DNA of 64,000 nucleotides from the NCBI RefSeq assembly GCF_003555545.1, contig NZ_CP032157.1, positions 3,600,546 through 3,664,545 on the forward strand, written 5' to 3'. The translations under genes were made by a program, and so were the position numbers. This document shows, piece after piece, positions 1-64,000 of this stretch. How positions within the stretch are numbered: the first letter of the stretch is position 1; each line of letters starts with the position of its first letter. Source of the DNA: Paraflavitalea soli. Its GTDB lineage: Bacteria > Bacteroidota > Bacteroidia > Chitinophagales > Chitinophagaceae. The notes under the pieces are model-generated. The model was not told the DNA's origin. It saw nothing but the letters and a program-made list of their open reading frames with translations, and did no database searches.

Positions 1-1
1 T

Positions 2-454
2 CCCCATCGTCCTTTTGATTATCATTTCCTCGATGAGGATTACAATAAAATGTACAATGCCGAGATCCGCCTGGGGAAGATCATGAACCTGTTTGCAGCC
101 ATTGCCATCGTGCTGGCTTGTATGGGACTATTTGGATTGTCGCACCATGCTATTCAGCAGCGCCAGAAAGAAATAGGTATCCGTAAAGTACTGGGCGCTT
201 CAGTAGCACAATTACTGCTGCTCGTATCAAAAGGCTTTATGAAGCTCGTGCTCATTGCTTTTGCCATTACTGTACCCGCCACCTGGTGGGCTATGAATAA
301 ATGGCTGGAAGATTTTGCTTATCGCGTGAACGTAAGCTGGCTGGTATTTGGCGTAGCCGGATTGCTGGTATTGCTGATAGCTGCTTTCACCGTGAGTTTC
401 CAGGCCATCAAAGCAGCATTGTCCAATCCGGTGAAGAGCCTGAGAAGTGAGTAG
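2..454 (+). CDS. ABC transporter permease, C-terminal fragment (cut by window edge)
   Basis: This is the last 150 residues of an FtsX/MacB-type permease whose 5' part lies before the window. The frame is open from base 2, and the upstream residues PFDYHFLDEDYNKMYNAE match the end of the second periplasmic domain in the complete neighbours, so the ATG at 50 is internal and not a start. Three membrane segments follow, with the cytosolic signature KEIGIRKVLGAS after the first, and the protein ends NPVKSLRSE like most of the array. The next permease starts 51 bp downstream, which suggests co-transcription. The family exports or extracts substrates using a separate ATPase; the substrate here is unknown. 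Confidence 0.93.
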   Translation, partial: PHRPFDYHFLDEDYNKMYNAEIRLGKIMNLFAAIAIVLACMGLFGLSHHAIQQRQKEIGIRKVLGASVAQLLLLVSKGFMKLVLIAFAITVPATWWAMNKWLEDFAYRVNVSWLVFGVAGLLVLLIAAFTVSFQAIKAALSNPVKSLRSE

Positions 455-505
455 AAAACAAACAGCGAACCTTATAAGAACTATAACCCTCCATAAAGCG
501 CACAC

Positions 506-2911
506 ATGATCAAAACATATTTCAAAACAGCCTGGCGCAATCTCCTGAAGCATAAAGCAGGCAGCATTATCAATCTGTTTGGCTTGACCATCGGCATGTC
601 TGCCGCTGTATTCATATTCCTGTGGGTACGCAATGAATTGAGTTTCGACAATTACCATCCCCAGGCACAAAATATCTACCGGATCAAGAACCTTTTATCC
701 GTCGATAAAACAAGCGTCTGGACCTGGGAAACCTCCCCGTATATGCTGGGTGAAAAGGCAAAAGCCGAGGTACCTGGAATACAATTGGTCACCCGCCTGT
801 GGTCGCTGACCAATAACGGACCTGCCCTCACCGTCAACAACAAGCTGGTGAAAGAGAAAGCGGCAGCCTACATCGATGCAAACTGGTTCAAAGTTTTTCA
901 CTATGATTTTCTCAGCGGCAGTGCAGATAACTTCAACCGCCACCCTTTTAGCCTGGTATTGACAGCTACAGCCGCCAGGAAATATTTCGACACCGAAAAC
1001 GCTGTAGGCAAGATCATTCATATAGATACCCTCGACTACCAGGTGCAGGGCGTGATAAAGGATTACCCTACCAATTCCAGTTTTGCCTATGATATGTTCA
1101 TCCCCCTGGCAGCCAAACATGCCAATGCCAAAAGTCTGAAGGATGATGAAACATGGAGCAACTTTAACTACCTCACTTTCGTGAGGTTGAACCCCTCGGC
1201 CAATCCACAAACTACTGCCACCAGGCTCAGGGCCATTTACAAAAAGAACAGGCAACAAGACAATACTGCTGTACAGCTAACAGCCCTGCGCGATATGCAT
1301 TTCGAAACAGGTCTGCAATCCTCACAACTGGGACATGGCAACCGGAAGGTGGTGAACATCTTTATGATATTGGGCATTGTGTTGCTGGTGATCGCCTGCA
1401 TGAATTACGTAAACCTTACCACTGCCAGGGCCACCATGCGCCTCAAGGAAGTAAGTGTGCGCAAGATCGTAGGCGCCGACAGAAAACACCTCTTCGGCCA
1501 GTTTGTACTGGAATCAGCATTGATAAGCCTGTTGTCCCTTGGCTTAACTTTATTGGTGATTAAGCTCTGCCTGCCTTTATTTAACCAGGTTACAGAAAGA
1601 AGATTTACCTTACCACTGTTATCATCTCCGTTATGGACCATCCTGGGCAGTACTTTCATAGCCAGCGTGCTACTCACCAGCATATACCCGGCCTTACTGC
1701 TGTCGTCCTTCCAACCCATTGCCGTATTCAGGGGCTCGGGCATCTTCCGGGTAAAAAATACTTCGCTTAGGAAAACACTGGTCGTATGCCAGTTTACCAT
1801 ATCCATTGTATTGATCGTGGCCACTATTGTGATCTACCGGCAAATGCAATTCATCCAACAGCAAAACGACCAATACGACAAATCACAGGTATTGACTTTT
1901 TCCATTCCCTGGTCCGACGCCATGAAAATGAAGAAACCTCAAAGAGAGGGGCTGGCCAAAAATATAGAACAGGCCCTCCGTTCACAGAGCGGAATAGAGA
2001 ACGTATCCATTATGAATGGCGGATCAGTGCTGGATTACCGTAGCTTTTCCTCCGGTGGCACAGACTGGGACGGCAGGGTGGAAGGATTTGATCCAGGTAT
2101 CACTTTCTTTAGTGCAGATACCAATTTCCGCAAGATACTAAACCTGCAACTGGCCGATGGACGCTGGTTTATTCCCAACAGTGTAGCCGATGCGCACAAC
2201 GCCATCCTCAATGAAACTGCCGTACGCGAACTGGGCATACGCAAGCCCGTGATCGGACAACGCTTTGTAGCCCGTGGCGATACCGGCGTGGTGATTGGCG
2301 TGGTAAAAGATTTTTATTATAAGAACATGCATGAAAAGATAGATCCGGTAGTGATTAAGAATGATGCTGAATATGCATTTTCCTTCCTGGTCAAGACCGT
2401 ACCGGGCAAGGCTTCAGCAGCCCAGGCAGCCATTGCACAGGTCTATAAAGCCCAGGTACCAGGGTCCATATTTGAGTACAAATTCCTGGATGATGAATTT
2501 GACCACCTGTACCGCGAAGACCATAAAACCGCCTCGCTGATCTGGACCTTTTCTCTGCTGGCCATTTTCATCTCCTGCCTGGGATTGTATGGACTGGCAG
2601 CTTTCAGTGCCGAACGTCGCCATAAAGAAATAAGCATTCGCAAGGTGCTGGGCGCCAGTATGCACAGCATTGTATCCCTGTTGTCGAAGGAATTTGTTTA
2701 CCTCGTATTGGCAGCCCTGTTGCTGGCTACCCCATTGGCCTGGTGGGCCATGAACAATTGGCTGCAAGATTTTGCCTACAGGATCCATATACAATGGTGG
2801 ATGTTTGTACTGGCAGGTGTATTAGCAGTAGCCATTACCCTGGTCACAGTAGGGTTTCAGGCCATTAAAGCTGCCCTGATGAACCCCGTGAAGAACCTGA
2901 GAAGTGAATAG
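506..2911 (+). CDS. FtsX/MacB-type ABC transporter permease (801 aa)
   Basis: This is an inner-membrane permease of the double-MacB layout used throughout the array. A basic amphipathic N-terminus (MIKTYFKTAWRNLLKHK) leads into membrane segment 1 at about 19-41. A first periplasmic core domain spans about 45-275, and three segments follow between about 282 and 405. Segment 5 lies at about 425-447, a second periplasmic domain runs to about 675, and there are three final segments. The two cytosolic signatures after segments 2 and 6 are KEVSVRK (314) and KEISIRKVLGAS (707), showing internal duplication. The tail is NPVKNLRSE. It has no nucleotide-binding domain; the only ATPase in the window is the gene at 37,809. 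The 166-bp gap downstream holds a putative control site. Substrate unknown. Confidence 0.95.
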   Translation: MIKTYFKTAWRNLLKHKAGSIINLFGLTIGMSAAVFIFLWVRNELSFDNYHPQAQNIYRIKNLLSVDKTSVWTWETSPYMLGEKAKAEVPGIQLVTRLWSLTNNGPALTVNNKLVKEKAAAYIDANWFKVFHYDFLSGSADNFNRHPFSLVLTATAARKYFDTENAVGKIIHIDTLDYQVQGVIKDYPTNSSFAYDMFIPLAAKHANAKSLKDDETWSNFNYLTFVRLNPSANPQTTATRLRAIYKKNRQQDNTAVQLTALRDMHFETGLQSSQLGHGNRKVVNIFMILGIVLLVIACMNYVNLTTARATMRLKEVSVRKIVGADRKHLFGQFVLESALISLLSLGLTLLVIKLCLPLFNQVTERRFTLPLLSSPLWTILGSTFIASVLLTSIYPALLLSSFQPIAVFRGSGIFRVKNTSLRKTLVVCQFTISIVLIVATIVIYRQMQFIQQQNDQYDKSQVLTFSIPWSDAMKMKKPQREGLAKNIEQALRSQSGIENVSIMNGGSVLDYRSFSSGGTDWDGRVEGFDPGITFFSADTNFRKILNLQLADGRWFIPNSVADAHNAILNETAVRELGIRKPVIGQRFVARGDTGVVIGVVKDFYYKNMHEKIDPVVIKNDAEYAFSFLVKTVPGKASAAQAAIAQVYKAQVPGSIFEYKFLDDEFDHLYREDHKTASLIWTFSLLAIFISCLGLYGLAAFSAERRHKEISIRKVLGASMHSIVSLLSKEFVYLVLAALLLATPLAWWAMNNWLQDFAYRIHIQWWMFVLAGVLAVAITLVTVGFQAIKAALMNPVKNLRSE

Positions 2912-2925
2912 TTGCATCAATAGCT

Positions 2926-2972
2926 TGTATCAAAAACGGACGGTTCCTGTACTGTTAACGAACATGTTCGTA
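2926..2972 (+). promoter_or_regulatory. Putative upstream control site, copy A (two 17-bp imperfect palindromes)
   Basis: By eye, about 36 of 47 bases match 32,451-32,497, with no gap, in front of another permease of the array. It contains TGTATCAAAAACGGACG and, 22 bp on, TGTACTGTTAACGAACA, both of the form TGT-N11-AC(A/G). The end is a perfect 14-bp palindrome, ACGAACATGTTCGT (2958-2971). The permease start lies about 105 bp downstream. Tandem sites spaced two helical turns apart suit an activator binding upstream, for example a sigma-54 enhancer-binding protein or a response regulator. That identity is inference. Confidence 0.6.
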
Positions 2973-3077
2973 GTGCCTTATACATAAACAATTGATTTAC
3001 AGCTTAGGTAAAGGCGGTATGCTTTCTGTTTTATATTGAAACCCGTACCAATCACCTGAATGTTTAAACTGTAATAT

Positions 3078-5471
3078 ATGTTAAGGGACTATTTCAAAAC
3101 CGCTCTCCGCAACCTGCTCCGTAACAAAACGTATGCAGCCATCAATATAGCCGGCATTGCCATCGGGCTGACCGCCTTTTGGATGATAGCCCTGTATGTA
3201 GCCGACGAGCTGAGCTATGATCGTTTTCATAGCAACGCCGGCCGCATTTACCGTGTAGCCCAGCATACCACCTGGGATGGCGGTAATATGCACCAGGCAA
3301 CTACTTCCTCCCCTTTCGCAGGCGCCCTGAAAGCCAGTTTTCCCGAGATACAGGAGGCTACCCGTATTTTGCCCGAAGGTGGCGGCATCATTAGTTACAA
3401 CAACAAGCCCATCAAGGCGGAGGATATCATGTTTGCGGATGCCAATATCTTTAAGGTATTCACTTTCCCTTTTATCAGCGGCAATCCGGCTACCGCGCTT
3501 GCCCGGCCCGAATCCATTGTATTGACAGAAAGCCTTGCCCGCAAACTGTTTTCAGATCCCCAAAAAGCACTCAACCAAACCGTTTACTTTTCAAACAACT
3601 ACCCTAACCTCGTAACCGGTGTGATCAAAGATATTCCCGGAAATACACACCTGCGTTTCAGCGGCCTTCGCTCATTGCCCACCAACTATACTGACAACTG
3701 GCAGAATTTTAACGCCTACACCTACCTGCTGTTGAACAAGGGCACCGACTATAAAAAGTTCGAAGCCCACCTGCCCGAATTTGCGGCAAAGACCATTCAA
3801 AAGCTTATGAAGGTCAATGATTATCGTATGGAGTTACAACCCCTTACGGCTATCCATTTACATTCCGACCTCCAGGTAGAGATCGGTCCCAACAGCAGTA
3901 TTACCCGTATTTACATCTTTATAGCTATTGCCGCCCTCATACTGATCATTGCTGTCATTAATTATATCAACCTGTCTACCGCACGCTCCTCTACCCGCAT
4001 CCGCGAAGTAGGCGTACGCAAAGTAATAGGTTCCGGCCGCCGCCACCTCATTGGCATGTTCATCGCAGAAGCCCTCGTAATGACCATCGTGGCCGCTATA
4101 GTGGCCTTCTTCCTGGCAACTGTATTGTTGCCCTTGTTCAACAATCTGTCGGGCAAAACCCTCACCATCGGACGCTTTGGCACCCTCACCACCATCCTGG
4201 TCATGCTGGGCTTTGCACTGCTCACCGGTTGTATGAGCGGCCTCTACCCTGCCCTCTTCCTGTCACGCTTCAAAGCCATTCCCGCCCTGAAAGGACAAAT
4301 GGGCAACCTGGCCAACAATATCCTGTTCAGAAGATCATTGGTAGTTTTCCAGTTCACCATCACCGTGATCATGATTGCCGGTTCCCTCATCATCTACCGG
4401 CAAATGCAATATACCAGCCAAAAAGACCTTGGGTTTAATAAGGACCAGGTACTTACTTTTCATATCCATGACCGTGAAGTGAGGAAGCAGGTGGCCGCCA
4501 TGAAAGACCAGCTTTCTAAAAACCCCAATATACTGGGAGTATCCGCAGCCGGAAATCCTATCGGCAATAATGACCTGGGTGCCCATGGATTTAACTTTGA
4601 AAAAAATGATGGTTCCTTCTCCACCAGCAGTAAGATGGCGCAGGAACTGATGGTGGATGCAGATTATATCCCTGCTCTCGATATCAAATTAACCCAGGGC
4701 AGGAACTTTTCTACAGCAGTAGAATCAGACAAATATGGTGCAGCCCTTGTCAACGAAACATTAATGCATGAGTTGGGTTGGAAAGATGCGATCAATAAGC
4801 GCCTGAGGTTTAAGTTTGGCGAAGGAGAGATCGGCGAAAGAACAGTCATTGGCGTTATTAAAGATTTTCATACCTATTCCCTGCAGCATAAAGTAGAGGC
4901 CATGGTGATGCTGATGCCGCCCGTAGCTGCCATGGAAGACAACCTGTATGTAAAGATCAATACCAGCCACACCAAAGAGGCATTGGCCTGGATCGAAAAA
5001 GTATACAAGCAATTTGACAAGAGCAATCCCGTAGAGTTTAATTTCCTCGACCAAAACTTTGCCCGCCAGTATTCAGCAGAACAAAAGCAGGAAACACTCT
5101 GCCTCATCTTTACTGTGCTGGCCGTTTCCATTGCCACCCTCGGTTTGTTTGGCCTGGCAGCCTTTACAGCACAACAACGGGTTAAAGAGATCGGCATTCG
5201 AAAAGTGCTGGGCGCTTCCGTACAATCCATCATTACCATGTTGAGCAAGGATTTCATTAAACTGGTGGCCATCGCTATCCTGATCGCTACACCCATTGCC
5301 TGGATGGCCATGGATCAATGGCTGCAGGGCTTTGCGTATCGCATAGACATCCAGTGGTGGGTATTCGGCCTGGCAGGTATACTGGCCCTGGTGATCACCA
5401 TTGCCACCATCAGCATTCACGCCATCAAGGCTGCCCTTGCCAACCCGGTCGATAGTCTGAGAAATGAATAA
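3078..5471 (+). CDS. FtsX/MacB-type ABC transporter permease (797 aa)
   Basis: It has the double-MacB layout described for 506-2911. The N-terminus is MLRDYFKTALRNLLRNK. The first signature is REVGVRKVIGSG (309) and the second KEIGIRKVLGAS (703). The tail NPVDSLRNE departs from the usual NPVKSLRSE at two positions. The ATG start is supported by alignment of its N-terminus with all paralogues. It is the first gene after the control site at 2926-2972, and the next permease begins only 22 bp after its stop, so it probably leads a sub-operon. A GTTTAAAC palindrome lies at 3062-3069 just before the start. Substrate unknown. Confidence 0.95.
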   Translation: MLRDYFKTALRNLLRNKTYAAINIAGIAIGLTAFWMIALYVADELSYDRFHSNAGRIYRVAQHTTWDGGNMHQATTSSPFAGALKASFPEIQEATRILPEGGGIISYNNKPIKAEDIMFADANIFKVFTFPFISGNPATALARPESIVLTESLARKLFSDPQKALNQTVYFSNNYPNLVTGVIKDIPGNTHLRFSGLRSLPTNYTDNWQNFNAYTYLLLNKGTDYKKFEAHLPEFAAKTIQKLMKVNDYRMELQPLTAIHLHSDLQVEIGPNSSITRIYIFIAIAALILIIAVINYINLSTARSSTRIREVGVRKVIGSGRRHLIGMFIAEALVMTIVAAIVAFFLATVLLPLFNNLSGKTLTIGRFGTLTTILVMLGFALLTGCMSGLYPALFLSRFKAIPALKGQMGNLANNILFRRSLVVFQFTITVIMIAGSLIIYRQMQYTSQKDLGFNKDQVLTFHIHDREVRKQVAAMKDQLSKNPNILGVSAAGNPIGNNDLGAHGFNFEKNDGSFSTSSKMAQELMVDADYIPALDIKLTQGRNFSTAVESDKYGAALVNETLMHELGWKDAINKRLRFKFGEGEIGERTVIGVIKDFHTYSLQHKVEAMVMLMPPVAAMEDNLYVKINTSHTKEALAWIEKVYKQFDKSNPVEFNFLDQNFARQYSAEQKQETLCLIFTVLAVSIATLGLFGLAAFTAQQRVKEIGIRKVLGASVQSIITMLSKDFIKLVAIAILIATPIAWMAMDQWLQGFAYRIDIQWWVFGLAGILALVITIATISIHAIKAALANPVDSLRNE

Positions 5472-5493
5472 ACAATCTTAAAACCAGCACCAT

Positions 5494-7950
5494 ATGCTGA
5501 AAAACTATTTACTGGTAGCCCTGAGAACACTTTGGAAACACAAAGTGTTTACGGCTATTAATATAGCCGGGCTGGCCATTGGCATCAGCGCCTCCCTGGT
5601 CATCTACCTGCTGGTACAATACGATTTCAGCTTTGATAAATTTCATAAAGAGGGCGACCGTATCCACCGCGTAGTCTCCAAATTCACCTCTCCGGATGGA
5701 GAAGAATACAAGAATTCCGGCGTGCCTGTTCCCATGGGCAATGCTGTACGTACCGAAATGGCAGGGCTCGATGTGGTCGCTCCATTTTACACCTGGGATG
5801 GAAGTGGTAAAGTAACCATACCAACGGCAAAGGAAGGCAAACCCGTCACCTATAAAAAACAGGAAGGCATTATTTTTGCCGATCCAGGTTATTTCATCCT
5901 ACTGCCCTACGAATGGGTAGCCGGCTCCCCCGTTACAGCATTACAACAACCCTACCAGGTAGTATTGACTACTGCCAATGCAGCCCTGTATTTCCCGGGC
6001 ATACAACCAGTTGAGCTGATCGGCCGGGAAATATACTTTGATGACACCATCAGAACCAGCATAACAGGTATTGTAAAAGACATTGCCCAAAACACTGATT
6101 TTACTTTCAAAACTTTCATTTCCTGGAGCACCCTTGAAAAGGGAAACCTGTCGAATGGAAATGCAGAGACCTGGAATAATACCACCAGCAGCTCACAATT
6201 ATTTGTAAAGCTGGCGGCCGGTACTACCGTAGCCAAAGCGGAAAAAGACATCCGCAACCTGTACAACAAATACCATAAACGCGACAAAGACGATAACACA
6301 AAAACAGCACACCTGCTGCAACCCTTGCGGGATATTCATTTTAATACAGACTATGGCAATTTTGATCAGCGTACAGCTCATAAGCCCACCCTCTATGGCC
6401 TGCTGGCCATAGGCGCTTTTTTATTGTTGTTAGGTGCTATCAACTTTATCAACCTGGCTACCGCCCAGGCTTCCCAACGGGCCAAAGAAATAGGTATCCG
6501 CAAAACACTGGGCGGCCAGAAAATACAACTGATCCTTCAATTCCTCAGCGAGACCTTCCTGGTCACACTGCTGGCCACCGCCCTCTCCGTTCTTATTACT
6601 CCGTTGCTCTTAAAGATATTTGCCGATTTTATTCCCAAAGAATTACACTTCAGCCTCATCAGCCACCCTGGTATTCTCCTGTTCCTGTTGGTGCTGCTCA
6701 TCGTAGTAAGCCTGCTGGCTGGATTTTATCCGGCCCTGGTACTGGCAGGTTATAAACCCGTATTAGTATTGAAGAACCAGGCATTTTCCAATACCGGCCA
6801 AACACGCAATGCCTGGTTGCGCAAAACACTCACCGTATCGCAGTTTGTGATCGCCCAGGTATTCATCATGGCCACTGTGCTGGTGAGCAAACAGATCCAT
6901 TATGCGATCAATAAAGATATGGGCTTCCGCAAAGATGCTATTGTCTATTTCCGGACCAACTTTTACGATACCGTGCGCAGCAACAAGCAGGTGCTGCTAA
7001 ATAAAATAGCTGCCATGCCGGGCGTGGCCATGGTAAGCCTTGCCAATAATCCGCCTTCGGGCAACAGCGTATGGTCCAGCACCTTCACCTATAAAGACGG
7101 TAAAAAGGACATACAAACCGATGTACAGATCAAACATGCCGATTCTAATTATATCAGGCTATACCAGCTTAGGCTATTGGCAGGCAGGAATATTACCCAA
7201 AGTGATACGGCAACCCAACTCATCATCAATGAGACCTTTGCCCATACACTAGGGTTTCAGCAGCCACAGGACGCCATTGGAAAAACGATTGGATGGAGTA
7301 ACAAGCAACTGCCCATCGTAGGCGTGGTAGCCGATTTCCACCAGCGTTCGCTGCACGAATCCATTAAACCACTGGCCATTGCCAATGCTACCGACAGGGC
7401 CCTTACGATCAATATCCTCCTGCAGCCTAAAACCAATGCCGGCGCCAACTGGTCTGCCACCATTAAACAAATGGAAAAGGTATGGAAAGCCCTTTACCCG
7501 GAAGAAGAGTTTGAGTACAGGTTTTTTGATGAGCAGATAGCTAAGTTTTACGAAAGTGAAAAACAGGTGTCTACCCTGCTCACCTGGGCTACAGGCCTCA
7601 CCATCTTCATCAGTTGCCTGGGCTTGCTGGGCCTGGTGATGTATACCACCGCTTTCAGGGTAAAGGAAATAGGTGTACGCAAGGTACTGGGCGCCACGGT
7701 CACACAACTGGTGACCCTCTTATCCAAAGATTTCATGCTATTGGTGATCCTGGCATTTTTTATCGCTACGCCCTTGGCGTGGTTAGCCATGCACCAATGG
7801 TTGAACAATTTCGCCTACCGCACCGGGGTCAGTATATGGGTATTCGGACTCAGTGCTGTGATGATGATCCTGATTGCACTGATCACTGTAGGATTGCAAA
7901 CCATCCGGGCAGCATTGGCCAACCCGGTAAATAGTTTAAGAAGCGAGTAA
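5494..7950 (+). CDS. FtsX/MacB-type ABC transporter permease (818 aa), twin of the gene at 32,688
   Basis: It has the same double-MacB layout, with signatures KEIGIRKTLGGQ (331) and KEIGVRKVLGAT (724) and tail NPVNSLRSE. It is slightly longer than most paralogues because the first periplasmic domain is larger. Of all the genes here it is closest to the permease at 32,688-35,138. Both share GISASLVIYL in segment 1, the stretch PVLVLKNQAFSN, WLRKTLTVSQF before segment 5, and FFDEQIA before segment 6. The gap to the preceding gene is 22 bp and to the next 75 bp, which suggests an operon. Confidence 0.95.
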   Translation: MLKNYLLVALRTLWKHKVFTAINIAGLAIGISASLVIYLLVQYDFSFDKFHKEGDRIHRVVSKFTSPDGEEYKNSGVPVPMGNAVRTEMAGLDVVAPFYTWDGSGKVTIPTAKEGKPVTYKKQEGIIFADPGYFILLPYEWVAGSPVTALQQPYQVVLTTANAALYFPGIQPVELIGREIYFDDTIRTSITGIVKDIAQNTDFTFKTFISWSTLEKGNLSNGNAETWNNTTSSSQLFVKLAAGTTVAKAEKDIRNLYNKYHKRDKDDNTKTAHLLQPLRDIHFNTDYGNFDQRTAHKPTLYGLLAIGAFLLLLGAINFINLATAQASQRAKEIGIRKTLGGQKIQLILQFLSETFLVTLLATALSVLITPLLLKIFADFIPKELHFSLISHPGILLFLLVLLIVVSLLAGFYPALVLAGYKPVLVLKNQAFSNTGQTRNAWLRKTLTVSQFVIAQVFIMATVLVSKQIHYAINKDMGFRKDAIVYFRTNFYDTVRSNKQVLLNKIAAMPGVAMVSLANNPPSGNSVWSSTFTYKDGKKDIQTDVQIKHADSNYIRLYQLRLLAGRNITQSDTATQLIINETFAHTLGFQQPQDAIGKTIGWSNKQLPIVGVVADFHQRSLHESIKPLAIANATDRALTINILLQPKTNAGANWSATIKQMEKVWKALYPEEEFEYRFFDEQIAKFYESEKQVSTLLTWATGLTIFISCLGLLGLVMYTTAFRVKEIGVRKVLGATVTQLVTLLSKDFMLLVILAFFIATPLAWLAMHQWLNNFAYRTGVSIWVFGLSAVMMILIALITVGLQTIRAALANPVNSLRSE

Positions 7951-8025
7951 GGCCCGCTTGTCATTTACAATCAGCCACTCGCCCAATTAAGAAAAGAACG
8001 AAGTACAAACTATATATTATAGCTC

Positions 8026-10434
8026 ATGATCAAAAACTATTTCAAAACTGCTTTCCGCAGCCTGCTGCGCAACAAGAGTTATGCAGCCATCAACATTACC
8101 GGACTCACTGTAGGTATAGCAGCCTGCCTGCTCATATACCTTATCACCAGCTATCACCTCAGTTTTGATAACTTCCATACCAGGAAGGACCGCATATACC
8201 GGGTCGTAAGCGAATCCATTGGGACCGGTACCGGCACTTCCCGCTCTGCGGGCGTACCTATTCCTACTGCAAAGGGATTGCGGAACGACTTTCCTGAACT
8301 GCAAGGAAAAGTGGCCGGCATATTCGGAAGCGGTAATGACCAGATCACCGTACTGGATGAACAGAATCGACCCGGCAAAAAATTCAAAGAAGCAAGAGGC
8401 CTGTACTTTGCAGAATCCCAGTTCTTTGACATTTTCGATTATAAATGGCTGGCAGGCGATCCCAAAACAGCCCTGGCCGATCCAAACAACGTGGTGCTTA
8501 CCCGGGATATCGCAGAGAAGTATTTTGGCGATTGGCATGCAGCCATGGGTCGCGCCATTAAATATGAAAATGCCGATGTATGGAAAGTAACCGGCATACT
8601 CGAAAACCTGCCCCCTAATACCGACTTTCCCCTGCAAATAGTAGCTCCGTTCAAAGCTTATAGTAATTCAAAGAGCGATGACTGGGTGAGCATCTATAGT
8701 TCAAACCAGGTTTATATTGCCTTGCCGGAAAATTACGCTTCTTCACGATTGAGCGCCTTACTGCCAGGTTTTGTAAAAAAACACAAACCAGCCGAAAACG
8801 CTACTGATGGCATGGCCTTACAACCGCTCACGGAAATGCACTTTGATACCCGTTTTAATGTTTTCTCCCGCCAGGTATTTAGCAAAGAACTGATCACTGC
8901 ACTATCCCTGATCGGCCTTTTCCTGCTCATCATCGCCTGTGTTAACTTCATCAACCTGGCCACCGCCCAGGCAGTAAACCGCGCCAAAGAAGTAGGTGTA
9001 CGCAAGGTATTGGGCAGCAGCCGCAAAAACCTTATTACCCAATTCATGAGCGAAACCTTGCTCATCACCCTCTTTGCTGTTGTATTGGCTACCGGCCTCG
9101 CGTGGATAGTCTTGCCTTCACTGAATACTTTGTTGCAGACACGCATATCCGCCAACTTTTTCAACAACCTCAAAATACCTGCCTTCCTGCTCGTCATCAC
9201 CCTGCTCGTAACCTTGCTCGCAGGCTTTTATCCGGCGCTGGTATTATCCGGCTACAATCCGATCACCGCCCTCAAAAGCAAGCTCGCCGCTAAAACTGGC
9301 AGTCTCTCACTCAGAAGAGCCCTCGTAGTATTCCAGTTTGCCATTGCACAGGTACTTGTCATTGGTATGCTGGTAGTCGTAAGCCAGATGAACTTCTTTA
9401 AAAATGCCTCCCTCGGATTTACCAAGGATCATATACTTTCTGTACCCATACCGGGCGACAGTGCAGGGCGGGCCAAGATTGATTACCTGCGCGCGCAGTT
9501 GCTGCAACAACCCGGCATCAGCGATGTGAGCTTTAGCTTTGGCAGCCCAGCTGAAAATGGCAACTGGAGCAGTGATTTCAATTTCGACAACGCTACCAAA
9601 AGCTGTGGTTTTGAAGCCAACCTGAAATGGGTGGATGTAGAACATTTTAAAACATTCGATCTGCAATTTGTGGCGGGCCGTCCTTTTTATCCCAGTGATA
9701 CCATACGTGAGTTTGTTGTAAGTGAAATACTGGTCAAGAAACTCGGTCTTAAAAGTCCACAGGACATCATAGGTAAAAAGATAAATCTTTGGGGTGGAGA
9801 GCATGTGGCCACCGTGTGTGGTGTGATCAAGGACTTCCATACCCTCTCACTCCGTCAACCTTTAGATCCCATCATTATGGCCCCCATGCGCTCTAACTAC
9901 CAAATGTTCAGCGCTAAAATACGGCCAGAGAAAGCAAAGGAAACCCTCGCCTATGTTGAAAAACTATGGACCAGCGCCTACCCCGACTTTGTGTATGAAT
10001 ACCAGTTCCTCGATGAGAAGATAGACCGTTTCTATCGCCGCGAATCACAGCTGTCACAACTCTATACCATTTTTGCAGGCATCGCCATATTCATTTCTTG
10101 CCTGGGTTTGTATGGTCTCGTATCCTTCATGGCCACCCAGCGTGTGAAAGAAGTAGGTATCCGCAAAGTATTGGGCGCTTCCGTAGCCAATATCGTTTAC
10201 CTGTTTTCCCGTGAGTTCACCGTGCTGATCCTTATTTCATTTTTGATCGCAGCACCACTGGCCTGGTATATCATGAGCCAATGGTTAGGAGATTTCGAAT
10301 ACCGTATTCAACTGGGCGCCGGCATATTCCTGCTGGCCATCGCCGGCTCCGTGTTCATTGCCTGGATCACCGTTGGCTATAGGGCAATAAGGGCTGCGCT
10401 CACAAATCCTGTGAAGAGTTTGAAGAACGAATAG
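8026..10434 (+). CDS. FtsX/MacB-type ABC transporter permease (802 aa)
   Basis: This double-MacB permease begins MIKNYFKTAFRSLLRNK. Its signatures are KEVGVRKVLGSS (321) and KEVGIRKVLGAS (708), and the tail is NPVKSLKNE, a variant shared only with the permease at 15,552. The region before the second membrane block reads YEYQFLDEKIDRFYRRE, the array-wide pattern FEYxFLDxxFxxxY. The 75-bp leader holds no repeat element and no clear promoter. The 154-bp gap after the stop is filled by heptad palindrome R1. Confidence 0.95.
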   Translation: MIKNYFKTAFRSLLRNKSYAAINITGLTVGIAACLLIYLITSYHLSFDNFHTRKDRIYRVVSESIGTGTGTSRSAGVPIPTAKGLRNDFPELQGKVAGIFGSGNDQITVLDEQNRPGKKFKEARGLYFAESQFFDIFDYKWLAGDPKTALADPNNVVLTRDIAEKYFGDWHAAMGRAIKYENADVWKVTGILENLPPNTDFPLQIVAPFKAYSNSKSDDWVSIYSSNQVYIALPENYASSRLSALLPGFVKKHKPAENATDGMALQPLTEMHFDTRFNVFSRQVFSKELITALSLIGLFLLIIACVNFINLATAQAVNRAKEVGVRKVLGSSRKNLITQFMSETLLITLFAVVLATGLAWIVLPSLNTLLQTRISANFFNNLKIPAFLLVITLLVTLLAGFYPALVLSGYNPITALKSKLAAKTGSLSLRRALVVFQFAIAQVLVIGMLVVVSQMNFFKNASLGFTKDHILSVPIPGDSAGRAKIDYLRAQLLQQPGISDVSFSFGSPAENGNWSSDFNFDNATKSCGFEANLKWVDVEHFKTFDLQFVAGRPFYPSDTIREFVVSEILVKKLGLKSPQDIIGKKINLWGGEHVATVCGVIKDFHTLSLRQPLDPIIMAPMRSNYQMFSAKIRPEKAKETLAYVEKLWTSAYPDFVYEYQFLDEKIDRFYRRESQLSQLYTIFAGIAIFISCLGLYGLVSFMATQRVKEVGIRKVLGASVANIVYLFSREFTVLILISFLIAAPLAWYIMSQWLGDFEYRIQLGAGIFLLAIAGSVFIAWITVGYRAIRAALTNPVKSLKNE

Positions 10435-10440
10435 GAAGAA

Positions 10441-10532
10441 AAGCTTCGAGCGACGAGCAGCGGGCTTCGGGCTAAATACAGGAGCGCCGTTCAAACCAAA
10501 GGCTCGCAGCTCGAAGCTCACAGCTCGTAGCT
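10441..10532 (+). repeat. Heptad palindrome R1 (intergenic)
   Basis: The left arm is four heptanucleotides of the form AGCTNYG (AGCTTCG, AGCGACG, AGCAGCG, GGCTTCG), followed by the invariant centre GCTAAATACA. The right arm is the complementary heptads GGCTCGC, AGCTCGA, AGCTCAC, AGCTCGT, then AGCT. The RNA would fold into an imperfect hairpin of about 25 bp. It starts 6 bp after a permease stop codon. Confidence 0.85.
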
Positions 10533-10565
10533 ATTTGTAAACAAAGCATCATCGGAAGTATTGTC

Positions 10566-10592
10566 ATGAACATTATAATAAACAACCAGTGA
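10566..10592 (+). other. Possible 8-codon leader ORF overlapping the next start (GTGA)
   Basis: An ATG at 10,566 opens an eight-codon frame (MNIIINNQ). Its TGA stop (10,590-10,592) overlaps the GTG start of the following permease (10,589-10,591) as GTGA. This arrangement could couple translation of the weak GTG start to the leader peptide. Translation of the leader is not shown by the sequence. Confidence 0.3.
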
Positions 10593-13000
10593 TAAAGACA
10601 TACCTCAAAATAGCCTGGCGTACCGCGCTCCGCAACCGGAGCTTCACCGCCATCAGCCTGGGCAGCCTGGTATTGGGAATTACCTTGTTCTTCCTCATCA
10701 GCCTGTGGGTGAAAGATGAGATGGGATATGATGCCTCATTTGCCAGCCAGCAACAGGTATGCCGCCTGGAAAGCGAAATGATCCGGCCCGATGGCCAGGT
10801 CAGCAAAATGAGCGCTGTAGGCTGGCCTGTGGGCAACACCTTAAAAGCCCAATACCCGGAAATAGAAAGCCTCACTTATCTCAGGGAATGGCATCCTATT
10901 GTGAAATTGAAGGAGACACGCTTTTATGAAGACGCCTTGTTTGCCGATGAGCAGTTCTTTGCCGTATTTGGTTATCAACTGCAGGAAGGCAATCCTGCCA
11001 CTGCCCTCAGGCAGCCTTACAGTGTAGTCATCACCCGGGAAATTAAAGAGAAATACTTTGGCAAAGGCGAAGCATTGGGAAAAGTGCTGATGGTCAACGA
11101 TACCGTTCCTTACAATGTGACCGGCGTCTTTGCCAAACTGCCCGCCGCCTCTCACCTGCGCTTTGATATGATCGGTTCTTTTGCTTCAGCATGCAGCCTC
11201 AATCCCGGGATGTGTGAAGAAGAATTTGCAGGTGGCTGGTTTGATATGAACGTATACAATTATGTACGCCTGGGCAAAAATACATCCGTGGCCACCACTA
11301 CCGCCAGGATCAAAAACCTGGTACAGGTAGCCGGTAAAGCAGCCGTAGCAGAAACCGGTTTTAAAACAAACCTGTCCCTGCGCCCCGTAAAAGATATTTA
11401 CCTGTACTCTGGTATGCCTACAGCCCAGGGAACCGTCGGAAACTTTAAGACCATCCAGCTCTTCCTGGCCATTGGTATTTTCATCCTGCTCATTGCCTGC
11501 CTCAATTTTATCAACCTCTCTACCGCCCGTTCCGTAGAACGCGCCAAAGAGATTGGCATACAAAAAGTATTGGGCAATGATCGCAAGCGGCTCATTGTTC
11601 AATTCCTTACCGAAGCTGCTGTACTGTGTTCCCTCGCCGCCATCATCAGCATCGTACTCATGATTGCCCTGCTGCCGGCCTTCAACACCTTTGCCGGTAA
11701 ATCATTTACCGTTTCCTCCCTGGTTACCCTGGAAAATGCTTTGTTGCTCTCGGGCATCATCGTGGCACTCGTACCCCTGGCAGGCTTCTATCCCGCCTGG
11801 GTATTGTCATCCTTCAAACCCATCAAAGTATTAAAAGGAAGTTTTTCTCATACCGCCTCCGGCGCCCTGCTGAGAAAATCACTGGTCGTATTACAATTCG
11901 TTATATCCGCCGGCTTCATCATGTGTACACTCATCATGTGGAAGCAGATGAGGTACATGCAGGACCAGGATCTGGGGTTTGATAAAAACAACATGCTGGT
12001 GATCGATGCCATAAAAGTGCCCTGGACATTGCGCCATGACAAAGCCGGTGTATTCAAATCCGAACTACTCCGCAAAACAGGCATCACCCAAATGACCGCT
12101 GCCGGCGCCGTGCCAGGCAGATCGGGCTGGGCAGGACAATTTGCCTATCCCGAAGGCAAGACCAAAGAACAGGCTACCATCGTTGAGTATATCGCCACCG
12201 ACCAGGATTATGTAAAGACCATCGGCCTTCCGCTAATAGCAGGGCGGGATTTCCTGCCCAACAGTGAAGCCGATGTGAAAGAAGCCTTCCTCATCAATGA
12301 AGCAGCCGTAAAGACCTTCGGCTGGGGCAGCCCTACAAATGCATTGGGCAAAAAACTGTCTACCTCCGGCAAAGATGGCATCGTGGTAGGCGTGCTGAAA
12401 GATTACCACCAGCATGGATTGCAAACAAAGATCCCTCCCGTCGTATTAAGCCCTGTGCCATTTTATGTCCTGTTTGCCCTGCGCTATGAAGGCATCAGTC
12501 CTGCGCAGGCCGTGGCCGATGTAAAAGCCGTGTGGGATGATGTATACAAAGGATATCCCCTTGAATACCGGTTTATGGATGAGGATTTCCAACGTCAGTA
12601 TGCCAGGGAGAACAAGCTACGCAGCTTTTTCGGCATCGCCGCTGGCCTGTCAGTAGTCATCGGTTGCCTCGGCTTACTGGGCCTTATCATCTATACAGCC
12701 CAGAAAAGAGTAAGAGAAATCGGCATCCGCAAAGTATTGGGCGCAGGTATTGGTGGCATCGTTGCCCTCTTGTCTGTCGACCTCCTGAAGCTCGTAGGTA
12801 TTGCCATTGTACTGGCCGTTCCCATTGCCTGGTGGACCATGCACGCCTGGCTACAGGGTTTTGCCTACCGCATTCAGATCAGCTGGCAGGTATTTGCCCT
12901 GTCTGCTGCCGCAGCCTTATTGATAGCCATGTTTACCATTAGTTTCCAGGCTATCCGCGCAGCAATGATGAACCCCGTGAAGAGCTTAAGAAGTGAGTAG
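10589..13000 (+). CDS. FtsX/MacB-type ABC transporter permease (803 aa), GTG start
   Basis: It has the double-MacB layout. The start is taken as GTG because translation from there gives the canonical N-terminus VIKTYLKIAWRTALRNR and no in-frame ATG fits. The first signature is KEIGIQKVLGND (320), with Gln replacing the usual Arg. The second is REIGIRKVLGAG (709), ending in Gly instead of Ser. The tail is NPVKSLRSE. It follows palindrome R1 and precedes R2. The GTG start overlaps a mini-ORF stop and may be translationally coupled. Substrate unknown. Confidence 0.94.
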   Translation: MIKTYLKIAWRTALRNRSFTAISLGSLVLGITLFFLISLWVKDEMGYDASFASQQQVCRLESEMIRPDGQVSKMSAVGWPVGNTLKAQYPEIESLTYLREWHPIVKLKETRFYEDALFADEQFFAVFGYQLQEGNPATALRQPYSVVITREIKEKYFGKGEALGKVLMVNDTVPYNVTGVFAKLPAASHLRFDMIGSFASACSLNPGMCEEEFAGGWFDMNVYNYVRLGKNTSVATTTARIKNLVQVAGKAAVAETGFKTNLSLRPVKDIYLYSGMPTAQGTVGNFKTIQLFLAIGIFILLIACLNFINLSTARSVERAKEIGIQKVLGNDRKRLIVQFLTEAAVLCSLAAIISIVLMIALLPAFNTFAGKSFTVSSLVTLENALLLSGIIVALVPLAGFYPAWVLSSFKPIKVLKGSFSHTASGALLRKSLVVLQFVISAGFIMCTLIMWKQMRYMQDQDLGFDKNNMLVIDAIKVPWTLRHDKAGVFKSELLRKTGITQMTAAGAVPGRSGWAGQFAYPEGKTKEQATIVEYIATDQDYVKTIGLPLIAGRDFLPNSEADVKEAFLINEAAVKTFGWGSPTNALGKKLSTSGKDGIVVGVLKDYHQHGLQTKIPPVVLSPVPFYVLFALRYEGISPAQAVADVKAVWDDVYKGYPLEYRFMDEDFQRQYARENKLRSFFGIAAGLSVVIGCLGLLGLIIYTAQKRVREIGIRKVLGAGIGGIVALLSVDLLKLVGIAIVLAVPIAWWTMHAWLQGFAYRIQISWQVFALSAAAALLIAMFTISFQAIRAAMMNPVKSLRSE

Positions 13001-13007
13001 GAAAACA

Positions 13008-13120
13008 AGCAGCGAGCTGTGAGCTACGAGCAGCGAGCTAAATACAGTAAAGACTATTCGAAGCATAACTTGTCCCGCTCTGCGGGAAGGCTCGCAGCTC
13101 GAAGCTCGTGGCTCGAAGCT
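13008..13120 (+). repeat. Heptad palindrome R2 with nested hairpin
   Basis: It has left heptads AGCAGCG, AGCTGTG, AGCTACG, AGCAGCG, centre GAGCTAAATACAG, and right heptads GGCTCGC, AGCTCGA, AGCTCGT, GGCTCGA. Compared with R1, R3, R4 and R5 it carries about 21 extra bases in the loop, containing CCCGCTCTGCGGG, itself a perfect small hairpin. The same insertion is present in R6. Confidence 0.85.
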
Positions 13121-13142
13121 TTAAAATTTAAATTGATACACT

Positions 13143-15524
13143 TTGTTGAGAAATAACATCATATCAACTTTACGTACACTCAAAAGAAACAGAACCTATA
13201 CCCTCATCAATATGCTGGGTCTATCCCTCAGTATTGGTGTGGCCATTGTTATTTTCATGATCCTGCGCTTTGAAGGAAGCTTTGATTCCTGGCACAAAAA
13301 TGCCCCCCGCCTCTACCAGGTGCTTGCTTATGATAAATTTGATGGCATTAACTCCCATATTCCCCAGGGCGCCATCAAAGCATTAAAAGAAAAAGTGCCG
13401 GGCGTTGAGAAAGCCGCCACCGTATATGGGTATACTCCCGCTGTGATCAACGTCAACGGAGAGAACCTCAAACAGGAACGAACCTTTTTCGTACAACCCG
13501 ATTTCCTGCGCATGATCGATATGCAATGGATACAGGGATCACCCGAAACATCTTTAAGCCAACCCGGTCAGGTAGTATTGGATCAGCCCACTGCCCAAAG
13601 ATTGTTCAAACCCGGAGAGCAGGTGATCGGTAAAAGTATCCTCTATGACAATACCCTTCCCTTAACCGTATCCGGTATTGTAAAAGAAATGCCTGCCAAC
13701 ACACAGTTCCGCATGCCCATGATGCTCTCCTATGCCTCCCTGCTTCAATACATGAACTGGTATAAGGACGAGGACTACTGGAGTGGCGGAGACTCTTACT
13801 TCCAGGGATTCGTACTGCTGAAACCCGGCGCCAGTGTTGCTGCCGCAGAAGCCAGCCTCAACCAGGTTGCAGCACAACAGGGAAATCGTAGTAATTATAG
13901 CAGGTTCAGCCTGACCAACCTGGCCCAACAACACTTTAATCCCCTTCCTGATATTGATTTCTTCAACTATGCCATCCCCCGCTGGTTATTGTATACCCTG
14001 ACCAGTATCGGTATTTTCCTGTTGTTGATTGCCTGTATCAATTTTATCAACATGGCTACCGTACAGGCCATGCAGCGCAACAAAGCCACCGGCATCCGCA
14101 AAATATTGGGCAGTAGCCGCATTCAGCTCATTGGCCAATTCCTGCTGGAAACAGCCTTCATAGTCACCGGCGCTATTGTAGCCGGCGCTTTATTCGCTTA
14201 TTTCCTCCTGCCCTATACCGGAAAATTATTGCATACACAGGTAGCCGAAGCACACAATTGGAATGCTGGTACCATTTTATTCCTCGCCGCCATTGGTGTA
14301 TTGCTCACCTTCCTCAGTGGGCTTTATCCGGCCTTCATGCTGTCCGGGTTTAAGCCCATACAATTACTAAGAGCCCGTTTTTTTTCCATCCCAACCAAAG
14401 GCTTCTCCCTGCGCCGCCTCCTCGTAGTCACCCAATTCAGCATTGCGCTCGTGCTGGTCATTTGCACCATCATCGGTGTAAAGCAGATCAATTATTTCTA
14501 CCACACCGAACTGGGTTTCGATAAGGCCGCTGTTATTACCGTCAATATGCCCGATGGCAGAAGCAGCGCCATCCGGGAAAGGTTCCGTCACGGCCTTCAA
14601 CAGTCGCCGGCCATCAGCGATGTAACCTTTGGCTTGACCACTCCCTCCGGCACCAACAACTGGTGGTGGGCCAATGTCAGGTACCATGGTCTCAAAGATG
14701 GTGAACAGCAATGGCGGCAACAATTCATCGATACCAATTACCTGTCCTTCTTCAAAATATCACTGCTGGCAGGTCGTGGCTTCAATGCATCCGACAGTAC
14801 CAACGCCACCGTACTTATCAATGAACAGGCGGCCCACGACATGGGATTTGCCGATGCAGCCAAGGCCCTGGGACAGCAGATCTACATGGGCAAAGAACAA
14901 TACACCATCGGCGGCATTGCCAAAGACTACCAGTCTCAGAGCCTTAAATCGGGCAAAACACCCCATGTATTTATCTATAACAGGCGCTTTCAAACCGCCT
15001 GCATACGCATCAACCACCTCCAGCAGGAAGCCGCCCTGCAATTGGTAGCTAAAGAATGGAAAGCCATTTTCCCGGAATACTACTTTGAATACCGTTTCCT
15101 CGATGATGACCTGAGATCCTTTTATGGCGATGAGAGCAAACTGGCCAGTTTCCTTTCCCTCTTCTCCATCATTGGCATCCTGATCGGCTGCCTGGGAGTA
15201 TACGGACTGGTAACATTTGTATGCGTACGCAAGACCAAAGAAATAGGCATCCGCAAAGTGCTGGGCGCCGGCTTCCTGGATATTATGGCCATGCTGAACG
15301 TGGAGTTTATCTGGCTCATTGTCATTTCATTTGTCATAGCAGCACCAATAGCAGGTTATACCATGCACCATTTCCTGCAGGATTATTCCAACCGCATTGC
15401 CATACCCTGGTGGATATTCCTGTTAAGTGGTTTGGGCGCATTACTGATCACCATGATCACCATCAGCTTTCAGGCTATCCGTGCCGCCAAGGCAAATCCG
15501 GTGAAAAGTTTAAGAAGTGAATAA
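13143..15524 (+). CDS. FtsX/MacB-type ABC transporter permease (793 aa), TTG start
   Basis: The start is taken as TTG at 13,143, with a second TTG directly after it, because this gives an (M)LRNNIISTLRTLKRNR N-terminus matching the paralogues and no ATG is suitably placed. The first signature is unusual, KATGIRKILGSS (314), with Ala-Thr replacing Glu-Ile. The second is KEIGIRKVLGAG (699), followed by FLDIMAMLNVEF where most members have LLSKDF. The tail is NPVKSLRSE. It lies between palindrome R2 and the next permease 27 bp downstream. The weak start may lower its expression relative to its neighbours; that is inference. Confidence 0.93.
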   Translation: MLRNNIISTLRTLKRNRTYTLINMLGLSLSIGVAIVIFMILRFEGSFDSWHKNAPRLYQVLAYDKFDGINSHIPQGAIKALKEKVPGVEKAATVYGYTPAVINVNGENLKQERTFFVQPDFLRMIDMQWIQGSPETSLSQPGQVVLDQPTAQRLFKPGEQVIGKSILYDNTLPLTVSGIVKEMPANTQFRMPMMLSYASLLQYMNWYKDEDYWSGGDSYFQGFVLLKPGASVAAAEASLNQVAAQQGNRSNYSRFSLTNLAQQHFNPLPDIDFFNYAIPRWLLYTLTSIGIFLLLIACINFINMATVQAMQRNKATGIRKILGSSRIQLIGQFLLETAFIVTGAIVAGALFAYFLLPYTGKLLHTQVAEAHNWNAGTILFLAAIGVLLTFLSGLYPAFMLSGFKPIQLLRARFFSIPTKGFSLRRLLVVTQFSIALVLVICTIIGVKQINYFYHTELGFDKAAVITVNMPDGRSSAIRERFRHGLQQSPAISDVTFGLTTPSGTNNWWWANVRYHGLKDGEQQWRQQFIDTNYLSFFKISLLAGRGFNASDSTNATVLINEQAAHDMGFADAAKALGQQIYMGKEQYTIGGIAKDYQSQSLKSGKTPHVFIYNRRFQTACIRINHLQQEAALQLVAKEWKAIFPEYYFEYRFLDDDLRSFYGDESKLASFLSLFSIIGILIGCLGVYGLVTFVCVRKTKEIGIRKVLGAGFLDIMAMLNVEFIWLIVISFVIAAPIAGYTMHHFLQDYSNRIAIPWWIFLLSGLGALLITMITISFQAIRAAKANPVKSLRSE

Positions 15525-15551
15525 GTAAACAAACAATAACACACCCTCCGT

Positions 15552-17963
15552 ATGTTTAGAAATTATTTCAAGACCGCCTGGCGAAACCTTTGGAAGAACA
15601 AAGCGTATTCCACCATCAACATCATTGGACTCTCCATTGGTATGGCCGCCTGTATCATCATTATGTTGTTTGTGCTATATGAAAGGAGCTTTGATAAACA
15701 GCATACCAAAAATATTTACCGGCTCGATGAAGTACAGAAATTCCCGGGCATGGTGGCGCCACAGAAGGTAGCCCTCTCTATGTTCCCCATGGGCCCCAGC
15801 CTGAAGCAGGAGTTTCCCCAGATACTTCAGTACACCCGCATCAATTCATTTGATAAGCCACCCATTGCCTGGAAAGAAAAAAAAGTAACCCTGTCCAAAG
15901 TATTCTGGGCCGACTCTACCTTTTTCGACATCTTCAACTTTCCCTTGCTGGAAGGCAACAGCCAATTGGTCCTGCAAAAGCCCAACAGCATGGTGCTTAC
16001 CCAGGCCAGTGCCGAAAAACTTTTTGGCAAAGAAAACCCCATTGGTAAAACAGTTACTATTCCCGATCGCGATACCCTTTCTTATACGGTAACCGGCGTC
16101 CTGGCCAATATACCCGGCAATTCCCACCTGCAGTTTGATGGATTGCTTTCTTTTAATACACGCAACACCGCCCAACTGATGGAAAACTGGGGCGGCAACT
16201 GGGTCAACACCTATCTTGAAATGGCGCCCAATTTCGATCAGGCAGCCCTGGAAAAGAAGTTCCCGGAGTACCTGAAGCGACATATGGAAGGAGATCGTCC
16301 TACCTTTTATGAACTCTTCCTGCAACCGCTTGCAGCCGTACATGCTGCCTCAACCGACATTACCCACGATTACCACAACTATCATAAGTTCGATGGCACC
16401 TATACCAAACTGTTCTCCATCATTGCCATCATTGTGCTCATCATAGCCTGCATCAATTTCATGAACCTGTCTACTGCCCGCTCAGCAGGCAGGGCCAAAG
16501 AAGTGGGTGTGCGTAAGTCAGTTGGGGCCAACCGTTTCCAGCTGGGTATACAGTTCATTGGAGAATCTGTCCTCTTGTGTTTCATTGCCTTGATATTGGC
16601 CCTGATCCTCGTAAAACTGGCCTTGCCCTGGGTATCTAACCTCAGTCAGCGTGATATGAACCTGCCCATATTTACCAATGGCAGACTCTTATTGAGTGCC
16701 CTGGCCGGCACCCTCATCGTAGGCACATTGGCTGGCCTCTATCCTGCCGCCTACTTGTCTTCTTTCGAGGCCATCAAAGTATTGAAAGGTTCTATCCAGA
16801 CAGGTAAAAGCAAGGGCTTGTTCCGGAATATACTCGTAGTAGGACAATTCTCCAGCGCCATCTTCCTCATCATCGCCACACTCTTTGCAGTAAGGCAGTT
16901 AAACTTCATGCAAAAGAGAGACCCCGGTTTTAAAAAAGATCAGGTAATCGCAGTCACCCTTAATTTCAGCACCGGTCCCAAATATGAGTCCCTTAAACAG
17001 GAATTGCTCAGCAATACCCTGATCACCGGCGTAACCGCCTCCTGGCAGCGCCTGGGTAATAACCTGCACCAAACCGGTATCACCTTTCACCCCGGTGACG
17101 GGCCTATGCGCAATATGGCCACTTCACAAGTGGTGGTAGACCACGATTACCTTACCGTATACAATATTCCCCTGGTAGCAGGCAGGAACTTCTCCAAAGA
17201 TTATGGTACCGATAATGGCAAAGCCTATATCATCAATGAGACCATGGCCAAAGAGTTGTTGAAAGAGCACCCTAAAGCACCCATCAGTTCCCTGATCGGT
17301 AAACAGTTTGGCTTAGGTGGTCTCGACTCTGTCGGCCATATAGTAGGCATTGCCAAAGATTTTAATTTCAACTCCCTTCACCATAAAATAGAAACACTCA
17401 CCATCTTTGACCAGAAGGATTGGGGATACAGCGAAATGTCTGTCCGTATCAATGGCGCCAAAGCACAACAGGCTATCGCGTATCTTGAAACCACCTGGAA
17501 GAAGATCAACCCCGGCCAGGACCTCGAATATGTATTCCTGGACGATCACTTCAAGGAGCTATACCATGCCGATTCGCAGGTAAGTGAGACCGTGGGCATA
17601 CTGGCAGGCCTGGCCATCATTATTTCCTGCCTGGGTCTGTTCGGCCTGGCCTCTTACGCCGCAGAAAAAAGGGTGAAAGAGATTGGCATCCGCAAAGTGT
17701 TGGGCGCCTCCGTTCAAAACATTGTACGCCTCTTGTCAAAGGACTTTTTGGTACTGGTACTCATTGCCAACCTCATTGCCTGGCCCCTTGCCTGGCTGGT
17801 ATTGAGCAAGTGGTTGCAGGACTTCGCCTACCGGGTGAATATAAGCTGGTGGGTATTCCTGGCAGCCGGCGTAGCCGCTCTGATGATCGCTTTATTGACC
17901 GTTAGCTTCCAGGCCATTAAAGCAGCCCTGACAAACCCCGTAAAAAGCCTGAAAAATGAATAA
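15552..17963 (+). CDS. FtsX/MacB-type ABC transporter permease (803 aa)
   Basis: This double-MacB permease begins MFRNYFKTAWRNLWKNK. Its signatures are KEVGVRKSVGAN (316) and KEIGIRKVLGAS (709), and the tail is NPVKSLKNE. A 27-bp gap from the previous stop suggests co-transcription. It is followed 76 bp later by the secreted solenoid protein gene at 18,040, the only non-permease inside the uninterrupted part of the array. That gap has short complementary stretches (ATGCA...TGCAT) but no convincing terminator. Confidence 0.95.
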   Translation: MFRNYFKTAWRNLWKNKAYSTINIIGLSIGMAACIIIMLFVLYERSFDKQHTKNIYRLDEVQKFPGMVAPQKVALSMFPMGPSLKQEFPQILQYTRINSFDKPPIAWKEKKVTLSKVFWADSTFFDIFNFPLLEGNSQLVLQKPNSMVLTQASAEKLFGKENPIGKTVTIPDRDTLSYTVTGVLANIPGNSHLQFDGLLSFNTRNTAQLMENWGGNWVNTYLEMAPNFDQAALEKKFPEYLKRHMEGDRPTFYELFLQPLAAVHAASTDITHDYHNYHKFDGTYTKLFSIIAIIVLIIACINFMNLSTARSAGRAKEVGVRKSVGANRFQLGIQFIGESVLLCFIALILALILVKLALPWVSNLSQRDMNLPIFTNGRLLLSALAGTLIVGTLAGLYPAAYLSSFEAIKVLKGSIQTGKSKGLFRNILVVGQFSSAIFLIIATLFAVRQLNFMQKRDPGFKKDQVIAVTLNFSTGPKYESLKQELLSNTLITGVTASWQRLGNNLHQTGITFHPGDGPMRNMATSQVVVDHDYLTVYNIPLVAGRNFSKDYGTDNGKAYIINETMAKELLKEHPKAPISSLIGKQFGLGGLDSVGHIVGIAKDFNFNSLHHKIETLTIFDQKDWGYSEMSVRINGAKAQQAIAYLETTWKKINPGQDLEYVFLDDHFKELYHADSQVSETVGILAGLAIIISCLGLFGLASYAAEKRVKEIGIRKVLGASVQNIVRLLSKDFLVLVLIANLIAWPLAWLVLSKWLQDFAYRVNISWWVFLAAGVAALMIALLTVSFQAIKAALTNPVKSLKNE

Positions 17964-18039
17964 AAATGCATTCTGTCTGTAACAAATACAAAAGACAAAC
18001 GTCTCTGCATTAAATAATCATCATACTAAATTGAATACC

Positions 18040-19077
18040 ATGAAACAAATACTATTCCTTCTCCTCGCTGGCAGCATCACCTATTCCGTGCAAGCCCAGA
18101 ACGATGCTCCCTACCTCACCAAATCGCTCAAAGATGCAGGCATTGAACAGGTGCTGGCAGAAACATCCGGTGGTAATATCTCGATTACCGGCGATGCGGC
18201 GGCAGAAGCCAGGATTGAAGTATATGTAAGGCCCAATAACGGCAGAAGCCAATTATCAAAAGAAGAGATAGAAAAAAGGATCAGCGAAGACTATGAATTC
18301 TCTATTGGTACCGCCGATCATAAACTGACTGCTATTGCAAAACCTAAAAACCGCTTCGGCAGGTTTGATTGGAAAAAAGCCCTTTCTATTTCCTTTAGGA
18401 TATATGTGCCCCGCAATGTGGCCACCAACCTCACTACCAGTGGCGGCAATCTTGACCTGGCCCATTTGAGCGGTACACAGGATTTCAGGACCAGTGGCGG
18501 CAACCTCCAGATCGATGACCTGACTGGTAAGATAAAAGGAGTTACCTCCGGTGGCAATATTCACCTGAAAGATTCCAAAGATGATATCACCCTCTCTACC
18601 AGCGGTGGCAATATCGACGCCAGGAACAGCAGCGGCAAACTGAAATTGACTACTTCCGGTGGCAACGTAACCCTCGAAGAACTCAAAGGCAATATTGATG
18701 CAACTACCAGCGGAGGCTCCGTACGTGGTAATGTAGTGACCGGCGAACTGTATGCCGTTACTTCCGGCGGCAATGTAACCATGAGCGAACTTTCCTGCAG
18801 CATCAGCGCTTCTACCAGTGGTGGCAATATTACCGTAAGCCTGAAAGAATTGGGCAGTTTTGTAAAATTATCCAACTCCGGAGGCAATATCAACCTCGAT
18901 CTGCCGGGCAATAAAGGTCTTGACCTGCGGATCACCGGTGATAAAGTAAAGGCCAGCAGCCTCAGCAATTTCAGCGGTAAGATCGAAGATGACTCCATCG
19001 ACGGAAAGCTCAACGGCGGCGGGATACCAGTCACGGTAAGAGGCAATGGCGGTCGCGTATCGCTGTCAATCAAATAG
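18040..19077 (+). CDS. Secreted beta-solenoid protein (DUF4097/putative adhesin type), 345 aa
   Basis: The ATG at 18,040 was chosen over an in-frame TTG at 18,031 because it begins a clean signal peptide (MKQILFLLLAGSITYSVQAQ). No lipobox is seen, so the product is likely periplasmic or exported. From residue 133 the motif TSGGN (TSGGS once) recurs at 133, 151, 169, 187, 205, 223, 241 and 259, an exact 18-residue period, with an early copy near 42 and a late one near 279. This regular Gly-rich ladder fits the DUF4097/DUF4098 putative adhesin fold, a beta-solenoid. It lies between two permeases (76 bp before, 22 bp after) and is probably co-expressed with them. A role as an extracytoplasmic partner of the transporters is inference; its molecular function is unknown. 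Confidence 0.88.
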   Translation: MKQILFLLLAGSITYSVQAQNDAPYLTKSLKDAGIEQVLAETSGGNISITGDAAAEARIEVYVRPNNGRSQLSKEEIEKRISEDYEFSIGTADHKLTAIAKPKNRFGRFDWKKALSISFRIYVPRNVATNLTTSGGNLDLAHLSGTQDFRTSGGNLQIDDLTGKIKGVTSGGNIHLKDSKDDITLSTSGGNIDARNSSGKLKLTTSGGNVTLEELKGNIDATTSGGSVRGNVVTGELYAVTSGGNVTMSELSCSISASTSGGNITVSLKELGSFVKLSNSGGNINLDLPGNKGLDLRITGDKVKASSLSNFSGKIEDDSIDGKLNGGGIPVTVRGNGGRVSLSIK

Positions 19078-19099
19078 CCAACACTAAAACCACCCAACT

Positions 19100-21538
19100 G
19101 TGTTCAGAAACTACTTCAAGATCGCCTGGCGCAACCTGCTAAAGCACAAAGCCTTTTCCTTTATCAATATCTTTGGCCTCTCGGCAGGCCTTACCTGCTT
19201 TTTGCTCATTGCCCTTTTCCTGGTCGATGAGCTCACCTTTGATGGGTTTCACACCCAGGCAGGCTCTTTGTACCGTGTAGTGGAAAAATTCACCACCGCA
19301 ACCGGTAAGGAAAGGACAGCCGGCTCTGTATCTTTCAACACATCGGCGATTGTACTGAAGGACATGCCCGAAGTAGCGGCCACTTCCCGCCTCACCACAT
19401 TTGGCAGGGTCAATGTAAGTGCAGAGAACAATACCACTGTTTTCTACAATGATTACACCACCGCCAATGAGACCTTCTTTCACCTGTTCGATTTCCCCCT
19501 GCTGCAAGGCACACGGGAAGCATTGAAGGAACCATTTACGGCAGCTGTAACCGATAAAATGGCCATGAAGCTTTTTGGCCGCCAGGATGTTTTGGGAAGG
19601 ACCATCAGGGTGGAAGATGATAGTTTACCGTACCGCATTACCGCCGTAGTTAAGATCCCCGGTAATTCCCATATCCAATTTAATGTGCTGTTTTCCGAGG
19701 CCACCAGTTTCTCTAACCCCCGGTTTAGAGAATTTTCGTCCAGCGATTGGACCTCTACCCTGTTTACCACCTACGTATTGTTGAAAGACAACAAAACGGC
19801 CAACAGTACAGCAGCCAGGATGGGTACCCTGGTAATGAAGAACAGACCCGCCTCTGCCGATACGAGGAAAAGTACCTTTAGTCTTCAGCCATTAAAGCAG
19901 ATACATTTCTATCCCGATGGCCAGGATAACGAAAGAGCCCAAAGTGGTATCATGCACCTGTACGTATTTGGCATCGTAGCTCTTTTTGTACTGTTCATTG
20001 CCTGCATCAATTATATGAACCTGACAACCGCCCGCTTTGCCGGCAGGTCGAAGGAGATTGCCGTACGCAAAGTGGCTGGCGCTATGCGCAATAGCCTCAT
20101 CGTTCAATTCCTGGCCGAAGCATTGCTTATTACCGTCATTGCGCTTTTCATAGCACTTGCTGCCGTGCAAATGCTGATGCCTGGCTTCAATGCCTTCACC
20201 GGTAAAGAACTGTCATTAGACTGGCATAGCGATTACCGTATCTGGTTGGGTGTATTGTCTGTCACAGCATTGGCAGCCCTGATGGCAGGCATCTACCCTG
20301 CCCTCTTCCAATCGGGATTAAGACCATTACAGCTACTTAAAAACAAACTGAAGCTGAGCCATGGACATCTTTCTTTTCGAAGGGTGCTTGTAATCTTCCA
20401 GTTCTCCATTTCCATTATTATGATGGTAGCTACCATCATCGTCTTCCAACAGTTGAAATACGTTGACGGAAAAGACATGGGCTTCAATAAAGAACAACTG
20501 GTAGTGGTTGATATCAATAGCGCCAATGTACGCCGCGCTGCCACCACCATCAAAAACGAATATGCCCGCTTAGCCAACGTAAAAAATGTAACCGTCACTT
20601 CCCGTGTACCAGGCGAATGGAAATCCATTCCCCAGATAAAAGTCAGCACTGCCGCTAATCCAGCTTCCATGCAGGACATGTATTATATAGCCGCCGATGA
20701 CCAGTTCCTGAACACCTTTCAGATAAAACTCCTCAGTGGCAGGAACTTCTTACCCGGTAATGAGCTGGCCGATTCACAATACGTACTCATCAATGCCACA
20801 GCTGCAAAATCCCTCAACATCAGCCAGCCTTCCGAACAACTTATTGAGATACCTGCAGCCCTGTTTGGTGATGGCCTCAATACCTATGACACTCCACTGC
20901 GTGTTCGTGTAATAGGTATTGTAAACGACTTTAACTTCCAGTCTCTCCGCGAAAAAATTGCCCCCATGGTCATTGGCAGTCCGCGCCTGCGTGTACACCG
21001 TATTGATTATTTCACCGCAAGGGTGAATCCCGTCAATATGGCCGAGACACTCAAACAAATGGAAGGCATTTTACATTCCATTGATGCCACCCACCTGTTT
21101 GAATATAACTTCCTCGACAAACAGTGGGACCTGTTTTACCAGGAAGACAAGAAACGGGAAGTCATCTTCCTGTCCGTAGCCTTTATGACCATTCTTATTG
21201 CTTGTCTTGGTTTATTTGGTCTGGCTACGTATGCGGCCGAACAACGCATCAAGGAAATAGGCATCCGCAAAGTATTGGGTGCAAGCGTTAGCAGCATCAT
21301 CTCCATGCTTTCCAAAGATTTCCTGAAGCTGGTGCTGGTAGCTGCCGTGATCGCCTTTCCCATTGCCGCATGGGCCATGCACCAATGGTTGCAGGACTTC
21401 GCCTACCAGGTAGGACTTCAATGGTGGGTATTCCTGGTGGCCGGCGGCGCAGCCTTGTTCATCGCTTTATTTACCGTGAGCTTCCAGGCTATTAAAGCAG
21501 CCTTGTCCAATCCGGTGAAGAGCTTGAGAAGTGAATAG
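19100..21538 (+). CDS. FtsX/MacB-type ABC transporter permease (812 aa), GTG start
   Basis: The GTG at 19,100 is the start that yields the family N-terminus (M)FRNYFKIAWRNLLKHK. It lies 22 bp after the stop of the solenoid protein gene. The first signature is divergent, KEIAVRKVAGAM (318), and the second is KEIGIRKVLGAS (718). The tail is NPVKSLRSE. The second periplasmic domain is slightly longer than average around residues 590-610. Palindrome R3 follows its stop codon. Confidence 0.94.
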   Translation: MFRNYFKIAWRNLLKHKAFSFINIFGLSAGLTCFLLIALFLVDELTFDGFHTQAGSLYRVVEKFTTATGKERTAGSVSFNTSAIVLKDMPEVAATSRLTTFGRVNVSAENNTTVFYNDYTTANETFFHLFDFPLLQGTREALKEPFTAAVTDKMAMKLFGRQDVLGRTIRVEDDSLPYRITAVVKIPGNSHIQFNVLFSEATSFSNPRFREFSSSDWTSTLFTTYVLLKDNKTANSTAARMGTLVMKNRPASADTRKSTFSLQPLKQIHFYPDGQDNERAQSGIMHLYVFGIVALFVLFIACINYMNLTTARFAGRSKEIAVRKVAGAMRNSLIVQFLAEALLITVIALFIALAAVQMLMPGFNAFTGKELSLDWHSDYRIWLGVLSVTALAALMAGIYPALFQSGLRPLQLLKNKLKLSHGHLSFRRVLVIFQFSISIIMMVATIIVFQQLKYVDGKDMGFNKEQLVVVDINSANVRRAATTIKNEYARLANVKNVTVTSRVPGEWKSIPQIKVSTAANPASMQDMYYIAADDQFLNTFQIKLLSGRNFLPGNELADSQYVLINATAAKSLNISQPSEQLIEIPAALFGDGLNTYDTPLRVRVIGIVNDFNFQSLREKIAPMVIGSPRLRVHRIDYFTARVNPVNMAETLKQMEGILHSIDATHLFEYNFLDKQWDLFYQEDKKREVIFLSVAFMTILIACLGLFGLATYAAEQRIKEIGIRKVLGASVSSIISMLSKDFLKLVLVAAVIAFPIAAWAMHQWLQDFAYQVGLQWWVFLVAGGAALFIALFTVSFQAIKAALSNPVKSLRSE

Positions 21539-21543
21539 AATAC

Positions 21544-21630
21544 AGCCGTGAGCTTTGAGCTGCGAGTTAAATACAATTGGGTACATTCAAAGCGAAGGGC
21601 CCGAAGCTTGCAGCTCGAGGCTCGTAGCTT
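21544..21630 (+). repeat. Heptad palindrome R3, most diverged copy
   Basis: The left arm has three recognisable heptads (GCCGTG, AGCTTTG, AGCTGCG), then AGTTAAATACAA, where the otherwise constant GCTAAATACA has one change. The right arm contains AGCTTGC, AGCTCGA, GGCTCGT and AGCT. It begins 6 bp after a permease stop codon, as in R1. Confidence 0.8.
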
Positions 21631-21690
21631 CTGACTCAATAGTTACACCTGACAGAGAATATTAGTTTTGACTAAAAACAAATCCTGATC

Positions 21691-24072
21691 ATGTTTAAGA
21701 ACTATTTCAAAACCGCCTGGCGCAACCTGTTTCGCCAAAAGACTTACAGTTTACTCAACCTGTTTGGATTGGCCATTGGAATATCCTGCGGGCTCCTGCT
21801 CACCCTTCATATCAAAGAAGAGTTGAGCTATGAGAAAAGCTTTCCCAAACATGACCGTATATACCGGGTTGTCAATGATGAATGGTCCAAGTCTTCCCCT
21901 CCCCTGGCAGGCGAAATGATGAAGTATTTCCCGGAGATCAAAAGTATCACCCGCTTTTCCGACAGGGGCAGATCCGTTGTAAGCGCAGGCCCCAATGTGC
22001 AGGGCGAAAGCAAAGGATATTTTGCCGATTCATCCGTGGTCGATGTGTTTGATCTCAAAGCAGTAGCCGGTAAGCCTGTAGAAGCCCTCAGCGAACCCAA
22101 TGCCATCGTGGTTACCCGCAGCATGGCCAAACAATATTTTGGCAACAAAGACCCCCTGAACCAAAAACTGGTATTCAACGATAAAGAAGAGATGTGGGTG
22201 AAAGCCGTCATAGAAGATTTCCCCTCCAACAGCCATATTCAATTTGATTACCTGGCTTCCATGTCCACCTTTTACAAAAACGCGTCACCCGACTGGACTG
22301 GCAACCGCGGCTGGATGTTTGGCTGGACCTATGTGGCCTTTAAAGAAGACCAGAACCTTGTGAAGGCCGACGCAAAGCTGAAGGAATTTTACATGAAGTA
22401 CTATGCAGGCTGGGGTACCGCAGAAGAAATACGGCCTGAAGCACAAAAATGGCGCTTTCAACCATTGACTGATATCCACCTCCATTCCAATCTGATCCAG
22501 GAAATGGGTCCCAACAGCAGCATCATTTACATCTACATCTTTATAGGCGTGGAAGTGCTCATACTCCTGATTGCCTGCGTAAACTTTATCAACCTCTTCA
22601 CTACCCAGGCCCTGAAAAGGATCAAAGAGATAGGCATCCGCAAAATACTGGGCGCCGGCAAAGGGCAGTTGGTACTCCAGTTCATGGGCGAAGCATTTAT
22701 GCTGACCTGCCTCGGCGCCCTGCTGGCCATTTGCCTCTACCAACTGGCCATACCCTTCTACAACAATATTACCGGCAAAGATGTATCGATGTGGGAGTTG
22801 TTCAGGCCCGTCAATATGATGATCATCGTTGGCATGGTGCTTTTGGTAGGTATATTATCTGGACTATTCCCTGCTTTATACATTACACAATTTGATGCTG
22901 CCGGTTCTTTAAAATCCAACAAACTGCCCAGGTCATCTGCCTCCCTCGTACGCAAGGGCCTCGTGGTATTCCAGTTTGTGGTATCCGGCCTGCTGATCAT
23001 TTCCACCATACTCATTTACCAGCAAATGAAATTGTTCCATGACAAAGAACTTGGGTTCGATCGCAACAATGTGATCGTTGCCAGACTCTATGGTAATCTT
23101 CAGGAACAAGCTGTAAAACATTCCGAAGCAGTGGAGCAGGCCTTACTGAAAAACCCTGATGTACTGGGCATCGCCAAAGCTTCCAATGTGATCGGCGATG
23201 GGTTGAGCGTAGAAAACATTACCCCCCTCAATCCCGATCCACAAAAACAATACCCCTCTTCACAATTCATGCGGGTTGATGAACACTACCTGGATGTAAT
23301 GAATATTACCCTGAAAAGTGGCCGTAATTTCTCCCGTGCTTTCAACGACTCAGGTTCATTTATCGTCAATGAGAGAGCCGCCGCTTTGCTGGGCTTTAAA
23401 GACCCCATAGGTGCCGCCGTCGTCAACAATGTAATGGGTGTGCAGGGAAAGATCGTAGGCGTGGTGAAAGATTTTCATTTTGCATCCCTCCACCACCAGG
23501 TAGAGCCCCTGGTACTGGAGTACAAACCCGAGTGGACGGGTAGTATGTTTATCAAAATAAAACCAGGCAATCCAGCTGCCACCATCAGCTTCCTGGAATC
23601 GACATTTAAAAAACTGGCGCCCAATTCCATGTTCAGTTATGGCTTTCTCGACGACAAAATATCCGGACTGTACAAGAAGGAAAATAACATGAGCACCATC
23701 TTGAAGGTCTTTGCAGTACTCGCCATCCTGATCTCCTGCCTCGGCCTGTTTGGATTGACAGCCTATGCTGCGGAAGTACGCACCAAAGAGATCGGTATCC
23801 GTAAGGTGATCGGCGCCAGCATGGCCAATCTCCTCGGTCTGCTATCCAAAGACTTTGTGCTCCTGGTATTGGCAGGCAACCTGATCGCCTGGCCCATTGC
23901 CTGGTATGTCGCCAATAAATGGTTGCAGGAATTCACGTACAAGATCCATATCAGCTGGACCGTCTTCCTGCTGTCGGCCATCGTTACCCTGGCCATCGCC
24001 GTCCTGACCATTGGCTACCATTGTATCAGAACCGCGACAGCCAATCCTGTGAAGAGCCTGAGAAGTGAATAG
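21691..24072 (+). CDS. FtsX/MacB-type ABC transporter permease (793 aa)
   Basis: This double-MacB permease begins MFKNYFKTAWRNLFRQK. Its signatures are KEIGIRKILGAG (312) and KEIGIRKVIGAS (699), and the tail is NPVKSLRSE. The end of the first periplasmic domain carries HLHSNLIQEMGPNSSIIYIYIF, similar to the matching position in the permease at 3078, which suggests these two are closer relatives. It follows R3, and the next permease starts 36 bp after its stop. Confidence 0.95.
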   Translation: MFKNYFKTAWRNLFRQKTYSLLNLFGLAIGISCGLLLTLHIKEELSYEKSFPKHDRIYRVVNDEWSKSSPPLAGEMMKYFPEIKSITRFSDRGRSVVSAGPNVQGESKGYFADSSVVDVFDLKAVAGKPVEALSEPNAIVVTRSMAKQYFGNKDPLNQKLVFNDKEEMWVKAVIEDFPSNSHIQFDYLASMSTFYKNASPDWTGNRGWMFGWTYVAFKEDQNLVKADAKLKEFYMKYYAGWGTAEEIRPEAQKWRFQPLTDIHLHSNLIQEMGPNSSIIYIYIFIGVEVLILLIACVNFINLFTTQALKRIKEIGIRKILGAGKGQLVLQFMGEAFMLTCLGALLAICLYQLAIPFYNNITGKDVSMWELFRPVNMMIIVGMVLLVGILSGLFPALYITQFDAAGSLKSNKLPRSSASLVRKGLVVFQFVVSGLLIISTILIYQQMKLFHDKELGFDRNNVIVARLYGNLQEQAVKHSEAVEQALLKNPDVLGIAKASNVIGDGLSVENITPLNPDPQKQYPSSQFMRVDEHYLDVMNITLKSGRNFSRAFNDSGSFIVNERAAALLGFKDPIGAAVVNNVMGVQGKIVGVVKDFHFASLHHQVEPLVLEYKPEWTGSMFIKIKPGNPAATISFLESTFKKLAPNSMFSYGFLDDKISGLYKKENNMSTILKVFAVLAILISCLGLFGLTAYAAEVRTKEIGIRKVIGASMANLLGLLSKDFVLLVLAGNLIAWPIAWYVANKWLQEFTYKIHISWTVFLLSAIVTLAIAVLTIGYHCIRTATANPVKSLRSE

Positions 24073-24108
24073 AATAATTAATTCGAACATTGTAACAACG
24101 CCCTCATC

Positions 24109-26553
24109 ATGATACTGAACTACCTCAAGATCGCTATCCGCAGCCTGCGCAAACGTCAGGGACATACTTTCCTGAACATTGCTGGCCTTACCATTGGCAT
24201 GACCTGCTGTCTCCTCATCTTCCATTACGTATCTTATGAAAAAAGCTACGATGATTTTAATAAGGAGGCCAATGATATTGTGCGTTTGCGCATCGATAGC
24301 TATAGCAAAGGAAACCTGCGCTGGAAATCTGCGACCGTATACCCGGCCATTGCGCCCACGATGAAAAAAGACTTCCCTGAAGTACAGGATTTCTGCCGGC
24401 TCATAGATGCTAATTTCCTCATCACCAATGAGGCTACCCAGGCAAAGTTTAAAGAAACCAAGGGCTATTTTGCCGATCCATCTACCTTGAAAATGTTCAA
24501 TATATCCTTAGTCCAGGGCAATCCGGCCACCGCCCTCACCGGCCCCGATAAGCTGATCATCTCTCAAAGCCTGGCCACCAAATACTTTGGGACGCCCAAT
24601 GCACTGGGCAGGCAATTAAACATACGTTTTGACGGTAATCCCCAGAACTATGAAATTACCGGTGTATTCAAAGACTATCCATCCAATTCTCACCTCGATA
24701 TCCAGTACCTCGCATCCTATGATGCCTTTAAGAAGGTTATATTAACTGTCTGGCACGATAACAGCAACCCCGCTGATAATGCCTGGGGATGGTACGATTT
24801 CTACGCCTATATCCAATTGAGGCCCGGCACTGATAAGGATAAGTTCGCTGCCAAAATTCCCGCCTTCAGCGACAAGTACATGAACAAGACAGAGTGGGCG
24901 CTGAAGAATAATTTTAAAACGGAAATACATATGATGCCCCTGAAGGACATTCACCTGTATTCCAACTTCAACCAGGAAGCTGAAGTGAATGGCAACGGCC
25001 AGGCCGTGGGATTCCTGTTCCTGGTAGCCATATTCATCATTGGTATTGCCTGGATCAATTATATCAACCTTGCTACTGCCCGTTCAGTAGAGCGCGCCCG
25101 GGAAGTAGGTGTTCGAAAAGTGTTGGGCGCGTTGCGTACCGATCTGATCAAACAATTCCTGACCGAAAGCCTGTTGCTCAACTTTTTTGCATTGGCCCTT
25201 TCTATAGGTATTTTCTTCCTGCTCGTTTCGCCGTTCGATCAGTTTACCGGTCACCCGGCTACCCATATCTCTTTGTCACCACATTACTGGCGCCTGTTTA
25301 CCATCCTGTTTTTGGCAGGCACTTTATTGTCTGGTATGTATCCCGCTTTTGTATTGTCCGGCTTCCAGCCCATTAAGGTATTGAAAGGCATGTTTAAGAA
25401 TTCAACCAGTGGGCTGCTGCTGCGCAAAGGCCTGATCGTATTGCAGTTTACCACTTCCGTGGTTCTGATCGCAGGCACCATCATCGTATACAGGCAGGTA
25501 AGCTTTATGCGCGACCAAAAGCTGGGCGCCAATATTGATCAGACATTGGTACTGGAAGGTGCCGTATCCCCCACAGATTCTACCTACCAGGGGACCTTCC
25601 AGCCTTTCAAGACCGATATCTTGCAATTAAGCGGTGTAAAGAACCTGGCTGCTTCCACCAATGTGATGGGCCAGGAAATTTACTGGACCAATACCTATAA
25701 GCAGGTGGATGGAGAAAACCAAACCGGCATTACTCTATACAATTTGGGGGTGGATTATGATTTCATATCCCTGTTTGATATGAAATTGAAAGCCGGCAGG
25801 CCTTTCTCCACCGATTTTGGCACCGAAAAAAAGAATGTACTCCTCAATGAAAAGGCCGTTGCCATACTGGGTTTTCCCAGCGTGGCCGCTGCCATCGGCA
25901 AAAAGATCAACAGCGGAAGGGATACCAATACCGTGGTGGGTGTGCTGGCCGATTATCACCAGCAGGGATTGCAGAAAGCTATTGAACCCATGATATTCCG
26001 GTGCTCGCCCAATATCAGGAGTTACTATTCCATCAAGGTAGCCTCCGGCAAGGTGCCTGCTACCATTGCAGCGATCAAACAAACCTGGGACAGATATTTC
26101 CCGGCCGATCCGTTCAACTACACCTTCCTGGATGAAACGTTTAGTGAACAATACAAGGCCGATATTCTCTTTGGAAAAGTGTTTGGCATATTTGCCTTTC
26201 TTGCTATCCTGATTGCCTGTTTTGGCTTGTTGGGTTTATCTGCCTACAATGTTATTCAACGCACCAAGGAGATCGGTATTCGTAAAGTGCTGGGAGCTTC
26301 TGCACAAAGCATCCTGCTGCTCTTGTCCAGGGACTTTATGAAACTGATCATAGTGGCCCTGGTGCTGGCCATTCCTGTTGGTTGGTACATTATGCACCAG
26401 TGGTTGCAGGATTTTGCCTATCGCATACATATTGGCTGGTGGATATTTGCCGTTGCCGGGGTCCTGGCGCTGCTCATTGCCCTGCTCACCATTGTATTGC
26501 AGGCTGCAAAGGCCGTAGTGGTCAATCCCGTGAAGAGTCTGAGAAGTGAGTAA
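24109..26553 (+). CDS. FtsX/MacB-type ABC transporter permease (814 aa)
   Basis: This double-MacB permease has a more diverged N-terminus (MILNYLKIAIRSLRKRQ). Its signatures are REVGVRKVLGAL (331) and KEIGIRKVLGAS (720), and the tail is NPVKSLRSE. The first periplasmic domain is enlarged by roughly 15 residues. The 36-bp spacing from the preceding gene suggests an operon. Palindrome R4 begins 6 bp after the stop. Confidence 0.95.
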   Translation: MILNYLKIAIRSLRKRQGHTFLNIAGLTIGMTCCLLIFHYVSYEKSYDDFNKEANDIVRLRIDSYSKGNLRWKSATVYPAIAPTMKKDFPEVQDFCRLIDANFLITNEATQAKFKETKGYFADPSTLKMFNISLVQGNPATALTGPDKLIISQSLATKYFGTPNALGRQLNIRFDGNPQNYEITGVFKDYPSNSHLDIQYLASYDAFKKVILTVWHDNSNPADNAWGWYDFYAYIQLRPGTDKDKFAAKIPAFSDKYMNKTEWALKNNFKTEIHMMPLKDIHLYSNFNQEAEVNGNGQAVGFLFLVAIFIIGIAWINYINLATARSVERAREVGVRKVLGALRTDLIKQFLTESLLLNFFALALSIGIFFLLVSPFDQFTGHPATHISLSPHYWRLFTILFLAGTLLSGMYPAFVLSGFQPIKVLKGMFKNSTSGLLLRKGLIVLQFTTSVVLIAGTIIVYRQVSFMRDQKLGANIDQTLVLEGAVSPTDSTYQGTFQPFKTDILQLSGVKNLAASTNVMGQEIYWTNTYKQVDGENQTGITLYNLGVDYDFISLFDMKLKAGRPFSTDFGTEKKNVLLNEKAVAILGFPSVAAAIGKKINSGRDTNTVVGVLADYHQQGLQKAIEPMIFRCSPNIRSYYSIKVASGKVPATIAAIKQTWDRYFPADPFNYTFLDETFSEQYKADILFGKVFGIFAFLAILIACFGLLGLSAYNVIQRTKEIGIRKVLGASAQSILLLLSRDFMKLIIVALVLAIPVGWYIMHQWLQDFAYRIHIGWWIFAVAGVLALLIALLTIVLQAAKAVVVNPVKSLRSE

Positions 26554-26559
26554 ATGAAA

Positions 26560-26652
26560 GCAGCGAGCTGTGAGCTACGAGCGGCGAGCTAAATACAATA
26601 AAGTAAGCTCAAAGCAGAAGGCTCTCAGCTCATAGCTCGTGGCTCGTAGCTT
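26560..26652 (+). repeat. Heptad palindrome R4
   Basis: It has left heptads AGCAGCG, AGCTGTG, AGCTACG, AGCGGCG, then AGCTAAATACAA, and right heptads GGCTCTC, AGCTCAT, AGCTCGT, GGCTCGT, AGCT. It lacks the nested loop hairpin of R2 and R6. It is in the same orientation as the other copies relative to transcription. Confidence 0.85.
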
Positions 26653-26713
26653 TGGGGTTCAGTGGTTAAACTCGACAAAGAATATAAGTTTTGAAAATAA
26701 ATGAATCATTCTT

Positions 26714-29110
26714 ATGATTAAGAACTTCATCCTGCTTGCCTGGAGAAACCTTGTAAAGCACAAGACCTTCTCCTTTATCAATATACTGGGACTTTCCGCA
26801 GGTATTGCTTTTGTGTTCCTGATCGGGGCCTATGTATGGGGCGAGTTGCGCGTGAACGATTCTATCCATGATAACGACCGGGTGTTCATGCTGCAAAGCA
26901 AATGGAAGAAAGGCGGAAGCGGGGACATTACCACCCCCGCCCCGATGGCCCAGGCGCTCAAAGAAAACTTTCCCGACCTGGTGGAAGATTATTATCACCA
27001 TGATGGCATCACCTCTATTGTTTCCAAAGGCAACAAATACTTTAGAGAAGGGCTACAGCCCGGCGATGCCAGTTTTCTCTCCATCACAGGTTTCCCCCTG
27101 TTATACGGCAATGCGCGCACAGCCCTCAATAACCCCAATTCAATGGTGATCACGGCTGCCAAAGCCCGCAAGTACTTTGGCAGAACAGATGTATTGAACG
27201 AGACCCTCACCCTGCAATCTTTTGCGGGCGGTGGTAAACAGGACTTCATAATAACAGGAGTATTGAAAGACCTGCCTTTTAATACCATCACCAACTTTAC
27301 CAATACATCCAACGAAATCTTTTTACCCGTAGAAAGCCTACGCTTCTTTGGCAGGTACGATAGCTTTCAATCATGGCAAAACACAGCCATTATCAACTAC
27401 GTGAAACTCAAAGCAGGCATTAAGCCATCCGATCTGCAGCAGCCTATGCAGCAGCTGCTGAAACTACATGCACCTGCAGACATGGCCGCCGACCTGCAGT
27501 TGAAATTGGCGCCACTGAATGAATATTATCTGCAACGGGATAATGGCCTTGCCCGCCGGATGGTGTATACACTATCATTGATAGCCCTCTTTATCCTGCT
27601 CATGGCGGTGATCAACTTTATCAACATCACTATCGGCAATTCGGCTACCCGGCTTAAGGAGATTGGCGTACGCAAAGTAATGGGCGGCACCCGGAACCAG
27701 CTCATCCTCCAGTTCCTGACAGAGTCAGTCATATTGGCCACCCTAAGTGTCGTACTGGCGCTTGCCGTCTACCAATGTGCGATCCCGTTTGCCGGCAAAA
27801 TGCTGGGCAAACCGCTCCCCTCACTCACTACACTGCCTGTACCCTTTATTGCTGTACCTATACTGATGTCTCTGTTGATCGGCGCGTTGGCAGGGCTGTA
27901 TCCTGCATTTATACTTTCTTTACAACCATCTGTCGACTCCCTGAAAGGAAAGCTGAAGACCATCAAAGAAAAAGTGGTCTTTCGTCGTTCGCTCATCGCG
28001 CTGCAATTCACAACAGCCATTGTCGTTTTTGTAGGTGCGGTCATTATCGATAAACAGATCGCCTTTTCTTTCAATAGCGGCCTTGGTTATGATAAAGAAC
28101 AGGTGATCACGGCGGCCGTACCCCGCGACTGGACTGTAGCCGGCGTACAGCATATGGAAATGGTGCGCAACGAGATAACCACGCTGCCTGCCATTGCTGC
28201 TGCCAGTCTCTCTTTTGAGATACCCGATGGAAGGAACGGTGGTGGCGGTAAGTTGTATAAAGAAGCAGCAGATTCCAGTCAGGCCGTCAATGCTACCGGC
28301 CTAACCACAGACAACCAATATACTGCCGCTTATGGTATGAAAATGGTAGCCGGTCAATACCTCGATACCGATTCAACTGCTATAGTGATCAACGAAACGG
28401 CTGTGAAAGCCCTTGGTTGGAAAGATGCCCATAGCGCCGTGGGACAGCCCATTAAAATAATGGGCAATCCCCAAACCTTTACCATTGCAGGCGTGATCAA
28501 AGATTTTCATTTCGAAAGTAAACATGCCGCTATTGTCCCTCTCTATATTCTCCATGTAAAAAATACCCTCGCCTATCGCTACCTGTCCTTTAAGGTAAAG
28601 CCAGGTAACCTGTCACAAACGATTGCTGCCCTGGAAAGCAAATGGGCTACCGTATTGCCGGGAGCGCCGTTTGATTATAAGTTTCAGGATGATACGCTCA
28701 CCTATATGTACCGTTCAGAGATACAACTAAAAAAAGCGGCACAAACCGCTACCCTGCTGGCCCTGCTCATTGTATTACTGGGTGTGTTGGGCATTGTAAC
28801 CCTGAGTATTACCCGGCGCATGAAGGAAGTAGGCATCCGTAAGGTATTGGGCGCTTCCGGTCTTCAGATCATTGCCCTGTTCCTGAAAGAGTTTGCCTGG
28901 ATGATCCTGCTCGCCAATATCATTGCCTGGCCCCTGGCGTATATAGCCCTGGAAAAATGGCTCGATAATTTTGTGTACCGTATTCATATCAACTGGATAC
29001 CGTTCTTCACCGTAGCGGCCGTTGTAGCAGGCCTCATTGCCGTGATCGTTACCATACAAACCATTGTCAGGGCCCTCACCAATCCGATCAGGAATTTGCG
29101 GAGTGAATAA
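26714..29110 (+). CDS. FtsX/MacB-type ABC transporter permease (798 aa), last before the interruption
   Basis: This double-MacB permease begins MIKNFILLAWRNLVKHK. Its signatures are KEIGVRKVMGGT (315) and KEVGIRKVLGAS (704), and the tail is NPIRNLRSE, the most divergent tail in the array. The region before segment 6 reads FDYKFQDDTLTYMY, with Gln replacing the usual Leu of FLD. It is the last permease before a 3.5-kb block of unrelated genes and is not followed by a heptad palindrome. Confidence 0.95.
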   Translation: MIKNFILLAWRNLVKHKTFSFINILGLSAGIAFVFLIGAYVWGELRVNDSIHDNDRVFMLQSKWKKGGSGDITTPAPMAQALKENFPDLVEDYYHHDGITSIVSKGNKYFREGLQPGDASFLSITGFPLLYGNARTALNNPNSMVITAAKARKYFGRTDVLNETLTLQSFAGGGKQDFIITGVLKDLPFNTITNFTNTSNEIFLPVESLRFFGRYDSFQSWQNTAIINYVKLKAGIKPSDLQQPMQQLLKLHAPADMAADLQLKLAPLNEYYLQRDNGLARRMVYTLSLIALFILLMAVINFINITIGNSATRLKEIGVRKVMGGTRNQLILQFLTESVILATLSVVLALAVYQCAIPFAGKMLGKPLPSLTTLPVPFIAVPILMSLLIGALAGLYPAFILSLQPSVDSLKGKLKTIKEKVVFRRSLIALQFTTAIVVFVGAVIIDKQIAFSFNSGLGYDKEQVITAAVPRDWTVAGVQHMEMVRNEITTLPAIAAASLSFEIPDGRNGGGGKLYKEAADSSQAVNATGLTTDNQYTAAYGMKMVAGQYLDTDSTAIVINETAVKALGWKDAHSAVGQPIKIMGNPQTFTIAGVIKDFHFESKHAAIVPLYILHVKNTLAYRYLSFKVKPGNLSQTIAALESKWATVLPGAPFDYKFQDDTLTYMYRSEIQLKKAAQTATLLALLIVLLGVLGIVTLSITRRMKEVGIRKVLGASGLQIIALFLKEFAWMILLANIIAWPLAYIALEKWLDNFVYRIHINWIPFFTVAAVVAGLIAVIVTIQTIVRALTNPIRNLRSE

Positions 29111-29123
29111 ATGAGAAAAGGAT

Positions 29124-29154
29124 TTTGGCTTGCCGGAAATTCTACCTATTTTTC
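29124..29154 (+). promoter_or_regulatory. Candidate Bacteroidota promoter (-33/-7)
   Basis: TTTG at 29,124-29,127 is followed after 19 bp by TATTTTTC at 29,147-29,154. This matches the Bacteroidota -33 TTTG and -7 TAnnTTTG pattern at all but one position. Transcription would begin near 29,161, about 22 bases before the ATG of the next gene. Confidence 0.5.
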
Positions 29155-29182
29155 ACGAATCACCACCCTTACCTGATCACTA

Positions 29183-29734
29183 ATGGATGTGCATTTCTCC
29201 AAAGAACCGAACGTTAATTACATGAACGCATACTACAATGTATACAGTCTCTTCGTAAACGAAAGCCTATTAGGTAAGTTCTACTATTCTTCAAAGAAAT
29301 GTTCCTTCAGTTTTGATAAGATTTCCGTCAGGATCGACACCACTCACAGGTTCTTTCGCAAACCCAAAGTAGTGATCACCGACAACATATCCAACATGGT
29401 ATTGGGGCATTATGAATTAACCAATTGGACCATATTTAACGGATACCGCCATAAGTTGCATCTCCATGATGAGATACATTCCTTCAAAAGACACCGTCCG
29501 GACGGATATTCACTGTTTGGCAAAATTACCTGGGGGAGATACAAATTCACCCTTACCAATAACACAGAAGAAATCACCTATACTTTCCAGATCAGGTATC
29601 CCCTTTTTAGCCTTGGCAATATTGGCCCCTCACTGCCATTCGAAGGCTCCATTAAATTCAACAGCAACAATAAAATGGCTCTCTTCGCCGGCTTGTACCT
29701 GATCGAAACAGCCCTGGAAAACCTGAGTGACTAA
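29183..29734 (+). CDS. Hypothetical protein, 183 aa
   Basis: I do not recognise this protein. It has no signal peptide or membrane segment and is rich in aromatic and basic residues with alternating beta-type hydrophobicity (for example SLFGKITWGRYKFTLTNN). This loosely recalls tubby/LURP-type lipid-associated beta folds, but the resemblance is not strong enough for a call. The ATG at 29,183 suits the candidate promoter just upstream; an in-frame ATG at 29,222 is an alternative start. It sits in the block interrupting the permease array and converges on the gene at 29,754, with 19 bp between the stops. Confidence 0.7.
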   Translation: MDVHFSKEPNVNYMNAYYNVYSLFVNESLLGKFYYSSKKCSFSFDKISVRIDTTHRFFRKPKVVITDNISNMVLGHYELTNWTIFNGYRHKLHLHDEIHSFKRHRPDGYSLFGKITWGRYKFTLTNNTEEITYTFQIRYPLFSLGNIGPSLPFEGSIKFNSNNKMALFAGLYLIETALENLSD

Positions 29735-29753
29735 GCCCATAACGGCAGCAAAC

Positions 29754-30323
29754 CTACTTCCCAGGCATCCGTAGCCCAGGTACGCCTTGCTTACCTTGTT
29801 GACATTCTTTGTGATACTCCCGCCTGAAGACCTTATCCCGCCTCCGCCATAGGAGCAATTCAAAAGATGGCTGTTCAGCAGGGATATTTTTAAATAAACC
29901 CTTGACGGTGGATCCCACCGCTGGCCTTGCCCGACGATAAGATGGCCTTAATACCGTTGAAGGAGCTTCCACAGACAGTTGCATCCCTCCGTATTTCGGG
30001 ACATATTTTTGGGCAAGCCATTCGATGATGTCCGTTTCATTCCACCCATATTTCAACCAGGTCATTACCTCTCCGGTGATCTTACAGCGGAGTGTATGTT
30101 TTTTATAGCGAAGTGGAACCAATGCATACACCTTCAATGCAATAGGCGAAGCTTTGGCTAACAAGGCGGCATATTGCATGGTCTTGCGAAAGGCGGGATC
30201 TTTCTTCACCCGCTTGCCGGTCAGCGAACTGCGGGAGCGTATATAGTACCTCCCAAACATGAAGTATACTGTTATAGGCCCGTAAGTGCCAATAAAAGAA
30301 GGTGCGGAAGTAAGCCTTGCCAT
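29754..30323 (-). CDS. Conserved-looking basic hypothetical protein, 189 aa
   Basis: The protein is strongly basic. Near the N-terminus it reads FGRYYIRSRSSLTGKRVKKD, followed by PAFRKTMQYAALLAKASPIA. Proteins with this pattern occur as unnamed hypotheticals in Bacteroidota; that is recollection and was not searched. The centre holds a YGWNETDIIEWLAQKYVPKY segment. There is no signal peptide or membrane segment. The positive charge and RSRSS motif would allow nucleic-acid binding, but no known domain is visible. A phased triple repeat lies 70-100 bp upstream of its start. Confidence 0.75.
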   Translation of the reverse strand: MARLTSAPSFIGTYGPITVYFMFGRYYIRSRSSLTGKRVKKDPAFRKTMQYAALLAKASPIALKVYALVPLRYKKHTLRCKITGEVMTWLKYGWNETDIIEWLAQKYVPKYGGMQLSVEAPSTVLRPSYRRARPAVGSTVKGLFKNIPAEQPSFELLLWRRRDKVFRREYHKECQQGKQGVPGLRMPGK

Positions 30324-30391
30324 AATATTCTTTTTCCTAAAGATAGAGCGTTGGCCTGGGTGATCAACAGGCAGCTAACACAAACGGTTAA

Positions 30392-30420
30392 GTTCTGTTA
30401 TATTCTGTCATATTCAGTTA
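30392..30420. promoter_or_regulatory. Three 10-bp phased repeats upstream of the gene at 29,754-30,323
   Basis: On the + strand the sequence reads TTCTGTTA, TATTCTGTCA, TATTCAGTTA, a near-identical motif every 10 bp (one helical turn). It lies 69-97 bp upstream of the - strand start. Such phasing suits a multimeric regulator or intrinsic bending. It is not assigned to a known factor. Confidence 0.35.
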
Positions 30421-30602
30421 AAAACAGCCATTTAAAGTCACATTTTAACAAGCGCCGGTACCCTCTCAGGACCGGGTTTGACAGGGGTCTTGTTCGGGAC
30501 ATGTTTGTACCAACACCGGAGATAAAGCGCATTTTATGCACCTGTGAAATGAATTGAATGCTGGCCTGGCTTGTTTTGGTTTTGAGTATGGTTTGGGGCG
30601 GC

Positions 30603-30767
30603 CTAAGCGGGTACCGAATGAGACCCGAACAAGGTACGACGCAGACCCACGCAAGACCCGAAGAAAAGCCCGCACACTCCCATTGCGGATAGGCTCACCA
30701 GCCATAGCCCGATAACCAGTAATACAAAATGCTGCTGAAGCTGCTGTTTAATAGATTGATCTTGCAT
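30603..30767 (-). CDS. Possible small membrane peptide, 54 aa
   Basis: An ATG at 30,767 (- strand) opens a 54-codon frame: a polar start (MQDQSIKQQLQQHF), then one hydrophobic stretch at about residues 15-41 (VLLVIGLWLVSLSAMGVCGL and on), and a basic C-terminus with RR. This is the plan of a single-pass small membrane protein. The 3' end runs through GGGTC-type short repeats, which weakens the case. No Shine-Dalgarno sequence or clear promoter is seen, and the stretch may be non-coding. Confidence 0.3.
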   Translation of the reverse strand: MQDQSIKQQLQQHFVLLVIGLWLVSLSAMGVCGLFFGSCVGLRRTLFGSHSVPA

Positions 30768-30872
30768 GCCATTCCTGTTTTAATCAGATGAAGGACATCA
30801 TTCTCTGCAGGAATGACCGTAATCCGGCCCTGATCGTGAAGTCGATAGATTGGCAGTAGAAAGTTAAGCTAT

Positions 30873-31301
30873 TTATTTTTGCTGTGGATCATAATTCACC
30901 ATCCACTTGATCCCAAACTTGTCCGTAAAGCTGCCATAATAAGCACCCCAGAACATATCTGCGATGGGCATTTCAACGGTGCCTCCGGCAGACAATCCAT
31001 TAAACAAATGATCCGCTTCTTCCCTGCTTACCGGATGCAGCGAAATATGCACATTATTTCCTACCACCAGATTATGGCCCATAGAAGGCATCGTGTCTGA
31101 ACCCATTAAAGTAGTGTGCGCATCGATCGGCAGGGAAATATGCATGATCCTGTTCTTCTCATCATCAGGAAGGTTCTCCGTACCCGGTGCTTCCCCTATT
31201 TTATGAATAGCCGGAAACTCCCCGCCAAATACAGACTTATAAAAATTAAAGGCTTCTTCGGTTTTACCGTCGAAGTTTAAATAAGGATTCATTTTAGCCA
31301 T
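30873..31301 (-). CDS. VOC superfamily (PhnB-like) protein, 142 aa
   Basis: A small cytosolic protein of the vicinal-oxygen-chelate/glyoxalase fold, PhnB-like branch. The typical opening MNPYLNFDGKTEEAFNFYKSVFGGEF is followed by MHISLPI, LMGSD, NNVHISLHP and a final WGAYYGSFTDKFGIKWMVNYD, the standard order of motifs. Length (142 aa) is normal for the family. Members include metal-dependent lyases, dioxygenases and resistance proteins, but PhnB-like ones mostly have no proven reaction. It lies alone on the - strand in the interrupting block, with an AT-rich leader. Confidence 0.92.
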   Translation of the reverse strand: MAKMNPYLNFDGKTEEAFNFYKSVFGGEFPAIHKIGEAPGTENLPDDEKNRIMHISLPIDAHTTLMGSDTMPSMGHNLVVGNNVHISLHPVSREEADHLFNGLSAGGTVEMPIADMFWGAYYGSFTDKFGIKWMVNYDPQQK

Positions 31302-31393
31302 AACAATAGTTTTAGATTCTGCAAATAAGGCATTTATTATGAACTAAGGAGTTTTTGTGAATGGCTTATTTATTAAAAATAGAAGTTCTGATT

Positions 31394-31420
31394 TTGACTA
31401 TTGCTCACAATCGCTATAAT
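31394..31420 (+). promoter_or_regulatory. Candidate E. coli-like promoter (TTGACT / TATAAT)
   Basis: TTGACT (31,394-31,399) and TATAAT (31,415-31,420) lie 137 bp before the DUF3800 start with a 15-bp spacer, short of the preferred 17. This sigma-70 form is unlike Bacteroidota promoters and may be chance in AT-rich DNA or a trace of foreign origin. Confidence 0.3.
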
Positions 31421-31556
31421 ATCAGCCTGTTCGTTATATTTGCTATCCATTCGCACCAACCACCAGCTAACAGTCTCCCCGGATCAAACTAATATTGAAT
31501 TCTTGTCGTTGCAGACGTTCCTGCAACATAAAAATGCTATAACCAATATACTATTA

Positions 31557-32279
31557 ATGACTGAAGCTATTAAGCGTTATCTGTTCATCGACGAAAGTGG
31601 TGATCCGGTTTTTTATGGCAACCGCAAGAAACTACTGATTGGTACAACAGGTTTTCAGCCCTATCTCATTCTTGGAATGATTGAGACTGTCGATAGGAAA
31701 TCTTTACGCAAGTCTGTCGTAAACTTTATGGACAATATTAAGGCCGACAATCTTTATAACTCAATTGCTTCGGTCACAAATGAAAAAGGCTGGTATGTTC
31801 ATGCTCGGGGAGATCACCCTGAAATCAGAGCAAAATTCTTTGAGTTGCTTCGTAACCTGCAAGGATATCAGGCTCATGTCGTAATAGCCAAAAAGAATAT
31901 TGACATATTCAACCGAAAGCACAACAATAACCCTGCTGAGTTTTATTTTGATGTTTTACACCATTTACTTAACGGCCGGCTAAATAACAGCAGCCATCAT
32001 TATAACTTATATCTTTCACAAAGAGGCAACAATACGCTGCACCGTTTTCAAAATGCTGTCGCCAAAGCGCTGCATGCAGATGAAACTAAAACCTATGTCA
32101 ACATGCCCTGCCATCTTGAGATTGTACCAGCTATCGAAATGCCGGAATTCAGCATCATTGATTATCTCATATGGGCAATACAACGAAAATTATTACAAGG
32201 TGAAAATCGCTTTTTTAACGCAGTGAAAGATAAATTCCTAACAATTGTGGATCTATATAATGAGGATATAAAAAACTAA
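31557..32279 (+). CDS. DUF3800 domain protein, 240 aa
   Basis: The ATG at 31,557 was chosen because the conserved opening RYLFIDESGD begins seven residues later. An in-frame TTG upstream at 31,401 would add an unrelated hydrophobic extension. FIDESGD, the central HHYNLYLSQRGN and the C-terminal FSIIDYLIWAIQRKL are the pattern of DUF3800, with acidic residues that have prompted suggestions of a nuclease-like fold. The biochemical role is unproven. By eye it is clearly richer in A+T than the permeases around it, and it ends the block that interrupts the array, so it may be a recent arrival. Confidence 0.85.
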   Translation: MTEAIKRYLFIDESGDPVFYGNRKKLLIGTTGFQPYLILGMIETVDRKSLRKSVVNFMDNIKADNLYNSIASVTNEKGWYVHARGDHPEIRAKFFELLRNLQGYQAHVVIAKKNIDIFNRKHNNNPAEFYFDVLHHLLNGRLNNSSHHYNLYLSQRGNNTLHRFQNAVAKALHADETKTYVNMPCHLEIVPAIEMPEFSIIDYLIWAIQRKLLQGENRFFNAVKDKFLTIVDLYNEDIKN

Positions 32280-32450
32280 AAAATCCTGTCGCCCCCGTGC
32301 CAATACTGGCAACACCCATCTGGGATGAGATATGTAAGCGAAGAACTTTTTAGCACCATAAAGATACGTTTTTATCCTAAAACAGCGACAAGCCACCAGC
32401 CTTCGCTTTCAAACCCATCTTCCCGACCTCCCGTCTTCCGGGCTTTCTTC

Positions 32451-32497
32451 TGTATCAAAACCGGACAGTTTTTGTATCGGAAACGAACTACTTCGTA
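32451..32497 (+). promoter_or_regulatory. Putative upstream control site, copy B
   Basis: The sequence matches 2926-2972 in register over 47 bp. It has two direct TGTATC-led units 22 bp apart (TGTATCAAAACCGGACA at 32,451 and TGTATCGGAAACGAACT at 32,473), then the dyad ACGAA-N4-TTCGT (32,483-32,496). It lies about 190 bp before the permease start. Conservation in two otherwise unrelated gaps supports a shared regulator. Confidence 0.6.
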
Positions 32498-32650
32498 TGG
32501 GGAATACCTCATAGCCCGTTGTTAATCATGCTCCTACGTTCTGGCATGTGTTTGCCATACTACCCGCAGGCTCCCAAACGGCTGGGGAAAGTATAGCCAT
32601 GAAAATATACCGCCCTTAATGCAACATAAAGCCGTTCGGGGAGCCTATTA

Positions 32651-32667
32651 GTTTAACATTGTTAAAC
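32651..32667. promoter_or_regulatory. Operator-like palindrome GTTTAAC-ATT-GTTAAAC
   Basis: Seven-base perfect arms surround a 3-bp centre, 20 bp before the ATG of the permease at 32,688. A repressor bound here would cover the ribosome-loading region or promoter. A shorter GTTTAAAC palindrome (3062-3069) occupies a similar place before the permease at 3078. No regulator is assigned. Confidence 0.4.
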
Positions 32668-32687
32668 TATTTAAACGAAAAACTTAT

Positions 32688-35138
32688 ATGATCAGGAACT
32701 ACTTAAAATTGGCCTTTCGTAATGTCAGGAAGCACAAAGCCTTCTCCCTGATCAATATTTTGGGGCTGGCCGTTGGCATCAGCGCTTCCCTCGTCATTTA
32801 CCTGATCGTTCAGTATGAGTTTAGTTTCGACCGCTTTCACAAGGATGGAGACCGCATCTACCGCGTCGTTTCCAGCCTCGATTTCTCAGGCGCGCATTAC
32901 GACAACAGTTCCGTGCCTGCTCCCCTGGCGGCGGCGGCCGGCACCAGTATAACCGGCCTGGAAAACACCGCGGCCATCTTTACCACGTATGATCCTAAGG
33001 TGAGCATCAGCAAAGGCAACAACCAAAAGCCCGAAGTATTCAAGGCCAGGAAAGGCGTCGTCTTTACCGACCAGCAGTATTTTAACCTGGTCACCTACCA
33101 ATGGATGGCCGGCTCGCCCGATGTGCTCAAGGAACCCTACAAAGTAGTGTTGACCGAAAGCCGCGCCAAAGAATATTTCCCGTTTGCCGATCCTACCCGC
33201 GCTGTAGGACAACTAATGAGCTATGATGACAGCATTGAGGTAACCGTGGCCGGTATCGTAAAAGACCTGCAGGAAACCACCGACCTTAACTTTAAAGAAT
33301 TTATTGCTACTGCTACCATTCCTGCCAGCAAGCTGGAGAACAACTATAGCTGGACCACCTGGAACAATTATTTTGGCAACTCCCAGCTATTAGTAAAGCT
33401 TAAGAAAGGAGTCTCGCCCCAACAAACAGCCGCACAGATCAACGCCCTGGTAGCCAGCCATGCACCCAATAGCAGCGGCGTCAGCACAAAGCAGCTTTTA
33501 CAGCCGTTGAATGATCTGCACTTCAACGACAAGTACGATATTTTTGGGGAGCGCCGGGCCCACAAGCCTACCCTTTACGGATTGCTGGTGGTGGCAGCCT
33601 TCCTGCTGATATTAGGATGCATCAATTTTATCAACCTTACCACCGCACAGTCGGTTCAGCGGGCCAAAGAAACAGGTATCCGCAAGACCATGGGCAGCAC
33701 ACGGACACAACTGATAGCCCAGTTCATGAGTGAAACACTGGCCCTCACCATCACTGCTACCCTGCTGTCCATTGCCCTCATCCCTTTACTGCTGAAAGCA
33801 TTTTCAGACAATATCCCCGAAGCCATCACCTTCAGCCGCCTGTTCCAGCCCAATATTATAGCCTTCATGATTGCCCTGGTATTCGTCGTGAGCCTGCTGG
33901 CCGGGTTCTACCCATCCCTGGTACTATCAGGTTTCAAACCTGTACTGGTATTGAAAAACCAGGCTTTCAGCAACAGCGGCAAGACCAGGAGCGCCTGGCT
34001 GCGCAAAACATTGACCGTATCTCAATTCATCATAGCCCAGTTCTTCATCATCGGCACCCTGATGGTAGCCAAACAAATACATTTTTCCCTCAACAAAGAC
34101 CTGGGCTACCGCAAAGACGCCGTTGTTAATTTCACCATTCCCTGGCGCGAGAGCAGCCTTTCTAAAAAGCAGGTACTCCTCCAGAAATTGAAAAGCATTC
34201 CCGAAATCCAAATGGTTACCCTCAGCGGTATTCCACCTGCTTCAAAAGGCACCACCTCCTCTACCCTCACCCTCGATGATGGCAAAAAGGCCATCGAGAA
34301 AATGACAGAGATCAGGCTGGGGGATGCTGCCTACTTCGACCTCTATAAGATCAAACTGGTGGCCGGCCAAATGCTGCAGCCCAGCGATACCGTTCGTAAA
34401 GAATACCTGGTCAATGAAACATTTGCCCGGGAGATGGGATTTGCCAATCCTGCTGATATTATTGGCAAACACATCCAGCGGCGCGACAAAACATTGCTGC
34501 CCATTGTAGGTGTAGTAGCCGATTTTCATACCAAGTCCCTGCATACCAATATTGCCCCCCTGGTATTTACGGCCAAAAGCGAGGAATGCAATACCTTCCA
34601 TATCCTGCTCCCTCCACAGGAAGCAGGCAGCAATACCTGGAAGAATGCTTTTGCCAAATTAGACAAGGCCCTGAAAGAAGTATTTCCCGAAAGGACTTTT
34701 GAATATCAGTTCTTTGATGAGCAGATAGCCGATTTCTATAAGACAGAACAAAACACTTCCCGCTTATTGACCTGGGCCAGCGGTCTGGCCGTATTCATCA
34801 GTTGCCTCGGACTGTTGGGCCTGGTGATCTATACCACCCACCAGCGGGTAAAGGAAATAGGCGTACGCAAAGTGTTGGGCGCTTCTGTAACTCAGCTCGT
34901 ATCCCTGCTGTCTAAAGATTTCATAGTGCTGGTTATTGTAGCCTTCGTGATCACCGCGCCCCTGTCGTGGTGGGCCGTTAACACCTGGCTGCAAAATTTT
35001 GCTTATCGTACGTCAATGCCCTGGTGGATATTTGCTTCCGGCGGAGCCATTATGCTCATCATTGCATTGATAACACTCAGCATACAAACTTTCCGCTCCG
35101 CACTGGCCAACCCGGTGAAGGCGTTGAGAAGCGAGTAG
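32688..35138 (+). CDS. FtsX/MacB-type ABC transporter permease (816 aa), twin of the gene at 5494
   Basis: It has the double-MacB layout, N-terminus MIRNYLKLAFRNVRKHK, signatures KETGIRKTMGST (327) and KEIGVRKVLGAS (722), and tail NPVKALRSE. It resembles the permease at 5494-7950 across its length: shared GISASLVIYL, PVLVLKNQAFSN and FFDEQIADFY, and the same extra length in the first periplasmic domain. It opens the second part of the array after the interruption and carries control site B in its leader. Palindrome R5 follows. Confidence 0.95.
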   Translation: MIRNYLKLAFRNVRKHKAFSLINILGLAVGISASLVIYLIVQYEFSFDRFHKDGDRIYRVVSSLDFSGAHYDNSSVPAPLAAAAGTSITGLENTAAIFTTYDPKVSISKGNNQKPEVFKARKGVVFTDQQYFNLVTYQWMAGSPDVLKEPYKVVLTESRAKEYFPFADPTRAVGQLMSYDDSIEVTVAGIVKDLQETTDLNFKEFIATATIPASKLENNYSWTTWNNYFGNSQLLVKLKKGVSPQQTAAQINALVASHAPNSSGVSTKQLLQPLNDLHFNDKYDIFGERRAHKPTLYGLLVVAAFLLILGCINFINLTTAQSVQRAKETGIRKTMGSTRTQLIAQFMSETLALTITATLLSIALIPLLLKAFSDNIPEAITFSRLFQPNIIAFMIALVFVVSLLAGFYPSLVLSGFKPVLVLKNQAFSNSGKTRSAWLRKTLTVSQFIIAQFFIIGTLMVAKQIHFSLNKDLGYRKDAVVNFTIPWRESSLSKKQVLLQKLKSIPEIQMVTLSGIPPASKGTTSSTLTLDDGKKAIEKMTEIRLGDAAYFDLYKIKLVAGQMLQPSDTVRKEYLVNETFAREMGFANPADIIGKHIQRRDKTLLPIVGVVADFHTKSLHTNIAPLVFTAKSEECNTFHILLPPQEAGSNTWKNAFAKLDKALKEVFPERTFEYQFFDEQIADFYKTEQNTSRLLTWASGLAVFISCLGLLGLVIYTTHQRVKEIGVRKVLGASVTQLVSLLSKDFIVLVIVAFVITAPLSWWAVNTWLQNFAYRTSMPWWIFASGGAIMLIIALITLSIQTFRSALANPVKALRSE

Positions 35139-35147
35139 TGGAAGACC

Positions 35148-35232
35148 AGCTGCGAGCTGTGAGCTTCGAGCTACGAGCTAAATACAAAAAAGGCATTCGA
35201 AGCAAAGGGCTCGCAGCTCGAAGCTCGAAGCT
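35148..35232 (+). repeat. Heptad palindrome R5
   Basis: This is the cleanest copy. The left heptads are AGCTGCG, AGCTGTG, AGCTTCG, AGCTACG, followed by AGCTAAATACA. The right heptads are GGCTCGC, AGCTCGA, AGCTCGA, then AGCT. It begins 10 bp after the permease stop and ends 13 bp before the next start. It contains no stop codon in the frame of the next gene, so the downstream frame reads back through it. Confidence 0.85.
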
Positions 35233-35245
35233 AAAAAATAAACAA

Positions 35246-37639
35246 ATGATTCGTAACTACCTTAAAATAGCGGTCCGCAACCTGATGAGGAACAAAGTAT
35301 TTTCCTTCATCAATATCTTTGGCCTGGGCCTTAGCATGGCTGTATGCCTGCTGGTGATCCTGCATGTGAAAGACCAGCTGAGCTATGATAAGTTTCACCC
35401 GCAGCCCGGTCGCACCTATCGCATCATCAGCAATATCACCAACAAGGAAGGCAATACCAGTACCTTTGCCAGCACACCCCTGCCTCTTGCAGACAAGCTG
35501 GCGACCGACTTTTCCCTGATCGAGCACCTCACCCGGATCTATCCCGTTGATGCCAATGCAACCAATGGCGTCAAGGAATTGCGCTTACACCAGGCTTTTA
35601 CCGACAGCAACTTTTTCAACATATTTGGCTATACCCTGCAATCCGGCAATAGCCATACCGCTTTAACCTCACCCAACAGCATTGTACTGAGCAAAGAAAT
35701 AGCAGAGAAGTTCTTTGGCAATTCCAATGCCATGGGACAGGTATTGACTTTTAGCGAACTGGGCGATTTCAGGGTTACCGGTGTCATGAATAAACCAGCC
35801 GGCAAATCACATGTGGAGAAAGACGCCTACCTGTCCATGAGTTCCGTTCCCCTGCTGGAGAAAACAGGTAAACTGTCTGCCAAACTGCGGCAATGGAACA
35901 ATATCACCGATGCCTATACCTACGTGGTGCTTAAACCGCAGGTAAAGGAGAAGCAGCTTAGCCAGGCCGTTACTACCATTTCAAAAGACCTGGTAAAACA
36001 AAGCACCCTCACAGGAAAAGAGAACTATGCTTTTTCTGTACAGCCCCTCAACAAGATCATACTGAGCGAGGAAATGAACGCGCCCCTGGGCAATACCGGC
36101 TCACGCGGCAAAGTGATAGCAGAAATAGTGATTGCCTTAATCATTCTCTTATCAGCCTGTTTCAATTATACCAACCTGTCCGTAGCCCGCTCCCTCAAAA
36201 GAGGCAAGGAAGTGGGCATCCGCAAAGTATCAGGCGCCGTCCGCTCACAGGTGTTTACCCAGTTCGTCATTGAATCCCTGTTAACAGCCTTTTTGGCCCT
36301 CGTACTGGCCTGGCTGATGCTCAATATCATGAAGGGACAACCCTTCGCCCGTGAAATAACATCCGCCGATGAGCTCATCCTGGATGCAGGCACCTGCGTG
36401 TGGTTCCTCCTGTTCAGCCTGTTTGCGGGCTTACTCGCAGGTGTATTACCCGCCTGGGCCCTCTCTTCCTTTAAACCTGTTGAGGTATTAAAGAACCTCT
36501 CTACCGTAAAATTATTCCTGGGCAATAACTTCCGGAAAAGCCTCATCGTAGTACAGTTCACCCTGTCACTCGTGGCCACCATATTTACACTTACCTTTTT
36601 CCGCCAGTTCGACTATATGGACAATGCCGATCCCGGGTACAGGCAGGATCACGTCATCTCCATTCCCCTGGCCGCAGCCGGTCAGCCTTTACTGAAGCAT
36701 GAGCTGGAGCAACTGAACGGTGTAACCAGCGTAGCAGCCATTTCCACCCTGCCTGGCAGGGAAGTGACCGGCCGCACAAGGGTGAGGTCCCAACCCGGCG
36801 CCGAACCCATTGCCATGGACTATTATTTTGCCGATCCCGGTATCTTCAATACCCTCCACCTGTCATTACTGGCGGGTACCAGCTTTCCACAGCAGGCCGA
36901 TAGTGCACAGGCCGAGCAATACATTGTCCTCAACGAGCTGGCTTTGCAGCCCCTGCACATCACATCCCCCCAGGCAGCCATCGGCAAAAGCATCTGGATA
37001 GACGATAGCGTGCAGGTACAGATAGCCGGTGTAATGAAAAACTTTTCTCATCGCGGCCTGGCCGTACCCTTTATACCCCTGGTGATGCGCCAAAAGCCGG
37101 CAGCTTATCATTACCTGGTGGTTAGTACCGCCACTGCCTTACCCGCCAGCTTTCTCAAATCAGTAGAAAGCACCTGGAAAAAACAATTCCCCAACCAGCC
37201 TTTTGAAGGAAAATGGTTGCGCGAAGACTGGGCAGGCGGCAACAAAGTCAATGGTACCGTGGGTATGCTGGGTTTCCTTACCCTGATCACCATTACCATT
37301 GCCTCCCTGGGTTTATTGGGTATGGTGATCTATAGCACCGAAACCCGCCGCAAGGAGATCGGTATCCGCAAAGTAATGGGCGCCAGCATCGCCATCATCA
37401 TGGCCCTCCTGAGCAGGAGCTTCCTGAAACTGCTGCTCATTGCCGGTTGTATAGCCTTACCTATTGGCTACTTGCTGGGTTTCTTCTTTTTAAACATATT
37501 TGCAAACCGGATCACCATAGGCGTAGACATATTACTGATCAGCTTTGCAGTTATGCTATTGATCGCATTAATGACTATTATTACGCAAATTTACCGGGTG
37601 GCAGCAGCCAATCCCGTCAATAGCCTGAGAAGCGAATAG
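35246..37639 (+). CDS. FtsX/MacB-type ABC transporter permease (797 aa), last of the array
   Basis: The ATG at 35,246 gives MIRNYLKIAVRNLMRNK, aligned with all paralogues. The frame is open upstream to 35,024 only because it reads through palindrome R5 and the previous gene, so that extension is rejected. Signatures are KEVGIRKVSGAV (321) and KEIGIRKVMGAS (703); the tail is NPVNSLRSE. The C-terminal membrane block is more diverged (SRSFLKLLLIAGCIALPIGY), lacking the WWxMxxWLQxFAYR motif of its relatives. It is separated from the ATPase gene by R6. Confidence 0.94.
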   Translation: MIRNYLKIAVRNLMRNKVFSFINIFGLGLSMAVCLLVILHVKDQLSYDKFHPQPGRTYRIISNITNKEGNTSTFASTPLPLADKLATDFSLIEHLTRIYPVDANATNGVKELRLHQAFTDSNFFNIFGYTLQSGNSHTALTSPNSIVLSKEIAEKFFGNSNAMGQVLTFSELGDFRVTGVMNKPAGKSHVEKDAYLSMSSVPLLEKTGKLSAKLRQWNNITDAYTYVVLKPQVKEKQLSQAVTTISKDLVKQSTLTGKENYAFSVQPLNKIILSEEMNAPLGNTGSRGKVIAEIVIALIILLSACFNYTNLSVARSLKRGKEVGIRKVSGAVRSQVFTQFVIESLLTAFLALVLAWLMLNIMKGQPFAREITSADELILDAGTCVWFLLFSLFAGLLAGVLPAWALSSFKPVEVLKNLSTVKLFLGNNFRKSLIVVQFTLSLVATIFTLTFFRQFDYMDNADPGYRQDHVISIPLAAAGQPLLKHELEQLNGVTSVAAISTLPGREVTGRTRVRSQPGAEPIAMDYYFADPGIFNTLHLSLLAGTSFPQQADSAQAEQYIVLNELALQPLHITSPQAAIGKSIWIDDSVQVQIAGVMKNFSHRGLAVPFIPLVMRQKPAAYHYLVVSTATALPASFLKSVESTWKKQFPNQPFEGKWLREDWAGGNKVNGTVGMLGFLTLITITIASLGLLGMVIYSTETRRKEIGIRKVMGASIAIIMALLSRSFLKLLLIAGCIALPIGYLLGFFFLNIFANRITIGVDILLISFAVMLLIALMTIITQIYRVAAANPVNSLRSE

Positions 37640-37650
37640 CGGAGGAAGGC

Positions 37651-37763
37651 AAGCTGCGAGCGACGAGCCACGAGCAGCGAGCTAAATACAGTCAAGAAAT
37701 TCGAAGCATAACTTGTCCCGCTCTGCGGGAAGGCTCGCAGCTCGAAGCTCACAGCTCGTAGCT
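37651..37763 (+). repeat. Heptad palindrome R6 with nested hairpin
   Basis: It has left heptads AGCTGCG, AGCGACG, AGCCACG, AGCAGCG, then AGCTAAATACAG, and right heptads GGCTCGC, AGCTCGA, AGCTCAC, AGCTCGT, AGCT. The loop insertion with CCCGCTCTGCGGG is the same as in R2, although the two copies are 24 kb apart. It sits between the last permease and the ATPase gene. Confidence 0.85.
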
Positions 37764-37808
37764 GAACTTAGAACGATAAACAACAAATAGTAAACTAAAA
37801 CAAATAGA

Positions 37809-38471
37809 ATGTTAGAACTGAAACATATCTCCAAATGGGTTAATGTAGGCGGCAAACCTACCTTTCTGCTAAAAGACATTAACCTCACTGTCAATGCAGG
37901 CGAATTCCTGTCCATCATGGGTCCTTCCGGTTCCGGTAAATCTACCCTGCTCCACATCATTGGTATGCTCGATGATGCCAATGAAGGTGAATACTATTTC
38001 AACGGCGAGGCCGTGCACAGCATGAAAGAAAAACAACGTTCCCAGTTATACAAAAGACATATTGGCTTTGTTTTCCAGGCTTATCACCTCATTGATGAGC
38101 TCACCGTATACGAGAATATCGAAACCCCGCTCATTTACCAGGATATTAAATCCTCTGAGCGCAAAGCCATGGTAGCAGATATCCTCGACCGTTTCCAGAT
38201 AGTAGGTAAAAAAGACCTCTTCCCTACCCAGCTTTCCGGCGGACAACAACAGCTGGTAGGCATTGCACGCGCCCTGATCGCCAAACCACAGTTGCTGCTG
38301 GCCGATGAACCTACAGGCAACCTCAATTCTAAACAGGGAGAAGACATTATGGACCTTTTCAAACAACTCAATAAAGAAGGTGTGACCATCATACAGGTTA
38401 CCCACTCCGAAAAAAATGCAGGTTATGGAACACATACCATTAACCTCCTGGATGGAAGGATAGATAGTTAA
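37809..38471 (+). CDS. ABC transporter ATP-binding protein (LolD/MacB-type), 220 aa
   Basis: This cytosolic ATPase very likely powers one or more permeases of the array, being the only nucleotide-binding subunit in the window. Visible motifs are Walker [10 protein letters not shown] (38-46), Q-loop Gln90, signature LSGGQQQ (142-148), Walker [12 protein letters not shown] (162-172) and H-loop His199. Length and the [10 protein letters not shown] segment match the MacB/LolD/FtsE group. After the signature it reads LVGIARAL where most members have RVAIARAL, so the usual Arg is replaced by Leu. It follows R6 and precedes the TolC-like gene by 36 bp. Confidence 0.95.
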
Positions 38472-38507
38472 AATCCCCAAACCTTAATTTACAAAAAAGA
38501 GAATAGA

Positions 38508-39848
38508 ATGAAACCCGGTAAAGCCTTGATGATCTGTTATGCGGTAGTAAGCATGTCGCTGAACAGTTTGGCACAAAATACGCCCATGACACTGAAGCAG
38601 TGTGTAGATACGGCTATTGCCAATAATGTAGATGTTGTACGGAAAGACCTGCAAAGCCAGCGCGAACGCATCACCCTGAAACAAAGCAGGAACAACCTCA
38701 TCCCCACCCTGGGCGGCAATATCGATCACACCGCCTACCAGGGCCGTAGTATTGACCCCGTTACCAATAGCTACGTGCAACAAAGTTACACGTCTGCAGG
38801 CTATAGCGCAGGCACTGATGTAACCCTCTTCAACGGGTTCCGTTTGATCAACAATATCAAAAGCGCCCAATATGCCTGGGAAGCCAGCCGCCTGGAATTG
38901 CAACAGCAGAAAGATCAACTGATGCTGGATGTGATACTGGCCTACCTCGATATCCTTACCAATGAGGACCTGGTAGAGCAATCCAAAAAGCAACTGGAAG
39001 TAAGCAGCAAACAGGTAGAACGCCTGGATATCCTGAACAAAGAAGGAGCTATCAAGCCTTCTGACCTGTATGATCTGAAGGGGCAGCTTGCCGACAACAA
39101 AATAGCCCTCATCAACAACCAGAATGCCCTCAACAGGGCTAAACTAACCCTGGCCCAGCTGATGAACCAACCCTATCGCGAAGACCTGACCGTGGAAAAA
39201 CTCACAGCAGAACAGTTTGCGAAGGATTATGCCGGTACAGCAGGAGATATTTATAACGTAGCCCTCCAACAAATGGCGATTGTAAAGGCTGCCGACCTGC
39301 GCGTAAAAAGTGCAGAGAAAAATGTGAAAGCCATCCGGGGAGGTTATTTCCCCTCTATCGGATTTGGAGCTGGTATCAATACCAATTTTTCCAGCCTTGC
39401 CCAGGATGCCAACAATGTGAAGATCAAATATTATGATCAGCTCAGCAATAACTACCGTACCAACTTTGGCGTGGGCATCAGCATCCCTATCCTCAACAAC
39501 TTCAGGGTAAGGAACAATGTGGCCCTGGCAAAGATCAACCTGAAAGATTTCGACGTCCTCACCCAGACCATGCGTATTCAATTAAAACAAAACATTGAGC
39601 GCGACCATCTGAACATGGAAGCATCACTCAACAGGTACAATGCACTGGTAGACCAGGTGGCTTCTTATACCGAATCTTTCCGTGTGGCCGAAGTAAGGTT
39701 CAACGAAGGTGCTGCTACTTCTGTAGATTATGTGATCGCTAAAAATAACATGGACCGCGCCAATATCAACCTCATCATTGCCCGGTACGATTATGTACTG
39801 CGCACCAAGATCCTTGATTATTATCAAGGGAAAATGCTTTACCAGTAG
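38508..39848 (+). CDS. TolC-family outer membrane efflux protein, 446 aa
   Basis: A signal peptide (MKPGKALMICYAVVSMSLNSLAQ) is followed by two OEP repeats with long coiled-coil helices. The first block carries LTLKQ-type opening MTLKQCVDTAIANN and LFNGFRLINNIKSAQYAWEAS; the second carries SIPILNNFRVRNNVALAKINL and FNEGAATSVDYVIAKNNMDRA. Length is usual for the family. It would form the trimeric outer-membrane channel. It lies 36 bp after the ATPase gene and is followed by a strong terminator, so it ends the transcription unit. No adaptor (MacA/HlyD) gene lies alongside. Confidence 0.95.
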   Translation: MKPGKALMICYAVVSMSLNSLAQNTPMTLKQCVDTAIANNVDVVRKDLQSQRERITLKQSRNNLIPTLGGNIDHTAYQGRSIDPVTNSYVQQSYTSAGYSAGTDVTLFNGFRLINNIKSAQYAWEASRLELQQQKDQLMLDVILAYLDILTNEDLVEQSKKQLEVSSKQVERLDILNKEGAIKPSDLYDLKGQLADNKIALINNQNALNRAKLTLAQLMNQPYREDLTVEKLTAEQFAKDYAGTAGDIYNVALQQMAIVKAADLRVKSAEKNVKAIRGGYFPSIGFGAGINTNFSSLAQDANNVKIKYYDQLSNNYRTNFGVGISIPILNNFRVRNNVALAKINLKDFDVLTQTMRIQLKQNIERDHLNMEASLNRYNALVDQVASYTESFRVAEVRFNEGAATSVDYVIAKNNMDRANINLIIARYDYVLRTKILDYYQGKMLYQ

Positions 39849-39896
39849 CAGGTAAAATCATATTCTTCTTACAGCATTTAAGTTATAAAATGCATG

Positions 39897-39929
39897 AATG
39901 CCGGGCTTTACCAAAAGCCCGGCATTTTT
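39897..39929 (+). terminator. Rho-independent terminator after the transporter array
   Basis: A perfect stem AATGCCGGGCTTT / AAAGCCCGGCATT with a short loop is followed by TTTT. It lies 49 bp after the TolC-like stop codon and closes the array. Confidence 0.9.
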
Positions 39930-40259
39930 CTACCAGCTATTCCATTTTATGGCTTTCCGGAAAATGCAATATTATTTTTTCTAATTTATCCTTCCCTGGC
40001 TTTGATCTGACCAAATTAGATTGTACATTAGCAATACCCGTTAACGTAACCTGATTCTCAGATCATCCAGACCTATGTAAAGCTTCCCAAGGCTCAGTAC
40101 TCGTTAATATCATTTCTCTCCTTTTTACAAACAGGGATTTAGTAGCTATCTCATGATTCAATCCTGATTAACCTTGTAGGTTGAATGGATCCTTTGCTAT
40201 TGGTATATCCCAGATGAAGGCCTGGTTCTACTTATTTAACCCTAACTGCTATCTCCTAT
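39930..40259. other. Intergenic leader of the surface-protein operon, 330 bp
   Basis: An AT-rich stretch before the large adhesin-like gene. No clean TTTG/TAnnTTTG promoter, riboswitch or repeat was found. A 98-codon frame starting at 40,181 overlaps the next gene in another frame and is considered spurious. Confidence 0.5.
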
Positions 40260-43200
40260 ATGCATCCACATTCTTTCTATGCTTGTTTACGACCGGGCAG
40301 ATCAGCCTTAATTACTTGCTATACTATAGCATTTTTGCTGTTTGGATGCTTTTTCTCCGCCCGGGCCCAGACGCCAACCATTACTTCCTTTTCTCCAACA
40401 ACGGTATGCCAGGGATCATCAGTTACTATAACCGGAACCGATTTTACAGGCGCCACCAGTGTAAAACTGGGAAGTAATAATGCAGCTAGCTTCTCGGTCG
40501 CCAGTGCTACCACTATCACAGCCACGGTGGCTGATCTTTCTACAAGCGGAACAATAACAGTAACCACTCCCGCCGGTACAGCTACCAGCACTGGTGCTTT
40601 AACTATCCTGCCTGCGTCCAGGCCCGCTTTAACAGACATAGGCACGAAGGATGCTCCTTTTACCAATTGCGATGGCAATGCGGTTTACCAACTCATGGTA
40701 AGCAACAGTTCTACTATAACAGGCACAGGCAATATTTTCCAGATCAACTGGGGAGATAATACAGCCCTTTTTACACAAACAGATTGGCCGGCGGGCGCAC
40801 AAACTACCCATACCTATACGAACCAGGGATACTATAACGTGGTCTTTACTATTACACCCACCAATGGCTGTACAAGAAGTGTTACCTACCGGTTTTATAA
40901 TGGCCAGAACCCATTGGCCAGCTTTACCACTACCACTTCTACTACCGGGTTGTGCGTTCCCGCTGCTATTGAATTCCAGATTGGCAACTGGTATAATAAC
41001 TCAGCCGGCACTACCTACCAGGTTAATTTTGGTGATGGAAGCCCCAATACTACTTTATCACATCCCCTGAATGGAACAAATACCACTCAGCTATTGTCGC
41101 ACCCCTATACAACATCCTCCTGTCCAAACCCCGATTTTACAGCCACGCTAAAAGCCAGTAATGGCTGCTTCACCACTACCTATACACTCAACCAGATCAT
41201 TATAAGAAAGAAGCCTGTTGCGGATTTTCTAACACCGACCATCCCCTTATGTATCAATACACCTGTTTGTTTTACAAACCAGTCAACGAATGGCTTCAGC
41301 GGCAACTCGTGCCTCACCACCACTACTTTTCTCTGGGATTTTGGAGACGGCACTACCTCTACCGCTGCCAGCCCTCCCTGCCATACCTATCCATCGGCTG
41401 GTACGTATACAGTAACCCTCACAGCCTCCAATCCAGCCTGCGGAAATGATGTCAAAACAAAACAGGTAACTGTACGTGCAATCTCCCCACCACCAGTGGT
41501 AGCTGCCACCCCGGTAGTTTATTGCATGGGACAGCCTGTCGTTCCTCTGACTGCAACAGGTACAGGATTACTTTGGTACACATCCGCCACCGGGGGAACA
41601 GGCGCTGCCACTGCACCCACCCCATCCACCAGTACGCCAGGCAGTATTACTTATTACGTAAGCCAAACCATACCCAATAATTGTGAAAGTGCAAGAATGC
41701 CGGTTACCGTCACCGTGAATGCTTTGCCCCCAGCGCCCATTGTAACCTCACCAATACAACTTTGCCAAAACCAAGCTGCGGCTCCCCTTACAGCCACAGG
41801 ATCGGGATTATTGTGGTATGCCAACTCCACAGGCGGCACAGGATTCACCACTCCTCCCACCCCATCTACTGCCAGCACAGGTAGTACAACTTATTACGTG
41901 AGCCAAACAGTTAATGGCTGTGAGGGGCCAAGGGCATCTATCACAGCTACAGTGAATACATTAGCCGGAGCTCCTCTGGTCACCTCACCTGTTACCTATT
42001 GCCAGAATCAAACTGCAGTGCCTTTAACTGCTACCGGAACCGGCTTACGATGGTATACAAGTGCCACAGGAGGTATCGGCTCACCTGCTGCGCCCATTCC
42101 ATCAACAGCTACGGCTGGAAGCACGGTCTATTATGTAAGCCAAACCACAGGATGCGGAGAAGGTCCCAGAGCTTCCATTACAGTGAATGTGAACGCAAGT
42201 CCATCCGCTGCTATTAGTTATACCCCCACTACGCTTTGTAATGTGGTTAATACTGCCACTACCCCTAACCTGCCGGTACCTGTAATACATACCGGTGCTA
42301 CGGGCGGTACTTATTCGATAGCTCCGGCAACAGGGTTAACGATAAATGCAACAACAGGAGAGATCAATCCTTCGGGTGCTACAGCAGGCACTTATACCAT
42401 CAGCTATACTATCCCAGGTACTGGTGGCTGCTCCAATTATATCACTACTGCTACTGTTACGGTAAGTCGTACGCCCACTGCCACCATCACGTACCCCGCC
42501 ATTTGCACATCAGATGCTGCCACCAGTGTAACCCTTGCAGGAACTTCCGGAGGTATATTTACCTCCGACCCAGGCTTGGCCATCAATGCATCAACCGGAA
42601 CCATTACACCGGGTACCAGTACACCCGGCAGTTATACTGTAACATATACTATTTTGCCCGCTGCGCCATGTCCTGGCTATACAACCACAGCCAATGTTAC
42701 CATATCCCTGGCTCCATCGGCCGCTATTGCGTATAACCCATCCACCTTGTGTAATGTGGTTAATACAGCAACAACGCCCAACCTGCCGGTACCTATAGCA
42801 CATTCCGGCACCATCGGTGGCACTTATTCCATAGCACCGGCAGCAGGCTTACCAATTAATACTGCAACAGGAGAGATCAACCCTTCAGGTGCTACAGCAG
42901 GAACCTATACCATCAGCTATACCATCCCCGGAACAGGCGGTTGCGCTAACTACACTATCAGCACAACAGTTACTGTAAGCAGTACGCCCATTGCCATTAT
43001 CACCTATCCCGGCATTTGCACTTCAGATGGCGCTACCAGTGTAAGCCTTGCAGGAGCTTCCGGAGGTACATTTACATCTAGCCCAGGCCTGACCATTAAT
43101 GCATTAACGGGCACCATTACACCCGGTACCAGCACACCTGGCAATTATACTGTAACGTATACCGTTTTGCCCGCTGCACCATGCCCCGGCTATACAACCA

Positions 43201-45671
43201 CAGCCACTGTAACAGTAACACAGGCGCCATTAGCTGCTATTGCATACAACCCGGCCACCCTGTGTAATGTAGTTAATACTGCCACTACACCCAACCCGCC
43301 GGTGCCTGTAGCACAATCCGGCACTCCAGGTGGTACTTATTCAATAGCTCCTGCTACAGGCTTGCCGATAAATAATGCAACAGGAGAGATCAATCCTTCC
43401 GGTGCTACAGCAGGCGCCTATACCATCAACTATACCATCCCCGGCGCAGGCGGTTGCTCCAACTATACTGTTAAGACAACAATTACCGTAAGCAGCGCAC
43501 CTGTTGCGACCATCAATTACCCCGGCGCCCCTTATTGCGGCAGCCTAAACACGCCCCGACAGGTTTCTCTTTCAGGAACTACGGGAGGCACGTTCAGTTC
43601 CACCCAAGGGCTATCTATTGATCCGACAACGGGCGCTATCAACCCGTCTTTAAGCACACCAGGCACTTATACAGTAACCTATACTATTGCTCCATCGTCA
43701 CCCTGCCCTGGCTATGTGGCTACCACCAACGTAACCATCAATGAAAGCCCTGTTGTAAGCTTTCCCATTATTACGCAAAAGATCTGCTCTGGTGCAACAG
43801 CTGTTTTTGTACCTTCTTCCACAGTAGCCAACAGCGCTTATAACTGGTCCGTTGTCGGTTCATTACCTCCCAATATTTCCGGCATAAGTTCAGGAACTGC
43901 CTCCGGAGCCAATGCCACTATATCCCTGTCTTTTACCAATACCGGTACTACCAGTCAATCGTTAACGATACAGGTAATACCTGTGAACCCTACCCAAAGC
44001 CCCTGCGCCGGAGCGCCCTATACCCTCACCTTGATTGTAAACCCCATACCTCCCGCTCCGGTTAAGGATACCACTCATTTCTGTATGGGTGTACCTCCTG
44101 CCGCTCTACAGGTTGCCCCCGTACCAGGCACTACTATTAAATGGTATGATGCTAATCTGGTATTATTGGCTAATGCCCCAGTTATCAGCACCAATGTGCC
44201 AGCCAGGTTTATATATTATGTAAGCCAGACAAACAGTTATGGATGCGAAAGTCCGAAAACTGAGATCCTCGCCTTTGTTCATCCTACTCCTAAGATTGTT
44301 GGTTCGTCGTATGCCAACCCCACCATCTGTGGAGTACCATCAGGATCTATTGTCTTGAATGTGCTTGACCTGAACAACAATGCCATTCCGAATATGCCGG
44401 TTTTTGTTCACTATAATAAGTTTCAAACCAGCTATACTACGGCTGCCAGCACAGATGCCAGCGGAAAGATTACAATCCCGCTCACCGCAGGCACCTATTC
44501 CAATATATATGTAGCTACCACCAACGGATGTACCTCTCAGAAGATACCCGACGTATTTGTTTTAAAAGACCCTACCCCTCCCGAACAACCGGTGGCAGGA
44601 TACAACCCTCCCATATGCAGTGAGCAATTATTGACGCTGACAGCTCTTACGCCCACCAGCACACAGGCAGGCCCCATTGATTATGTTTGGGCAGGTCCTG
44701 CTTTTGGTCCTTTTGCTGATACCATACCCAATTCAGTGGTTACCTTCCCCGCCGCAAAAATGTCGGATGCAGGTACCTATATTGTGTATGCTATCCAAAA
44801 TAATTGTATCTCCCTGCCCACCAGCTTTGAGGTTACGATCAAACAATCCCCCTCCAAACCCGTGATCAATACAAGAACACCTTTGTGTGTGGGAGACAAG
44901 CTCTTTTTACAGGCATTTAGCACTATCCCGGGCAATGCAGGATTGAATTATTTATGGAAAGGGCCGAGCAGCCAATTTCCGGTCGCCTCACCTAATGTAA
45001 CCATAGACAAGGTAAAAGTGGAAGATGCAGGCATATACTCTATTACTGTGACCTCTCCCCAAACAGGCTGTAGTGCTACCACCGACACTTTGATACAGGT
45101 GGGCGCTTATCCCATTGTACAATTTGCACAAGACACGCTGACCTTACCTACAGGATACCTGTTGAAACTCGCACCAGTAATTACCAATGCGACTACTCCC
45201 GGTGTTTTGCCCATGAAAGAATACACCTGGGCCCCATCACAGGATATTGAATGCAATGATGCCATCTGCTCTTCACCCATGGCCACTATTAAAAACAATG
45301 TATGCTATTCAGTAAAGGCCACGAATATTTATGGCTGCAGTGGAAGTGATGTTATATGTGTGAAGGTCTTTTGCCAAAACACCCAGGTGTTTATTCCAAA
45401 TGCGTTTGTACCACTTGGCAATATTCCGGAAAATAAGATACTGATGGTAAGGGCCTCAGGCATTGGAACGATTAAGTCTTTCAGGGTCTTTAACCGCTGG
45501 GGCAAGATGGTATTTGAAAGAAGCAACTTCCCACCCAATACGCCAGGCTTTGGATGGGATGGACGGGTAAACGGTAAGATGGCTGATACCGGCGTATACA
45601 TTTATACTGTAGATGTTATTTGTGAAAACGGGGTTCCTTATTCTTATAAAGGCAATGTGACCCTGCTCTAA
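40260..45671 (+). CDS. Giant secreted surface protein with IPT, PKD and Ig-like repeats and type B T9SS C-terminal domain (1803 aa)
   Basis: The signal peptide reads CYTIAFLLFGCFFSARAQ (about residues 20-37), after a basic start. An IPT/TIG domain (about 38-117) is followed by PKD-type domains (FLWDFGDGTTST near 357). Three Ig-like repeats of about 80 residues follow, with the core LTATGTGLLWYTSATGGTG (coding 41,484-42,199). Three double units of about 170 residues come next (42,199-43,740), each with TLCNVVNTATTPN, GGTYSIAPA and a GTFTS half. The end is a gliding-motility-type C-terminal domain: VFIPNAFVP, FRVFNRWGKMVFE, FGWDG, DTGVYIYTV. This type B T9SS signal sends it to the cell surface, probably as an adhesin. 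The PorP/SprF gene 12 bp downstream is its likely partner. Confidence 0.93.
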   Translation: MHPHSFYACLRPGRSALITCYTIAFLLFGCFFSARAQTPTITSFSPTTVCQGSSVTITGTDFTGATSVKLGSNNAASFSVASATTITATVADLSTSGTITVTTPAGTATSTGALTILPASRPALTDIGTKDAPFTNCDGNAVYQLMVSNSSTITGTGNIFQINWGDNTALFTQTDWPAGAQTTHTYTNQGYYNVVFTITPTNGCTRSVTYRFYNGQNPLASFTTTTSTTGLCVPAAIEFQIGNWYNNSAGTTYQVNFGDGSPNTTLSHPLNGTNTTQLLSHPYTTSSCPNPDFTATLKASNGCFTTTYTLNQIIIRKKPVADFLTPTIPLCINTPVCFTNQSTNGFSGNSCLTTTTFLWDFGDGTTSTAASPPCHTYPSAGTYTVTLTASNPACGNDVKTKQVTVRAISPPPVVAATPVVYCMGQPVVPLTATGTGLLWYTSATGGTGAATAPTPSTSTPGSITYYVSQTIPNNCESARMPVTVTVNALPPAPIVTSPIQLCQNQAAAPLTATGSGLLWYANSTGGTGFTTPPTPSTASTGSTTYYVSQTVNGCEGPRASITATVNTLAGAPLVTSPVTYCQNQTAVPLTATGTGLRWYTSATGGIGSPAAPIPSTATAGSTVYYVSQTTGCGEGPRASITVNVNASPSAAISYTPTTLCNVVNTATTPNLPVPVIHTGATGGTYSIAPATGLTINATTGEINPSGATAGTYTISYTIPGTGGCSNYITTATVTVSRTPTATITYPAICTSDAATSVTLAGTSGGIFTSDPGLAINASTGTITPGTSTPGSYTVTYTILPAAPCPGYTTTANVTISLAPSAAIAYNPSTLCNVVNTATTPNLPVPIAHSGTIGGTYSIAPAAGLPINTATGEINPSGATAGTYTISYTIPGTGGCANYTISTTVTVSSTPIAIITYPGICTSDGATSVSLAGASGGTFTSSPGLTINALTGTITPGTSTPGNYTVTYTVLPAAPCPGYTTTATVTVTQAPLAAIAYNPATLCNVVNTATTPNPPVPVAQSGTPGGTYSIAPATGLPINNATGEINPSGATAGAYTINYTIPGAGGCSNYTVKTTITVSSAPVATINYPGAPYCGSLNTPRQVSLSGTTGGTFSSTQGLSIDPTTGAINPSLSTPGTYTVTYTIAPSSPCPGYVATTNVTINESPVVSFPIITQKICSGATAVFVPSSTVANSAYNWSVVGSLPPNISGISSGTASGANATISLSFTNTGTTSQSLTIQVIPVNPTQSPCAGAPYTLTLIVNPIPPAPVKDTTHFCMGVPPAALQVAPVPGTTIKWYDANLVLLANAPVISTNVPARFIYYVSQTNSYGCESPKTEILAFVHPTPKIVGSSYANPTICGVPSGSIVLNVLDLNNNAIPNMPVFVHYNKFQTSYTTAASTDASGKITIPLTAGTYSNIYVATTNGCTSQKIPDVFVLKDPTPPEQPVAGYNPPICSEQLLTLTALTPTSTQAGPIDYVWAGPAFGPFADTIPNSVVTFPAAKMSDAGTYIVYAIQNNCISLPTSFEVTIKQSPSKPVINTRTPLCVGDKLFLQAFSTIPGNAGLNYLWKGPSSQFPVASPNVTIDKVKVEDAGIYSITVTSPQTGCSATTDTLIQVGAYPIVQFAQDTLTLPTGYLLKLAPVITNATTPGVLPMKEYTWAPSQDIECNDAICSSPMATIKNNVCYSVKATNIYGCSGSDVICVKVFCQNTQVFIPNAFVPLGNIPENKILMVRASGIGTIKSFRVFNRWGKMVFERSNFPPNTPGFGWDGRVNGKMADTGVYIYTVDVICENGVPYSYKGNVTLL
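41484..42199 (+). repeat. Three tandem Ig-like coding repeats, about 240 bp each
   Basis: Units begin near 41,484, 41,724 and 41,961. Each encodes a Cys early (YCMGQ or LCQNQ), PLTATG-G-LWY, SATGG or STGG, PSTxxxGSxxYYVSQT and a second Cys near the end, which suggests one disulfide per domain. Confidence 0.8.
42199..43740 (+). repeat. Three tandem double-domain coding repeats, about 513 bp each
   Basis: Units start near 42,199, 42,711 and 43,224. Each encodes an A half (TLCNVVNTATTPN, GGTYSIAPA, GEINPSGATAG) and a B half (GGTFTS-like, TGTITPGTSTPG, PCPGYTT). Units 1 and 2 are the closest pair. The B half of unit 3 is the most diverged (PYCGSLNTPRQ). Confidence 0.85.
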
Positions 45672-45683
45672 AACAATTTATTT

Positions 45684-46748
45684 ATGAGACGCAACTATAG
45701 ATCACTTTTGCTATTATTCATAGTAAGTCAGTTTACGTTCACGGCTTTTTCCCAGGATGTTGGCTTTTCTCAATTCTATGATCAGCCCCTCTTGCGCAAT
45801 CCTGCCCTGGCAGGCATTTTTACAGGCGATGTACGACTCGCTGCTTCCTATAGAAATCAGTGGCAAAGCCTCACTATTCCCTATCGAACCTTTGGATTTA
45901 GCGGAGAGTTTAAAATACCGGCCAATATCGCCCCTGATGACAATGTCACAATAGGCTTACAGCTGATCAGAGATGTTGCCGGCACTTCCGAATTCAGCAC
46001 TTTACAGATCCTACCAGCGGTTAATTACAGCCTGCCCCTGAGCCCCACCAGCAATTCCTATCTGTCGATAGCTTTTATGGGTGGCTTGATGCAACAACGA
46101 TTTGACCCGACGAAGCTGGTACTGAATGATCAGTTTGTATCCGGAAGCAATGGGAGTTTCAGTATTCTTCCTTCCTCGCGACAAGTCTTTAACAATACCA
46201 GTGTCAACTATTTTGACCTGTCTGCCGGTTTAAGTTATAATGGTGTGATCAGAGATGATATTAATTATTTTATTGGCGCCGGTATATTCCACCTTACAAA
46301 ACCCAAAGTGGGATTTTATGAAGGCAACTCAATAACGCTCAATAAGAAACTCGCGTTGAATGCTGGGTTTGCCGCACCCACCAGCGAAACCGACCAGTTT
46401 ATTTTTTATGCAGATTATTTCAAGCAGTTCAAAGAGGGTTTTAAACCTGTAGGTATTAGCACACTTCAGACTGGTATCATGTACAGCCATGACCTTTTTG
46501 TTTTAGGCGATGCCCAGCAAACCATCACCGGGGGATTGTTGTATCGCCTGAACGATGCCATTATACCCGTTGTTCAATTGCAGCTGTCCAAATTAATTAT
46601 AGGCGCCAGCTATGATATCAATATCGACAAGCTAGCTGCCGCGGCCCGCTACCGGGGAGGGTTTGAACTGGTACTTTCATTTAGAGATTTTTTAAACTAC
46701 AACCAGAAAGAGCGTCGGCAGGCATTGTGCCCAAGATTTGCCAGGTAG
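45684..46748 (+). CDS. PorP/SprF family type IX secretion system membrane protein, 354 aa
   Basis: A signal peptide (LLLLFIVSQFTFTAFSQ) is followed by the family hallmark DVGFSQFYDQPLLRNPALAG and then RLAASYRNQWQSL. The rest alternates amphipathic beta strands and ends FELVLSFRDF, as in outer-membrane beta-barrels of this family. PorP/SprF proteins help export or anchor T9SS cargo with type B domains; SprF for SprB in gliding flavobacteria is the known case. The gene begins 12 bp after the 1803-residue type B protein, so the two form a cargo and carrier pair. Confidence 0.95.
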   Translation: MRRNYRSLLLLFIVSQFTFTAFSQDVGFSQFYDQPLLRNPALAGIFTGDVRLAASYRNQWQSLTIPYRTFGFSGEFKIPANIAPDDNVTIGLQLIRDVAGTSEFSTLQILPAVNYSLPLSPTSNSYLSIAFMGGLMQQRFDPTKLVLNDQFVSGSNGSFSILPSSRQVFNNTSVNYFDLSAGLSYNGVIRDDINYFIGAGIFHLTKPKVGFYEGNSITLNKKLALNAGFAAPTSETDQFIFYADYFKQFKEGFKPVGISTLQTGIMYSHDLFVLGDAQQTITGGLLYRLNDAIIPVVQLQLSKLIIGASYDINIDKLAAAARYRGGFELVLSFRDFLNYNQKERRQALCPRFAR

Positions 46749-46753
46749 GAAAG

Positions 46754-46790
46754 AACTGCCCCCAAAAGTCAGACACTTTTGAGGGCAGTT
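46754..46790. terminator. Bidirectional terminator-like hairpin between convergent genes
   Basis: AACTGCCCCCAAAAGT pairs with ACTTTTGAGGGCAGTT around a 5-base loop, a 16-bp stem with one mismatch. It lies 6 bp after one stop and 29 bp from the other. Neither side has a long T tract. Confidence 0.7.
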
Positions 46791-46818
46791 TGAAATACCT
46801 CAAGCCAGCGCATTGCTA

Positions 46819-49800
46819 TTAAAGTTTCACCAACTTCACCACCTGCCGGTTCTTCCCCTGCACCGCTTCCAGCGTATAATATCCTTTCGCATATTGACCG
46901 CCAATCGTGATCTTCGAACCAATCGAAAGCTGGTCCTTCCCTTCCACCAACCGGCCCACCTGGTCATACACCCGGATGCGCACTTTCTCAACCGGATCAC
47001 CCTGCTGCAGGTGAACCGTGAAGTCATAATAGCTGGGCACCGGAGATACCACTACCTCGAATTTACCCGCCACAACCGGCTCTGTGCTTAGCTTGCTATT
47101 GCTGGCCGCACCACCCGTCACACTGATGCGTGGCACTTCATCCACCTGACCATCACAATTATCGTCCTTGTTATTCTTCACTTCCGGTGCGCCGGGGTAT
47201 ACTTTCGGATCAAAGTCATTACAATCGCCGCCCAGCAATACATAGCCGGCTAAGGGAATAGCACTCAATCGGGAACCCTGCTCACGTCCATAACCATCTT
47301 TGTCTACATCCTGATAATACCGTTGCATCGGCAACCCTTCATCTACCTGCCCGTTACAGTTGTCGTCACGGCCATTGGCCAGTTCAGGCGCGCCGGGATA
47401 GATCGTAGCATCGAAATCGGCACAGTCACCGTTTAACAGTACATAGCCTGTCAACGGTATCGCTGATAACTTCGAGTTCTCATTACGGCCAAAGCCATCT
47501 TTATCTACATCCAGGTAATACCGCTGCATCGGCAGCCCTTCATCCACCTGCCCGTTACAGTTGTCGTCACGGCCATTGGCCAGTTCAGGCGCACCAGGGT
47601 AGATCGTAGGATCAAAATCGGCACAGTCACCATTCACCAATACATAGCCTGTCAACGGTATCGCTGATAGCTTGGAGTTCTCATTGCGGCCAAAACCATC
47701 TTTATCTACATCCAGGTAATACCGCTGCATGGGCAACCCTTCATCCACCTGGCCGTTACAGTTGTCGTCGCGGCCATTCGCCAGTTCAGGAGCGCCGGGA
47801 TAGATCGTAGCATCCCAGTCTGCACAGTCTCCATTCACCAGCACCCAGCCGGGAATGGGCGTAGCAGACAGGCGCGAGCCTTCATTGCGGCCATAGCCAT
47901 CTTTGTCGACATCCATATAGTACCGTTGTATACCACAACCTTCATCCACCAGGCCATCACAATCATCGTCCTTCCCGTTACAGACCTCCGTGGCGCCGGG
48001 ATGCACCTCCTTATCATTGTCATTACAATCCGTACTGTTCAATACATAGCCTGCCGGCACATTACAGGTAGTGCCCTGTTTTGGCTGCGACAAGGCGCCA
48101 AAGCCATCTCCGTCGGCATCACGGTAATAAGTAACGATAAATCCTTCATCCACTTCCCCATCACAATCATCATCTACCCCATTACATATTTCATCCTTGC
48201 AATCGTCACTGATTTTAATAGTCGTTTCCCCGGCATTTTTCATCCCTTCAACATTGCCCGTATTATCCGTAGCCACCGTAAAGAAGCTATAAGTATCTCC
48301 TTTGGCACCATTGAACAGGAGTACCGTATCACCCGAGGCCGGCTGCACCGCCTTGAATTGGCCCCCATTTTCCGACACATACAATACATAATCACGGACA
48401 CCTGACCCGCCAGCGTCATCAACGCCATCCCAGCTCACCCTGATCTCCGTATTATTGGTAACAGGCGGTAAAGCTTTTACCTTGCTCACCGGCGGCAGTG
48501 CATCGATCGTATTGAATATTTGTGGTGTTTCAATAGCCCCGTTCACATCAAACACAATGCTGGCTTTCGCATGAATGGTATCACCTGTCTGCGTATGGCT
48601 AGCGGCCTTGATCGTATAGGACACAAACCCTTCCCCTTTGCCGGTAGAGTCATTCACCGGCAGGAAACCCAGTAACGCATCGGCAGGAGGCAACCCCGTG
48701 GCCGGGTCCTTCGACTCGAATATCCAGAACACTTCTTTTTTGTTCACATCAATACCCGCCGTTACATCCACTACCACACCCAGCGAGTCCATCACATCCA
48801 GCCGGGCTGCATAATAGGTTTTATCCGCCGGCACAGAGAAGGTCATACCAGCAAATCCGAAATCACCCAGCCGCAAAGAGAACAGGTTGGTATTCTTATC
48901 CAACGGATGATTGATCTTTACCACCTGCGCAGGCGCCGTAGCAAATGCGGGATCATTCTCAAAGCGCACCATATAGGGATGACTTTTCGATTTGGCGATC
49001 ATCTTACCCGGACCATATCCCTGCGGTCCTACAATATCGTTGGGATCTCTCGAACATACAATGGGAATGAAGGTAACCTTACCACCCTTTGTACGTTTAC
49101 AACCTGTTTGTTTATCCGTCACTGTCACCGTATAGTATCCTGAGCCGCTTACCGTCAATACACCACCCGGCCAGCTATATTCATAATCACCCGATCCACC
49201 GCTGGCAGAAGCTGCCAAAGTAATGGTGGGCCGTTGATCTTCACAGAACTCTATAGAACCAAAGCCCGACACGTCTACTTCCAGCTTGCCATCCTTCAGG
49301 TGAAAATCCTGGTTGAACTCACACTCCGTATCTTTTTTACGCACCGTGGCCTGGTGCCAGCCGCCCGCCAGTTTCTTAAATACATTCGAAGCCTGAAATT
49401 TTGATCCATCCACACTGTACTCAAACGGGCCTTCATCACCATATGCATTGATCGTGGCTTCTCCGTCTTTCTTACCACAGGAAGAAGCAGGCTTGGCCAC
49501 TACATCGATCGTAAGCACCAGCAGCTTGAATTCATGGATAATGTCTTTGCCCACACGCACCGAAGCCGGCTTCCAGGAACCATCCAGCTCACGCTTGTGA
49601 AAATCATTCTCTCCCTTTGCTCCCTTATCAGCAAATCCCTGTACCGCATTGTCATTCACATCATGCCCGTCGATCTCCAGTTTATGCGGACCTTCCGGAC
49701 CATCCTTGGTAAGATCAGCAGGTATTTCAAACTCAAATACCCTTCCATCAGAACCACCAACCGCTGCCGTTTTGTTCTTGCTAAAGCCAAGCGCAGGTAC

Positions 49801-51426
49801 TTCCACAGTCACATCCTTCATAGGCTCACTCATTGTTACTTTGATCCTGATCACCCCACAGGCCTTTTCATCGTTCTTTTCTTCCGTCAGCGTCAGTTGT
49901 CCCGGGCCCGGCTCCCATGCCCACTCAGCCTTATATTTGAATTTGCCCCCTTCTATCGATACCGCCTTTACATAAGGACGGAAATTATCTACCTTGAATT
50001 CCTTGAACCTGGTGGGCGCTTTATTGATCAGGTCTTTCAATACAATACCTACCCGGTACCTGGCATCTTCAAACTTGGCTTCATCGATGATCCTCGCTTT
50101 CTTATAACCTGGTACATAACCATTGTCCTCACCCACCGTATTCTGTGCATCCGTACACCAACGGGCCTGATCAGTGATCTCCGCTTCTTCTCCCGTAGTG
50201 CTCTTGGTATTCGTCACCTGGTAGCTGAACCATTGCTTCCAAAAATAAAAGCCAGGTGTCGTCGGGTCTTTACTTTGCGTTTTCGGCTTGTAATAAATGA
50301 TGCTCTGCGTGATCAGCGGGTTATTATGGTCTGCATCCGTATGATAAAATATCGAGCTGTTGAACACACAATAGGGGTCCTCCACATCCTTCACCGATTG
50401 CACCCAGGAACCCTTTTTCTCCTTTTGTATAAAATAACCTACAAAACCTGGGTTCTGCCAGGGAGCATCCGTAGATTGTTTATCCACTGCTTCTGCAATA
50501 ATATCAACCCCGTTATGCACCTTATCATCCTCGAAAAAATCATCTGAGTCCGGCGCCTTGCGGAACGTAATATCCTTACTATCCCCGTTTACATCCATCA
50601 CCACCGGCGCGCCACCCTGCGGGTCTCGATAGGTGGGCGAAAGCCAGATATTATAAGGGTTCATCGTACTGCCAAACATATTTCCCTCCGTACCCCAATA
50701 ATGACAATGCGTGTGGGAGTTTTCCGTCTTCCACACAGGGCTTTTGTAAATACGGCCAAGTATTTGTCCCGCTTCCACCGTTTCATTGTCTTTCAGGTTG
50801 GGATCCAGGTCCTGCAGGTGATTAAACTGAATGAACACAGTACCGCCGCCAATAGAGACCTCCAGGTCCACATTGATATCACTGCCACTACCGCCATGGT
50901 TTTTAACGATCCCTCCAATAGGGGCACGCACCCATTCCATATCTACTCCTGTCTCACCATGGATATCCACCCCTTCGTGAAAATAAAAATCACCATCTGC
51001 TTCGATCGGTTGCCCGAAACCGTGTAATATCTCCACACTTTCGGCCGATGGATCACCGGCTTTCATGACAGGCCATAACCGTTGAAAACTATTGCCCTTT
51101 TCATTGGAGGGGGCGCTCCACACCCCATTTACTTTTTCCCGTATCTGGTAAGTATACTTACTCCCTTCCGAGAGGCCTATATCCGTAAACTCATTAATGC
51201 CTGATCCCATATTGGTCCAGGCCGACCAGGCGCCGCCATCCTTCCTGGTGCGTACTTCTATTTCCGTTGCCCCCGGCGAATTGGTCCAGAATACCCTCAT
51301 GGACTTTTGCCCCAGATACGGTTGTGCACCCCGCATTACAGGTTGGGCCTGCACCACTGTACCAGTCAGCGCCATACCGGTGAATAAAACACCTGCTAAT
51401 AACCGAATGAGTAATATATGTCTCAT
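46819..51426 (-). CDS. Secreted M23 peptidase-like, FN3 and MopE-repeat protein with type A T9SS tail (1535 aa)
   Basis: Domains in order: signal peptide (RLLAGVLFTGMALTGTVVQAQ); FN3-like domain (about 30-115); M23/LytM-like domain with HEGVD (His150, Asp154), NHL (His203) and HTHCH (238-242), so the zinc ligands appear kept; beta domains; and a module opening RDPNDIVGPQGYG. A second FN3 (WDGVDDAGGSGVRDYVLY) is followed by MopE-type repeats with DxDxDG and CNGxDDDCDGxVDEG motifs, which would bind calcium or another metal. The C-terminus (VVVSPVPSYYDFTVHL, YYTLEAVQG, QVVKLVKL) is a type A T9SS signal. It is the last gene of the - strand operon. A cell-wall or surface role is likely; peptidase activity is unproven. 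Confidence 0.9.
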   Translation of the reverse strand: MRHILLIRLLAGVLFTGMALTGTVVQAQPVMRGAQPYLGQKSMRVFWTNSPGATEIEVRTRKDGGAWSAWTNMGSGINEFTDIGLSEGSKYTYQIREKVNGVWSAPSNEKGNSFQRLWPVMKAGDPSAESVEILHGFGQPIEADGDFYFHEGVDIHGETGVDMEWVRAPIGGIVKNHGGSGSDINVDLEVSIGGGTVFIQFNHLQDLDPNLKDNETVEAGQILGRIYKSPVWKTENSHTHCHYWGTEGNMFGSTMNPYNIWLSPTYRDPQGGAPVVMDVNGDSKDITFRKAPDSDDFFEDDKVHNGVDIIAEAVDKQSTDAPWQNPGFVGYFIQKEKKGSWVQSVKDVEDPYCVFNSSIFYHTDADHNNPLITQSIIYYKPKTQSKDPTTPGFYFWKQWFSYQVTNTKSTTGEEAEITDQARWCTDAQNTVGEDNGYVPGYKKARIIDEAKFEDARYRVGIVLKDLINKAPTRFKEFKVDNFRPYVKAVSIEGGKFKYKAEWAWEPGPGQLTLTEEKNDEKACGVIRIKVTMSEPMKDVTVEVPALGFSKNKTAAVGGSDGRVFEFEIPADLTKDGPEGPHKLEIDGHDVNDNAVQGFADKGAKGENDFHKRELDGSWKPASVRVGKDIIHEFKLLVLTIDVVAKPASSCGKKDGEATINAYGDEGPFEYSVDGSKFQASNVFKKLAGGWHQATVRKKDTECEFNQDFHLKDGKLEVDVSGFGSIEFCEDQRPTITLAASASGGSGDYEYSWPGGVLTVSGSGYYTVTVTDKQTGCKRTKGGKVTFIPIVCSRDPNDIVGPQGYGPGKMIAKSKSHPYMVRFENDPAFATAPAQVVKINHPLDKNTNLFSLRLGDFGFAGMTFSVPADKTYYAARLDVMDSLGVVVDVTAGIDVNKKEVFWIFESKDPATGLPPADALLGFLPVNDSTGKGEGFVSYTIKAASHTQTGDTIHAKASIVFDVNGAIETPQIFNTIDALPPVSKVKALPPVTNNTEIRVSWDGVDDAGGSGVRDYVLYVSENGGQFKAVQPASGDTVLLFNGAKGDTYSFFTVATDNTGNVEGMKNAGETTIKISDDCKDEICNGVDDDCDGEVDEGFIVTYYRDADGDGFGALSQPKQGTTCNVPAGYVLNSTDCNDNDKEVHPGATEVCNGKDDDCDGLVDEGCGIQRYYMDVDKDGYGRNEGSRLSATPIPGWVLVNGDCADWDATIYPGAPELANGRDDNCNGQVDEGLPMQRYYLDVDKDGFGRNENSKLSAIPLTGYVLVNGDCADFDPTIYPGAPELANGRDDNCNGQVDEGLPMQRYYLDVDKDGFGRNENSKLSAIPLTGYVLLNGDCADFDATIYPGAPELANGRDDNCNGQVDEGLPMQRYYQDVDKDGYGREQGSRLSAIPLAGYVLLGGDCNDFDPKVYPGAPEVKNNKDDNCDGQVDEVPRISVTGGAASNSKLSTEPVVAGKFEVVVSPVPSYYDFTVHLQQGDPVEKVRIRVYDQVGRLVEGKDQLSIGSKITIGGQYAKGYYTLEAVQGKNRQVVKLVKL
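47125..47928 (-). repeat. Near-identical 201-bp tandem repeats coding for MopE units
   Basis: Unit boundaries fall at 47,125, 47,326, 47,527 and 47,728 with an exact 201-bp (67-codon) period. A related but diverged unit continues to about 48,125. The two units between 47,326 and 47,727 are nearly identical in DNA, while the outer ones differ more. Each encodes QRYYxDVDKDGxGR, GYVLxxGDC and an N-K/R-DDNCNGQVDEG segment. Confidence 0.9.
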
Positions 51427-51447
51427 AGATCCTTAATTGAATAATGT

Positions 51448-52476
51448 TTATTTCATACCTAATGTGATCACCTCATCCCCGGTGGTCAGCTGAATACTGC
51501 CCGCATTGTTCACAGCTACCTGCCGGTAAGGTTGCCAGGTATCTTTTCCCTTGAAACTACCTTGCGCCAGCAAGGTTCCCTGCTGCGCATCAAAAGCCTG
51601 CAAACGCACTCCCTTCACAGCTGCGTCGGCAGTCATGATAAAGAAGATATCCCGGGAAGGGTGCGACGTAACCGGAAACTTGCCAATGGCATTGCCCGGC
51701 AATGATCCCTGATGCAACAATTGAAAGCCCTTCGCCCCATCATACAAGAACCAGCTGCGCCCGTCTGAAATAACCAGTTTACCAGACGATAGAAAGTCAA
51801 CACCATCAGCATTATGCGGCAACGTTTGAACCAGGCGGCCCGAACCATCATATACCAGCGTACTGCTCAAATACTTCTTGTTGTTGAAATGAACGACCGC
51901 GATGTATTTGTTATCAGGACTAATGAATACCCGTGAAGCCCTTCCTTCCGGCAGGTTCACCTGCCATGTGCGATTACCATTAAAGTCGTATAAAGCCAGG
52001 ATGAGGTTTATTCTACCCGTATCCTTACCCGAATTACCGGCAAAGACCAGCGAACCATTGTTGGCAGTGGCAACAGCATAAGGTTGCCTGCCCAGTTTAC
52101 CAACAGACCTTACCAACGTTCCCGTATTTGAATACACACTGGCGTATACATTGTCCACAATATGTCGCCCGGCCGAATCGCCGTACACCCATATCCTGCC
52201 ACTACCTGCGGGTGTTTCCACATAGGTAAGTGCCGGTACCGTTGCCTGCACACCATTGCCTTCTACCCGGTAAAATTGTTTACCGGCACGTACTTCATTG
52301 CTAATGGTTACCGCATCGGTACCTGCCGACAAAGCGATCCTACCGCCTTTATCAGCAGCAAGTGGTTGACGTCCGAGCACCTGGAAACCCGGCACCTGTT
52401 GAGCTACCACACCTGCCGCTGATAACAATCCTGCCAGCAGGAGGACACAATAGCGTATGATATTTACTGTTTTCAT
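51448..52476 (-). CDS. Secreted beta-propeller-like protein, 342 aa
   Basis: The ATG at 52,476 was chosen because it starts a signal peptide (MKTVNIIRYCVLLLAGLLSAAGVVAQ). A 20-codon upstream extension is hydrophilic and less likely. The mature part shows repeating blade-like units (VYSNTGTLVRSVGKLG, LYDFNGNRTWQVNLPEG, VYDGSGRLVQTLPHN, AFDAQQGTLLAQGSF) with the RVFISPDNKYIAVVHF pattern of WD40/YVTN-type propellers. No enzyme motif or T9SS tail is seen. It lies between the two giant genes of the - strand, 21 bp before the M23/MopE gene, so it is probably co-transcribed and may act as a binding partner. Confidence 0.82.
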   Translation of the reverse strand: MKTVNIIRYCVLLLAGLLSAAGVVAQQVPGFQVLGRQPLAADKGGRIALSAGTDAVTISNEVRAGKQFYRVEGNGVQATVPALTYVETPAGSGRIWVYGDSAGRHIVDNVYASVYSNTGTLVRSVGKLGRQPYAVATANNGSLVFAGNSGKDTGRINLILALYDFNGNRTWQVNLPEGRASRVFISPDNKYIAVVHFNNKKYLSSTLVYDGSGRLVQTLPHNADGVDFLSSGKLVISDGRSWFLYDGAKGFQLLHQGSLPGNAIGKFPVTSHPSRDIFFIMTADAAVKGVRLQAFDAQQGTLLAQGSFKGKDTWQPYRQVAVNNAGSIQLTTGDEVITLGMK

Positions 52477-52543
52477 CACTGATCGTTTATAATAATATGT
52501 TGATTGAATGTCAGTCTTCTCCCCTCGTTGCGTCAATGCCTTT

Positions 52544-52582
52544 CGCTCGAAGCTCGAAGCTCATAGCTCACAGCTCACAGCT
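52544..52582 (-). repeat. Half heptad palindrome R7 at the end of the CARDB gene
   Basis: On the - strand, five heptads (AGCTGTG twice, AGCTATG, AGCTTCG twice) form only a left arm. It then runs into AAAGGCATTGACGCAACGAGG, similar to the element at 60,421-60,480. The first heptad contains the TGA stop codon of the CARDB gene. Orientation relative to the gene matches R1-R6. Confidence 0.75.
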
Positions 52583-55500
52583 TTTCTTCCTCCAGCATAA
52601 AGCCCAGCACCGTTGTCGCCTTCGCATACACGATGATCGTACCCTTCGCACCAGGCCTTAACCGCCCTATAGGTCCATTTACTTCCTGTAGCGCTAATTT
52701 CAGCGCCTTGTTGGCCTGCGCCAGTTCGGCCGGCTGCAATGCGATCGGTGCGCCGCCCAGGCTAGTCAGTGTCAATACCGGGTTGATGATATCCGTATTC
52801 CCGGTGTTGGCAAACTGTACCTGGATGCTCAATACATTCGAAGGCCTTGTATTGGGCGGTGTCACTACATTCGTTTCCAGGCCGGCGCCCGAGCCTGCTA
52901 CGATCCTAAAGCCCCCTGCCAGCACCGCTGTATCCCCTGCCTCATTTTCTGCTACCACATCATACACACCGGCAGCAGCGCCTTCCAGGTCGAATTGGGC
53001 AAACAGACTCACCGGGTTGCTCACCGTTATCCTATCCGCCTCAATGCTGGCTCCGTTATTGCGCAGTCGCACGCTCTTCACCGTACCTAGCTTCGAACCT
53101 TTAACCTGCACCGTCACCTGCCCCGTATTGCCACCTTCGGCAGCATCTACCAACCTCACCTCGAAGTGTAGTATCTCTGCCAGCAGGCCGATGGGCTGTA
53201 CTGTATTGGGTGTTGTTTTGCCATATACCAGCAGGTAATAAGTACCCGCCTCCAATGCCGGGACCGTTATCTCCTGGTTGGCTTTGAAAGGTTCACCAAA
53301 AGCATAGTCATGTACCGCCCGCGTAGGCATTTCTCCCCGGCGCAGGAACAATTCATTGTTAGCATGTGCCGTATCCCCTTGCAAGGTCACCAGCAAAGAT
53401 TCACCAGCCAGTGAATCAGGAATTTCTATGCGGTAGTATACCTCTTTATTATCGGGCAGAGACTGTTGCTTTTGTACGTGCAGCGGTAACTCATCAACCG
53501 TTACTTTCATCACCTGCCCAGAAGGAGTGATATTGTTATTGTCATTGATCTCTACTATATTATTCAGGATATCCGCATGGATGAGTACATGGTAATCGCG
53601 CAGCGAAGCACCCTTTAAGCTTATCTTTTGACTCCTGGCCAGTGTAGCATTGGGCGCCAGGTTGATCTTTGAAGGGATCGAAGCAACCAGTATATCCTGC
53701 GCATCTTTGGAAGTATCTGTAGAAAGATAAATACCCTCCTGCAAATAGCCCCTCGAAGGATTTGTACCCTTGTTTTGTAAGGTCCATTGTACCATTACCT
53801 CTCCGCCTGCCATCGCCATTTCAGGCACTTCTATATCCGTCACCACCAGGTCAGATAATTCATCCTTAATGATCGTGATCAGCGCCGTTGAGATATTTTC
53901 TTCCGCACCGTGTTCATACACGTTGTTGTTTACATCCGATCTGAAGATCAGCACATGGTTGCCCAGGTCATTCTGTGGCAGAAAAACCTCCAGACTGTCG
54001 TGGTATTCCCCACCAGCGGCCAATACCCCGGCCCGGTTATAAGTACCTATTACCCGGTCATCTTTATCCCACAACACATCTTTTGATAAATACACCCGTT
54101 CTGTCCAGTTGCCGGCAGCTGTGATACCAGCACCACTGTTCTTCACCTTCCATTTAACTTTGATTGGCTGACCGGCAAAACCTTCCTCAGGTGTAGTAAA
54201 AGAACTGACCACGAGGTCGGCAGGCGGAGTCAATTCTATGCCGATGGGAACGGGATCATTATTACCGCCTCCGGCTTTTCTTACCATGCCATAATTATTG
54301 GTTGTATCAGCATCATAGTTCACATGCTGTCCATCTGTCACCAGCAACAAATAATAGTTGCCTGATACACCATTGGGCAATACAAAGTTTTGCTCGTCGA
54401 TGTATCCCGTGCCTGCAGGCAGGTTGCCCCGGTGGGTGAACGCCTTTACCAGTTGGTCATCTTTATCAAACACCGTATCAGCAGACAGGTACAGCGCGTC
54501 ACTCCATTCGTTTTCCAAAGTGATCGCTTCCCCCTCGTTCTTCACCGACCATTTCACCGCAATAGCATTACCTGATTTACCCGTTGCAGGCGCTGTAACC
54601 GAAGTCACCACCAGGTCTACCGGTGGATATTTATGTACATACAGCTTATTGCTCCTGCCTGTATTATTGGTAGTATCGCTATGCTCATACACCGTCTTTT
54701 CCGCATTGGTAAATACGTATACATAATAATCGGCCCCTCCGATATTGCCCGGCAGCCTGATGGGCGTCTCTACCTGGTAGGTACCGTCTTTACCAATATT
54801 TCTTTTTTGAGGAATATCCCGGATGAAGATGCTGGCTGCTGCATCCCATACCGGCTTCAGTGAGATATAGACCTTATCCTTCCACGTGCTGTCATTTGTA
54901 GCTTTATTGCCTTTGTTGATCACCGTGTAGGAGATAATCGTAGCATCGGCAGCAGCAGCCGTATCCTTTGCCTTTACCTGGCTCACCTGCAGATCGGCCC
55001 AGGGACCTAATGTGATGGCTACAGGCGCCGTACTGCGGCGTATATTATTATCACCGCCTGTTTCATACACCGTATCCTTATAATCGGTTTGTACGTATAT
55101 ATAGTAATTGCCGGCCATTCCATCGGGCAACAACACAGTAGCGTGCTGCAGCGTATCATCTCCGGCAGCTACTACGCCTGTTTGATACACCACTTCTTTC
55201 AATACTTTGCTATTGGCCTCATTCCAGGTAGCACTGGCCGACAGCAATATCCGGTCTGTAATTTTTGTATTCTTCAGCGCACCATTGCCATTGTTTTTGA
55301 GCGTCCATGCCAGCGCCATCGTATTGCCTGAAGTACCTGTTGCAGGCGCTGTGATAGCACCTACCACCAGGTCAGCCGCAGTAATATGCAAGGGCTGCAC
55401 CGAACTGCCTGTATTGTTATCATCGGAAGTGTACTCATATATTCTTTTTGTAGCATCGGCTTGTACGATCACATAATAGTCACCCGTAATTTTTGCAGGC

Positions 55501-58421
55501 AGTACAAATTCAATAAAGGTGTTGTAGCCCTCTCCCGGCGCCAACGCCATACGGCTGGTTGCTGTACCTAATGCGATCGCCGTTTTATCATTGAATGTTT
55601 TTGTGGGCGACAGGAATACATCATCCCGCCAGTAGTTTCCTCCTGTAGTGGAGCCGCCACCATTTTCTACCCGCCAGCTGATGGATACCTTTTCTCCGCT
55701 AACCGCCGTAGCCGGTATTTCTACCTTCGGCACTACCAGGTCTACCGGTGGTGTAAGAATAATATTCACCACTTCACTCCTGCCTGTATTATTGTTTTCC
55801 GCAGCATGCTCATATACCCTGTCCGACTCATCCGTCACCACAAACACATAATAGTTGCCAAATACCGTATCGGGTATCTTTACCGTGGCCGTTTTGGTAT
55901 AGCTCGCGCCATCATTCAGGTCATTCGCTTCACGGTAGATACCCAGCCTGATCGCATCCACCAGGTTCAATACCGGCTCTTTCGACAGGTAAATATTATC
56001 CCACCACACTTTTCCAGTCACCTTACCCGTGCCTGCATTTTTTACCGTCCATAGTATCTCTACCGGCTGGCCTGAGAAGGCATTATTGGGAGGCGTCACC
56101 TGGGTTACCTGCAGATCGGGAGGCGGAGTGAGCTGTATATTGGTCGTACTGGCACTGATGCCCGTATTGTTTGTTTCATTACTTTCCGGGAAAGCATGGA
56201 AAGCATTTGCCTCTATGAAAATATAATACTTGTTATTGATGCCATTGGGCAAGGTAAAAGTAGCGGTATTGCTATAGCTGCTGCCCGCACCCAGTTCACT
56301 GGTGTTTTGTGCGTAGGCAACTTCCAGGTCACGGTCATCCAGCACCTGGTCCAGCGACAGGTACACTTTATCCAGCCACTGCCGGTCGGCTGTTGCACCC
56401 GAACCAATATTCTTTACTTCCCATTTCACCGTAAGGGGCTGACCCGAAAACCCTCCCGGCGGCACCTGTATATTCCGCACGGTAAGGTCAGGCAATACAC
56501 GCAGTCCAAATAGTTGCACCGGACTGTTTAAAATACCGCACTCCCCTTTTGCCACTATTTGCCATTGATAGTGCTTGCCATATTCCAGTTCACCATTGTA
56601 GTAAAGCGTATAACTGATGTCTGTAACATCCTGAATGAGCGGATTATCGGGTCTTACGCCATTTTCAGGCCATACATAGATATCGTAGCCGATCGCTTGT
56701 TCCACCGGGAACCAGGAGAAAGTAAGCGGAAAAGAAACATTCATATTGCCATCAGCAGGCAGCATTTTGGTGATCGCTCCCGTGAGTGGCTTATCGATCA
56801 CCTCCACTGTCAATGTACGCACAGGCCCTTCGCCGCCGCAATTTCCTTTATAAGATACCGATACCGTATGCGTGCCTGGTGTAAGCCAGGTTACCGTAGC
56901 AAGCGTACCCTGGAATTCAATCCTTGCACCTGCGTCGACCGACCAGGTATAACTGGCTCCGGCAACATAAGGTACTTCGTAGGTTGATTTATAAGCAAGA
57001 CAGCCTTTGGCATCACCGGTAATAGCGGCCGGTTGTTTGGCAGGCAGGCATAACTCCACATCTTTGAACACATCGGGCATAGTGCCATCTCCCTCCGCAT
57101 ACGCCCTCACCTTTACCAACCCTACTCCATCTGCTACCAGCACCGTATCATCTTCTATATAGGCCAGCCCTCCGATCACCTCATAATAGATCCGTTCACC
57201 ACCGCTGGAAGTAGCCTGCAGTGGATAACGACCATCGCCATCCTCATCCTCCGGCACCGGGAAACTAAGCTCCGGTGCATCTGCCGTCACGATGACCACA
57301 AAGGGCACTGTAGTACTTTGCTGTGGATTGCCATTGTCGGCAGCCACTACATAAAATACAGCCCCGCCCAGGTTGCAGGCAGCACCTGTGATGGTGATCT
57401 TCACTTTTGAAACATTGCCCGTTGTAGCACTAAACGAAAGGTTACAGATCGTACTCGGCTCCATGATCGTGCTTACCATTTGTCCTGCTTCAGGCGCTGC
57501 AAACTCCGCTTCTGTCACGACCGTTTCTCCTACGCGCACATTGATCACACGCACCGGAGAACCAAAGTCAAACCGTGGAGGCATATTTGTAAGCGTCGAT
57601 ACATCAAAAGCAAAGCATTTATTATCGAGCCAGTTGATCCCGTCATTATTACCGCCGGGTCCATCATAATCACTGGTATTTTCACTAAAGCGGCCTATTT
57701 GCATATAGTGCAGGATGTCACCGCCATCTACACCTACCGTACTGCCCCATTGTCCAAATCCATAAGAAGAGGCCCATTGCATATCCCCGTAATTCAATTG
57801 CAGGTTATGATCCGGTCCCAGTATTTCATCACCTGGCACCCCCATCACCACCTGGAAAGTATTGAGCTTATCCGCAGCCCTGTTGTCATATCCTACCCCG
57901 TCCCAGGTTACGATCAGGTGCGTGGGTGTTATTTTATAATATACTTGTCCGCTGGCAGGGTTACGGGTATCCACATCTGCCCAGAAAGGTGCGATCAGCG
58001 GAACAAAACCGGGTAATCCGGCGGAAAAGCCCGACTCTTCCGGGTCAAGGAACGAGATCGTTCCATTGGTGTTAATGTACACCTGGTTATAACTGGTGCC
58101 ATACAGGTTGAAGGTAAAAGGCAGGTTGATCAACGCTGTACTGCCGTCATTGCTGCGCGGCAAAGCGGTATACGAAGCATCCACCGGGATAAAACAAGCA
58201 GAAGCAGCCAGTGATTGTCCCAGGTTCGCATTGCCTTTAAAGCTGCTGTTGGGGCTGATGGCCTGCTGCTTACTTTTTATCTTTTCTATCAATTGTGGCT
58301 TTAAAACCTTATAAGCAGCGTCAAATGCGGCGTTGCGTTGACTCGTTTGTGCTGCAGCAGGCCCGCCATGCAAGTAAAGCAGGAACAGGAAAAAAGCAAC
58401 GGCCTTCAGTGTAGTATTCAT
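52575..58421 (-). CDS. Giant secreted protein with nidogen-like domain and eight CARDB repeats (1948 aa)
   Basis: The ATG at 58,421 was chosen for its signal peptide (MNTTLKAVAFFLFLLYLHGGPAAAQ). An upstream in-frame start adds 14 residues without a better signal. Next comes a nidogen-like domain (FNLYGTSYNQVYINTNGTISF, APFWADVDTRN, GVGYDN), then PKD- and FN3-like beta domains. Eight CARDB repeats of about 125 residues follow, each with DLVV, W-V-N-G, D-VYLS, LP-G--G-YY and YE--N-NN. A PPC-like segment and an IPT-like segment close the protein. There is no recognisable T9SS tail, and the final codons and stop fall in repeat R7, so the C-terminus may be truncated. It is the first gene of the operon and probably acts in adhesion. 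Confidence 0.88.
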   Translation of the reverse strand: MNTTLKAVAFFLFLLYLHGGPAAAQTSQRNAAFDAAYKVLKPQLIEKIKSKQQAISPNSSFKGNANLGQSLAASACFIPVDASYTALPRSNDGSTALINLPFTFNLYGTSYNQVYINTNGTISFLDPEESGFSAGLPGFVPLIAPFWADVDTRNPASGQVYYKITPTHLIVTWDGVGYDNRAADKLNTFQVVMGVPGDEILGPDHNLQLNYGDMQWASSYGFGQWGSTVGVDGGDILHYMQIGRFSENTSDYDGPGGNNDGINWLDNKCFAFDVSTLTNMPPRFDFGSPVRVINVRVGETVVTEAEFAAPEAGQMVSTIMEPSTICNLSFSATTGNVSKVKITITGAACNLGGAVFYVVAADNGNPQQSTTVPFVVIVTADAPELSFPVPEDEDGDGRYPLQATSSGGERIYYEVIGGLAYIEDDTVLVADGVGLVKVRAYAEGDGTMPDVFKDVELCLPAKQPAAITGDAKGCLAYKSTYEVPYVAGASYTWSVDAGARIEFQGTLATVTWLTPGTHTVSVSYKGNCGGEGPVRTLTVEVIDKPLTGAITKMLPADGNMNVSFPLTFSWFPVEQAIGYDIYVWPENGVRPDNPLIQDVTDISYTLYYNGELEYGKHYQWQIVAKGECGILNSPVQLFGLRVLPDLTVRNIQVPPGGFSGQPLTVKWEVKNIGSGATADRQWLDKVYLSLDQVLDDRDLEVAYAQNTSELGAGSSYSNTATFTLPNGINNKYYIFIEANAFHAFPESNETNNTGISASTTNIQLTPPPDLQVTQVTPPNNAFSGQPVEILWTVKNAGTGKVTGKVWWDNIYLSKEPVLNLVDAIRLGIYREANDLNDGASYTKTATVKIPDTVFGNYYVFVVTDESDRVYEHAAENNNTGRSEVVNIILTPPVDLVVPKVEIPATAVSGEKVSISWRVENGGGSTTGGNYWRDDVFLSPTKTFNDKTAIALGTATSRMALAPGEGYNTFIEFVLPAKITGDYYVIVQADATKRIYEYTSDDNNTGSSVQPLHITAADLVVGAITAPATGTSGNTMALAWTLKNNGNGALKNTKITDRILLSASATWNEANSKVLKEVVYQTGVVAAGDDTLQHATVLLPDGMAGNYYIYVQTDYKDTVYETGGDNNIRRSTAPVAITLGPWADLQVSQVKAKDTAAAADATIISYTVINKGNKATNDSTWKDKVYISLKPVWDAAASIFIRDIPQKRNIGKDGTYQVETPIRLPGNIGGADYYVYVFTNAEKTVYEHSDTTNNTGRSNKLYVHKYPPVDLVVTSVTAPATGKSGNAIAVKWSVKNEGEAITLENEWSDALYLSADTVFDKDDQLVKAFTHRGNLPAGTGYIDEQNFVLPNGVSGNYYLLLVTDGQHVNYDADTTNNYGMVRKAGGGNNDPVPIGIELTPPADLVVSSFTTPEEGFAGQPIKVKWKVKNSGAGITAAGNWTERVYLSKDVLWDKDDRVIGTYNRAGVLAAGGEYHDSLEVFLPQNDLGNHVLIFRSDVNNNVYEHGAEENISTALITIIKDELSDLVVTDIEVPEMAMAGGEVMVQWTLQNKGTNPSRGYLQEGIYLSTDTSKDAQDILVASIPSKINLAPNATLARSQKISLKGASLRDYHVLIHADILNNIVEINDNNNITPSGQVMKVTVDELPLHVQKQQSLPDNKEVYYRIEIPDSLAGESLLVTLQGDTAHANNELFLRRGEMPTRAVHDYAFGEPFKANQEITVPALEAGTYYLLVYGKTTPNTVQPIGLLAEILHFEVRLVDAAEGGNTGQVTVQVKGSKLGTVKSVRLRNNGASIEADRITVSNPVSLFAQFDLEGAAAGVYDVVAENEAGDTAVLAGGFRIVAGSGAGLETNVVTPPNTRPSNVLSIQVQFANTGNTDIINPVLTLTSLGGAPIALQPAELAQANKALKLALQEVNGPIGRLRPGAKGTIIVYAKATTVLGFMLEEEKL

Positions 58422-58580
58422 GATAGAAAGATTGTTCAGTATGAGTTCAGTTATTAAGCGCATACAGGCAATAGCGATCCTGTGCGGGCCAATAGCCCAC
58501 CATGCGACAATAGCATCTTTAAAAAATTATTGGATTGGCCGTAAAAGTATACCAGGTGTAGGTATAAAGAAATGAAGGTT

Positions 58581-58610
58581 CGATCAATTGGTATATACTC
58601 CGATCAGTTG
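58581..58610 (-). promoter_or_regulatory. Direct repeat pair upstream of the CARDB operon
   Basis: CGATCAATTG (58,581-58,590) and CGATCAGTTG (58,601-58,610) differ at one base and are spaced 20 bp apart start to start. They lie 160-190 bp upstream of the CARDB start. Two same-strand sites about two helical turns apart are typical of LytTR-type response regulators; the assignment is inference. Confidence 0.45.
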
Positions 58611-58671
58611 TAGATTTTCAGGTTTGACCAGCGCTATTATATGCCCCAGCCAGGTGTAAGCATACGGGCAT

Positions 58672-58695
58672 AAAAAAAACCGGCAATTGCCGGTT
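58672..58695 (-). terminator. Rho-independent terminator of the tRNA gene
   Basis: On the - strand, AACCGGCAATTGCCGGTT is a perfect palindrome followed by a T tract (58,672-58,679 read as T). It lies 3 bp after the tRNA CCA end. Confidence 0.9.
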
Positions 58696-58698
58696 ACC

Positions 58699-58774
58699 TG
58701 GAGCGGAAGACCGGGCTCGAACCGGCCACCTACAGCTTGGGAAGCTGTCGCTCTACCAGATGAGCTACTTCCGC
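58699..58774 (-). tRNA. tRNA-Gly (anticodon CCC)
   Basis: The 76-nt cloverleaf is complete. The acceptor stem is GCGGAAG/CTTCCGC and the D stem GCTC/GAGC. The anticodon stem ACAGC/GCTGT carries loop TTCCCAA, so the anticodon is CCC. The T arm is GCCGG-TTCGAGC-CCGGT, the discriminator is T, and the CCA end is encoded. It decodes GGG. It stands alone, with its own likely promoter and terminator. Confidence 0.96.
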
Positions 58775-58783
58775 TTATTCCTA

Positions 58784-58791
58784 TAAAGATA
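58784..58791 (-). promoter_or_regulatory. Candidate -7 box of the tRNA gene
   Basis: TATCTTTA on the - strand matches the Bacteroidota -7 consensus TAnnTTTG at all but the last base. It would start transcription about 3 bases before the tRNA. A perfect hairpin, GTGCT-A5-AGCAC, lies further upstream at 58,818-58,832. Confidence 0.4.
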
Positions 58792-58917
58792 TAAAATTAA
58801 ATAGTATGCCACGGGCAGTGCTAAAAAAGCACCATAAGAACAGGAGTTATCCTACCACCTTTTTGTTCCATGCAACGTATGACCGCAAGGATTGGTCAGC
58901 ATATCAAACCCAGTCAC

Positions 58918-59286
58918 ATGTATAAAGCTGCACTTATATTATTTTTGATCGCAAGTATAGTTGCCTGTAAAAAAGATTCTACGCCGGCCTCCATCGAAGG
59001 AAAATGGGAAATGATCGCCTATACCCCGGCCCCGGCCGACGTCGTCCTTGACTGGCAACCAGACAACTCCAAAACGACCATCCGGTTCGACAATGGGGCT
59101 TTCACCCAGAGTACCGGCAGTTCCTTTACCAGGTACGTTTTCAAGGACAATGTGTTGTTGCTGCTCAGGGAAAATAACAACGATACCCTCAAACTGGCCG
59201 TAACAACATTAAGCCATACCACCCTTCAGTATTACGTGCTCAATGGCAGGGCCCCTGTAGCCAGTAAATTCAAGCGGGTAAGATAA
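58918..59286 (+). CDS. Small lipoprotein, lipocalin-like, 122 aa
   Basis: The ATG at 58,918 begins a lipoprotein signal, MYKAALILFLIASIVACKK, with the lipobox IVAC and an acylated Cys at about 17. An upstream in-frame ATG at 58,870 would bury the signal and is rejected. The mature part opens with IEGKWEMIAYTP and continues with beta-rich segments (TTIRFDNGAFTQ, RYVFKDNVLLLLREN), as in the lipocalin-like small lipoproteins common in Bacteroidota. No function is known. Its last 17 bases overlap the end of the convergent patatin gene. Confidence 0.8.
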   Translation: MYKAALILFLIASIVACKKDSTPASIEGKWEMIAYTPAPADVVLDWQPDNSKTTIRFDNGAFTQSTGSSFTRYVFKDNVLLLLRENNNDTLKLAVTTLSHTTLQYYVLNGRAPVASKFKRVR

Positions 59287-60346
59287 ACGAAGGTGATTTA
59301 CCAGCCCCCACTTCCTGGAAAAAACGCCTCGCCCCTTCCCGTCCGCTCTCCAGCAGATCGTCTACCACCTTCTTAGGCAGTTTGCGCACCCTACCCGAAT
59401 AATGGAGGGTACTGATCGTGATCGTACGGTGCCACTGGCTATTGCCATCCGCTTCCGGGTTGGCCTTATCGATCAGCGTAATGTATACTGCTTTAAAATA
59501 GTCCTTGATGCTTTTGATGGCAATAGGAGATTTTCCTGTTTGTCTTTTATTGTAGGCGATCTGTTCCGGTGTTTCCATCATCAGTCCCAGCGTTTCCGGG
59601 TTTTCCATATATACATTGCGCGCCAGCGCAATACCCGATACATACCGGGAAGAATCGAACATAAATACCGGGTAATTACTCAGTGCCCCGCCATCCACCA
59701 TCATGTGCAGGTTGACCCCGTTCACTGCTTTATCATATACCTTCCCTTTATCATCGATCAATACCGGTTTAAAATAAAGCGGGATGGACAGCGATATGCG
59801 CACCGCATCTTTAATACGCATATCGGGATACTGTTCATGGGAGAATATCCGCAGACTTTGATAGGTAAGATCCGTACCCGTTATATAGAGGTCTTTGTAG
59901 CCTTTGGCAGTACGCTGCCGGTGCAGTTGGGCAAAACTGATATTGCCATCGCCTGTTTTACGCGCAATCAATTCTTCAATCCACTGCGCTATCTTTTGTC
60001 CTTTGTAATAGCCAAACTCTTTCTTCAGGCGCCTCATGCCGGTGCCTACAAACCAGGAACCATCATTGAACTCCTGGGGTTTGATATAAGCCGTAAGCTC
60101 CAATATCTCTTTGGGAGTATAGCCCACGGCCAATAAGGTGGCCTGGATGGCGCCCGCCGAGGTGCCGCCTACCCTTTCTATACCTGCCAGCACATGCAGA
60201 CTATCCAATACCTGGAAAGCACCGGCATAGGCAAAACCCCTTACGCCGCCGCCTTCCAATACCAGGTTTTTATAACAGGGAGTTTGTGCTGAGGCAGTAC
60301 CGGCTATCGCCATGGTCATTACTGCAGCCATGAATAGGTGCTTCAT
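59270..60346 (-). CDS. Patatin-like phospholipase, secreted, 358 aa
   Basis: A signal peptide (MKHLFMAAVMTMAIAGTASAQ) leads into a patatin domain: LVLEGGGVRGFAYAGA with the oxyanion Gly-rich loop (32-37), nucleophile Ser63 in GTSAG, and the catalytic Asp218 in DGG. These form the Ser-Asp dyad of lipid acyl hydrolases. The ARNVYMENPETLGLMMETPEQ segment is also typical of bacterial members. The protein probably hydrolyses phospholipids or other acyl lipids in the periplasm or outside the cell. It shares 17 bp with the convergent lipoprotein gene, and 117 bp separate its start from the end of the beta-barrel gene upstream. Confidence 0.95.
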   Translation of the reverse strand: MKHLFMAAVMTMAIAGTASAQTPCYKNLVLEGGGVRGFAYAGAFQVLDSLHVLAGIERVGGTSAGAIQATLLAVGYTPKEILELTAYIKPQEFNDGSWFVGTGMRRLKKEFGYYKGQKIAQWIEELIARKTGDGNISFAQLHRQRTAKGYKDLYITGTDLTYQSLRIFSHEQYPDMRIKDAVRISLSIPLYFKPVLIDDKGKVYDKAVNGVNLHMMVDGGALSNYPVFMFDSSRYVSGIALARNVYMENPETLGLMMETPEQIAYNKRQTGKSPIAIKSIKDYFKAVYITLIDKANPEADGNSQWHRTITISTLHYSGRVRKLPKKVVDDLLESGREGARRFFQEVGAGKSPSFILPA

Positions 60347-60420
60347 GTACTAAAAATACCCTGCCCCTTGCGGAGATACAAGCTGTATACCCTTTTTAAC
60401 GATTATTTACAGCACGCCGC

Positions 60421-60480
60421 CTCAGCCCGAAGCTGTATTCTCGCTGCCTTGTTGCCTCGTTGCCTATATGCCTTTCTTCT
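60421..60480 (-). repeat. 8-bp-unit element at the end of the beta-barrel gene
   Basis: On the - strand it reads GGCAACGA, GGCAACAA, GGCAGCGA, then GAATACAGCTTCGGGCT, a unit-centre-arm plan like the heptad palindromes but with 8-bp units. It begins at the final codons of the beta-barrel gene, whose TAG stop lies in it. The stretch CCTCGTTGC...ATGCCTTTC (+ strand) recurs beside R7 at 52,523-52,544. Confidence 0.6.
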
Positions 60481-62923
60481 TCTGCACAGCCTGTGTCGCT
60501 TTACCCGGCAACGGCTTCTTTTTATTCCCCCCCGCCAGGTTCGTAAAGGCGTAACTTACCGTCAACCGGTAACTGCGCGTGCGCGCATTGCTGAAGGATT
60601 CAATATTGTAATTGGGACCAAAAGTATAACTGGTATATTTCTGCTGGAAGATAGGATCAATAGCATTGAGCGTAAGCACCAGCCGCTTGTTAAACATTTT
60701 GTGTTGCAGCGCCAGGTTCATACGGATATTACTCCTTACGGTGCCCTGTGGATTGGCAAACCGGTTGAGCGTAAAGTTGCCATTGAAGTTCCACACATCC
60801 TTCGGTGAATAATTGGTATTAAAACTGGTGGTGAACGTGCCGCCATCGCGGTACTTGTTCTTCGTCTTATCATACAGGCTATACTTATTGTACGTATAGC
60901 TGGCGCTGAAGTTCATACGGAATTGTTTGGATACCGTATACCCACTCCAGGTACTTACTTCATACTCATGGCGGTCATCAATATTCTGCCAGGTAGTTTC
61001 CGTTTTACCATCCGGCTGCAGGTTCCTGATCTGGCTAAAGATGCTTTGTACAATATTATAGCCAACACCCAGGTTCGTATAATAGTTATCGCCATTGCGG
61101 CCCAGCACCAGGTCAAAATTATGCGCCGTAGTAGGCGCCAGTTCCGGGTTGCCATACCGCAGGTTGTTAGGATCGCCATAATCAATACTGGGGTTCAGTT
61201 GTGCAATACCCGGCCGGCGGATCGTTTTGCGATAAGCAATACTCAGGTTAAGTACCTCTTCCCAGCGCTTATTGAAATTGGCAAAGGGAAGCCAGGTCGT
61301 ATAATCATTCTTCACCTGTGACTTATCTTTCAGGTCAAACTGGATATCTGTTACCTCCGCCGTTATACCGGCCGTAACACTCATCTGTTCCGTGATCACT
61401 TGTTTCATAGAGAGCCGGCCACTGTGTACTGCCTGGTTAAATCCAAAATCATTACTCAACAGGTCACTCTTTACATATTCATTCTCCGGCTTTTTCATGT
61501 ACTGCGTATTCAACACCACATGACTGACATCCGTTACCGTAGCCACACCAGCCGAAATAGAAGTGGTCTTATTGTCCAGCAGTTTATCATAGTTGATGCG
61601 TAAGCTGTACCCATGGTTCCAGCTATCATTCAATTGTTGTTGCGTAGAATCAATGCCCGTAGGCGATCGATCTGGCTTCAGGAACTGCTGGAAGAAGGTG
61701 CGGTCATTCTGGTTATAAGAATAGTTGGCTCCCGCAATCAGCCGCAGCGTCTCCCCCGGCTTTTTACCCCGGTGGGTATACGTAAGGTTCATGGCGGGGT
61801 TTACATTCTGTCCTTCCGTTTCCACATACCGGTTACTCAGCTTGTATATCTCTTCATTACGATTCAGGTTCGTGTATTCATTCTCACTGCGGTTCCTGAA
61901 ATCATTGTGGTTAAACAGCAGCAATACATTCACGATATTGTAGCGGTCAATATCATAATCAATGCTCAGCCGCGCCCCTGGTCTTGTATTGCGGTTGCGA
62001 TAACTATTCGTGCTGTTGAAATAGTTGGAGGAGTCTTTGTAAATATTCTCGCGGTTGGAATAACCATAACCATTTACCCGGTTGGCTCCTGCATTCAGGT
62101 TGAGGTTGATGGCCAGTCCCTTCTTGCGGTAATTGAGGTTGCCACTCACATTCCTTTCTCCATTGGTGCCGGCAGTAACGGTTACCCGGGCGCTGGCGCC
62201 AACCTTGCCTTTGCGGGTAATGATATTGATCACCCCACCCTGCTCATTGGCATATTGGGGCGGCGGGTTCGTCATTACTTCAATACGTTCGATCATACTG
62301 CCTGGCATCGATTCCAGGAAGTCCTGCAACTGCTGCGCATTCAGGTCTACCGGTTTATCATCGATCAGTATCTTAGGCTCCTTTCCACGCACCACCACTT
62401 TTCCATCGGGATCATTGGCCACCAGTGGCACACTTTTCAACAACTCACTGGCCGTGGCGCCGGCACTGAGGGCCGACTCCCCCGCATTGAAAGTGATATT
62501 CCCATCCTTACTCTGGATCAATGGCTTCTCTGCATAGATCACCACTTCATCCAATTGGTCCTTGCCCCCCTGTTTCATCAGCAGGTCGTTCATGTTGAAG
62601 TCGAACCTTTCCGTGCGGAAATGAAGACTATCAATGATCAGCGGCTGCAGGCCCACATAGGTGACCCGGAGCCGGTACCAGCCAAAAGCAATATTGGAGA
62701 GCGTAAAATTGCCGTTCTTATCGGAGATCGTGGTCTTTTTGGTGAGCGTATCTGCGAGGAACTGCAGTTCCACCGTGGCATCACCTACCGCCTTCTGTTT
62801 TTCATCGAGGATATTACCGGTGATAATACCCGGCGCACTGGCCGCCCCATTTTCCTGCGCTTGCAAGGAAAACGCCATTATAATGAAAAATATCAATAAG
62901 AAGGATCGGTATAGAAGGGTCAT
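60464..62923 (-). CDS. TonB-dependent receptor-type outer membrane beta-barrel protein, 819 aa
   Basis: A signal peptide (FLLIFFIIMAFSLQAQ) is followed by a carboxypeptidase-regulatory-like beta domain (about 32-105, GIITGNILDEKQKAVGDATV). A plug-like domain (about 120-235) contains VVVRGKEPKILIDDKPVD and IERIEVMTNPPPQYANEQGG. A barrel of alternating strands follows, including the family segment YRKTIRRPGIAQLNPSIDY and NPELAPTTAHNFDL. It belongs to the outer membrane beta-barrel/TonB-receptor group that often serves peptide or nutrient uptake; no SusD partner is present, so it is not a typical SusCD pair. After the last strand (YRLTVSYAFTNLA) is a Lys-rich tail ending in a repeat element, which is unusual. 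Confidence 0.93.
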   Translation of the reverse strand: MTLLYRSFLLIFFIIMAFSLQAQENGAASAPGIITGNILDEKQKAVGDATVELQFLADTLTKKTTISDKNGNFTLSNIAFGWYRLRVTYVGLQPLIIDSLHFRTERFDFNMNDLLMKQGGKDQLDEVVIYAEKPLIQSKDGNITFNAGESALSAGATASELLKSVPLVANDPDGKVVVRGKEPKILIDDKPVDLNAQQLQDFLESMPGSMIERIEVMTNPPPQYANEQGGVINIITRKGKVGASARVTVTAGTNGERNVSGNLNYRKKGLAINLNLNAGANRVNGYGYSNRENIYKDSSNYFNSTNSYRNRNTRPGARLSIDYDIDRYNIVNVLLLFNHNDFRNRSENEYTNLNRNEEIYKLSNRYVETEGQNVNPAMNLTYTHRGKKPGETLRLIAGANYSYNQNDRTFFQQFLKPDRSPTGIDSTQQQLNDSWNHGYSLRINYDKLLDNKTTSISAGVATVTDVSHVVLNTQYMKKPENEYVKSDLLSNDFGFNQAVHSGRLSMKQVITEQMSVTAGITAEVTDIQFDLKDKSQVKNDYTTWLPFANFNKRWEEVLNLSIAYRKTIRRPGIAQLNPSIDYGDPNNLRYGNPELAPTTAHNFDLVLGRNGDNYYTNLGVGYNIVQSIFSQIRNLQPDGKTETTWQNIDDRHEYEVSTWSGYTVSKQFRMNFSASYTYNKYSLYDKTKNKYRDGGTFTTSFNTNYSPKDVWNFNGNFTLNRFANPQGTVRSNIRMNLALQHKMFNKRLVLTLNAIDPIFQQKYTSYTFGPNYNIESFSNARTRSYRLTVSYAFTNLAGGNKKKPLPGKATQAVQKKKGI

Positions 62924-63141
62924 GTAAGGGTAAAGTTAACTTTTCGTAAAAATTATCTAACAGCTTAGTGGGTAAAACAGTCGTTTTCTGGTATGAACGG
63001 CCTGGGACCGTTCCCATAAAGGCCCCAATACCTCCTTTTCACCGTCCCTTCTCCCCGGCAAAGCTTAAGACGCTTTTTCCGGATACATTCCTTCGGGGGT
63101 ATTACCCTGCCATCCTGTCATCATTTATCCCTCATTTTAGC

Positions 63142-63149
63142 TATCTTTG
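63142..63149 (+). promoter_or_regulatory. Candidate -7 box of miaB
   Basis: TATCTTTG is a perfect TAnnTTTG match 25 bp before the ATG. The expected -33 TTTG is not evident, so the promoter call rests on the -7 element alone. Confidence 0.45.
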
Positions 63150-63173
63150 CCACTTCCAAATTTTGAACAACTG

Positions 63174-64000
63174 ATGCCGGATCTGATTACCCATACCAAA
63201 CAGGACGAAAGTCGCCAGGGAGAGGCCTACAGCCCATTTGTGCATGAACCTGTTACCTATGGCAAGAAGTTTTACATAGAGAGTTATGGCTGCGCCATGA
63301 ATTTCTCCGATAGTGAGATCGTCGCTTCCATATTGAATGAGAATGGTTTCGGCGCCACTAAGAACTTCGAAGAAGCCGACCTCATACTGATCAATACCTG
63401 CTCCATCAGGGAAAAAGCCGAACAAACCGTGCGCCACCGCCTGCAATACCTGCGGGGAGCCAAGGAAGTAAATCCCGGCGCCCTCATCGGCGTATTGGGA
63501 TGCATGGCAGAACGCCTGAAATCCAAGCTGTTGGAAGAGGAAAAGCTGGTAGATATGGTGGTAGGCCCCGATGCCTACCGTACCCTGCCCGGCCTCATTG
63601 AAGAAGCCACGGATGGCCAAAAAGCAGTGAATGTGCTGCTGAGCCGTGAAGAGACCTATGCCGATATTGCCCCCATCAGGCTCAATAGCAATGGCATCAA
63701 TGCCTTTGTGAGCATTACCCGGGGCTGCAACAATATGTGCTCTTTCTGCGTAGTGCCCTTTACCCGCGGACGGGAAAGAAGCCGGGATACCGATTCCATC
63801 ATCCGCGAGTGCCAGGACCTCTTTGACAAGGGCTACCGCGAAGTAACCCTCCTGGGACAGAATGTGGATAGCTATTACTGGAACAATGGCCAGCAGGGAG
63901 CCGAGTCAGTAACTTTTGCCCAACTGCTGGAAAGAGTAGCCCTCATCAGCCCTTTGCTGCGGGTGCGCTTTTCCACTTCCCATCCCAAAGACATTACCGA
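63174..64000 (+). CDS. miaB: tRNA-2-methylthio-N6-dimethylallyladenosine synthase MiaB (5' part, runs off window)
   Basis: The first 275 residues are present. MiaB is a radical-SAM methylthiotransferase that adds a methylthio group to i6A37 of tRNAs reading UNN codons. The N-terminal cluster-binding domain has Cys40 (SYGCAMN), Cys76 (NTCSIRE) and Cys110 (LGCMAER). The radical-SAM domain shows [12 protein letters not shown] with Cys185, Cys189 and Cys192. [16 protein letters not shown] and RFSTSHPKD are typical of MiaB and separate it from RimO and MtaB. The ATG at 63,174 gives a short Asp/Gln-rich leader before YIESYGC. The TRAM domain lies beyond the window. Confidence 0.96.

Follow-up and report, generated by a model that had tools for sequence, protein, structure and literature searches.

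Intercistronic stem-loops with arms built from tandem 7-nt words recur throughout the genome of Paraflavitalea soli, and six of them lie in the window, the whole 64,000-nt stretch of DNA that was analysed. We consider that these elements, which we term heptad ladders, are dispersing REP-like stem-loops that are anchored just past stop codons and kept imperfect, and we assign this reading a probability of about 50%. Dispersal, anchoring at stop codons with a polarity, register-specific anti-matching of the facing arms in two dialects of the 7-nt word, exchange of one dialect for another and orthologous gaps free of the element were all observed.

Six stem-loops in an array of permease genes

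The original prediction placed six two-armed elements in the gaps of a gene array, and these proved to be real, at six coordinates between 10442 and 37763 (Table 1). Each left arm consists of AGCTNYG heptads and each right arm of the reverse-complement pattern. The left arm adjoins the upstream stop codon in all six elements, as had been claimed, and begins 5-12 nt past it. The genes of the host cluster were identified by a Pfam scan of seven proteins, four of which were permeases of the array.

Table 1. Heptad elements and host genes in the window
Feature	Coordinates	Strand	Description
R1	10442..10532	+	AGCTNYG left arm, TAAATACA, loop, AGCTCRN right arm; 7 nt past stop at 10434
R2	13008..13120	+	7 nt past stop at 13000; loop with additional ACTTGTCCCGC...GCGGGA palindrome
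R3	21544..21629	+	GTTAAATACA variant; 5 nt past stop at 21538
R4	26559..26651	+	5 nt past stop at 26553
R5	35148..35232	+	9 nt past stop at 35138; 24-nt arms, 88% complementary
R6	37652..37763	+	12 nt past stop at 37639; loop palindrome as in R2
Seventh AGCTNYG block in the window, one-armed	52545..52582	-	overlaps end of minus-strand gene 52575-58463
Host cluster	8026..39848	+	tandem MacB_PCD/FtsX permease genes, then ABC ATPase and outer-membrane efflux protein
ABC ATPase gene of host cluster	37809-38471	+	
Outer-membrane efflux protein gene of host cluster	38508-39848	+	

The sequence GCTAAATACA had been described as a nearly constant centre. Five of the six elements carry it unaltered and the sixth has the form GTTAAATACA, which upholds its near-constancy in the window, but it abuts the left arm and does not form the centre. 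The window contained 15 matches to GCTAAATACA with at most one mismatch compared to 4.65 in shuffled sequence, and none of 100 shuffles reached 15. The sequence is not universal, with 38 exact copies genome-wide compared to 8 for the reversed control, and loops outside the window are as short as 4-5 nt. The ACTTGTCCCGC...GCGGGA palindrome nested in the loops of R2 and R6 is a second dispersed palindrome, and a similar one is also found in L075, L114, L116, L131 and further gaps. A longer dispersed sequence type, GTCATTTCGAACGAAGCG...GAGAAATC, repeats in gaps of L114, L131, L058 and L146.

Dispersal, placement and exchange of dialects

The P. soli genome is a single contig of 8.44 Mb. Many dispersed copies had been expected in it, and the pattern AGCTNNGAGCTNNGAGCTNNGAG (at most two mismatches) was matched 444 times compared to 33 times for the reversed pattern, a count in which overlapping windows can score one heptad block repeatedly. 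At one mismatch, AGCTNNGAGCTNNGAGCTNNGAG was matched in 12 of the 59 genomes searched, P. soli included, with 337 matches in P. soli, 138 in G002, 85 in G004, 31 in G023, 27 in G011 and 4-14 in the others. The copies are not near-identical, in contrast to most active mobile repeats, and this counts against the preferred reading.

Placement relative to genes was examined in 80 evenly spaced 20-kb stretches (1.6 Mb), which form an unbiased sample, unlike the two-armed set fetched by pattern. Genes were called by a dicodon scorer of our own construction, and start positions are approximate. All 36 sampled elements outside the window were intergenic. Co-directional (21) and convergent (10) gaps held 31 of the 36, and divergent gaps held only five, although they account for 31.8% of intergenic bp in the whole sample. 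Of 44 heptad blocks outside the window, 17 had their 5' end no more than 15 nt from a stop codon, compared to 3.2% by random placement, which bears out the predicted enrichment just downstream of genes; within 15 nt of a start codon the figures were 3 of 44 and 3.7%. Lone blocks showed a polarity, with the 5' end toward the stop in 12 of 30 and the 3' end toward it in 2 of 30. Two observations count against the preferred reading: by the seed rule, 30 of the 36 elements outside the window are one-armed, some with a weak second arm, and one-armed and other-dialect blocks are also present in divergent gaps.

Pattern searches and fetched stretches yielded 115 rows of two-armed elements, or 59 once near-identical rows were removed, 28 from P. 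soli and 31 from relatives. Their arms measure about 24-38 nt and their loops 4-62 nt. Gap orientation was ++ in 24, -- in 22, +- in 10, -+ in 2 and unknown in 1. The co-directional elements begin between -16 and +13 nt from the stop codon in 43 of 46 cases. The two divergent cases among the 59 are L219 and L228, the latter near a contig end in the orthologous cluster, where the call is possibly wrong.

A single palindrome family, as originally proposed, is too narrow a description, as AGCTNYG is one among several interchangeable heptad dialects. When 21-nt stretches were required to match themselves at 16 or more positions, 97 of 855 gaps in the P. soli sample matched at lag 7, 71 at lag 14, 25 at lag 11, 23 at lag 8 and 1-6 at other lags, compared to 0-1 after shuffling. 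A stricter scan recorded period 7 in 70 of the 855 gaps and periods 5, 6, 8, 9 and 10 in 1-16, with unit families GTATTCT (19), CGAGCTG (13), CGGCAGT (12), AATCCTA (10), TTTAGCT (7) and smaller ones. GAAACCC is also among the heptad words in the sampled gaps (L039-L146). Over all heptad families, stop-side ends lay within 15 nt in 23 of 75 cases (7.9% by random placement) and start-side ends in 9 of 77 (6.1%). Inverted pairing by unit consensus was clear in four of the eight gaps with two detected segments, and the two-armed form is therefore well tested for two dialects only. The second of these, AGTGGYN, is abundant only in G004, with counts against the control of 385/69 in G004, 50/19 in P. 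soli, 40/30 in G002, 2/10 in G001 and 3/10 in G003.

Orthologous gaps in congeners, among them G001, whose ribosomal locus is identical to that of Paraflavitalea pollutisoli across 2800 nt, carry a similar hairpin in another dialect or none, so that the architecture is kept while the wording changes. The R1 gap measures 28 nt in G003 and 24 nt in G001, both without the element and with orthologous flanks. The R2 gap (32 nt in G001, 74 nt in G003) has no hairpin in either genome, and the R3 gap of G004 (30 nt) and the R6 gaps of G004, G003 and G001 (39, 53 and 41 nt) are likewise free of the element; the R6 gap of G002 has only a short AGTGGC-type heptad stretch. At the R4 and R5 gaps, the G004 orthologues carry AGTGGYN hairpins with fold z of -5.9 and -6.0, respectively. 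The reverse case is found behind 19077, where the P. soli gap is 22 nt long and the G004 gap contains an AGTGGYN hairpin. Elements are thus gained or lost between cistrons. The gaps that lack them have diverged too far to show any target duplication.

Hairpins of the same kind lie within the spc ribosomal-protein operon and there are almost certainly transcribed. The rpsQ-rplN gap carries AGCTNYG in G001, G002, G003 and G004 and AGCTNTT in P. soli. The rpmC-rpsQ gap has AGCTNTT in P. soli, G002 and G003, AGCTNYG in G004 and an octad in G001, where the self-match at lag 8 is 14/14. The rplN-rplX gap carries AGCTNYG in G001, G002 and G003, a TGAGTGG-type word in G004 and no heptads in P. soli. 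Given these dialect swaps, gains and losses at a gap, it is place and fold that are kept and not sequence.

Periods were counted in 603 gaps of 80 named ribosomal loci (L237-L316), with period 7 in 45, period 8 in 32 and periods 5 and 9 in one each. Period 8 is thus a real second class in these gaps; a scan of the whole loci, coding sequence included, returned many matches of periods 6, 8, 9 and 12. Octad hairpin arms also occur alongside heptads, for example at L317:1044-1140. In the 42 ribosomal loci nearest the query, the median fold z was -2.45 over 230 gaps of 60-220 nt, with -3.6 in the 39 gaps with period 7 and -2.13 in the 191 without, showing that ribosomal-locus gaps often contain hairpins even where heptads are absent. 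Two features of the folds speak against the preferred reading. Some are weak or no stronger than chance (rplN-rplX with z of -1.3 in G003 and -1.7 in G001, and P. soli rplX-rplE with -1.5), and in three of the five rpsQ-rplN gaps the minimum-energy fold adds a small separate hairpin by the start codon.

Matching between facing arms

Changes in one arm had been described as compensated in the other, and the reverse was found: facing variable letters match below chance in two dialects. We compared facing pairs at the three positions between the GAGC cores (TNY) with shuffles. Across the 59 elements, in-register matches numbered 89 of 183 at T (100.3 in shuffles; 0.35% of shuffles as low), 42 of 183 at N (62.4; 0.025%) and 104 of 183 at Y (117.2; 0.275%). 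N matches shifted by one heptad were 39 of 138 compared to 43.7 expected, and 41 of 137 compared to 44.7 in the other direction. Scored element by element, N matches fell short of expectation in 42 of the 59 (Wilcoxon 0.00087).

The two arms border unlike loop motifs and shuffling could mix them; this possible confound was rejected, as the effect persisted after the elements were oriented. With a hand-made loop-type rule, 41 of the 59 elements could be oriented and gave 168 total matches compared to 200.8, a value that none of 4000 shuffles went down to, and the 18 loop-ambiguous elements alone gave 67 compared to 78.1. Three results weaken the case. T matches in the oriented set were also reduced at shift -1 (45 compared to 53.1; 0.5% of shuffles as low), so register specificity is evident in N and in the summed count and less so in T. 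Elements from P. soli alone showed a weak N effect (26 compared to 31.1; 14% of shuffles) with T and Y low, and those from other genomes a strong reduction at N (16 compared to 32.6). Identity of whole spacers was only mildly reduced (15 compared to 22.6; 3.8%).

The AGTGGYN dialect was tested by scanning 42 G004 loci, which gave 18 elements after two near-duplicates were dropped. N matches were 8 of 55 compared to 20.4, lower than in any of 4000 shuffles, and shifted N matches were 16 of 39 (12.8 expected) and 15 of 45 (14.9 expected). No effect was seen at Y in this dialect (39 of 55 compared to 41.1). The longest uninterrupted Watson-Crick stem averaged 6.57 compared to 7.67 in shuffles (42 elements), and the stem resembles a ladder, its short rungs broken about every seventh base. 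In both arms the free position takes A, G or T and seldom C (C in 6 of 196 AGCTNYG and 4 of 122 AGTGGYN words). Avoidance of GAGCTC restriction sites as the cause of the rare C was rejected, the observed/expected ratio of 0.89 not being strong.

Covariation is the customary proof of a real stem. Here the stem is revealed by avoidance of pairing in register, and standard structured-RNA screens would miss it. Rfam covariance models at gathering thresholds returned only a tRNA in the window and nothing in eight ribosomal loci. The facing arms gave no RNA-strand asymmetry: G.U facings (60 compared to 49.1) and A.C facings (82 compared to 65.1) are both above expectation, which gives no indication that the RNA strand is under selection. 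An mRNA-level element (attenuator, stabiliser or processing site) that spreads between cistrons had been proposed. The copies are indeed numerous, dispersed, intergenic, enriched at stops and absent at some orthologous gaps, and such a role at RNA level is possible, although the facing arms give no strand signal for it.

Proposed role, rival explanations and related repeats

Under the heptad-ladder reading, an arm of tandem 7-nt words begins a few nt past a stop codon, and an inverted second arm closes a hairpin that often fills the gap. About five letters of each word are fixed; of the others, one is a pyrimidine (Y) and one is free (N), though seldom C. Avoidance of matching between facing free letters makes the stem a chain of short helices with mismatch breaks. 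Within a lineage the elements disperse, and at any one gap they can be gained, lost or swapped for another dialect. They may act like REP or BIME sequences, as transcribed stem-loops 3' of the stop that are tolerated or mildly useful, perhaps as a transcript end or a barrier to decay. The mismatches may hold the stem below attack by nucleases of long duplexes, RNase III on RNA and SbcCD on DNA.

It is possible, and we suggest it tentatively, that the element is independent of its sequence and defined by an inherited place, a 7-nt word length and an enforced mismatch at a set letter, the word itself being swappable wholesale. If so, some machinery would have to recognise or assemble folded heptad stems through their structure and not their sequence, and each lineage would amplify its own dialects. 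The replacement of one word by another in a given gap, seen in ribosomal and in transporter operons, allows selection on form to be told apart from selection on sequence. It also makes testable an old puzzle, the abundance of seven-letter repeats in bacteria.

REP elements, as described in PMC3733652, are short extragenic hairpins mainly in co-directional or convergent gaps near stop codons. Our elements resemble the REP, BIME and REPIN groups in being dispersed, short and extragenic, often in inverted pairs and stop-proximal in such gaps; the arms fall in the size range of dispersed extragenic palindromes of 20-40 bp, and the inverted pair is larger. They differ in having arms of tandem heptads, a word that is exchangeable between species at one gap, no GTAG or CGTC tag of the kind that marks one end of a REP and no evident link to the presence of a Y1 transposase. 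The likeness in placement would suit an identity as REPIN-type elements mobilised by a RAYT (Y1/HUH transposase) through recognition of the folded, mismatched hairpin, as would the two or three Y1_Tnp matches in each of five congeners and a 198-aa RAYT-like Y1 transposase ORF in P. soli (L148:1201-1797, minus strand) with an AGCTNYG block right past its stop. We regard mobilisation of this kind as unlikely. A block past the stop is the rule for any gene in P. soli, no more than 4 of 59 elements have a GTAG or CGTC tag in the 8 nt flanking the arms, and Y1_Tnp presence does not track element abundance: heptads occur without any Y1 match in G016 and G028, and heptads are few in G001 and G003 despite two matches each. 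No mobilising enzyme was identified, which also counts against the preferred reading.

Translational coupling, in which a gap-spanning stem joins stop and start and its outer rungs are melted by the terminating ribosome so that the next start becomes free, seems quite unlikely. The spc operon stem does extend from the stop codon to a point about 10 nt short of the ATG, its left arm varying among G001, G002 and G003 and its right arm remaining constant, and in 17 of the 46 co-directional two-armed elements the distance to the next start is at most 20 nt. However, the other 29 end farther from it, all ten convergent elements span from stop to stop (both ends -9 to +10 nt from the stops) with no start following, and the hairpin is absent at several orthologous gaps in congeners. 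Neutral heptamer microsatellites, produced by polymerase slippage and pairing without a role, would account for the dominance of period 7 in P. soli gaps, and PMC4679880 and PMC4692102 describe heptamers as the most frequent class of long simple repeat in numerous bacteria, with slippage proposed. This is nevertheless very unlikely, as slippage would leave head-to-tail copies of one unit, whereas identical neighbouring spacers within an arm are scarcer than in shuffles (4 of 142 compared to 11.1; 8 of 147 compared to 15.7) and the arms are inverted. Inverted facing arms, polarity toward the stop and one word at many loci are all unexpected from slippage, and anti-matching is clear only in register. 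Intrinsic transcription terminators would match hairpins that are stop-proximal, often two-directional and negative in fold z, but they are highly improbable given the position of elements between genes of the spc operon and a right arm with no U-run directly behind it (across 30 positions in 46 elements, the fraction of T ranges from 0.22 to 0.43).

STRR sequences of cyanobacteria are heptameric repeats. The tandem 7-nt unit of LSSR and STRR repeats is present here in the 70 gaps with period 7. The TAACTGA heptamer occurs in Beggiatoaceae, cyanobacteria and five Bacteroidetes, mostly as direct repeats just 5' of start codons (PMC4679880), and GGGNATC-type heptamers occur in Xanthomonas and Nostoc, with some Xanthomonas copies inverted (PMC4692102). 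The elements described here share with heptameric repeats the 7-nt unit, intergenic location, many loci, degenerate letters at fixed places (GGGANTN) and repeat-free neighbours in close relatives. Unlike TAACTGA, they have inverted arms past stops, anti-matching free letters and several dialects per genome. The original claim that no described REP or MITE class fits is only half correct, heptamer repeats and stop-proximal REPs each being published (PMC4679880, PMC4692102, PMC3733652). A search of the open-access literature found no description of heptad arms combined with a post-stop hairpin. Integron attC sites and IS200/IS605 ends are imperfect folded hairpins in which mismatches or extrahelical bases matter. 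With no integrase or end-specific enzyme found linked to them, the elements described here differ from these sites, which they may resemble as imperfect folded hairpins with meaningful mismatches.
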